Positions 1 through 64,000 of a DNA stretch of 64,000 nt are shown piece by piece. A model generated the notes under the pieces. It was given only the letters and a program-made list of their open reading frames with translations, did no database searches and was not told the origin of the DNA. Both the position numbers and the translations under genes were made by a program. Positions within the stretch are counted from its first letter, which is position 1, and the number at the start of each line of letters is the position of its first letter. The stretch is from Xestospongia bergquistia (lineage: Eukaryota; Porifera; Demospongiae; Haplosclerida; Petrosiidae), in assembly GCA_963965975.1 (NCBI GenBank), contig OZ014417.1, forward strand, positions 2,957,821 through 3,021,820, written 5' to 3'.

Positions 1-1
1 A

Positions 2-589
2 GTCTCTTATATTTTACTCTTACAAAGAACACGAGACATATGAGTGGGCACAAATTATTGAAGATACTATCAGGTTTATTAAGAACTTTATTGTTAATTA
101 AGTATTATCATACTTGCAGAGAACTTCATGAAGCATTTCTTTCAATGAAAATACCAAGACCTCTTAGACTGTCTTCAAGACCATCTAGTACTCCAAGTAA
201 ACAAATTATAGAACCACTAAATACTTCACTTGAGGTAACTGAGAATGCTAATCAGATAAGCAATTACTGCATTATAGAGTCCTTATCCACTAACTCCTGC
301 CACTCCACTATCTAACTTGGCCTTTCCACCTCTACCTTTAACTGTTCAAGCTGAGTTTCCAATGATGACTGAAGTCACACCTACTAATGTACCAAATAAT
401 GATATACCAGTTGAAATGGAGATAGAAAATGACGATGATAACGAAAATGAAAGACCACCTGATGATAATATTCATAATTTAGAAGATGAAGAAACACAAC
501 CATTGTTAGAAAATGTGGAGGTTGGTTTGTATTACACTGAATATACATTAAGGAACAATGTTATTTTCACAGAGACCGACTGGACATGA
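2..589 (+). CDS. 3' end of an unrecognised gene with an acidic C-terminal tail (partial)
   Basis: I do not recognise this gene; its 5' part lies outside the window. A first piece reads open to about 73, where a GT donor follows. A second exon starts after the TTGCAG acceptor at 119 and reads in phase through ELHEAFLSMKIPRPLRLSSR to about 234, or onward to a stop at 313-315. A second frame from about 270 to 589 encodes a Pro-rich stretch and then an acidic tail (MEIENDDDNENERPP, EDEETQPLLEN). Joining the two requires an unseen splice or a one-base frameshift near 280. Real coding is supported by the composition and by the partial copy at 10632-10856, which keeps the acidic frame open. The tail resembles disordered C-termini in general and suggests no function. 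Confidence 0.45.
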
Positions 590-1330
590 ACATAATGGGA
601 GTTTAAATGATGAACTGTGTAGTTCAGCGTGAGTTCAAGTGTACAATACAAGCTATGTATAATGAAATGATTTTTTTGTAGTTCTACTTCTATCATATCA
701 GGAAGTACTCAAACAAAATGTTGTATAATATTATGAAAATAAATAATTATTATATAATTATGAATTATAGCATGATAAATTTAATGAACTGAAGAAAGAG
801 ATCAGATAGTAACATAATGCTGTCACTTTAATTTGCACATAAAAAGGAAATATTAGCATAATAATAATTATATTAAAGAAAGATATATATAATAACAATA
901 CTATTGTATGCATCCACAATATCATAATATTACTGGTTAAATATTGATAACTATTACTTTGGTAAATGTGAAGATCTAGAGCTACCAGCTGCTGCAGAGG
1001 AAAATAAAATCCTTAAAAAGCTAGTTATCATAGATCTAGCTGGCCAGAAACAATAATAGTTAAGTAATTGAAGACTAGTATATTATATATTAAATTAAAG
1101 AGTAACTTTGATTTAGAAATCTGAAATATATATGAGAAAAATGCAAGTATTAGGGTTATTATAGTACTTTGTCCTCTAAGGAGTGGTCTGTGGTTAATTT
1201 TAAGTTCATTGCAGGTGTTAAGATTAAGATTTTTCCTATTATTCTACACCTAGGTTATATTAAAGAAAGGACATATATTGTAGACCTGTATTTACCTTTA
1301 AAGAGTATTTTTTATTTAGAAGCTTAAGTT
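590..1330. other. 3' flank duplicated at 10857-11280
   Basis: AT-rich sequence with no convincing exon. Positions 590-1030 match 10857-11280 closely, including the stretch GTAGTTCTACTTCTATCATA and the GCTACCAGCTGCTGC region. It is the 3' flank of the preceding gene fragment and part of the same duplicated segment. Confidence 0.6.
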
Positions 1331-2620
1331 TCATTATAGTGCGTGTGGTATAGTGTATAGCTAGATACACTTGAGCTCAGTTTATGATACAACAATAGTT
1401 AATGATAGTATATAGAACAGACATGCTGAGGACAACAGGACAACTTCTGAAATAAAAGAAATAAAGGTTTATTCATTTCGCACTTATATGTAGATGAAAT
1501 ATATTATGTTTTATCATCATATGTTAGAGTCATTAAGTGTCGATTCAAAGTATTAAATAAAAGGGTATAGCATATAAATAACTGTGAGCAACTCATCCAA
1601 TGTACTGGTAGCATCCAACAATAAATTTAATTATTGAATACTTGTAGCAATGTTCATTTTGATGTAATACCTAAGCTTAATAAGATGCCTGTTCAATGAC
1701 ATGGCACATGTTATATTAAATATCAGTAAACTAACTGTGATTAGGTGGTTTTAGTAGTTCTCAAATTAATGTTATAATGTTATGAAGAGTTTGTAAAAAT
1801 ATTGATGGTTTGGTCTCATAGAGAATGCCATAGTTTGAACAGGAGATGCTATTAATCATATCAAGAAGTGTATGCATAATGTGAAAAACTTACTATGAAT
1901 GTTACATTCGTAGTAACTATTTTACATTATACAATTGTGTTCCCTGAGATGTGGGCATGTTTGAACAGGAGCTCATTGTTGGTTGATGCATATCTTTTAA
2001 AGTTAGCTATTACTGTCACTATCATATATGATGGTGACAGATACAACTAATTTTAAGAGCAAAACGATGTTATAGTCAGATTTTTTGAATCAGGTAAAGT
2101 AACTGACAAAATTTATACTTGCTACAAAGTATATTGTAATTTATAGTATTAATAATGTATGTAGTTTTATATTTATTTCACGAAACAACTCTAAATGATA
2201 TGTTGCAATACACATTTTACTCATGTATTTTCTTCCTTTAATTTTGTTTTTGACTCTCAGGAAAGACAAAACTAAACACAGTTCCAAGATAAACAGTTAA
2301 TAGTTGTTTTAATGGAATGCTTTCTGATAAAACAATTACTATTCTGTAAAATTAATTAATATATTTAAATTTGTTATCAATATTTTGAAAATATATGGGT
2401 ATAAGTGCTACAAAAAGTGAAATCACTTACTATGAATGTGTTCCCTGAAATATGAGCATCTTTGAACATGAGCTCATTGGTAATTGATGATACTGACATT
2501 AAAGGCTAATTTAAAGAATAAAAGGAGATTATAGTCAGATTCTTTGAGTCAGGTAAATTAACTAACAAACTTAATACTTTCTATAAAGTATAATTTTTAT
2601 ATTATCAATATTGATATTTG

Positions 2621-2748
2621 TTTTCAATATTCATTTTATTTCACCAAACAAAAAATGTATTAATGCCAAACGTTTCAATAGTCAGAGCGACTATCTTCAT
2701 CAGTGGCTTAAATAATGAAAGTAAAAAAAAGCTTGATATTAATATTTG
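2621..2748 (-). mobile_element. Copy-specific insertion with a hammerhead-like motif, possibly a Penelope-type or other short retroelement remnant
   Basis: Compared with the homologous stretch at about 25510-25545, this copy has roughly 128 extra bases flanked by similar AT-rich words (ATTGATATTTG and TTGATATTAATATTTG), which look like a target duplication. On the minus strand it contains CTGATGA (2697-2703), a six-base stem ATAGTC/GACTAT with a short loop, and then GAAAC, followed by GTTTGGC. The CTGATGA-stem-GAAA order is the core of hammerhead ribozymes, which are known in Penelope-like elements and retrozymes. A complete stem III and cleavage site were not established. Assignment to an element class is inference. 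Confidence 0.4.
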
Positions 2749-3116
2749 ATACTTCATAAACAATTCTACATGGCATGTTATATTTATACATGTAACAATA
2801 TATTTCCTTCCTTTATTTGCTAACTCTTGGAAAAGGTATAGAGCTAAACACAGTTCTAAGTAAAACAGTTACTAATTGTTTTAAAAGAGTTGTCTGTAAT
2901 AAAAAAATAGTTCCAAGAAAAAAAGTGATGTTATCTACATATGCAATCGCTATTGTGTATCATGTAACATTAATGAATATATTTAAAATTTGCCATTGAT
3001 ATTGTACATATGTACATATAACGACAGAGCTAAGTCATTAAAACCATAGAATAGAACAAGTTTACTGTGTTTTTATACTAATCCCATCCCTTAAACCTCA
3101 AACATTAAGTAATAAA

Positions 3117-3118
<2 letters not shown>

Positions 3119-3162
<44 letters not shown>
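3119..3162. repeat. (TA)n microsatellite
   Basis: About 20 consecutive TA dinucleotides; absent from the paralogous stretch near 25870. Confidence 0.95.
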
Positions 3163-3165
<3 letters not shown>

Positions 3166-3781
3166 TTACTTTCAGACAACATAGGTAATCTTCTTAATTA
3201 ACAAATTAAAGGACAAGCCAACAAGTAATCCTTAAACTTTTGATTCTAAAGTATACATGCTACATGTTGAATGTGTCATTAGATACTGGGGAGTTTATAT
3301 CTACCAAATAGATTGGATATATGTATGGCTTGTATTTTTTTATTGTTTACAACATATGTGAAAATGGAGAATGATAACTGAAATCTAAATGCATGCATAT
3401 TCACTCATAGAAATCAATGAATTGGGAAACTTTCAGTTGATGTGATATGGCAATTTCTGGCTTTTTGCTTCTATTCTGAAATCACTTGACAATTCCACAT
3501 AACTGGGTAATTAAAAAAATAGATTTGTTGTGCCACTACATCAATATCTTTAAAGCAATACAAGACCATAATATGAAAAATAAATCTTGTCTAAAACATT
3601 AGCTCTTAAATAATTATCAAGTTTTGGATTACCTAAAAATAATACCAAGAAAAAAAACTACTAGAGATATTTATTATAATCAATGCTAATGCTCATGAAA
3701 GGTTTGAACAACACCACAAATTTAAAGAAAATAATTTAAATATCAAACAAAATAATATTCTGCATTAAACAAGCACCCTTT

Positions 3782-5913
3782 CTACCGTTTATTATTTTGG
3801 TTGGATGAAGATTGAGATCCAATACAACAAACAAAAATGATGAAAAGTAAGATTAAAGCAATCACCATCAAAATACCAACTAAAATTGCTATCCATACAG
3901 CAGCCACTGAACAAGCATATATGTTCACTACAGATCCAAATACAAAAGCAACAAAATAGAAAAAAATCCATCCTCCCCCTGGTCCTTTGACAATGCAGCA
4001 GATAGAAAAAGTAAGTAGCATTATTGAATAAAGAAGACAAAGGATGATATGGAGAGGACTCTTAAAGGGATATGCTAATTTATCACAAAACCGACCGTTA
4101 GGAATTCTCTTAAAGTCTTCTTGGAGTTGTTCTTCATTAAGATAATCAACGACTTTTCTAACTTTATCAGCAATTTTCTCATCTTTATAAGAAGTTAAAG
4201 TACCTTTTATTGAACGTTTTTTAAGGACTTTGAGAAAATCAAGAATAAACTCAATTGGGAATTTCTGCGTCCAGAAATGATGCACAACAAAAAACATGAT
4301 CACTCCAAATATTGGTGTAACAAATGCACAACATATCATGAACCATAGCTCACCACTAAGTCTGTAGTTGATGTCAGTCACTGGAGTATTAGTAGATGTA
4401 TTAGTAGGAGTAGCATTAACAGTAGGAGTAATAGTAGGAGTAACATTAAGAGAAACTATAGGAGTAATAGTAGGAGTAGCAGTACTAGTAACAATAGGAA
4501 AAACAGTCAGAGTAACAGTAGGAGCAATTGTAGAAGTAATAATAGGGTTGTCACCAGATGAATCACTACTACTAGATGGAAATGAATTCACTTCTTGATA
4601 TAATTCATTATATTCATTGTAGTAAGTAGCTCCAATAGCAACAATCATACAAATTTGTAGTATCATAAGACCATAGGTATAGAGAACAAATGTAATCTGA
4701 AATTTTGCACCTTCAAGCACATTTTTCTTGTCACGAATTTTTGCTACAGAGTAAACTGTCCCTGCTAAAATAAATGCCCGAGCTACATAAACGAGACCAA
4801 GCTGTCCAACAAAACTAATAATATTTGATAACCATGTAGTAACACTAATCATATGAGGGTCATTATCATTGACAACAAGCTCTGTTGCAAACTGAAAAAT
4901 GCTAATAATAAGGCCTGGATAATACAACATCTCATTAACAAACACACGAGTGACATCAAATGCAGTGGAACAAGGCTTTGGACAACATTTACATTTGTCC
5001 TTGCAGCAGTCATCAGAATCTGGTTCAACTTGATTATCAATCCCTTTATTCTTTTCCTCTTTCCACTGTTTCCATTCTTTGCATGTTTTAAAACGACGAT
5101 GGTAAATATGGTAAACAGATCAAATATTGAAAAAACCATACCAATTGCACCAAATATTGTCTTAAAAAGTCCAAAGAAGTCATCATCAACATCGTTTTCA
5201 TTGATTCGATTTCTGATAAAACCTGAAAGAGAAATTAAAAAGAACAGTAATGCCCACAAAAACCCTCCATATACAGCAACCTCTCGAACAGTTGAGCCAA
5301 AAGGGGTACTAGTGAAGATGTTATGAATGCTTACCACAATATTTTTTATACCTAGAGTCTGTGCTCGTCTAATAGACTCAGTTTTAGGTATAAGATCTTT
5401 TTCTTCTTTTTGTTCTTCTTGTACACCATGTTGACGCTTTTTGAGAGGAGATAAGAGCCATTTACAAGAGTATGCAGTACAACAGCAGTTGAGGCATTTT
5501 TCGAAAGGTGAAGGACTGTACACCGGAGTAGCTCCTTCTATCATCTGTGGATACTTTGTATGTTCTATCTCCATTATTGCTACATCAACCATTAATAGAT
5601 ATCTTTTTTGGACCCAGCATTCCATTATTTGACCTTCACTTGTTTCTGTCTTCTTAACAACTTCAATTTGTTGTTTTTGCATTACAGTTTTCATTCCTTT
5701 AACAGCAATACGTTCATGTTGTTCATCTGATCTTTTTTCAATACCAATAGCTGTCATTCCAACTGTATGTTGTTCTGCTTTTACTTCCAAAGTGACATTT
5801 TCGGCCATAACATGAGGTTGCTCTTCCATAATATGGTTGGTATGAGGTTGTAATTGTTGCTCTGTTACAGGCACAGGGGCAGGCTCAATAGAAGGAATTT
5901 TTGAATCAGCCAT
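3782..5913 (-). CDS. Multi-pass membrane family protein, copy A, with one frameshift
   Basis: Member of the unrecognised membrane family. The N-terminal frame (5913 to about 5116) starts MADSKIPSIEPAP, carries a cysteine cluster (KCLNCCCTAYSCKW) and a first membrane segment, and ends in a shifted frame. The C-terminal frame (to 3782) carries the remaining membrane segments, from EMLYYPGLIIS to the hydrophobic tail ending SSSNQNNKR. The break lies at about 5113-5117. There the minus strand reads CTGTTTACC, where paralogue A' has the codons for F-Y-H-A-Y-H; one missing T in the T-run explains the shift. Otherwise A is about 75% alike to A'. Its outer loop is a long Thr/Pro/Val-rich mucin-like stretch (NPIITSTIAPTVTLTV onward) between membrane segments 5 and 6. 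Either a consensus error or a young pseudogene. The start is chosen by identity with A' and a TATA box 51 bp upstream. Confidence 0.85.
4380..4545. repeat. Degenerate minisatellite encoding the Thr/Pro-rich outer loop of copy A
   Basis: Repeats of GTAGGAGTAA/GTAGGAGTAAC with a 6-bp subrepeat and 12- to 18-bp higher periods lie inside copy A. On the minus strand they encode TPTITPTV-like repeats. Copy A' has a much shorter version at 27025-27075, so the tract has expanded or contracted in frame. Confidence 0.8.
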
Positions 5914-5963
5914 CTTTGCTATTAGTTTTGTTACTTGATTTTTAGATTAGAGCAAAATCAGTT

Positions 5964-5971
5964 CTTTTATA
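5964..5971 (-). promoter_or_regulatory. TATA box of copy A
   Basis: Minus-strand TATAAAAG lies about 51 bp before the ATG at 5913. The same element with the same spacing is present at A' (28586-28593) and, as TATATAAG, at B (14351-14358). Confidence 0.6.
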
Positions 5972-5984
5972 GAATAAGAGATGA

Positions 5985-8900
5985 AGTCACACCCTCTTTA
6001 TCTTAATAAACATTATGCTTCTTTTCAAAGCAATTCCAAGAATTTCATTCTAAAATCAATATAACAAACATCACTCATTGACATGTTTGCTTACATACAT
6101 TAACATAGGAATGCTCTATTTGATAATGTCATAAATGTTATTAACACAATAGCACTTGTAGATAACTAATACATGAATTCTGTATGGATTATTAGGACAA
6201 CTCAGTCATGTGGTACAATACTTATGTAGGGATGGCTCGGAGGGTTCAATAAAATGTATTGGCAGAGAGCACCAAATATCTCAGCCAAAATATGTCAGAT
6301 ACAGAAGTGTTTTGTTTGTCTTAATATGTAGGAATGGTGTAACAGTTGTATCTACTACCTCATTTGGATTCTTTGTATTGAACTGTGATAAGCCATCTCA
6401 ACATTCACTTCATTATTTAGAAAGTCCTTCATTTACATGTGTGATTTAAATTTAAAATTATCATGCCTTCTACAATACAGAATAATAATACATGATTGAG
6501 GCTCAGGTATGTAAGCACATAAACAAGCAACTAACAAGTACAAACTTCAACTTAATTAATAACCAGAATTCTCAATCACAAATTACCAAGTAGGCAAGTC
6601 CCAATCTCATGCACAATTTGAGGAACATGAAATCAACAATCGCATGAAAATGACTCTGTTTTCAAAGTTAGTAAACTACTTGATAAAAAAATCACTCATC
6701 CAAAATTGATTCTAGCTACAAATAATAAGCTAGTTTCTTACTAGAAAGTGTAAAGCAGTCATTTCCAAGAAATTGATAATCTAGTCTATAGTTTTCATTG
6801 GCTTATGCTTATTGACATTTCAAAATACTCTATGTAGTAAAGTTATTTTATGTGCCTCAAATTCCTATAATATAAAATAATATTATATTTTGAGATGATA
6901 CAGACAATTTTTAAAGTGTTATCATAATTAACAGTTTGTACAGCAATTCCTGGAATTGATGCTTGTCTATGTTATCAAACCTAGTGGAACAGTTCAGATC
7001 CAAAGTTAACATGCATGTGACCACATTTGCTAAATCCTAAAGATTAAGTATTAAAGTATCAGGCACAAGGAAGTGAAGTGCCTATGTATAGGGATGGCCT
7101 GGATTGTCCATTGAAATGTATTGGAAGAAAATAAATATATTACTGAAAACTGACCAAAATCTTTCAATTCTTTACAGTATTTCCTTTTATGATAAATCAT
7201 TCAATATGAATTAGTAATAGTTACAAAGACAAGGTTTCTAAGTATCAGAAAGACAATCGGTCAAATGTCATGATATATTCATCTTTTCTCTACTTCTCTT
7301 CTTTATATGTTCACTTTAATCCAATAACCATAAACATGATGATAATGATAATAACGCTATCAGAATATGTAATAATGTTTATTTGTGATCTGGTTAAACA
7401 TGGAACCCATTGTATTCCAGAATGCTATAGTTTTGCTACAGATTAACAAAACACTTGCATATAAAAAATGTAAGCAAACAAGTAAATAAAAAAATATATT
7501 TTCTAAAAATTGAAACAATTGTAGGGCTCAGTCTAATACAGACAATGCAAACAATTCAAGATAGTAGAGATGACAATGGCATCATCTCTACATAATAGCA
7601 CTGAAACAGAATGCAACAATATATCATTGATATTTTTAGTGATTTAGATAGTTGGTGAATATCCTTAATTGTTTGTGCTACCTGTGCTCTTATGCAGGCA
7701 AGATGCAATTGCTTCATTACTTCATTTTTTTAGAAATTATGCTTATTTACTTGTAGGTATATAGGAGTGAGTCAGACTATCTGTTCGGCCAGTTCTGAAT
7801 CTCAGACTGTGCCATAGTTGGTATCTTGTATTGTAAATACTAGATGGTCTGTGTATATTTTCAATGTGAATAAAAAGCTAGACTCTTTACATCATATGTG
7901 AAAGTTTCCTGGAATTCCCCAAGAAGTAAACATTTCCAAGAAACAATTCAATACAGTTTACATGAAATACTATAGATGACTTAGGTAATGCAAACACAAT
8001 GCAAATGACTTATACAAGCATACCGATAAAGTTATTTCATGAATTTCCTAGAATATAATAGTTCCTTGTACTTTCAATATGCTTTTTTAGTGTAGTGGCA
8101 TAGTTAATACCTGGAATTACTTTAATTTGAATAGGAAAGTGACCAACAAATGCTAGCTAGACACACAATAAACGAACTGGTATGAAGTACTGAAGTAGCT
8201 GAATAGTCTACTTGACACAATAAACATCTGTACATCTACATTTCTAAAAATACATGAAATGAAGGGATGGCAGAACAAACAAGACCACAGTAGGAACAGC
8301 AATATAAAAATCCTTATGTTGATTCCACACAATAGAATCTCACTGAAGATGCATAGGGCTTTAAGTTGTGGGTACTATGTAGTGATTTATACTACCATTT
8401 AAAATTTTTCTAAAAGTTATGAAAACTTGTTAGTGGTCCCTTTTTTGTTGTTTTATTTTAAGTATTACCTAATTAAGTATGTAACCAAATTATTAATTAT
8501 GCACTTCTCCTTAAACCTTAAACTGGGACTGCTAAACACTTGAGCATACAATGTACAGTCAGCAGTTTCCTCGAACATGCTATTTGCAGTTATTATTAGT
8601 TATTAAGTTATTATTACACATAATTAATTAGGTGAAGTACATAACAATCAATATGCATAATTCATTGTAGTAACATTCCTGTAGAAAACAACTTTTTAAA
8701 TAATATAGCTGTCAATATATATATATATATATATATATATGGGAGTAAGTAATTGAACTAACCAGCCAAGTGCTGTGAAGTATACACTAAGTCGTATATA
8801 TAGTATCATCTAGCCAGCCTCTCCCATAAATATCTAGCTATAGAAATTTGAGTTGACAGGATAGTCATGCCCTGCTTACAAGAGAAAGATGTATAAAAAA

Positions 8901-9360
8901 AACACAGGTAAACAAGATCAGGGCTCATTGCAGCGACATTTCTGTATCATGAATAATAAATTACAATAATAAATTATTAATCGAAAATGGCGTTTCTCGA
9001 GGAGACTTCAGTATATTAGACTTTTTTCACTGTTAAAGGGGTCGAAACGAAACTTCTAAATTGAATTCAAATTATACAAACTGAACAAAACAGTGTAGCG
9101 CCCAATTATGCTTTGAAACCAAAAATTGGCATGTAAAAGGAAATATAGCATATACACAGATATAGTAAAGAGTCTTGCAGAATGATCTGACTTTACTGCC
9201 AATAAAATTGTTGTGTCCCGAAATATTCTATGAACAGCAATATCAATATATTAAAATAGTAATTTTCAATTAAAAATCTGACGATAATTATTGAAACATT
9301 TTAGAAAATATCAGGATATTTATAACAAATTTAATCAAATGACATAATTATTCAAGAAGT
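5985..9360. other. Long intergenic region, no supported gene
   Basis: AT-rich, with many stops in all frames. The first part parallels the upstream flank of A' (28600-29600). From about 7880 to 9360 it is collinear with the upstream flank of gene B (14360-16320): TTTACATCATATGTGAA and AAGTAAACATTTCCAAGAAA occur in both. A TA tract lies at 8716-8740. An ATGGCGTTTCTCGAGGAGAC word at 8987 has a counterpart at 15876 but opens only a very short frame here. Confidence 0.6.
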
Positions 9361-9589
9361 TTAAGAAACTTATTAATATTTAAAATAAGTTCACATTGTT
9401 GAGTACAGTGAGGTCTTAAGAAGTTCAAGAAAGAGGAAAAGACCACTGAGAAGTGGGTGGAGTTTTATCAGTGAAGTGACAATTGGTAAAGATTTCTGTG
9501 AATAAAATAGTCAGAGAAATTTTTGACTATTAAAGACTTAAGTTAATAATTATAATAAACACAAATTATTAACGTGCTGTCCTTGGAAA

Positions 9590-10530
9590 TTAGTGTATTA
9601 AACCTTCATTGAGTAAGTTACATGCACAACAATAACATAGGATCATATTAGAGTGTCTGTACTGATAGAATAAAAGATTTGGTTTTACTTGTTTTCTCAT
9701 CCATTCCAACAGACTAGGTGTGGTCTGTGCTAACACAATACTTTGTACTGTCTTGTCTTTACTGTTCATCAGTTGTAATGAGAGATGACCCACAACAGAA
9801 AACAGAGCATTACTAGCTAGACTCTTATCATAAATACATTGGAATACATACACAGAAGAAGTATTAACAAAGTGTAATACACATATATAGCGACATTTTG
9901 TTCTATTGTAACCAAGTATCAATACATTTATTTATTATCTATTAAAAATTTCAAATTGGCTTATTAATTATATAGTGCATAATGTTAAAAATATTATTGG
10001 TAGATTTCATTGACCTCTTGTCCTTTATCAGCAGCAAGTAAGTTAGCTACCCAGTGAGTGTATACCTCATCAACAGGCAGTCCCCATAATGAAGCTAACA
10101 AGAACACTATATCAGTAAACTGGTTTAATTCACTACTAACTCCTCCTGATTGCTGAGATTGAGCTACTGCAGCAAACACAGCATTAGAATTAATATGAGG
10201 TGACATATTGTCTAATAGAACTATCACAGCTCCATTAACAAACTAGAGAAAAAGGCAATAAACTTAGGTTTGACTAAAGTGTAGAGTTGCCTTCCTTTTG
10301 TTCGTTTTTGAATTATTGCTCTTCCAATTTGTTCTTCTGCACCTTTAGACAAATATAATCTTTTCTTCCACCATGACCGTACAATAGGAGCATAATAAGT
10401 GAATACATTCACAGGAGAAGAACATTCAAGAATCACTTCAGCTTGTAATAGAAGTTTAAGATTTGTCTTGAGAAGACAGGTATCCAGTATTGGAAACAGA
10501 CTCACAATAGCTGGAAGAAACTATATACCT
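9590..10530 (-). pseudogene. RAB3GAP2 3' fragment, copy C1 (exons 24-26)
   Basis: Three exon copies in RAB3GAP2 order on the minus strand. The exon 24 copy (about 10518-10289) includes SWWKKRLYLSKGAEEQIGRA. The exon 25 copy (about 10242-10014) includes SQQSGGVSSELNQFTDIVFL and has lost three codons (GIP) relative to the main gene. The exon 26 copy (about 9844-9689) includes TTPSLLEWMRKQ. The coding frames are open, but the donor after exon 26 has changed and the block stops at about 10540, where it is joined to the copy of the 358-1030 segment. With no upstream exons or promoter it cannot encode the full protein. Its 3' flank (9360-9600) is one of five copies of that flank. Confidence 0.85.
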
Positions 10531-10627
10531 GTAGGACTACATGGAGTATATATATATATACAGTATGTATAATATTGAAATATTAATCTTACTAATGTAG
10601 TTGTATTATATCATCCAGTACTAGTAC

Positions 10628-11280
10628 TGGGTTGACTGAAGTCACACCTATTAATGTACCAAATAATGATATATCAGTTGAAATGGAGATAGAAAATGAT
10701 GATAACGAAAATGAAAGACCACCTGTTGATAATATTCATAGTTCAGAAGATGAAGAAACACAACCGTTATTAGAAAATGTGTCGAGGTTGGTTTGTATTA
10801 CACTGAAATATACATTAAAGAAGAATGCTATTTACAAAGAGACTGAGTGGACGTGAACATAATGGGACTTCAAATGATGAACTGTGTGGTTCAGTGTGAG
10901 TTCAAGTGTATAATGCAAGCTATGTATAAGAAAATAGTCTTTTGTAGTTCTACATCTATCATATCAGGAAGTGCTAAAACAAAATGTTGTATAATTTTAT
11001 GAAAAAAGTAAATATGAAATATAGCATGATAAATTTCATGAACTGAAGAAAGAGATCAAAGAACAACATAATGCTGTCCTTTTAATTAGCACATAAAGGA
11101 AATATTAGCATAATAATAATTATATTAAAGAAAGATATATACAATAACAGTGCTACTGTATGCAGCCACAATGTTGTAATATTACTAGTTATATAAATAT
11201 TGATATCATAACTATTTGGTGATTGTGAGGAATATCTAGCTAGAGGTACCAGCTGCTGCTGAGGAAAATACAATTTGCTA
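10628..11280 (+). pseudogene. Partial copy of the acidic-tail gene at 358-1030
   Basis: Begins at TGACTGAAGTCACACC and keeps the frame MTEVTPINVPNNDISVEMEI...EDEETQPLLENV to a stop near 10856, then follows the 3' flank of the first copy. Relative to that copy there is a one-codon loss in the Asp run and several substitutions. The upstream exons are absent; the left junction falls in RAB3GAP2-derived DNA. Confidence 0.7.
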
Positions 11281-11400
11281 CTGCAGTAACTAAAGCTAGT
11301 TTGTCAATATTTCCAAAATATCACAAAATTGTGCCCACTCCATTGTCACAGTATTCAACTCCTCCTTCATCAATGTTACCAGCTGGACTCTATATAAGTA
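11281..11400 (-). pseudogene. Decayed RAB3GAP2 exon 19 fragment
   Basis: Short stretch similar to 24030-24150: CAGTAACTAAAGCTAGTTT, then TTGTGCCCA, CATTGTCACAGT and CAGCTGGACTCTATA in the same order. It is degenerate and frameshifted, and directly abuts the end of the 10628-11280 copy. Confidence 0.65.
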
Positions 11401-12290
11401 TTCTAGCACAGTGACAAAAATGCTATGATATAATGCTAATGCTTTGTTTAAGAACATAAGAGTAATGAATAATCTCTAAGAGTAGGCTTCAGTAAATGTT
11501 GTATTGAAATGATAGGGTTAGAGGCTAAAGGTCTGGTGACTTAAGTTGTGTCACTGCTAAGAGTTATTTCCTTGGTTTAAAAGATTTATTGATGCACTGA
11601 CAGTAGAGCAAATAAAAGTCAATGATTATGGTGTGCTTAAATACTAAATAATATGCCAATCTCCTAGTTCACCATTTTCAGTCTAATCTACAAGTGTCCC
11701 AACCCTTAGAGAACCATCTTACTAATAAGTGCTATCCAAACATTGCCAGAAACTGCAAGTCAAATTCAACAATGAACTTTCAACCTTTGAATTCATTATT
11801 TGTAAATTGTGAGTAAACAAATATGAGTAGTTAAGGAGAGGTAAGTTGACCTACATCTTTTTGATGCCTTACCAAAAACATAATTATTGTCTAGCCACAG
11901 TTTTACTTGGACTTGTTAATAAAGTTGTTTGATTTCAGTTCATAAATATCACAGAGGTTTAAGGATGTTTGATACAAATATCCAGGGAAGTTTATAAGTA
12001 TTCCTGGGACCTATAATGAAACCTATCACCCTCCCATCAAATTTCTTCATGCTATGGATACAATATTATGTGAGCTTTCCAAGGTACAGCATACAAGACA
12101 ATTAATTATTAATTTACTAGCTAATGACACACGAATATATCAGATTATACATAACATATCTTAAAGCAATATATCATATTTTTAGTTCCACACTTAAATA
12201 AACTTTAAAAAATAGGGATAAATTTCACAAGATATGAATAATAATAATCACAATTAATTTAATTTAATAGCGCGAGTTAAAAGCATTTTA
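11401..12290. other. Intergenic, nothing recognised
   Basis: AT-rich, no open frame of note, no obvious repeat. It includes the 3' flank of gene B. Confidence 0.6.
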
Positions 12291-12298
12291 ACAAATAT

Positions 12299-14305
12299 TT
12301 AACGGGGAGGGAGAGATTGAGAAGGAGATCTGGCACAACAATAAAACATTAAAAACATAACAATAAGAGCCAAAATCACAGCCAAAATTATATTCCACAC
12401 AGTAGCTATACAAAATGCATACAGGTTGACAAGACAACCAAAACAATAGGTAATAAAAAAGAAAACAGACCATCCATATGAAGAACTTGTACCATTAATG
12501 GTGAGGGCATAAAAAAAGCTAAGAAGGTAGTTGTACACAAAACAAAGAACAATAATTTGTGGGGATTTGAAGGGATAGAATAGCTTGGCTTTGAAAGGTA
12601 TCTCATTAAAACGTTCTCTCACTTCATCTACTTTCAAATAATCCTTGAGTTTTTTACTTTTGTCATTTACATCATCCTTTAATGTAAGGAATCCACCTGA
12701 TTTAAGGTGTTCAAGAAAAGTAAAAAGAAAATCACAGGGAAATTTCTGTGTCCAATAATGGTGCACAGCAAAAAACACCATCACTCCAACTATAGGTGTA
12801 AAAAAACAACATATTATCATATACCAGAGTGCACCACTAAGCTGGTAGTCAACATCAGTGCTATTTAGACGTGAAGCCATTTCAGCTGCAACACTGTATT
12901 CAAAATAGTAACGAACTGTTATTGAGATAATCATACAGATTTGTTGTATCATAATCCCATATGCAAAGAGAATGAATATAGAATGAAACAAAACTCTTCC
13001 GATGTTCTTAAAATTCAGGATCCTAATCACTGTGAAAAGTGAACCAGCTAAGATAAAAGCACGAATTACATAGACTGTCGCAAAGTCTCCAAGAAAACTG
13101 ACGATAGTCAGTAGCCAAATAGAAACACTGATTTTTGTAGCATCATTATTGTTGTCAACTAGTTGAGTAGCAAAATCAAACACACTAAGTATGACACCAG
13201 GATAGTACAACATCTCACTTATAAAGATACGAATAAAATCTATTGATCTTGTGAATTTTTCACCAAGGCATGTACATTTCTCATAGCAACATGCATCAGA
13301 ATCTGGAGGTTCAGAATTCGTTTCATCATTTCTCTCTTTATTCATTTCATTATCTGTCTCTACAATTGTTTCATCGTTCATTTTATAATTAGTTTCATTA
13401 TTTGAGGTGTTTTTCTTTTTTTTGTACCATTCTTTCCATTTGTTACACGTTGTACATCGTCGGTGATAAGCATAGTAAATAACATCAAAAATTCCAAAAC
13501 ATAAAACAAGTGAACCAAATGCAACTCCAAAAATTGGCGCAAGACTTTTACCTTTGTCTGTAATCAAGCCACTTACTGAAATCAAGAAGAATAGAAGTGT
13601 CCACAGAAATCCTCCATAAAGAGAAACTTCACGAACAGTATCTCCAATGGGAGTGTTTGTGAAGGGATTGCTAAGACTTTTTTTGATTTCAGCCCAACCT
13701 AATGATTGCGCATTTTTGAATTCTGGAGTATCAGGCAATATCTCTGCCCTCTCTACCTTCCCTCCTCTCCTGCAGTGACAAAATAACTCTGTACAAAGCC
13801 CAAAACTGTACGATCGACAACAGCAATTGACAAACGAGTCATACTTACCTGGATCATAAGTCAGACTCTCAACATTTTCATCCTTTTCAAGACTTTCAGG
13901 ATTTTCATCCTTTTCATGACTTTCAGGATTTTCATCCTTTTCAAGATTTTCAGAATTGTAATCCTTTTCACGACTTTCAGGATTTTCAATAGTATCTTCT
14001 TCAGGAGCTTCTTTTAACACTTTGGGCTTTTTTCGGTTTTCAATTTCTAAGAGGATGTTATGATAAATGGTTTCACGTCGCGTCCGTACCCAAGGTTCAA
14101 TGTATGTATTGCTACTAGCCTCAACACCAATCTGCTGAACATTTTCTTCATCTTTTGGGTCAATCACTTGGTCTAACTCGTCTTCTGGTGGTTGATTACT
14201 ATTTGAAGCTGGAAAAGATGAGTCTGAAATTGGTTCCATGTGTGGTTCCAATTCTTGGCCAGATTCTATTTCAGCAGAAACATTGTCTGATGGAAATTCA
14301 GCCAT
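12299..14305 (-). CDS. Multi-pass membrane family protein, copy B (intact, 668 aa)
   Basis: Intact single-exon member of the family. Residues 1-150 are acidic and hydrophilic, with repeats of the NPESxEKDE type at about 108-147. A cysteine cluster follows at about 161-178 (NCCCRSYSFGLCTELFCHC). Membrane segments start with EVSLYGGFLWTLLFFLISVS; next come a loop with HRRCTTCNKWKEW, a charged Asn/Glu-rich linker, and EMLYYPGVILSVFDFATQLV with four or five more segments. The outer loop between segments 5 and 6 is short here (one NST sequon). The tail is hydrophobic and ends SPSQSLPPR. It is the most divergent copy in the window but keeps the whole architecture, which argues for selection. Function unknown; a plasma-membrane or organelle multi-pass protein is inferred from hydropathy only. 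Confidence 0.9.
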   Translation of the reverse strand: MAEFPSDNVSAEIESGQELEPHMEPISDSSFPASNSNQPPEDELDQVIDPKDEENVQQIGVEASSNTYIEPWVRTRRETIYHNILLEIENRKKPKVLKEAPEEDTIENPESREKDYNSENLEKDENPESHEKDENPESLEKDENVESLTYDPGKYDSFVNCCCRSYSFGLCTELFCHCRRGGKVERAEILPDTPEFKNAQSLGWAEIKKSLSNPFTNTPIGDTVREVSLYGGFLWTLLFFLISVSGLITDKGKSLAPIFGVAFGSLVLCFGIFDVIYYAYHRRCTTCNKWKEWYKKKKNTSNNETNYKMNDETIVETDNEMNKERNDETNSEPPDSDACCYEKCTCLGEKFTRSIDFIRIFISEMLYYPGVILSVFDFATQLVDNNNDATKISVSIWLLTIVSFLGDFATVYVIRAFILAGSLFTVIRILNFKNIGRVLFHSIFILFAYGIMIQQICMIISITVRYYFEYSVAAEMASRLNSTDVDYQLSGALWYMIICCFFTPIVGVMVFFAVHHYWTQKFPCDFLFTFLEHLKSGGFLTLKDDVNDKSKKLKDYLKVDEVRERFNEIPFKAKLFYPFKSPQIIVLCFVYNYLLSFFYALTINGTSSSYGWSVFFFITYCFGCLVNLYAFCIATVWNIILAVILALIVMFLMFYCCARSPSQSLPPR
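13861..13990. repeat. 27-bp coding minisatellite in gene B
   Basis: About four to five tandem units based on TCAGGATTTTCATCCTTTTC, each encoding a nine-residue NPESxEKDE-type repeat. All length changes are multiples of three, so the frame is kept. Confidence 0.85.
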
Positions 14306-14350
14306 TCTAATGTGCTAAATTGTTGAGCTGATTTCAGAAGTGTCGATGTT

Positions 14351-14358
14351 CTTATATA
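14351..14358 (-). promoter_or_regulatory. TATA box of gene B
   Basis: Minus-strand TATATAAG, about 46 bp before the ATG at 14305, matching the position of the TATA element in A and A'. Confidence 0.55.
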
Positions 14359-14359
14359 G

Positions 14360-16330
14360 AAAAGTGAGATCATTTACATCATATGTGAAGAATTTCTTGG
14401 AATACTGCAAGAAGTAAACATTTCCAAGAAACTATTCACTACAGTTTTTACAAGATACTATAGATGACTTAGGTAATGCAAACACAAATCATTTATACAA
14501 TGGTTATTTGGTGCATTTCATAATATTAATAATTGTTCTTTGTTATGTTAATACATTCTTTAGTGAGTAACATAGTTAGTATAGCAATTCCTGTAATTAC
14601 TTTAACATGAATATAGCCCAAATGACAAGAGTGCATAGATCTATTAAAATAATCATGTGAGTGTCTATTTATACTGACCAATACTCAAAATCAAAATCAT
14701 AAATTCTAAGCTATACTATAGCTGTATACTAAGTCTCTATACTTGATCCACTCATGGACAGTGAGTGGAGTGATGATGGCTTAATCTTTGAAGGGTTTAT
14801 TTAGGTTAACCGTGCATCGACTGTAAGACCATAGTAAGTAAAACTGTTGTTTCTCAGAACTCTCTCCAATATAGGAATTGGTGTGTGAGAAACAATGAAC
14901 TTCATTATTATAGCCTAATAGAGAATTTATGAAATTGATTTTTGTCTAGCAGGAACTGACCAAATCATATCAGCTGCACACAATAAATGGACTCTTATAA
15001 AATATTGAAATAATTGAATTTTCTATTCAGCAAAATAAACTGCTGTACATTTATATTTCTAAAAAATTCATGAAATGTATAGAGATGGCAGTACAAACAA
15101 AACCACAGTAGTAATGGCAGTATAAAATCCCTACGTTGAAGCCACACATAGAATCTCAATAGATGTATATTAGGGCCTTAAGTTGTGGATGCTATGTAGA
15201 AATCTTTTTACAGCCATTCCTATTGTGGTCTTATTTACATGTTTGCACTGTCATTCCTATATTTCACAAATTTTTTAGAAAATTTTATATACATGTTAGC
15301 AGTCTGTTTTTATAAAATGGTTATACTTAACTTTAGGTACTACCTAATTAAGTATGATCTAAATTATTAATTATGGTGTTACTCCTAGACCTTAAACTGG
15401 GACTATTAAACACCTGAGCATACAATGTACAGTCAGAAATCTCCACTAACATACTTTTGTTATTTGCAGTTATTATTAGTTACTAACTTATTATTATGCA
15501 TAATTATTAGGTGAAGTACATAATAATTCATATGCATAATTCACTGGGAGTAAGACATCTCTGTAGAAACAACTCTTTTAATAATAATAGTTATATCATT
15601 TATAAGTATGTGTATATGTATATATGCAAGTAAGTAAATGAGCTAACCAGCCAAATGCTCTAAAGTACACACTCAGTCATATAGTCTCGTGTAGCCAGCC
15701 CCTATCTTAAATAACTAGCTATAGAAGTTTGATATGACAGGATAGTTATTTTCTCCTTACAAGAGAAAGATGTACCAGAAAAACATAGGAAACAAGAACC
15801 AAGGCTGATTGTGGCAACCGTCCTCCATTTTCTTTTCATGAATAATAAATTGTAATAATTTTTAATATACATAAAATGGCGTCTCTCGAGGAGACTACGC
15901 TACTTTCACTGTTAAAGGGCTCGAAACAAGACTTTTAAAAGTGGACGAAAAAGATATGGTGCTCAATTATGCTTTGAAACATAAAATTTGCATGTAAAAA
16001 GGAAAGACCAGTATTGTAGATATGTTGAAGAATCTTTAAAGTGCTATTACTTCTCGTATGTGTATTCACAAACCGTAATACTGCTGGTCACAAATAAAGT
16101 TCCAGTTGACTAATTGGAAATGACAATCCAAGACTAAGCAAAATTACTGTACCTCCAATAAAAGTTGTTGTGTCCAAAAATATTCTATGAAGAGTGTTAT
16201 CAATACACTAAAAGATTGAATTTCAATTAGAAACCTGAAAATAATTATTGAAACATTTGAGAAAACTTTCTGAATATTTATAACAAGACTAATGAAATGT
16301 CATAATTATTCAAAGGAATTTAAGAAACTT
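14360..16330. repeat. Upstream flank of gene B, collinear with 7880-9370
   Basis: Segmental copy of the 7.9-9.4 kb region, sharing CATCATATGTGAA, CCAAGAAAC, ACCTGAGCATACAATGTACAGTCAG-type words and the ATGGCGT(C/T)TCTCGAGGAGAC word (15876). In this copy that word opens a plus-strand frame MASLEETTLLSLLKGSKQDF before a stop. No splice partner was found, so it is not called as a gene. Confidence 0.6.
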
Positions 16331-16551
16331 ATTAATATTCAGAATAAGTTCACACTATTGAGTACAATGAGGTCTTAAGAAGTTCAAGAAAGAGGAAAAG
16401 ATCACTGAGAAGTGGGTGGAGTTTTATCAATGAAGTGACAATTGGTAAAGATTTCTGTGAATGATAAAATAGTCAGAGAAATTTTTGACTACTAAAGACT
16501 TAAGTTAATAATTATAATAAACACAAATTACTAACGTGCAGTCCTTGAAAA

Positions 16552-16810
16552 TTAGTGTATTAAGCCTTCATTGAGTAAGTTACATGCACAACAATAACAT
16601 AGGATCATATTAGAGTGACTGTACTGATAGAATAAAAGATTTGGTCTTACTTGTTTTCTCATCCACTCCAATAAACTAGGTGTGGTCTGTGCTAACACAA
16701 TACTTTGTACTGTCTTGTCTTTACTGTTCATCAGTTGTAATGAGAGATGACCCACAACAGATAACAGAGCATTACTAGCTAGACTCTTATCATGAACACA
16801 TTGGAATATC
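16552..16810 (-). pseudogene. RAB3GAP2 exon 26 fragment, copy C2
   Basis: A single exon copy encoding GHLSLQLMNSKDKTVQSIVL and TTPSLLEWMRKQ, preceded on the plus strand by the repeated 3' flank (16320-16560). Read through its donor, it ends with the same residues as C1 (LLNEGLIH). The exons upstream of it are missing: at about 16870 the sequence changes to unrelated DNA. Confidence 0.8.
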
Positions 16811-16869
16811 TATAAAAAGAAGTATTAACAAATAGTAATACATGTATATAGCAATATTTTGCTCTATTG

Positions 16870-17735
16870 TAACCAAATATCAACACATTATTAATATCTT
16901 TAGTATTTCAATTTGTTTATTAAAAACTTTATGTATGTGATCACAAAATCAAATTATTGTACTGATGTTGTTATCATAATATATATTGTTTTACCAAACT
17001 TCCTAATTGTTTACATATCCATTTATTTTTTCTAACATTGACTGAATACAGGATAATTCAGGAAGATATTGAATCATACTGCCAACATAGCAATTGTTTG
17101 CCGTATTGGGCATCCCAGAAGGAAAAAATGACTCGAAATTGCACAATGAATGGTTTTCCATTATTCTTTATTCTTACCTATCAGCGTTAATACGCTGTTT
17201 AATAATAAGTGCGCATGAGAAGTTTACGCAAGCGTGCCAGCACAGGTGAAAAAGGGTTAAATATTTTGCCTAACTTTCTCCGGTTAATTGTATGTGAAAT
17301 TCACTACTTTCACTGTTAATGAGCTCGAAAACAAGACTTCTAAAAGTGAAATTAAATCATACAAATTGAATGAAAGAGATATAATGCCCAATTATGCTTT
17401 GAACATAAAATTTGCATATTAAAAGAAAATACCAGTACAATGGATATATTGAAGAATTCATGACTGTACAACTTCATGTATGCATTCACAAATTAAAATT
17501 ATGATACTACTGCTCACAAATGAAGTTCCAGTTGAATATGTGTAAATGACTATTCAAGACTATGGAGAATAACTTCACTTTCAATAAAAGTTGTGTCCAA
17601 AAATATTCTATGAAGAGTGTTATTAATCTACTAAATATGTAAATTTCAATTAGAAATCTGACAGTAATTACTGAAACAATTGAGAAAAATATCTGAATAT
17701 TTATAACAAGTTTAATCAAATGACATAACTATTCA
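16870..17735. other. Unique segment between RAB3GAP2 copies C2 and C3
   Basis: From 16900 to 17280 the sequence is not shared with the other copies. It includes a locally GC-richer stretch (17190-17270, TATCAGCGTTAATACGCTG onward) that breaks into the duplicated context and could be an insertion. From about 17285 the duplicated 3'-flank sequence resumes (CACTACTTTCACTGTTAA). Confidence 0.45.
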
Positions 17736-17912
17736 AGAAGTTTAAGAAACTTATTAATATTTAAAATAAGTTCACATTGTTGAGTACAATGAGGTCTTAG
17801 GAGTTCAAGAAAGTGGAAAAGACCACTGAGAAGTGGGTGGATTTTTATCAGTGAAGTGACAATTGGTAAAGATTTCTGTGAATGATAAAATAGTCAGAGA
17901 AATTTTGAAATA

Positions 17913-20050
17913 TTAAAGACTTAAGTTAATAACTACAATAAACAAACATGCTGTCCATGGAAAATAGTATATTAAGCCATCATTTGAATAAGATAACAAT
18001 AACATGAGTGATTGTTTGTACTGATAGAATAAAAGATTTGGTCTTACTTGTTTTCTCATCCATTCTAATAAACTAGGTGTGGTCTGTGCTAACACGATAC
18101 TTTGTACTGTCTTGTCTTTACTGTTCATCAGTTGTAATGAGAGATGACCCACAACAGATAACAGAGCATTACTAGCTAGACTCTTATCATGAATACATTG
18201 GAATATCTACATAGAAGAAGTATTAACAAAGAGAATTTACATCTATATAGCAAAATTTTTCTCTATTGTAACCAAATATTAATTTATAGAATTTTAAATT
18301 GGCTTATTAATTACATTGCACATAATGTCAAATATTATCAGTAGATTTTCATTTACCTCTTGTCCTTTATCAGGTAGACCAGCAGCAAGCAAGTTAGCTA
18401 CCCAATGAGTGTATACCTCATCAACAGGCAGTCCCCATAATGAAGCTAACAAGAACACTATATCAGTAAACTGGTTTAGTTCACTACCGACTCCTCCTGA
18501 TTATTGTGATTGAGCTACTGCAGCAAACACAGCATTAGAATTGATATGAGGTGACATATTGTCTAATAGAACTATCACAGCTCCATTAACAAACTAGAGA
18601 AAAAGGCAATAAACTTAGGTTTGACTAAAATGTAGAGTTGCCATACTTTTGTTCATTTTTGAATTATTGCTCTTCCAATTTGTTCTTCTGCACTTTTAGA
18701 CAAATATAATCCTTTCTTCCACCATGACCGTACAATAGGAGCATAATAAGTGAATACATTCACAGGAGAAGAACATTCAAGAATCACTTCAGCTTGTAGT
18801 AGAAGTTTAAGACTTGTCTTGAGAAGACAGGTATCCAGTATTGGAAACAGACTCACAATAGCTGGAAGAAACTGTGTACCTGTAGGACTACATGGAATAT
18901 ATATGTAGTATGTACAATATTGAAATATTAATCTTACTAATTTAGTTGTATTATATCTTCCAGTACTGGGTCTTGTGTGGTATCTGGTATTAAGGACAGT
19001 TGATCTAAACAGTTAATAAGACTTCTACAGGTCCATAATAAGTCTGACGTAAATGGATCTCGATTGATAGCTTTCTACAACATACAAAGGTTAATAAAAT
19101 TATACTATTATATAATGATGTACTTTCTTCATATCTTCAAATAGTTGAAGTAATTCCTTTTCAAATAATGTGTGCCATAGAAAGCCACATATTCCTGGAA
19201 TAGAAACAGGATGTTATGATACAATAATTAATACAATTAATAAATTACCCACTTAATAAGTATATGAAGTACCATACCTTTGATTTCTTTAACAGGCTGT
19301 ATATAACTGATATATACAATAGCTAATGTAAGGAGTTTGGGATCCTATAAGGACAACGAATACCATGATATGGACATTATACTACATAGATATTGGTACA
19401 GTATACCTTATCTTCACTCCATTGAAAAGCTGCTTGAAATGCACAATACATTAACAAATTTGTGGAGGACAAACTATATGGTAGAACATGTACAAGAGCT
19501 TGTAAGCGATGTATGATATTCTGAAGTTCTCCACTTGTAGATTTTCCCAAGCCAGCAATAATTTTTGCAGGTATTTTACGAGAGACTAGACTTTTAGCTA
19601 TACAATTACCAAGAAGAGCTGGTCCAGAACTTTCTAATGCTGTTACACATACTTCTTGCCTCTCATCTAAAGAAACAAATATATTTGTACTTAAACAAAG
19701 AACTTGAGCAAAAGCTATTGTGAATAATTATACTCAAATAATAGTTTGTCAGACCACATTACAGTTTAAATCAGCATTTATTCATTAAAGTTGTAGCATA
19801 GATTTTCAAATTGTTTGCTGTTGTGCTTACCTTCAAAGAACATTTTTATTTTCAGTTCACTAACATCTAATGAGCTTCTTTCAGTCCATTCGTCTACATC
19901 AATTGTAGTGAAGAGTACAGGTGGTATTGCTTGTAAGGATTTGACTCCAGTAACTAAAGTTAGTTTTGTTAATAGTTCTATATGATCACAAAGTTGTGCC
20001 CATTGTTCTCTCTCCATTGTCACAGTCTCCCATTCTTCTGACAAGTTCTG
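17913..20050 (-). pseudogene. RAB3GAP2 C-terminal copy C3 (exons 19-26) with a nonsense codon
   Basis: The longest extra copy of the RAB3GAP2 3' end. It holds exons corresponding to 19 (20050-19831), 20 (about 19667-19408), 21 (about 19345-19279), 22 (about 19197-19126), 23 (about 19076-18968), 24 (about 18875-18650), 25 (about 18596-18359) and 26 (about 18208-18047), with splice sites largely kept. The exon 25 copy has an in-frame TAA (18501-18503) where the main gene has the second Q of SQQSGG. Exon 19 lacks the 5' acidic EEEEE part, because the block stops at about 20045. It has no connection to a promoter, so it is a pseudogene, though similarity to the main copy is high and suggests a recent origin. 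Confidence 0.88.
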
Positions 20051-20719
20051 CTGACAAGTTCAAGAACGAAAATAATCAGTAGTTAGTACTTTTACGGATG
20101 GATTTCTTTGTACGATTTGTATAACATATAATAATAATAGTGATTAAAGTAAGCAAGGTTTATAGCTTTGTAAAAATGTCAAATATTTTTGTAGAAATAA
20201 ATCCATCCGTATAATTGTAGTAATTGACTTCATGTTTAATTTTCAAAAGTTTCAGCCCTCTAGCTTCTTTAATATTATTATTTGACGTCTCCAAAGCATT
20301 GCAGATATTAAGGAATCAAACTACATTTCTGCAAAGTAGTAGGGTTTAAAAAGTTTTTTAAAGCATGATCAATTATTAGAACAAGTATCTTCACATGATT
20401 GCATCAAAAAAAGCTGAAAAAATTTCGGATATTTCACAACGAATTCAAATTAATATACAAACTGAACAAAACAGATGTAACAAAAAAATTTGCATGTAAG
20501 AAGGAAATACAGCATAATAGATACAGTAAAGAATCTTGCAGAATGACTTTACTGCTAATAAGAATTGTTGTGCCCAAGAATATTCTATGAACAGCGATAT
20601 CAATATAAAAATAGTAACTTTCAGTTAAAAATGTGACAATAATTGAAATATTTTAACATTAAAACATTTTAGAAAAGTATCAGAATATTTAGAACAAGAC
20701 TTATGAAATGACATAATTA
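20051..20719. other. Spacer right of RAB3GAP2 copy C3
   Basis: No gene seen. The stretch 20430-20640 again matches duplicated 3'-flank words found near 9060-9260 (AAACTGAACAAAACAG, AGAATCTTGCAGAATGA). Confidence 0.5.
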
Positions 20720-20950
20720 TTTAAAGGAGTTTAAGAAACCTATTAATATTTAAAATAAGTTCACATTGTTGAGTACAATGAGGTCTTATAAGAGTTCAAG
20801 AAAGAGGAAAAGATCACTAAGAAGTGGGTGGAGATTTATCAATGAATAATCAAAATATTCAAAGCAATTATTGAAATATTAATATTAAAGACTTAAGTTA
20901 ATAATTATAATAAACAAAAATTGTTAACTTGTTTTCCTTGAAATTAGTGA
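20720..20950. repeat. Orphan copy of the RAB3GAP2 3'-flank repeat
   Basis: About 230 bp containing AAGTTCACATTGTTGAGTAC, GAGGTCTTA, AGAGGAAAAGA and GAAGTGGGTGGAG. It is one of five copies; the others lie at about 9360-9600, 16320-16570, 17735-17990 and 21780-22035. Those four directly follow an exon 26 copy, whereas this one has no exon beside it. Confidence 0.85.
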
Positions 20951-21064
20951 ATATAAAAGTGAATTTAAATTATTCAAACTGAATTAAAGGGATGCAGTGC
21001 CCAATTACGCTTTGAAACATAAAATTGTTATATAAAAATAAAATACCAGTAATAATAGATATAT

Positions 21065-21495
21065 CCATAGGGGTAGGAAAGGGGGGGGGGGCTAAGCCCC
21101 ATGATTTGCACTCAAGACTATGTACACAATAACCTCTGGACTGAAGTGATTATTGTGTTAATTTGTGTACATTAACAATCATTGACAATCACCACATTAC
21201 TGTGTGTTTATGTTGCCTTCTCCAAAATTAATTGTTATAACAAAAGTATTAATAGAACAGAACGCACTTTTTCAACCTTACACCAGCTAAAAAATTACGT
21301 ACGAAGTATTATGACCCAAGAACAACTAAACCATGTCATGCTGTTACATAAACATAAGGATAGTACTGATAACATAAACTTATTAGAAATAGCTAAAGAT
21401 ATTGTTTCCTTTTTGTTGTCATTTTTGATGTTTAATAATATAACGCAACTAAATATAAGGTCAGCCCCCAACTTAAACTTCATTCCTACCCCTCT
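21065..21495 (+). mobile_element. hAT-family transposon remnant with terminal inverted repeats
   Basis: A plus-strand frame around 21250-21400 encodes RTERTFSTLHQLKNYVRSIM followed by QLNHVMLLHKHKD. This is the classic C-terminal dimerisation region of hAT transposases (S-E-R-x-F-S-x-L...L-K-x-Y-x-R-S-x-M). It is flanked by inverted repeats AGGGGTAGGAA (21069) and TTCCTACCCCT (about 21482-21492), with a G11 run just inside the left end. A TAGATAT word on each side could be a 7-8 bp target duplication, as expected for hAT. The insertion lies in a copy of the RAB3GAP2 3' flank. The catalytic part is missing, so this is a deletion derivative. Confidence 0.75.
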
Positions 21496-22126
21496 AGATA
21501 TTCAAAGTCTTATTACTGTGCTACTTTATGTATGCATTCACAAAATCATAATACTACTGCTCATAAATAAAGTTCCAGTTGAATATTTGGAAATGATAAT
21601 TTAAGATTTTGCAAAATGACTATATTTCCAATAAAAGTTGTTGTATCCAAAAATATTCTATGAAGAGTGCCATTAATCTACTAAAATTGTAAATTTTTCA
21701 AATAGAAATCTGACAATAATTATTGAAACAGTTGAGAAAAATATCTGAATATTAATAACAAGTCTAATTTAATCTCATAATTATTCAAGTAGTTTAAGAA
21801 ACTTATTAATATTTAAAATAAGTTCACATTGTTGAGTACAATGAGGTCTTAAGAGTTCAAGAAAGAGGAAAAGACCACTGAGAAGTGGGTGGAGTTTTAT
21901 CAGTGAGGTGACAATCGGTAAAGATTTCTGTGAATATTAAAAATAGTCAGAGAAATTATTGAAATATTAAATACTTAAGTTAATAATTATAATAAACAAA
22001 AATTATTAACATGCTGTCCTTGGAAATTAGCGTATTAAGACTCCATTTATGTAAGTTACATGCACAACAATAACATAGGACCATAATAGAGTGACTGTAC
22101 TGATAGAATAAAAGATTTGGTCTTAC

Positions 22127-36647
<14,521 letters not shown>

Positions 36648-36929
36648 TTTGAGAAAGGGGAACTCCTATTAAATTAGTGTTAATTAGACAAACTTCGAGC
36701 CTTTGTGCGGTTGTACATTTCTATTAACAGATATTAAAATTTGATTATGACGGATTCTGTTTTAACCCATTATGTAACATCAAAGTAATATATTACATAC
36801 CTAAAGAAAAAATGACTATAACTTATCCAATGCAAAATAATGTATTGAGATTTAATATGTAAAGACAGTAGACAACAGTCTTATAAAAGATAATTAGTTT
36901 AAATAATCATCCAGTCATTAATGATAAGA

Positions 36930-37130
36930 AAAAAATGTTTTGGAACTCTTCTAGGTGATTGTCTGATGGGAGGTGCACTTCCTGTATTGATAGTATGCTT
37001 TATAACTCCAGTACGACCTAAATCGATATCATTTTCAGCAAAAATATCAGCATATATTAAAAGAACCTGATACAGTTGTTCTGTTTGAATATCTGTCAAA
37101 CTCTCTGATTTTTGAGCTGTTTCTTATAAA
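36930..37130 (-). pseudogene. Start of the reverse transcriptase region, truncated
   Basis: Reads DIFAENDIDLGRTGVIKHTI then SAPPIRQSPRRVP, the segment that precedes the RT fingers in Gypsy pol. The similarity ends abruptly after RRVPK at about 36935. A stop separates it from the upstream frame. Confidence 0.85.
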
Positions 37131-37404
37131 GTCTTTCTTTTATTTTTGGAAATTGGTGGAGTCTGTGCTGTTCCAACAACAGATACAAGTTGATCATCAT
37201 CAGTCAACAGACTTAATGAAGCTATTTTGGTGTTTTTGTAAATTGTAGCGGGTGTATTAGTTGGGTTGATGAGTCTAACTATGATATGATTGTCAGGAAT
37301 GACTATTGCTCTTGCAACGATGATGTTTGAGTCCATTTTCTGACAAGACAGCTGATTTTCTATTAGCCATGTTCCTGCATGATTGACAAAATTGGGAACA
37401 ACTG

Positions 37405-37950
37405 CTAGGGTTTCCAGTTCAGAATGAGCTGGGACAATAATGGTCTCCTTAAAACTGCAGTTGCTGGTGTAGACCTTGTGATGGTTTGCGTAGCAAAGTC
37501 CAACGGTACTGCTAAGTTTCTCCCTGAGAATTGTAACATGTGTTGTCCACAATTGATAATACATTGGTGTTGTTGAAGGAAGTCTAGTCCCAATATACCC
37601 TCTTCTGTAAGACCTTTTACAACTATGACAGAAGTAAGAAAGCTGCGTCCCCCAAAATTCAACTGAACTGAAACAGATCCTTTGACCTGAAGTGGACATC
37701 TGTCAACACCTACTAGACGTTGCTGATTCCATGGTATTAAATCTGCCGGGGGTTGTCCTGACAGTTTACAACGGGTCCACGTAGATGTGTTTATGAGAGT
37801 TACTGCAGCTCCTGTATCAACTAGGAAAGAGCATGTGTAACCATTAATTTGTACAGGAATATGATATGTAACAGCAGGATTTATGGGTGATATGTGTAAA
37901 GTACCTTGAGTTTGGGTCATAACATCACCCTCAGCCCATGGACCCTTCAC
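37405..37950 (-). pseudogene. Aspartic protease domain of the Gypsy element
   Basis: Contains FLVDTGAAVTLI, the retropepsin active-site motif D-T-G-A, and ILGLDFLQQHQCIINC, the usual downstream GxDFL motif. The frame overlaps the next one (37124-37699), which carries the spacer toward RT, so at least one frameshift lies between them. Confidence 0.85.
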
Positions 37951-37999
37951 TGGACTGAGGGTTTCTCATTTCCCTGGAATGGCTTTTGTCTTGCATACC

Positions 38000-38746
38000 G
38001 AGGTGCAGCACAGCCCCGTGCAAAATGTTCTGGTTACTGACAGTTAAAACAAATTATTAATCCAGATGGTGAGCTTGGCTGTTGTCGTCGAGGACGAGAA
38101 GTGTTCATTTTTTCTTCTAGCTTATAATCTTATCAGATAACTGCTCAATTAACAACATTAATTTCTCATCACTAGAGTTGTGAGTGACAGAACTAAACGA
38201 GAGGCCTTCCACTTCATATTTACAACGAGAGGTAAAAATGTATGATTCTAACTGCATTGTAGCAGTTACTGCTTCATCCAGTGTCTTCGGTGCTTTCTGT
38301 TTAACAGTGAATGAAATTTGACTGTCTGTAATACTAGAGATGAACTGGGTAAGAGCAATTTGCTCTGTGGCTTTAGAATCCAAATCGGGGTAAGCCTTTG
38401 TGGAAAGTCGGCAGAGATCTTCAGCATAATGAGCCCAATTTTCAGAGATAGTATGCTTCCTTGTTGAAAACTCAGCTAGATATAGCTCACGCTTACTATC
38501 AGGCTCAAATCGGGCTGTCAACGCTACCACAGCATTATCAAAACTGGACTTGTCTTCTTCAGATAGTCTTTGAAACACTGTTTGAGCCTGACCTGTTAAT
38601 CAAACTTTCAAGAAAGAAAGCTTCGTAGCAACTTCCCAACCATTGACCTCTGCACAGTTGTTAAAATGAACAATCCATTGATCCCAGCTGGAGTTTGAGT
38701 TACCAGAGGAAGTATCAGGTAAAATAATAGGTTTTGGTTTTGCCAT
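38000..38746 (-). pseudogene. gag-like frame of the Gypsy element, with nonsense codons
   Basis: ATG at 38746. The frame contains [19 protein letters not shown], the usual N-terminal gag pattern of Gypsy elements, then an in-frame TGA at about 38607. It resumes as an open stretch (38578-38117) with FDNAVVALTARFEP and SENWAHYAEDLCRL. A CX2CX4HX4C zinc knuckle follows near 38050-38010 but holds a TAA within it. The broken frame cannot give a full product. Confidence 0.8.
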
Positions 38747-38777
38747 CTATAATACGAAATCCTACCCACTGCGCCAA

Positions 38778-38989
38778 TGTAACAAAACGGCTTGATCAAC
38801 AACAACACAAAAACTAACAAAAGTATTATATATATATCATATCATGAAAATGTTCTAGAATGTTCTGTAGACTAATTATAACAAGTAGTAAATTATCCAT
38901 TGCTCATATGAATAGGTGCCTGGTCTGATTGTCTAATCATGTTCTATTATAGAGTGTTAATTATAATGAATATTAATACATTACAATAC
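38778..38989 (-). repeat. Single LTR of the Gypsy element
   Basis: Bounded by TGTAA at 38778 and TTACA at 38985-38989, a perfect 5-bp inverted end pair of the TG...CA type. Directly inside, on the minus strand, comes TTGGCGCAGTGGGTAGGAT, where a primer-binding site (starting TGG) is expected. No second LTR was found. Confidence 0.65.
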
Positions 38990-39765
38990 CAATATATACA
39001 ATCAGGTATTCTTATTAATAACAGTAAACTCCTATTAAGGAGTAGTTTATGATGCTTTTTTGGACAATAATTAGATATTTAAATCATCCTTAGGACAACA
39101 AATTACAGGACAAAATAGTGGTAAACTTTATCTTAAGGTTTTTGATTCTAAAATATCAATACCCTAGATAATAATTTAATTGAAACAATTATCAAGTAGC
39201 CTTTGATGAAGTGATAAGATCACATGACTAGTAAAGTTTGAGACACTAATAAAATTAGAAGATTTAATTTGTGCGCTTATGACAATTGAGAGACATACAT
39301 GTGACTCATATATCATATATACATGTACACAAATATACTTGAACATGATTTGATTGGACCAATAATTTTATAGTTGTCAACAGACTAGTTTCCATATTTG
39401 TAAAGTGTTCAGACTGTAAACTAAGATAGAGGTAGGTAAAAAGTAAAGAAACTACAAGGGACTCATAACAAAAAGAACCTTCAAGATTTTGGAAATCTTA
39501 TCTGTGTTTATTAGTTTAGTTTCTCAATTATCATGATGTAATGAATAGTAGTTGGATCATCCTGAGAGGACGGCCGTAACGAGTAGGTGTGGTCAATAAA
39601 CTGACACTATACATTAGATCATACACCTTAAAGAAATGAGGTATGAGGTGACATTTTTTTCAGGATCACCTTAGTACTGTACTCTCTCTATGTACGTACA
39701 TCAACACTTTTTCCTGGTCCAATAATTAAAGATGAGGATACTAGTCTCAATGGAAGTTGATGAAA
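38990..39765 (-). repeat. Copy of RAB3GAP2 intron 1 / exon 1 region (block D4)
   Basis: Collinear with 36130-36625: ATCAGGTATTCTTATTAATA, GGACTCATAA, GAGTAGGTGTGGTCAATAAA. It ends with a truncated exon 1 copy (39702-39756, TCAACACTTTTTCCTGGTCC) that has lost the ATG end. It carries an extra 160-bp stretch (39230-39400) absent from the main gene. Confidence 0.8.
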
Positions 39766-41214
39766 ATAAAGAGATACATTTGTCATATAGTGGGACAGCT
39801 TCAAAATGCATACTTATATAAATATATAATAATAATTACAAAAATATAAGTAGGTAAAAGAATATCTTTGCAGCCATAACAGAAATATATACACATACAG
39901 TGATCAGAACACCATAGCAGATAACAAGTAACAAAATATGAGCTAGGTATAGAAATGAACATTCAGATAACTGGTTTATATAATGTAGAATAATGTAGAA
40001 TTGACAGATCATTTACTATGAGAGTGTTGCCAAAGATGGACATTGACAAATTAAAGTTGATTGTCATTTTGACACTATTAAATAGATTTATTTTAAAATC
40101 TATTTTATATTGTTGGCAAAACTATTCTTAACAAGCTTACCAGTCTAGCTATTGCATGAAGGGAATGTTATGATAAGTACAAACCATTCTAAAGTCTCTT
40201 ATAAATCAAATACAATATAATGTAAGATACAGACCCATTAATAATGTTTATGACTATAACTCAGTATTTATGCTTTTTAAAGGCTTGCTACTGTTTTAAT
40301 ATAGCCAATGTTTATTAAAATACAAAAAGCATTGGTTAAAGATTTATATAAGGCTTCTTTTTAGGAAATGTCTTAAACCTCTTATGTGACCATATTGGTT
40401 GACTCTTTTGATGCATTAGCAAAAGAGGAGGATGTAGATGAATATACTAAAGATATTTGCATTACATAAGACTTATATAATCTTATATATACAATTTGAT
40501 ACTATATACAGCTTTATTTAATACTAACACCATATATGTATACCAATATTAATAAGGGAGTGGACACATAGGTTAGTTTGGTTTGTTCTTATATAAACAC
40601 AGGAGGGATAGGTCAAGCCATTCCCTTAGATACAGTACAATATAATGTATGGTTATGTTAAATAAAGTTGTATGTAATTTCATGTACACAATATATTAAC
40701 ATATAGGCTTAATTGAAAACCAACACATGTATACACCAATATCAATAAGAGGAGTGGACAAAGAGGATAGACTTGGTTTGTTCTTATAAAATTTCACTAA
40801 TGCACAACTTATATTTAAAGGGCATACTACACACAAAGGCAACAATTAAATAGTAATTGGTTCAAACAGTTAACTATCCAGTCACTGATGATAATAAAAG
40901 GGCTATATCTTAGCAATAACATAGGGTATATATTAAGAGAGTAAAATAAGATTATTTACATGTAGCTATCTAAAACTTTATGAATCTTTCACAGTAAGAC
41001 TTAATAATTATGCTAGCAACATAATTTATAGTCACTTTGTTTGGAGATGATTACTTTAACTTAATAATAAATGAACTAAAAATGAAAAAAAATTATGCCA
41101 TGGGCAATAGAACTATGTTTGTTTTCATGTTTAATGAAAACCATAACATACAAAATCATTCTAAAGTATTTAATAAACATTCCACACAAAAAAGTGAAAG
41201 TCAATTAAGGTCCT
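39766..41214. repeat. 3' flank shared by family genes (also at 56540-57660 and 61940-63220)
   Basis: Shared words include TCATTTTGACACTATTAAA, ATTTTATATTGTTGGCAAAA, GCAAAAGAGGAGGATGTAG, AAAGATATTTGCATTACATA and AGGGAGTGGAC. Three copies define the tandem units that carry family members. No gene seen. Confidence 0.8.
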
Positions 41215-41520
41215 TACCCTAATATAACAACCAAGATCACAAGCGAAAATAAAGTCACCAAAAAAACATACCAATTCACTATCAATCCAAATACTAATAC
41301 ATAAATGTAGTAAAGGATCCAATCTCTGCCAGATCCAATAATAGCACAGCAAACAAAAAACCAACTAACATAGCAATATACAAATAGCAAAGAATGATAT
41401 GAACAGGTCTCTTAAAAGGATAACTAAACTTGTACCAAAAATTAAGATTCTTAATATCCTGATAGTCTCCAAAAAGATGTTTTAATAGCTTTCTAGTGTT
41501 TCCACATAATCTGTTCTACT
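41215..41520 (-). pseudogene. C-terminal relic of a membrane-family gene
   Basis: Matches the C-terminal part of E (42330-42620): the codons for the YPFKRPVHIILC segment, the following segments and the SDxxxILYYI region are present but frameshifted. The match is cut at about 41520, where a copy of the RAB3GAP2 upstream region begins. It follows the standard family 3' flank, so it was once a complete gene whose 5' three quarters were deleted. Confidence 0.8.
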
Positions 41521-42110
41521 TTTAAGTATATCATAAATTAACAAGTAAAGAAAACAACAGGAGACTCATAATAAAAGGAACATTCAAAAGTTTGGAAATC
41601 TTATTTGTGTTTATCTGATGTACTGTATAGCATTCTGGCCATCACGAGTAGGTGTGGTCAATAAACTGACACTATTATACACTAGATACTAGACCTTAAA
41701 TAAACGAGGTGCCGTTCTTTCAGGATCACCTTAGTATTGTACTCTCTCTTTCTACGTACGTACCTCAACACTTTCTCCTGGTCTAATAATTAAAGACGAG
41801 GACACTAGTCCCAATGGAACCTGCAGCCAATAATTCCATGTCCATTTTGAGAACGGGGAATTCTTACTAAATTAGTGTTAATTAGACAAACTACGCAGTC
41901 TTTTGTGTGGCTGTACATTTCTACAGATTATGGCTGATTCTGTTTTTAATCCATTATGTAACATAATAGTTATGTATTACATATGTAACAAAAAACTATA
42001 ATTTATGCAATGCAATGCAAAATAATGTAATGAGATTCAAAGTGTAAAGACAGTAGACAACAGTCTTATAAAAGATAATTAGTTTAAACCATCATCCAGT
42101 CATTAATGAC
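41521..42110 (-). repeat. Copy of RAB3GAP2 exon 1 and promoter region (block D5)
   Basis: Collinear with 36290-36920. The exon 1 copy is 41845-41764 and has a 5-bp net loss after the ninth codon, so its frame is broken. The upstream segment (TTAGTGTTAATTAGACAAAC, ATTATGTAACAT) is kept. Confidence 0.85.
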
Positions 42111-42204
42111 AATGAAAGGACTATTTTCGTGTTTAATGAAAACCATAATATACAAAATCATTCTAAAGTATTTAATAAACATTGCACACAAAATGTAAAA
42201 GTCA

Positions 42205-43998
42205 CTATAGGTCACACAATTTGTCTATTGACCCCAAGTACCTAATATATAGTAGTATAAAAAGTACAAGTAAAGCAATTGCAACTGATATAGCAACCAA
42301 GATTGCTGCAATAATAGCTAAAATAACAACTAATACCGCTGGCCAAAATAAAGTCACTAGAAACATATACCAATTCACTATCAATCCAAATACTAAAACA
42401 AAAATGTAGTAAGGATCACAAGCATTGTCAGATCCAATAATAGCACAGCAAATAAAAAACCCAACTAACATAGCAATATAAAAATAGCAAAGAATGATAT
42501 GAACAGGTCTCTTAAAAGGATAACCAAACTTGTACCAAAAATTGAGATCCTTAATATCCTGATAGTCTGCAAATTTGCTTTCATTAAGATGCCTTGATAG
42601 CTTTTCTAGTGTTTCTATATATTCTTCTCCTACTTTCTTTAACAGTACTGTTTTCTTTACTGAAGATTTTAGGCTTTTGAGAATATCTAAAATAACATCA
42701 ATTGGAAATTGTTGAGTCCAATAATGACACACAACAAAGAACATTACTATTCCAAATATTGGTGCTACATAGCCACATACTATAACATACCACATTTGAC
42801 CACTAGGACTGTAGTTAATATTAACAGTTGGGGGGGAAGTAGTGTGGTTCACAGATAAAACATTATTAATAGTCATTGGTGTTGTCGCCGCTTTATATCT
42901 TTCATTATATTCATTGTAGTACATACGCCCAATAGCAACAATCATACATATATGTAGTGCCATAAGCCCATAGCTATAGAGAACAAACATTATCTGAAAC
43001 ATTGCTCCTTTAAATATGCTTTCTTTGCCACGAATTTTTGCTACTGAATAAATTGTCCCTGCCAAGATGAAAACCCGAGCTATGTAGTTGAAACAAAGTG
43101 TTGAAAAAAAACTAAAGATAAACCCAAACCATGTAGTGACCTTTATCATATGAAGGTCATTATTATTAATAACCAGCTCAGTGCAAAGTTCAAAGACTGA
43201 CAGAATAAGGTTTACATAAAACAGCGTCTCTGCAAAAAACACACGAAAAACATCAATTAATGTAGTAATTGATCTTGGACAACACATGCACATATCTCTG
43301 CAACAATGAACTGGATCGGGTGACCTACTCCTTTCTTCGTCTTCTACTGTGGTTTCTTCCATCATGCTATCTTCTTCAGCAGTGAGGCTGTCTCTTTGGT
43401 CTTTTCTTTTACAACATAAGCACCTTAAACAACAAGAACTATCATTATTTAAATTATCTTTCCTCCATTGTTTCCACTCCTTACAAGTCTTAAAACGACG
43501 ATGGTAAACATGAAAAATTGTATCAATAAACGAGAAAAGCAAACCAATTCCACTAAAGATGGTTCCTAAAATCTTAAACCAATAGTCATAACTATCATTT
43601 CCAGCAACCTTATTTTTAATAAGTAGTACAAAACTTTTTGTGAACAAAGCCAAAAAGGATATAAATAATCCCCAGACACAAACTTCTTTAACAGTTGACC
43701 CAATAGGAGTGTCAGTGTAAATGTTTTTGAGACTTTTATATATACCTTTCACGCCAAGACTCTGTGCTTTCCTCACATGTTTTTTAATAAACACGTGATT
43801 ATCCCGACATAAATTCTGACAGCAGTCACATTCGAACATAGACATCAATTCATCACACGAACATGTGGAAAGGCAACAGCAACAACATTTTTCAAGACTA
43901 GACTCTGCTGTAATATCTTCTTGAATAGCAGCAGCAGCAGCTCCAACAAAGGTATGATAATGCTTGGATTGTTCTTCTTTTCTGATACTAATAGCCAT
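42205..43998 (-). CDS. Multi-pass membrane family protein, copy E (intact, 597 aa)
   Basis: Intact single-exon gene. Residues 38-60 form a dense cysteine cluster (EKCCCCCLSTCSCDEL and ECDCC), a plausible palmitoylation or metal-binding patch. Segment 1 is at about 104-126 and segment 2 at 139-163. HRRFKTCKEWKQWR (166-179) follows, then two cysteine groups, CCLRCLCC (189-196) and CCRDMCMCC (232-240). Further segments are at about 249-272, 289-315, 330-358, 411-434, 503-533 and 540-592. The loop at 360-408 carries NHT and other polar residues and is predicted outside. Start chosen at 43998 because the frame opens there (MAISIRKEEQ) and a TATA box lies about 200 bp upstream. Closest relatives are F and G. 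Function unknown. Confidence 0.92.
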   Translation of the reverse strand: MAISIRKEEQSKHYHTFVGAAAAAIQEDITAESSLEKCCCCCLSTCSCDELMSMFECDCCQNLCRDNHVFIKKHVRKAQSLGVKGIYKSLKNIYTDTPIGSTVKEVCVWGLFISFLALFTKSFVLLIKNKVAGNDSYDYWFKILGTIFSGIGLLFSFIDTIFHVYHRRFKTCKEWKQWRKDNLNNDSSCCLRCLCCKRKDQRDSLTAEEDSMMEETTVEDEERSRSPDPVHCCRDMCMCCPRSITTLIDVFRVFFAETLFYVNLILSVFELCTELVINNNDLHMIKVTTWFGFIFSFFSTLCFNYIARVFILAGTIYSVAKIRGKESIFKGAMFQIMFVLYSYGLMALHICMIVAIGRMYYNEYNERYKAATTPMTINNVLSVNHTTSPPTVNINYSPSGQMWYVIVCGYVAPIFGIVMFFVVCHYWTQQFPIDVILDILKSLKSSVKKTVLLKKVGEEYIETLEKLSRHLNESKFADYQDIKDLNFWYKFGYPFKRPVHIILCYFYIAMLVGFFICCAIIGSDNACDPYYIFVLVFGLIVNWYMFLVTLFWPAVLVVILAIIAAILVAISVAIALLVLFILLYIRYLGSIDKLCDL

Positions 43999-44194
43999 TA
44001 TTACAACTAGATCCTCTTCTACTTCTTATACAACAAGATCAACTTATAGAATCTTCAGGAGAGACTGCTTTGCTGAACAATCTATAACATCCTTCAAGTA
44101 CCTTATTTATACAAATTATCCACATAACTTAATAAAATTAGTAGGTGGTAGTGATAATAAACCACAAGCAAGGTGTAGACTACTGGTTTATTCT

Positions 44195-44202
44195 CTTATA
44201 TA
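44195..44202 (-). promoter_or_regulatory. TATA-like element upstream of E
   Basis: Minus-strand TATATAAG about 197 bp before the ATG; a similar element lies upstream of F (59842-59849). The spacing is longer than in A, A' and B, implying a longer 5' leader. Confidence 0.4.
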
Positions 44203-44204
44203 GG

Positions 44205-44540
44205 AACATCCCTTGAACTATTGAACGCTTCAAGTACTTCTAATTACTTAAGAGCTGTTGGATTGTAAGACATGCTATTGGAATAATTAATAAGTTTGGT
44301 TTAATAAATGATAATACAATTCTGAGCTCAAACTACATGTGTTAAAAATTATATCATACAGCACTAGAAACATTATGGTATCACAACTTTCAATACTGAT
44401 TACAGATATAGTGCATGTCCAGTGATGCAAGTCTGAGATTACCAGGTTTGAAATAAGTTTCAAAATTGGAAATTATTCATTTAGTGATAATTTAGTCCAT
44501 TGTGTGGTAGTTACTTCCTGAAGAAGAAATTATAATTCTT
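44205..44540. other. Spacer, nothing recognised
   Basis: AT-rich upstream sequence of gene E; similar words recur at 59870-60240 upstream of F. Confidence 0.5.
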
Positions 44541-45210
44541 TTGCCTTTATTGATCACTTTATAAATGTTTAGTAATTAAACAGATGTAGTGTGAAATGAC
44601 ACAGGATAAAATACAAGGTGTCCAACAACAAAAACATAATGTGATACAAGTCTCCATAGTAACAATATATAGTTTATACAGTAATTAGAGAGAAAAAGAG
44701 AGAGAGAGATTAGAGGTTCTATCATATGTAGGAGATTGAGACATAACAGATATAGTTTGTCACAGAGTCAGTTGCTGACAGGATTTGTTTACCAGTCTAG
44801 ACAGGAGGAAGAAAGGAGAAAATAAAGAGAGGAGGGTGGTTTTAAAAAGTTCACTGACAGATCAAAGTAGATAATTATATGTTTACCTTGGAATATGCAC
44901 CAATAGAGCCATCATTAAATCCAATCATTACTACACTAGATATCTGAGATATATTAGACCTATACAATATAATATATATAATGTACTATTGTGTCCTTTA
45001 GAGTAACTTACTTTAATTGTAATAATACTGGAATGACTATACAAGCAGTAGTTGATGGTCTAATAGAGATGTAATGAACATCAATTAGCAACAAAATTAA
45101 CAGCCTAATAATCATCACTTTAGTTGTGATGTTTCTCTTATTAATCCTTAAAAATGGTTCTGATTGTTTGAAAAAATACTTTCATCTAAATTAGGAGCAT
45201 CTATAAATAA
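44541..45210 (-). pseudogene. RAB3GAP2 exons 3-6 relic (block D1)
   Basis: Order on the minus strand: a degenerate exon 6 remnant (44715-44800, with the shortened GA tract at its left), exon 5 (about 44960-44887, intact sequence), exon 4 (about 45061-45012) and a decayed exon 3 (about 45203-45115). Splice sites around exon 5 are kept. Exons on both sides are missing. Confidence 0.85.
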
Positions 45211-45646
45211 AATAACAATATTAATAATAAAGATTTATATAAGGCTTCTTTTTGGGAAATGTCTTAAACCTCTTATGTGACCATATTGGTAGACTCTTTT
45301 GATGCATTAGCAAAAATACCAATATTAATAAGGGAGTGAACAATTAATACATACAAACAACTACAGCTGTCTTAACATTATTATATAATAATAATATAGT
45401 TGATATAGACACATTGTGGTAAGACAATACGCCAAAATACTACAAGTCGGAAGTAAATCTAGATTGTAAATTATTTTAGAATGACCCAGTCCTGTTCATA
45501 GTTAGTGAGAAATGAAATCAAAGAGATAACAATTGTTCATTGAAGTAATGCTTATGTTCCTTCAGTACAAGATTATATCTCATTTGTAATAGACAAAATA
45601 GATATATAATTGGATTATTAACAGTAAGTTTGTTCTGTCAAGATAA

Positions 45647-46930
45647 CTGTTGACTTAACTTATAGTTTGAAGGATATTGTGCAGTAGTTCTACTGAGAAC
45701 TTTAGACTCAACGTGGAACAACATTTCAGACATGGTCTGTCGAACACTTAAATGATCAGCAATATCTGATATCTAATTCGAAATAAAAGAGACTCATAAT
45801 TGGATTGTGCACGCACACCACACACACACACACACACACACTAACACAATGACGTTTTGCTTTAAAACAGCAAGGAGGTTATATAAGTGGAAGAAGTAAC
45901 CAAAATTATCTGATTAGTCAAAAGAGGTGATTATATTTCTTAGTTATTCTTCACCTTTTCTTAGTCACATGTACATGTAAATAATGTTAATACAATGAGT
46001 CTAATAAAGCCTTTCCTCATGTACATTCTAGTTTTATATTGACAGCTTTTGGGCTTCTAAAGTGCATAGTTCACTTGGTTTCAGAATTCTAATCCAATTT
46101 TACAAAATACTATAATTTAGTATGGGACTTTGTTTCTTTTAAAATATACCTAATTACCAAGTACTACCTACATTGATATAATCATAGATTATAAAGAAAC
46201 CATGATATAACAAAGTTATAGTGTAAAATGAAGTCCCAACCAAGATTATGAAGTGTCTTACATATAAACTTACTGGGCGTACAGGTGGATAGTGAAAGTT
46301 CGGACCAAAGTTGGTAGTCACCTATAATAAACATGCAATAAGACAATATTATTATAAACTTAAAATAGACAACATTATGAACCCTACAATATCACTATAG
46401 GAACACTAATGTAAAACTATGGTAACACTACACTGTAAAAATTGATTAGTTAATTTAACCAATACATGGTTATGTGGGTTGCATATGTAAAAAGTAACCT
46501 TAATACTACTTTGATTACTAATGTACTATGAAATTATTGGTTATGTAGCTACATAAACAGTAGGACATTAGTAATGAAAACAGTATTATGCTTACTTTTC
46601 TAGCAAAAATAAGTTTGTAATTGCAACCTGTATAACCAAATAATGGTTAAATCAACCAATCATTTTTTACAGTGTAATGTAACACTAATGTAAAACTATG
46701 GTAACACTAATGTAAAACTATGGTAACACTATTGGTACTAATACTATACTAATAATATGGTAGCATTACAGTAATACTATATGGGTATGCCTCATGTTGT
46801 ACCACTTTAGAGGGATGGATTTTAATCTAATCTCATCACCTAGTAACCAATGAATATGATTAAACTTACCACAGCAAATTTATAGAATGATAAGGTTTGA
46901 TATAAAGTCCCTCTGTTGATGTCTGCGGCT
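45647..46930 (-). CDS. 3'-terminal exons of an unrecognised conserved-looking gene
   Basis: Three minus-strand exons fit together. The first, about 46928-46871, reads YTEAADINRGTLYQTLSFYK and ends before GTAAGT. The second, about 46320-46272, reads VTTNFGPNFHYPPVRP, with AG before it and GTAAGT after it. The third, about 45773-45647, follows TTCGAATTAG and reads DIADHLSVRQTMSEMLFHVE on to YPSNYKLSQQLS and a stop at 45649-45647. The composition is that of a globular protein. I do not recognise it. The 5' part is absent: right of 46935 the sequence is duplicated RAB3GAP2 intron, so this is a truncated gene or its upstream exons lie elsewhere. Its second intron holds a MITE. Confidence 0.5.
45817..45841. 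repeat. (CA)n microsatellite
   Basis: About 12 CA units. Confidence 0.9.
46431..46674. mobile_element. 244-bp MITE with ~57-bp terminal inverted repeats and TA target duplication
   Basis: The left end, CACTGTAAAAATTGATTAG, and the right end, whose complement is CACTGTAAAAAATGATTGG, continue as near-perfect inverted repeats for about 57 bases (through a GGTTAT...GGTTGC part). TA flanks both sides (46429-46430 and 46675-46676), as expected for Tc1/mariner-type elements. No coding capacity. Around it GGTAACACTAATGTAAAACTA is tandemly repeated (46400-46430 and 46680-46740). Confidence 0.85.
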
Positions 46931-46934
46931 TCCG

Positions 46935-49900
46935 TATATTCCCTATTAGTCTCTCTCCTTTACAATTTCTGTTAGATAAAAGAGTAGTCATCAAACTGTT
47001 CAGTAAAGGTGATGAGACCAACAATTGAGTGGTTAAGAAAAATACTGTCTATCAATCCACTCACCAGAAGTACATAAAAGTCCAAAACTATACTCTTGAG
47101 TGAGATTATAAAAAGTGGAGCTTGACTTACTATTAGTCACTAATAATAGACTGAAGTTTAATAGTACCATCATGCCAATAATGGCCAGGTTAACAATTTG
47201 AAACTTCAGGTCATCAGTAACTAGTGTAGTACTTAAATATACATAAATGAAGAATTTCTGTGATACAGAGCGAACTTTATTAAACTGCAACAGCACTTAT
47301 CATTATTGATAGTATACTGACTTAAAACACAGATCAGGTTAATCTTTAAAATTATGCTTGTAGCTTATTGGTTACTTAATAACAGTATTGTGGACATTGA
47401 GACATCTTACTTTTTGTCTATGTTCTATGTTTTAGTTTATTTATTTTCTACTAAATATTAAAATGATTTAGTCCTTATATTATAATTACCTTAATTGATT
47501 AGTACATTTGGTAGTTAGAATAATGTACATAATAGAAACAGAGTATGCTCAGAAGATAAATTGATAAACCATTCCCATCAGGTATATAACCTGAGATATA
47601 TTCATTGTGGTCATATAAATAAAACATAGCTACATTTGGCCAAATTAAACCATGCTTCATTATAACAATATTATAATAATAAAAATAGTACTGCTACTAT
47701 AAGGGACAATATTATTACTATGTTTTAAAATCAGAGAATTCGTAAAACTATTAAAGACATTTTCTTAAATAACAGAACTCAATCACTCACAACCAAATTA
47801 AAAATATTCATTGATTGATATGTAGAACATTGGTTACTTTATATAATTTGATTTTATTTGGTACTCTAAAAAGTCACATACAACAATAGATTAAATTAAG
47901 AAATGGACATATCACAATATACAGATACACACATACACACACGTGTGCATGGTCCAAAATGAACTTAGAATTGTCGGCATGGCACGTGCAAATCTAATAA
48001 AAACATGGAAATAGCAACCAAATAAAACAAGCCCATAGTTGCTATATAAAACTGAAACATGGCCACAATGTCCATAGCAGCCATATAAAAAGTGATAACA
48101 AAGGAACTACATAGCAAATGGTCATAGTAGTCAGCTGAATAAGCTGGTAACATGTGGAGTAAATTTCAGAGACCTGATATCACATGTTAGATGCTAACTG
48201 AGATGACAATCTGTGATAAACATCTACAAAATGCAAACCATTGATTTTAAACTTTCCTTTATCTTTGTCTTACTTGCACTTAAATTAACAGATTGAAACT
48301 AACATTTTATGAAAAAAATAAATATTAACAAAAACAGTACAATGTCCTAATTGTTAATTTTTAAAATTAGGAATTGTATGTCTAATCAATTTAAGATAAA
48401 AACTGTTTTGGGAATTTTGTTTGGTAGAGAATATTCCATATAAATTATGTCCGTACAAGCTACATGTGCGCAGTATATGTAATGTATTTGAAAACAACTC
48501 ACCAAGAAGATGAAAGTTGCCAGATCAAGTTGAAGAGACTCTGGTATACTTGGTTTAATGTTAACAGGAGTTAATTCAGCAACATCTACTGACAATTTAA
48601 ATTTGATAGAATCTGTAATATCAGAAAGCAAACAATCAATATCAGGTACTCTGGTATCAAAACATCCAATCAAGTCTGATAAGTTTATTTCCTGTGTTAC
48701 TCGTTTGACAGGTACATAAGTCTGGAAATATAATTTCAGCAATTGTGCAATGCATTCAGACGAGGTTGGAGTGAGGTTACAGAGCTTAGTTAACAACTAT
48801 AAAGGAAAAGATTGTTGTTAGTATGTTAAATGTGTTAAACATCTTTTAACTCATTTCATTAAAGTCAAGTAGTCTTGTCTCCAGACTTGCTTAAAAAGAG
48901 AAAAGGTTTAGGTAATTGAGAGCATTAGAAACAAGACTACTACTTTGGCTCATGTCCTTATCAATAATTATGTATATTGTGTTATTATGGAAATGATTCT
49001 ATACAAAATTAAGATCTCATTACACATTCTTGTATCTAAATTGGATGTTTATATTGAGTTTGAGAAAGATTTTACCACTTCTGGTCACTTTGTTAGTCAT
49101 TGTTATAACCAATATAGCTATATTGTTAATTCTACATACTTCAAGTATTCCTCTTCTAGGTAAATAGATGCACAGACATTGTGCTCTACTCTGTGACTCT
49201 GAAGGATCAGACACAACTAACCAACCACACTGAGCTTCACGATATCCTACAAATATAATAGAAAAGATAAAATAAAAAACAATAATGAGTATCTCATAAA
49301 TACAATAATGTAAGTATTATTATATATGCTAACACAATAGTCAACTGTTCTGTACAGTTTGTATATCTTTCCACATTCTTCTTATAACTAGACTAACAGT
49401 ATCTAGTAATAATACTCGTCCAAAACCATCTACTAAGGCAGCTAAATTACCAATTGGAGATACCACTATACTGTTGACCTGTCGTCTAATATCAGGTATA
49501 TTAGTACTGTGAGATATGAGAGAAAGAGAGATGGAAATAAAAAAGTGACCATAAGCATCAAATGCATTTTATAGTGTACAATATGTATACCTCATTGATA
49601 AATTTAGAGTGCGTTGTTGTTTTTCTTCAGGTGGTTTAGTTGGTGTCTGGACAACGCTACTCTTCCCTCCTCCCAACCAAACCATCCTGATGCCTGAGAT
49701 AACTTTCCTAGAACAGCACTAGTCATACGTGATGCCATTTCATGTACTACTTCAGTAACATTTATGGTACCAGCATCCTATCACAGAACAACAGAACAAT
49801 ATAAATTTGTCAATATGTAAAAATTAAATTAGTTACAAAGTCACAATTCTAATTTCTTATAATACTTTTGCCTTTATTGATCACTTTATAAAAGTTTAGT

Positions 49901-50607
49901 AATTAAACAGATGTAGTGTGAAATGACACAGAAGAAAAGTACAAGGTGTCCAACAACAAAAACATAACGTGATACAAGTCTCCATAGCTTGGAGATAGAG
50001 ACATAACAGATAATTCCGTCAAAGAGTCAGTTGCTGATAGGATTTGTTTACCAGTCTAGACAGGAGGAAAGAAGGGAGAAAATAAAGAGAAAAAGGGTGA
50101 TTATAAAAATAAATAGAGCCATCATTAAATCCAATCATTACTACACTAGATATCTGAGATATATTAGACCTATATAATATAATATATATAATGATCAAAA
50201 AATACTAGTTTTTAAATAATATTTTCGCTTAATTAAAGTTTAGATTTCATGTATATTATTATGATTAATTATTCAGGAGTCTTCTTATAGCCAAATTAAT
50301 CTGGACTATAACCACACATAATGCAATTTAGAGGTCTTGTGCAATCAGCTTGCCTCACAGTCCATGGAAAGGAATGATTATATGAGACTAGTAATAACAA
50401 CATTAGGAAAAGGCTGATGTCATACTATAGAAGTTATAACTTGTCAGTGTGATAGCAATATATACAATCAGCTATTTCTATTAATAACAGTAAACTCCTA
50501 TTAAGGAGTATTGTAATGATACTCCTTTGGACAATAATTAGATATTTAAATCATCCTGGTAAACGAGGTGCCGTTCTTTCAGGATCACACTAGTATTGTA
50601 CTCTCTC
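46935..50607 (-). pseudogene. Shrunken RAB3GAP2 duplicate (block D2)
   Basis: In RAB3GAP2 orientation, with internal deletions. It comprises an intron 18 part (46935-48500), a complete open exon 18 (48796-48503, 98 codons, including LSDLIGCFDTRVPDIDCLLS), and intron 17 to about 49110. Then come direct jumps to exon 12 (about 49243-49140), exon 11 (about 49506-49368) and exon 10 (about 49777-49592, one C lost in a C-run near 49673). Next are a stretch like 44540-44650 (49850-49990), exon 6 relic and exon 5 (to 50175), and intron 1 sequence (50210-50607). Exons 1-4, 7-9 and 13-17 are missing. The right junction at about 50607 is the left border of nucleoporin sequence. Confidence 0.88.
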
Positions 50608-50738
50608 AGTTCATTGTGTTTTAAAGAGACAGAATAATGTTATAAATGTACGTTGGTACTTGTACATGTTTTGAGGTCTTTAATGTTTTTAATACTGTTT
50701 TTTTTCTATCATGATCTTTTTTTGTTATTTACATGTAG

Positions 50739-53700
50739 AACTACTGTTAATGATGAAGATGTTAAAAACCTACCCTCACTTGCTGGTGGCTATCATGTGA
50801 CCAGCCTCAATGCCAAGAAAAGAGGGTTAACTTGTGATCCTTTGACGTCTGCTAAAAGGGCAAAATCCAACAATAGGTGAGAGGATTATTGATAAACTGT
50901 ATACAACTTACTTCTGTCTGACTTAGAATAATTCTTCCTGATGTTGAAATTGAACTATCACCTGCGCCATTGCTTAATTCTTTGGCCACGCCCTCAAGCA
51001 AGTTGATGTTCCTATGGAAACCACAAAAGATGCAAGTATTGAAGATAAAAGCAACGAACAAAAGAGACCAAGAGAGCCTACCCCTCCAGTCCAAGAAGAT
51101 GAGAAAGAGATAAAAGAAAAAAAAGTAGATTATTAAAATTTGAGATTACTTATCATTAAATTTTATTTAGAGAGAAGATACACTTAAATTGAAGAGCAAT
51201 CTGACTCAAGTGTTCCCCTCTCCTTCTCGAGAGTGTTCAATCACTCGAAAAAAGGTGCCAATACTTTGTGCATCCAGTTCTATACCACCTATGGTAAGTA
51301 ATATCACAGGCAAATCACTTTTAATATGGTATACATAAGCAGCTGTTGATTACTCCCTATTATTTTTTAGGTATCTTTTTCATCTCATGATTCAGTAACA
51401 GAAGAGGCTATTAAGAAAGATAGAGAAACAGCTAGCATAAGACTTAAGAAACTTCTCACATCTGATGATCCTGAAGACATCAGGAAAAGTAAAAGAGCCA
51501 ACAGAACTTTCAATGATTCTTTTTTTTCCTGTACAGGTGTGTCTCTGTCTACTACCTCCACTCCTGTTACATCTCAACAAGCCATACCCTCTATTTCAAC
51601 AACTGCTCTGGTGTCTGGATCAGGAGTGTCGTCAGGAGGTATGAAATTGAGTTCTGAAGGACTTAGTATTGGAACTGGTACACTTCCTTCAACTCAAAGA
51701 ACTTTCTTGACCTCCACAACTTCTATCTCCACTGTGCAATCCATGCCTAATTTAAATGTGAGTTTGCCATCCTTGACACCAATAACCACACCCACTGTTA
51801 CAATCTGTGCAGCCAAAGTATTCAACTGAGCAATTTCTTACCATCAATGACCACAAGTCAACCAGCTGCTCAAACTAATGTCACTTCCATCCTTACCAAT
51901 CCTATTCCTGCTTTTAGCGGGGCATCATCTACCACTGGTCTCATTCCTACTTCTGTTACTCAAAGTTTAAGCTTAAATCTTCAACCCAGTGCTCAACCTC
52001 AAGAATTAAATATTGGGAGTCAGTCTGCCATGTCTTGTTCAACTTTAAGTCTTGTGACACAATCTGGAGGTCTTGGCTCTGGAGTTAAATTAAGTAATGC
52101 ACTAAGTTTATCACAGTCTGGAACCCAATCTGGAGGAACCAGTCCTAGGGTTTTTAATGGATTGAAAATTCCAAATCTTACTAATCCTACTTCGATTCAA
52201 AGTCAGACGCAATCCACTTCACTATTCCAGTCAAACTTGATTGATAAACCTGTTGTGACAAGTACGTCATCTCTTGCATTAAACTCTGCTGATACACAAA
52301 GTGCTAACATTTTCAGACTCTCAAGTGCCTCTGGATCCTCTCAAGTTAACAGTATACCTACTGCACAATCAGTATTAAATGCTCAACCAACTATTAATTC
52401 ATCTGTTCTCAGTATTGCTAAGAGCAGTGGAAACTTCCTGTTTAGTTTAAGTAATAATACTGCCTTCAATTTCTCCACAAATCAACAAAATAATTCTAGC
52501 AATCCGTTAGGACTGAACCAGTCACTCTTTGGAAGTGCTTCTAGTGGAAGTCAGGTTACTCAGAGTGGACTGACATTGAACACAGGTACACAGAAACGGA
52601 CTCAAGTTGGAGTCTTGCAGTTTGGTCTTGGGTCTCATCAGCAGGCTCAATCATCTGGCTATCAGGTTGGAACTGGGTCTCAGCAACAGTCTCAATCCAT
52701 TGGCCTTCAGTTTGGGCTAGGGTCTCATCAGCAGGCTCAATCGTCTGGCTTTCAGGTTGGAACTGGGTCTCAGCAACAGTCTCAATCCAGTGGCTTTCAG
52801 TTTGGAATTGGGTCTCAGCGAAAAATTCTACAGCAGCCTCAGTCTGGTGGACTCCAGTTTGGGTCTGGGTCTCAGCAAAAACAGCCTCAATCCAGTGGCC
52901 TTCAGTTTGGAATTGGGTCTCAGCAAAAAATTCAACAGCAGCCTCAGTCTGGTGGACTCCAGTTTGGGTCTAGGTCTCAGCAAAAAAAGCCTCAATCCAA
53001 TGGTCTTCAGTTTGGTATTGGGTCTCAGCAGCAACCTCAGACCAGCAGTCTTAAATTTGGAATTGGATCTCAGTCTAGTGGGCTTTTGTTTGGAACTGGG
53101 TCTCAACAACAGTCTCAAATCCAAGCAGGCAGCAGTTTCAAACAAGGCAGTGGCCTGCAATTTGGAGCTGGATTTCAGCAACAACAGCCAGGAGGAGGCT
53201 TACAATTTGGAATGCCACAATCTAGTCAGTCAGGAGGCTTAAATTTTCCTTCAGTGTCTCAGCAACCATTGCAGTTTAATTTGTGTTCTCAGCAACAGCA
53301 GAAACAGGAAGGATTGCAATTTAGTACAGGAGTGGGAGGAGTACAACAAACTGGGTTTCAGTTTAATAGTAATTCCCAGCAACAAAAGACAGGAGGATTA
53401 TTTCAAAGCTTTCAACAGCAACAACCCGCTACTGGTCTACAGTTCAATACTTCACAGCCACAAAATGCTACACCAAGTAGTGGGCTACTATTTAATCAAC
53501 AATCATCTACCAAAAATACAGGGTTGTTTGGAGGAGGAGGGACTCAGACCAGCACCAATCCTGGAATTTTCAGTTCTGGACCCCAGACCTCAGCTCCTTC
53601 CAATGTCTTTAACCCTATGTCTAAGCCAAGTTTTAATTTCCAGCAAGGCAGTACAGGTTCTAATAATTCTGGAAATACATTGCTTTTCAATCAATCCAGT

Positions 53701-54078
53701 GATCAAACAGGTTTTAATATCCAGCCAAACCAATCGCAGATTGGCCAAACTAATTCTATATTTCCTAGTGGACCACAACAAACATCTGGCCTACCCAGCT
53801 TTGGAGGAAACCAGCTAGCCAAACAATCTCCATTTCAGTTTGGCACCACGGGTAATCAACCAGGTAATCTGACATCAGTTGGCAATAATATGCCTTTTTC
53901 AACAAACTTTAACTTTGTTAATAATAAGACACCTCAAAATGTCACTCCTCAGCCATCCAATCAAGGTGGTGGCTTTAATTTTACACAAGGAAATATGACG
54001 CCCAATACAATGAACTTTTCAGCTGGTCATTCTAGACCAATAGCAACAAGACGAAGAGGTGGTCTTAGAAAAAAATAG
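50739..54078 (+). CDS. FG-repeat nucleoporin, POM121/Nup153-like C-terminal region
   Basis: Nuclear pore component whose FG repeats line the channel (family knowledge). Exons: 50739-50877 (after an ACATGTAG acceptor; RTTVNDEDVKNLPSLAGGYH), 50927-51127, 51174-51294 and 51371-54078. The third exon encodes a basic helix-poor stretch; the last begins VSFSSHDSVTEEAIKKD. It continues with Ser/Thr-rich sequence, then dozens of FG, LQFG and FNF motifs, ending RRRGGLRKK, a basic tail like those I recall for POM121 and Nup153. Two single-base shifts interrupt the frame: near 51000 (SLATPSSK to VDVPMETT) and at 51828 (before LSNFLPSM). Each is explained by one missing base in a two-base run. The first exon starts at an acceptor, so upstream exons existed; they are replaced by duplicated RAB3GAP2 DNA. 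Which nucleoporin it is remains uncertain. Confidence 0.8.
52590..53110 (+). repeat. Tandem coding repeats in the FG domain
   Basis: About ten units of 54-69 bp encoding variants of SSGLQFGIGSQQKxQQ. Units are more alike in DNA than the rest of the FG region, showing recent in-frame expansion; alternate units pair up (QQAQSSG then QQQSQSSG; QQKIQQQPQSGG then QQKQPQSSG). Confidence 0.9.
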
Positions 54079-54187
54079 ATACTGTTATTTTATTTCTCTG
54101 TTGTCATGACAATATTGACATGTACTTTGTTTTGTCTTTATTACTTTATTCTTGTAAATAATAAAACATTCTCTTAAGTAATACAAG
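54079..54187. terminator. Shared 109-bp 3' region of the convergent nucleoporin and MRS2 genes
   Basis: A plus-strand AATAAAACA (about 54160) serves the nucleoporin, and minus-strand AATAAAG words (about 54135-54150) serve MRS2, all within the short gap between the two stop codons. The 3' UTRs probably overlap. Confidence 0.55.
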
Positions 54188-56000
54188 TCACAAAAATTTA
54201 ATATACAAAAAAACATTTATTCTGTCTTCAAATTCTTGAAAGTGAGCTTTTGGCAAAGTTCGATCAAGGTTCTTTCCCAAGAATGTCAGTAAACTCCTCC
54301 ACAATAGACCAGCTGAAGTGATCATTATGCCAGTTACTATCCAAAATCCATATGGAGTCTATTATATAATAATTATAAAAGACATTTTACACAGAAAGTC
54401 ATAATGTTTTGGGTTTTGTACCTCTTCTAAGGAAGAATCTAAATTCATTCCAAAGGCCATACCCAGTAGACCACAGATGGTAGCAGAGAATGTACCCATC
54501 TCTAATTGGAGCCCCAATCTTAACATGATGTTACGTTGACTGTCAAGATTAATGAGAATTATACTCTCCGAACTCTCGCTTGATCTATGAGCTCCTTGAG
54601 TTGTTGAACACGACTCAACATGTCCCCAGCCTAGAGATAGAAAGGATAAACAGATGAATACATGAATTACCAAATGGAGATGGTGAATAAATAGATGATA
54701 GTTTAATAGGGGTTACTCTCTCTTACCTGCATTAAAAACCTCCTAATATATTACCTATTTCCTCAGTATCATCTGTACTTCGCTCCTCTCTGCAGGATAT
54801 TTCCACACATGACAGATATATATGAGAAGGCTTACCCAGTAAGAACAGTATGTGTGAGATACATGGCAGCCATGTCTTCTTCATAATCTAACACATCAGT
54901 GAGTGTCTCTTCGATGTCTTTAACAAGAGAATAAAACTCTGACAAACTGTGAAAAGAAAAAAAGAAAGAGAAAGCGTTCTTCTTTACTGTTCAATGTTCT
55001 TGTTCATCTGACCTTTTACTGTGGTGTAATAAAATATGAAGTTGACCTCTGTCAACAGTATATACTCGAGGATCTAAGAGACTATTGAGGACTTCAATAA
55101 TGGACGGATGGAGCTTGTTTAAATGATCATACATCACTAAAAACTAGAGAATAAAACTAATGTAATCCATCCATCTATCTGTTCATTTAACCATCCATCT
55201 ATCTTTTCATTCAACCATCCATCTATCTGTTCATTCAACTATCCATCCATCTCCTTAGAGTTATGTACACAGATTAAATGTAATATGCAAACCATTTTCA
55301 TAAACAAAGCCTCCATAACTCGTAGCTCAAATGGTAAGACCTCTGATGTATTCTGCAGCATTTCCTAAAATACCAACATTAAAATCATCATACTCAAGTC
55401 CTTCACTTACTTGTAGCTCTGCTAGAAAGTCCACAATGGCTGCATGATCGCTGTCCAGTAACACAACACAATCATGATTCACTATAGCTTTGATATGCTA
55501 CATATAAAGAGACAAGTTCCTGATACAAGTTCAGATACTGGGAACATATATATGTAAATAATATAGTACCATAAACTCATATGACTGGGTATCTATCTAT
55601 CCATACTATCTGTCATGCATTTATCCATATGACTTAGCATCCATCCATACTATTAGTTTATCTGTCCATTTACTTGTAATCGCAATATGATGCTAGACTG
55701 GCATACATACAAAGAGGACAATGCAGAGAACCTAATGTCACGAGGTTGGAGTTTGTAATCGTTTAATATGTCTGTCTTCTTGAGTACTAACATAGAGCGA
55801 CAACATGTAAAAAGTAATATAACATATACCTTCTGTTTTGTAATTGCCGTGAATGTCAAATTTTGTCTGTAAAAGTTTTTATTAATATTCATTGTGTTGC
55901 TGTAGTAACATTCACTTATATAACACTAACCGTGTGTATTAATAATGGACCAATTCCCTCAGACAATGATGACATCATCTTATATGATGTCACAGCCTCT
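54188..56000 (-). CDS. MRS2: MRS2-type mitochondrial magnesium channel (CorA family)
   Basis: Inner-membrane Mg2+ channel of mitochondria (family knowledge). The last two exons carry INLDSQRNIMLRLGLQLEMG, then GLLGMAFGMNLDSSLEE with the signature G-M-N motif, then FWIVTGIMITSAGLLWRSLL, the second membrane segment. Exons in order, approximate: 56000-55932, 55879-55835, 55786-55671, 55500-55413, 55366-55293, 55148-55022, 54953-54836, 54800-54722, 54632-54421 and 54357-54188. Upstream matches are KFDIHGNY, LQPRDIRF, LPFELRVMEALF and LDYEEDMAAMYLT. Two homopolymer-type shifts occur: one near 54735 (T5 where six fit) and one near 54585 (before SESIILINLD). The first exon found begins at an acceptor (AATAG), so a 5' exon with the targeting signal is missing or replaced by the exon 1 copy of RAB3GAP2 at 56056-56133. 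Confidence 0.88.
55160..55250. repeat. Short minisatellite in an MRS2 intron
   Basis: Three imperfect units of about 28 bp built on CCATCCATCTATCTGTTCATT. Confidence 0.85.
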
Positions 56001-56055
56001 CTATTGGTAATAATAACACAAATTACAATGTATTGTCAATTATTTTAAGAAGCAC

Positions 56056-56300
56056 CTCAACACTTTCTTGTGGTCCAATAATTAAAGACGAAGACACTAG
56101 TCCCAATGGAATAGTGCCTAATTCAACGTCCATTTTGAGAAAGGTGAACTCCTACTAATTAGTGTTAATTAGACAAAATTCGCAATTCTATTAATTGAAT
56201 TATCATGGATCCTGTTTTAATCCAATATGTTATATCAAAATAATATATTACATACCTAAAGAGAAAATAGACTATAATTTATGCAATGTAAAATAATACA
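56056..56300 (-). pseudogene. RAB3GAP2 exon 1 copy with promoter region (block D6), next to MRS2
   Basis: Exon 1 copy 56133-56056 reads MDVELGTIPLGLVSSSLIIG in one open frame of 26 codons (three codons fewer than the original), and still ends in GAG followed by a GT donor. The DNA to 56300 matches 36650-36850, so the promoter part came along. The first MRS2 exon acceptor lies 55 bp downstream, a normal intron length here. Confidence 0.8.
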
Positions 56301-57660
56301 ATGAGATTCAAAGTGTAAAGATAAAAAGTAGATGATAAGACATTAATATTATTAAAAGATAAACTGCACTCCTTGCAATTTTGTAATAAGATTAAGTGAA
56401 TGTAGACATCACTCTATGGTAGTTTACAGCTTTCTCAATTATTTTCTATTGCTTTAATATTATACTTTTAAAATACTATTAAATAAAATTGTAGAATTGA
56501 TTAATAGTATAATGTATGTAATTGAATAAAGTAAAAAGATACCTTTTTCATATAGTAGGCAGGCTTTAAAAAGCAAATTTAGTATAAATACACAATAATA
56601 ATTATTAAAATATGAGTAAGCAGGTAAAAGAGAATATCTTTGCAGCCATGACAGAAATGTATGAACATACAGTGATCAAAACACTATTGCAGACACCAAG
56701 TAACAAAATATGAAATAGTATAAGAAATGAACATTCAGATAACTGGCTTATATAATGCAGAAAATTGATTGTCATTTTTAACACTGTTAAAGAGATAGGT
56801 TTTTAAATCTATTTTATATTGTTGGCAAAACTATTCTCTAATAAACTATGCTAGAGTAGCTACTGTATGAAGGGAATGTTATGATGAGTACAAACCAATC
56901 TAAAGTCTCTTATAAATAGAATTTTTATAATTTAAGATAGGATAGGGTATTAAGACAGACCTGGTAACATTGTTATAACTATAATTTAATACTTATGCTT
57001 TTTTAAAGACTTGCTATCGTTCGAGTGTAGACAATGTCTATTAAAACATGAAAGATTTATATAAGGCTTCTTTGTTTTGGCCTAATGTCTTGATAACTAA
57101 AGCTCTTATGTGACCATATTGATAGACTCTTCTCATGTATTAGCAAAAGAGGAGGATTTAGCTGGATATACTAAAGATATTTGCATTACATAAGACACAT
57201 ATAATCTTATATAGACAATATAATGCTATACACAGCTTTTATTTCATACCAGTACCATATACTTATATCAATATTAATAAGGGAGTGGACAGATAGGATA
57301 GTTTGGTTTGTTCTTCTATAAACACAGGAGGGAAAACTAGGATAGGTCAAGCCAAGTACGCTCCATTATAGATACAGTTCAATATCATGTATGGATATGT
57401 TAAATAAAGTAGTATGTAATTCATACATGTAGCTATCAATTAAAATCTTTTATAGTAAGACTTAATATACTAGTAACATAAATTAGTGACTTTGTTTAGA
57501 GATGTTTACTTATTAATCAATGAACTAAAAATAAAAAAAAAATAAAAAAAGTTTATGCCATGGGCAACTATGTTCATTGTTATGTTTAATGAAAATCATA
57601 ACATACAAAAATCATTCTAAAGTATTTACAACAGAAACATGAAAAGGTAAAATTAAGTCA
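56301..57660. repeat. Family-gene 3' flank, second copy
   Basis: Collinear with 61785-63220 and partly with 39770-41200 (AGAATTGATTAATAGTATAA, ACATTCAGATAACTGGCTTA, GGGAGTGGACAGATAGGAT). No gene seen. Confidence 0.8.
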
Positions 57661-57662
57661 TA

Positions 57663-59474
57663 CTAGCCCGCCATCGTACCCAAACATAACGCTAATGGTA
57701 TTATTATAACACCGAAAGAAACTAATATTGCTATAATAGCACCTAATATAGCAATGATGACAGCCAGGATCACTGCACTTGCAACTAATATAGCAATCAA
57801 GATCGAAGCAATACCAACTAATACAACAACCAAGGTCACTGGCCAAAATAAAGCCACTAGAAAAACATACCAGTTCACTATCAATCCAAATACTAACACA
57901 GAAATGTAGTAAAGAATCCAAGCTCTGCCAGATCCAATAATAACACAGCAAGCAAAAAAACCAATTAACATAGCAATATACAGAGAGCAAAGAATAATAT
58001 GAGCAAGTCTCTTAAAAGGATAACTAAACTTGTAGCAAAAATTAAGATTCCTAATAACACAATAGTCTATAAGTTTGTGATTGTTTTTGTTAAGATGTTT
58101 TGATAGCTTTTCTAGTGTTTCTACATATTCTTTCCCTAACTTCTTTAACAGTACTGCTTTCTTCATAGAAGATTTTAGGCTTTCAAAGATATCTAAAACA
58201 ACTTCAATTGGAAATTGCTGTGTCCAATAATGACACACAACAAAAAACATTATTATTCCAAGTATTGGTGTTACATAGCCACACACTATAACATACCACA
58301 TTTGACCACTAGGACTGTAGTTAATATTGACAGTTGGGGGAGTATTGTAGTTTCCAGATGAAGCATTACTAACGTTCATTAGAAGAAGAGCAGTGTGGTT
58401 CACAGATGAAGCATTACTAATATTCACTAGTGCTGACGCCTCTATGTATCTTTCACTGTATTCATTGTAGTATGCACCTCCAATAGCAACAATCATACAC
58501 ATCTGTAGTGCCATAAGCCCATAGCTATAGAGAGCAAACATTACTTGAAATATTGCTCCTTTAAATATGTTCTCTTTGCCACGAATTTTTGCTACTGAAT
58601 AAACTGTCCCTGTCAAGATAAAAACTCGAGGTATGTATACCAAACAAAGCGTAGAAAAAAAACTAAATATAAATCCAAACCATGTAGTGCCCTTTATCAT
58701 ATGAGGATCATTATTGTTAATAACCAGCTCAGTGCAAAGTTCAAAAACAGAAAGAGTAAGGCTTAGATAAAACAGTGTCTCTGCAAACAACACACGAAAA
58801 ATATCAATTAAGGTAGTAACCGACTTTGGGCAACACATGGTAACTTCTTCAGCAGTGAGATTGTCACTTTGGTGTCCATCATTGATTTCAATTTCTACAC
58901 TGCCAACGTTAACATGATTTGGATCATTCCTTTTGCAACATAAGCACCTTAAACAACAAGAACGATCATTATTTACATTATTTTGTCTCCATTTCTTCCA
59001 CTCCTTACAAGTCTTAAAACGATGATGGTAAGCATGAAAAAACGTATCAAACAATGAGAAAAGCAAACCAGTTCCGCTAAAGATGGTTGCTAAAAGCTTA
59101 AACCAATAGTCATAACTATCATTTCCAGTGACCTTATTTTTAATAAGTAGTGCAAAACTTTTTTGGAACAAAATCAAAAAGGATATAAATAATCCCCAGA
59201 CACAAACTTCTTTAACAGTTGACCCAATAGGAGTTTCAGTGTAAATGTTTCTGAGACTTTTATATATACCTTTCACGCCAAGACTCTGTATTTTCCTGAC
59301 ATGTTTTTTAATAAACATTTGACTATCTTCACATAAATCACAGCAGTCACATTCGAATAACAATTTATCACACGAACATGTAGAAAAGCAACAGCAAAAG
59401 CATTTTTCAAGATTTGACAATGCTGTAATATCTTCTTGAATTTTTTTAGCCGGTGTAACTGTGAGTTTACTCAT
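57663..59474 (-). CDS. Multi-pass membrane family protein, copy F (intact, 603 aa)
   Basis: Intact member, closest to E and G. It shares the cysteine cluster (EKCFCCCFSTCSCDKL), HHRFKTCKEWKKWR, CCLRCLCC and all membrane segments. The second cysteine group is reduced to MCCPKS because the linker has been partly deleted. The outer loop carries an internal duplication, with VNISNASSVNHTALL followed by MNVSNASSGNYNTPP, which doubles its N-glycosylation sequons. The ATG used by E is lost (ATG to ACA at the homologous site near 59620). The frame now starts MSKLTVTPAKK after about 100 bp of non-homologous sequence, possibly through a spliced 5' exon. The C-terminal tail is a long Ile/Val/Ala-rich hydrophobic stretch longer than in E. 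Confidence 0.9.
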   Translation of the reverse strand: MSKLTVTPAKKIQEDITALSNLEKCFCCCFSTCSCDKLLFECDCCDLCEDSQMFIKKHVRKIQSLGVKGIYKSLRNIYTETPIGSTVKEVCVWGLFISFLILFQKSFALLIKNKVTGNDSYDYWFKLLATIFSGTGLLFSLFDTFFHAYHHRFKTCKEWKKWRQNNVNNDRSCCLRCLCCKRNDPNHVNVGSVEIEINDGHQSDNLTAEEVTMCCPKSVTTLIDIFRVLFAETLFYLSLTLSVFELCTELVINNNDPHMIKGTTWFGFIFSFFSTLCLVYIPRVFILTGTVYSVAKIRGKENIFKGAIFQVMFALYSYGLMALQMCMIVAIGGAYYNEYSERYIEASALVNISNASSVNHTALLLMNVSNASSGNYNTPPTVNINYSPSGQMWYVIVCGYVTPILGIIMFFVVCHYWTQQFPIEVVLDIFESLKSSMKKAVLLKKLGKEYVETLEKLSKHLNKNNHKLIDYCVIRNLNFCYKFSYPFKRLAHIILCSLYIAMLIGFFACCVIIGSGRAWILYYISVLVFGLIVNWYVFLVALFWPVTLVVVLVGIASILIAILVASAVILAVIIAILGAIIAILVSFGVIIIPLALCLGTMAG

Positions 59475-59559
59475 TATATATTTAGGATTTTTTTGTCTTT
59501 AGAACTTCACTATTGCTTGTTTTCTTCAAAGACTTCTTGAATTCACTATTTTTGTAAAA

Positions 59560-59640
59560 CAACATATACTTCATCAAAGTTAAAATACTTAGAATGTTCT
59601 TCTTTTCTGATACGAATAGCTGTCAATACAAGTAGATCCT
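59560..59640 (-). pseudogene. Orphaned first-exon homologue of E upstream of F
   Basis: The minus strand encodes IRKEEHSKYFNFDE, matching the N-terminus of E (ISIRKEEQSKHYHTF), then meets GTATATG, a possible donor. It lacks the ATG. It could be a non-coding 5' exon of F. Confidence 0.6.
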
Positions 59641-59841
59641 CTTCTACTTCTTATGAAACAAATTCAACTTAATATGTCTTTAAGATGGGCTGCTTCGTTG
59701 AACTATCTACAACATCCTTCAAACACCTTATTTATTCAAATTATCCACATAACTTTAATAAAACTAGTGGGTTGTAGTGATAATAAACCACAAGCAATGT
59801 GTAGGCTACCAAAATGTACTTGATTTAAGATATCTTACTCT

Positions 59842-60530
59842 CTTATATATATATAATAGGAAATAATACTACATCATTTGAACTATACCATGTTTTAAGT
59901 ACTTACGAATACTTAAGATCTGTAAAATTGTAAGACTATAGATATTACTAATATGTATGGTAAGACATATCATAGGAATAATTTATAGGTTTTGGTTGAT
60001 TAATGATAACATACAATTCTGAACTCAAACTACTTGTATGAAATTATAGTGAATAGTACTAGAAACATTATGGTAGCAAACTGTCAATAATAATTGCAAA
60101 TCTCGTACATGCCCAGTGATACACATCTGAAGATTAACAGGCTTGAAGCTATAAGGATGTTGAGTATGATGACCCACTACATCTGTTGAATCAATAAACA
60201 TGTATAAAAGTAATCAATAAAGGTAAAAGAATAATTAGATCTTTTATTCAGAAAGGAAGTATCTTGTAGGGGAGTAAATTGACACCAAATGAACAAATTA
60301 TAATTAATACATTTTGATCTTCTAGAATTGTTGTGTAAACTGTTTAATTTCTAGGAATTTCTGCACAAGGAAACATTTTGACAGCTGTTGTAATAATTTA
60401 TATTCCAGGAAATGTATGAGTCTTACTAAGACTTCAGTAGTAATAATTCCAAGAAAAGGTTTTGGTAAAATTAATTTCTTGCAACTAAACATGACAGCCC
60501 AGTGGGACAGTCTGAACCTTGGACCACTGC
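59842..60530. other. Upstream region of F
   Basis: Contains a TATA-like run (59842-59858) and sequence shared with the upstream region of E (AAACTAC..GTATGAAATTATA, AGCACTAGAAACATTATGGTA-like words). No gene recognised. Confidence 0.45.
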
Positions 60531-60534
60531 TTTA

Positions 60535-60725
60535 ATATTTAATGTTTAGGCTGTAGTATTAACAAATGCTGATCTTGGAATGTTCTACTGGGTTTCCACA
60601 TTCAACATTTAATTTTAGGGTTTAGGTTGTAGGGATCACTATTACAATATACTGATCTCATACTGTGTCACTGGGCCTATGTATTTCACATTCAATATTT
60701 AGGTTTTAAGGTGTAGGGATCAGTA
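60535..60725. repeat. Tandem repeat, two to three units of about 85 bp
   Basis: Repeated pattern CACTGGG...CACATTCAA(C/T)ATTTA...TTTAGG(T)TGTAGGGATCA(C/G)TATTA. Related single words (GACAGTCTGAACC, CCCAGTGGGACAG) occur inverted at 29275-29330. Confidence 0.65.
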
Positions 60726-61059
60726 TTATGTTCATATCAAATTGCACTGATAGACTTTCCTACTAAACATAATATCCTGTAAAAGATGAACAATGTTCCT
60801 GATAGACTTGAGGAGGCAGCAAACTGTTTCTTGACATTGGAAAGTCAGGAAAAAGCTGCTACAAATGAAATTTCCCTTATCAGTAAATTGAGAAACAAAT
60901 AATATGTGACTACAAATTATTGAATGTATTTGAAAAGATAAATTAAAAGTACAAGGTGAACAACAACAACAACAGCATAATGCGGAACAAGTCATCATAT
61001 TAATAATACATTGTACTATTCTATTATTGCATACACTAATAATTGTGTGAATTATTCAT

Positions 61060-61775
61060 TTTACTAAGATGATGGATCAAGTTGAAGAGATATAGGTGTG
61101 TTGGCTTTAATGTCAACAGGATATAGTTCATCAACAATACGAGGAACTCACAATTAAACAAAAGGCAACTGTTGCTAATCATACATACTTCAAGTATTCC
61201 TCTTCTAGGTTGATAGATACACAGACATTGCGCCTACTCTGTTACTCTAAAGGATCAGACACGACTAACCAACCACACTGAGCTTCAGCATAACCTACAA
61301 TTATAATAGAAAATAAAGAGCAGTAATTAGTACCTCATAAATGCAATAATGTAAATATTATTACATACACTTAACATAATAGTCAACTTTTCTATACCTT
61401 TTGTGCATCTTTTCATAATCTTAACTTGACTAACAGCATTTAGTAATAATACTCATGCAAAACTATATATTAAGACAACTAAATTACCAACTGGAGATGT
61501 TAATACTGTTTACTTGTTGCCTAATATCAGGTATATTAGAGTGCTGTAAGATATGAGAGAGAGAAAAAGAAAGAGAAAGAGAGACAGGGAGAGAGAATGT
61601 GTTATACAATCATTAAAATCAAATCCCTATTGGATAAAGATGACAGGATTTATCAAATGTAACAAGTTGAGACATAACAGAGTCGCTGAGCAGAGTTGTT
61701 TACCAGTCTTGACAAGGAGGACATAATGGAGAAAATTAAAGCAAGGAAGAGTGATTATAAAATAGTTTTGCTGAT
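61060..61775 (-). pseudogene. Heavily decayed RAB3GAP2 duplicate (block D3: exons 18, 12, 11, 6)
   Basis: Fragments in order: an exon 18 end (61065-61140, GATCAAGTTGAAGAGAT), exon 12 (about 61185-61290, CACAGACATTGCGC), exon 11 (about 61395-61545, many substitutions), a GA-rich stretch (61555-61600) and exon 6 with its flank (61610-61760). It has the same exon skips as D2 but is much more diverged, so it is older or unconstrained for longer. Confidence 0.8.
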
Positions 61776-61784
61776 ACATCAAAG

Positions 61785-63222
61785 TAAGATTAAGGGAATA
61801 TAGGCATAACTCTATGTTAGTTTAAAGGTTCTTTAATTATTTTTATTGCTTTAATTATTATACTTTTAAAAGCTATTCAATAAAATTGTAGAATTGATTA
61901 ATAGTATAAATGTATGCACTTGATGAAAGTAAAGAGATACCTTTGTCATAGTGGGACAGCTTTAGTAAAAACTTATAATAAATACACAATAATAATTATC
62001 AAAATATATGTAAGTAAGTAAAAGAAGAACATAATTATGTAGCCATGACAGGAATGTATGCATGTACAGTGATCAGAACATCATAACAGACACTAAGTAG
62101 CAAAATATAAAGTAGAATAAGAAATGAACATTCAGATAACTGGCTTATATAATGCAAACTGCAGAATTAACAGATCACTTACTATAAGAGTGTGGTCAAA
62201 GATGGACAATCAATAAAAGTTGATTGTCATTTTAACACTATTAAAGAGATTGGTTTTTAAATCTATTTTATATTGTTGGCAAAACTATTCTATAATAAAC
62301 TATGTCACACTAGTTATTGTACGAAGAGAATGTTATAATAAATACAAACCATTCTAAAGTCTCCTATAAATACAATACAATATAATTTATGATAGTTTAG
62401 GGTATCAAGACAGACCCAGTAACATTGTTTATGACTATAATTCAGTTCTTATGCCTTTTTAAAACCTTACTATTGTTCAAGTGTAGCTAATGTGTATTAA
62501 AAATGAAAGCATTGACACACTTGGCCAAAGATTTATATGCAGCTGTCTTCTTTATGGCCTAATGTCTTGATAATTAAAGCTCTTTTGTGACCATATTGAT
62601 AGACTCTTCTCATGTATTAGCAAAAGAGGAGGATGTAGCTGAATACACTAAAGATATTTGCATTACATAAGACACATATAATCTTATATACACAATATGA
62701 TACTATACACAGCTTTTATTTCATACCAACACCATATACTTATATCAATATTAACAAGGGAGTTGACATAGGATAGTTTGGTTTGTTCTTATATAAATAC
62801 AGGAGGGAAAACTATAGGATAGGTCAAGCCAAGTACACTCCCTTATAGATACAGTTCAATATCATGTCTGGTTATGTTAACTTAAGTAGTAATTTCATAC
62901 ACACATGCAATGTAATAATACACAGAAGCTATTGAAAACCAACATATGTATATACACCAATATCAATCAGGGAGTTTGCATAGAGGATAGACTTAGTTTG
63001 TTCTTATAAAAATTTCTCCAATACACAACTTTATCTTTAACGGACATACTACATATAAATGTAATAATTGAATAATAATAGGTTCAATCAAACATCCATA
63101 CTGTCATTGATTATAATGAGAGTTATTTATTAATTAGTAATAAAATGGGGTATATATTAAAAGAGTGAAATAAGTACATGTAGCTATCAATCAAAATCAT
63201 AATGAATCTGTTATAGTAACAC
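61785..63222. repeat. Family-gene 3' flank, third copy
   Basis: Collinear with 56390-57660 (GTAGAATTGATTAATAGTAT, GCAAAAGAGGAGGATGTAGC, AGGATAGGTCAAGCCAAGTA). It marks a tandem unit of about 5.4 kb. Confidence 0.85.
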
Positions 63223-64000
63223 TTAGTATATACTGTCCATAAAACCAGCCATAATAGCCAAACACAACATCAAAGGTACTATTATAATTATAAAACAAAT
63301 CAATATCGCTGGAATAACAACTAATATAACAACCAAGATCACTGGCCAAAATAAAGCCACTAGAAAAGCATACCAGTTCACTATCAATCCAAATACTAAT
63401 ACAGAAATGTAGTAAAGAATCCAAGCTCTGCCAGACCCAATACTAGCACAGGAAACAAAAAAACCAATTAACACAGCAATATATAGATAGCAAAGAATGA
63501 TATGAACAAGCCTCTTAAAAGGATAACTGAACTTGTAACAAATATTAACATCCATAACAATATCCCAACAGTATGCACGTTTGCGATTGTATTTATTAAG
63601 ATGTTTTGATAGATTTTCTAGTGTTTCTATATATTCTTTTCCTAACTTCTTTAACAGTACAGCTTTCTTCGTAGGAGATTTTAGGCTTTCAAGGATATCT
63701 AAAACAACTTCAATTAGAAATTGCTGTGTCCAATAATGACACACAACAAAGAACATTATTATTCCAAGTATTGGTGTTACATAGCCACATACTATAACAT
63801 ACCACATTTGACCACTAGGACTGTAGTTAATATCAACAGTTGGGGGAGTATTGTAGTTTCCAGATGAAGCATTACTAATGTTCACTAGTGCTGATGCCTC
63901 TATATATTTTTTATTATATTCATTGTAGTATGCACCTCCAATAGCAACAATCATACATATCTGTAGTACCATAAGCCCATAGCTATAGAGAACAAACATT
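63223..64000 (-). CDS. Multi-pass membrane family protein, copy G (C-terminal 258 aa, continues past the window)
   Basis: Open to the window edge. It holds segment 5 (MFVLYSYGLMVLQICMIVAI), an outer loop with VNISNASSGNYNTPPTVDIN, segment 6 (MWYVIVCGYVTPILGIIMFF), the cytosolic LKKLGKEYIETLENLSKHLN helix, YPFKRLVHIILC and a hydrophobic tail. The loop has one NISNASS unit where F has two. Nearly identical to F over most of its length. Confidence 0.92.
   Translation of the reverse strand, partial: MFVLYSYGLMVLQICMIVAIGGAYYNEYNKKYIEASALVNISNASSGNYNTPPTVDINYSPSGQMWYVIVCGYVTPILGIIMFFVVCHYWTQQFLIEVVLDILESLKSPTKKAVLLKKLGKEYIETLENLSKHLNKYNRKRAYCWDIVMDVNICYKFSYPFKRLVHIILCYLYIAVLIGFFVSCASIGSGRAWILYYISVLVFGLIVNWYAFLVALFWPVILVVILVVIPAILICFIIIIVPLMLCLAIMAGFMDSIY

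Follow-up and report, generated by a model that had tools for sequence, protein, structure and literature searches.

The described membrane proteins that come closest to the gene family reported here are the XK-related (XKR) phospholipid scramblases (PF09815; XKR4, XKR8 and XK in the PDB) and the animal GPCR/7TM families. XKR proteins span the membrane about eight times with both termini in the cytosol, and their third segment (TM3) has an acidic residue with a proline downstream. GPCR/7TM families are also multi-pass, often occur as clustered expansions, and vary in their outer parts. Sponges are an early-branching animal lineage in which many genes lack an assigned function.

The window, by which we mean the whole analysed stretch of 64,000 nucleotides from the sponge Xestospongia bergquistia (C7:2957821-3021820, within a 146.46-Mb genome of 21 contigs), carries a tandem array of such multi-pass proteins. 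A sequence-only reading of this DNA had placed seven loci on one strand, and tblastn within the window recovered all seven on the minus strand: five near-complete copies (A, B, A', E, and F), a relic, and a seventh copy, G, truncated at the window end (Table 1). If bases were drawn independently, the expected number of 600-codon open frames in the window would be about 5e-18. Copy A has lost a single base relative to its relatives, immediately ahead of HRRFKTC, which splits its frame, and its outer loop is Thr-rich. Copy A' has lost four bases near 26670, shifting the frame in TM7, so that its similarity to TM8 of copy A continues in another frame to about 26452. Because A and A' each bear one frameshift, the label 'intact' fits B, E, F, and G. 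Copy B is the most diverged of the array (34% identity to E), and the earlier claim that it had nevertheless stayed intact holds, as it is a single open frame. Copy G is complete and intact at L016:47-1786:- (580 aa, 89% identity to F), and the relic matches E or F at 58-81% identity over short pieces. The array also extends past the window, to an interrupted copy at C7:3042791-3044442. Residues are numbered below as in copy E, with the codon at 44010 as amino acid 1.

Table 1. Family loci in the window (window positions) and composition of the three genomic clusters.
Feature	Position	Strand	Content
Copy A	3785-5946	minus	N part 5116-5946 and C part 3785-5113, in overlapping open frames
Copy B	12302-14314	minus	intact 671-aa open frame, first M at aa 4
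Copy A'	about 26452-28568	minus	open over 26592-28568 (658 aa)
Relic	41217-41521	minus	TM6-7 linker through TM8, broken frame
Copy E	42208-44025	minus	intact 606-aa open frame
Copy F	57666-59498	minus	intact 611-aa open frame, 74% identity to E
Copy G, C-terminal part	63244-64000	minus	runs off window end
Cluster C7			B, E, F, and G intact; A, A', and the copy at 3042791-3044442 broken; one relic
Cluster C4			two intact frames (639 and 672 aa); fragment at 7026526
Cluster C9			six intact frames (511-550 aa); fragments near 1628473 and 1631670

The array is interspersed with other sequences. Between A and A' (9188-24148, minus strand) lie several partial tandem copies with 78-91% DNA identity, one of which matches RAB3GAP2_C (PF14656, 1.7e-6) while another matches weakly, under the cut-off (0.004); expansion of the array thus seems to have gone along with duplication of parts of a neighbouring gene. 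Between A' and E (37408-38599, minus strand) are retroelement pieces: an aspartyl protease (PF13975, 1.6e-11) and stretches that match gag or Ty3 capsid weakly. An open frame present twice on the minus strand (30588-30920 and 48386-48796; 92% DNA identity over 620 bases) has no Pfam match in its first copy. On the plus strand, 51371-54078 holds frames rich in Q, G, and S in which GLQFG and similar FG motifs recur; they have the look of an FG nucleoporin, and the long frame among them has no Pfam match. Elsewhere in the assembly, contig C21 (18,997 bases) looks mitochondrial: its cox1 frame is open only if TGA is read, cox2 was confirmed by Pfam, ATP synthase subunit c (atp9) is encoded, and 25 tRNAs are predicted, one of them labelled SeC under the bacterial code. 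An atp9 gene in the mitochondrial genome together with this reading of TGA would point to a sponge, most likely a demosponge. Nuclear cox1-matching stretches with internal stops (C6:3154917-3155898 and 3199148-3200446) are NUMT-like.

Whole-genome searches with copy E, two C9 proteins, and one C4 protein, whose counts are lower bounds, found at least 12 intact family genes in three clusters (C7, C4, and C9), with frames of 511-672 aa. C4 and C9 contribute 8 intact members beyond those of C7, and the five that entered our 10-row alignment A3, from which C9_0, C9_2, C9_5, and the pieces of A were left out, show 20-23% identity to E. In hhalign comparisons the clusters nevertheless found each other at 96.3-99.6% overall (C7-C9 99.5%, C7-C4 99.4%, C4-C9 96.3%), against 0.1%, 9.8%, and 0.2%, respectively, for reversed decoys. 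Judged from these profile alignments, the three clusters are homologous. Each cluster also groups in a maximum-likelihood tree (C7 with 95/99 and in 92% of 200 bootstrap trees; C4 and C9 with 100/100); the tree was built from 13 of the 14 rows, the C part of A being dropped, and the long branches of B and A' leave their placement unsure. The idea of a tandemly expanded multi-pass family is thus upheld by the paralogues, the profile links between clusters, and the hydrophobic segments, and the family is larger and more diverged than had been reported from the window. An ankyrin-repeat protein frame lies near a C4 member (L009:1000-3162, plus strand).

The signature motifs proposed in the sequence-only reading are present in the window copies, with exceptions from copy to copy. 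HRRFKTCKEWKxW is exact in A, A', and E, and its counterpart is HHRFKTCKEWKKW in F, HHRFKTCKEWKKC in G, and HRRCTTCNKWKEW in B. The leader R-x-(A/L)-x-(S/T)-LG-(V/I)-K is exact in A and E; its third place is I in F and G (RKIQSLGVK), and it reads RRALILGVK in A' and KNAQSLGWA in B. ETLFY occurs in E, F, and G, and EMLYY in A, A', and B. The outer loop ends in LSG-x-LW in A and B, in PSGQMW in E, F, and G, and in LSDELW in A'. Finally, YPFK(S/R)PxHIIL is exact in A, A', and E, with YPFKRL in F and G and YPFKSPQIIVL in B as counterparts. In the alignment of members, the C4 and C9 relatives share none of these signatures in full. By this comparison the motifs, including HRRFKTCKEW and the N-terminal cysteine cluster, mark the C7 subfamily, whereas the residues kept across the whole family are different ones.

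Hydropathy plots show eight main hydrophobic segments plus, in most copies, a long hydrophobic C-terminal stretch; boundaries were set by eye, and some segments stay under the threshold in some copies. Basic stretches follow TM2, TM4, and TM6 (by eye), and E, F, and G together have 21 N-glycosylation sequons, 14 of them in the loops TM1-2 and TM5-6; both observations make an inside N terminus plausible. Since the other 7 of 21 sequons lie in predicted cytosolic parts, this topology is plausible rather than shown. Identical in all 14 aligned rows are E261 and Y265 (TM3), F342 (TM5), W407, P417, F424, and W431 (TM6), and P498 and Y511 (TM7), and N546 (TM8) is identical in all 13 rows with a residue there. 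At position 163 (TM2), 11 of the 13 rows with a residue have D and the other two N; at position 274, 11 of 14 rows have E, two Q, and one D; and at position 353, nine of 14 have H and five Q. The family-wide pattern of E-x3-Y in TM3, W-x9-P-x6-F-x6-W in TM6, and P and Y in TM7 is thus present in every row, and its N in TM8 in the 13 rows with a residue there; the pattern was derived from the same 14 rows used to score it. These invariant residues hold across clusters that are only about 20% identical.

The proteins had been described as matching no known family, and profile and sequence searches of Pfam and the PDB agree. In Pfam-A, ten members gave no convincing match (best E 0.03), and we rejected the weak names that appeared, a NOMO1-like model in 2 of the 10 and ten other names once each. 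Rejected likewise were the best matches to the parts of A, a mucin-like model in the Thr-rich C part (E 0.021) and LptD_N (0.026). Four further Pfam queries yielded no convincing match, and the family consensus among them had none. Searches of PDB sequences with E, the family profile, and the C9 profile returned nothing below E 0.4. A weak resemblance of the cytosolic TM6-7 linker to the MIT domain (VPS4B; 1wfd; E 0.43-1.7) was rejected as chance; it covers only about 50 residues of a poorly conserved region that is mostly absent in three C9 copies. Limited pattern scans of viral and prokaryote contigs gave 37 matches with two peptide patterns and 15 with one pattern, and tblastn confirmed no relative among them. 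The Pfam listings of members, consensus, and parts of A contain no 7TM model. The family would also differ from GPCRs in segment number and orientation if, as eye-read hydropathy and charge suggest, it has about eight segments and an inside N terminus. Among the literature matches listed, none describes such a family. As far as these tools reach, the family is thus undescribed relative to the Pfam and PDB libraries and the literature searched.

XK-related scramblases were tested by name because of their likeness in TM3 and topology. If the family consisted of strongly diverged XKR relatives, the E-x-L-x-Y-P in TM3 of most copies would correspond to the acidic residue and proline of XKR proteins, and the multi-pass build and predicted cytosolic ends would be shared as well. 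However, hhalign of the family, its subfamilies, and single members against the genome's own XK proteins (an XK side of one or two sequences) gave 0.1-0.9% over 11-75 columns, whereas two XK proteins of this genome found each other at 97.6%. PF09815 matched none of the 10 members listed to E 10, while as a control the genome's own XK matched it at 2e-60 (205 bits), and no XKR protein appears in the PDB profile listings. The genome carries its own, separate XK genes. With no Pfam, profile, or PDB link and no sequence relationship detected, we rejected the assignment and consider such an origin improbable.

The sequence-only reading had further suggested that the copies are under selection, and had named dN/dS well below 1 as supporting evidence to look for. 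We estimated omega with a pairwise codon model and tested 2dlnL against omega 1. Recent pairs gave 0.48 for E-F (2dlnL 22.0), 0.53 for E-G (17.8), 0.51 for F-G (8.9), 0.62 and 0.44 for the two parts of A against A' (4.1 and 13.4), 0.59 for the C4 pair (4.9), 0.13 for C9_1-C9_2 (15.4), 0.40 for C9_4-C9_5 (7.1), and 0.42 for C9_3-C9_4 (35.9). Thus omega is significantly below 1 in nine of ten recent comparisons, the other being C9_0-C9_1 (0.70; 2dlnL 1.5). The suggestion is confirmed for A/A' and E/F, and pairs with B are lower still: the older pairs A'-B, A'-E, B-E, and C9_1-C9_3 gave 0.06-0.25, with dS saturated (2 or more). The protein as a whole is under purifying selection. This bears on whether the genes are a decaying, non-functional family of relics, as the broken A, A', and copy at C7:3042791 and the fragments in all three clusters might indicate. 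Set against twelve intact open frames of 511-672 aa, the omega values, and residues kept across deep divergence, that account is very improbable.

Regional omega values all rest on few changes. TM6 is among the most constrained regions in recent pairs, at 0.15-0.26 in E-F, A-A', the C4 pair, and the pooled recent C9 pairs (0.52 in C9_3-C9_4); in the same comparisons TM3-5 gave 0.22-0.40 (0.68 in C9_3-C9_4). Constraint on TM1-2 is not clear (0.87 in E-F, 1.02 in C4, 1.52 in recent C9, 0.67 in E/F/G, 0.37 in C9_3-C9_4). When core and non-core omega were compared by bootstrap, E-F (0.873) and E-G (0.790) showed no significant difference, and in C9_3-C9_4 the direction was reversed (0.023).

The TM5-6 outer loop is likely relaxed. 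Its omega is 1.35 in E-F and 3.5 in A-A', and the C4 pair and recent C9 pairs have no silent change there. Pooled over five recent pairs (E-F, the C part of A-A', C4_1-C4_2, C9_0-C9_1, and C9_4-C9_5), amino-acid to silent changes stand at 34.5:4.5 in the loop and 134.3:79.7 in the TM core (Fisher p 0.003 on the rounded 34:5 and 134:80, a post hoc choice). The pool omits E-G and F-G, which depend on E-F, the nearly identical C9_1-C9_2, and C9_3-C9_4, with 9 loop codons. Such a loop, together with tandem birth and death that leaves intact copies beside broken ones in clusters, and an omega of about 0.5 in recent pairs, which is relaxed, would suit a lineage-specific family of sensory, immune, or allorecognition receptors, in which a glycosylated, variable TM5-6 loop would meet the ligand and the conserved core would signal to the cytosolic parts. 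Yet the loop shows no significant difference between pN and pS (p 0.16), and positive selection is therefore not demonstrated; loop omega is 0.85 in pooled E/F/G and 0.62 in C9_3-C9_4; B and the C9 copies have a short loop; and no receptor model matched. We hold this receptor role to be a close rival of the reading that we tentatively prefer.

Our tentative preference is that these polytopic sponge proteins, whose roughly eight membrane segments would pair into four hairpins, form a channel, transporter, or scramblase-type bundle. It builds on what can be read from sequence, namely open frames, homology of the three clusters, hydrophobic segments, conserved residues, and purifying selection; the steps that follow are inferred. 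Polar and aromatic residues placed in TM2, TM3, TM5, TM6, and TM8 (D/N163, E261, Y265, E/D/Q274, H/Q353, W407, P417, W431, and N546) may make up the functional path through a channel, transporter, or lipid scramblase, a step less well supported than the topology or the lipidation that the cysteine-rich cytosolic parts of C7 copies might undergo. The fast-changing outer loop and cytosolic parts could then tune what regulates each copy. The conserved residues could alternatively be structural only. Against a bundle count the lack of a detectable internal repeat (7 comparisons, all below 1%, A and A' omitted), which many transporters would show, the unclear constraint on TM1-2, and the unsupportive bootstraps. 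An invariant intramembrane part with acidic and polar residues beside a loose loop slightly favours a pore, transporter, or scramblase over a receptor, and this is our best guess, with both readings inferred.

A broader and unlikely possibility is that the genes represent a superfamily confined to sponges that has its own membrane fold, with a ligand-facing loop that varies from copy to copy and a shared, invariant polar core inside the membrane, for example a new class of ligand-gated channel or scramblase for symbiont sensing or self-recognition. Because families without a model are common in such genomes, the find is useful, and would not be startling until a fold or activity is known. A membrane family that has many genes, residues strongly kept throughout, and no Pfam model makes a concrete target: mutations can be aimed directly at the residues invariant in TM3 and TM6 and at the looser outer loop, and the three clusters serve as natural replicates.
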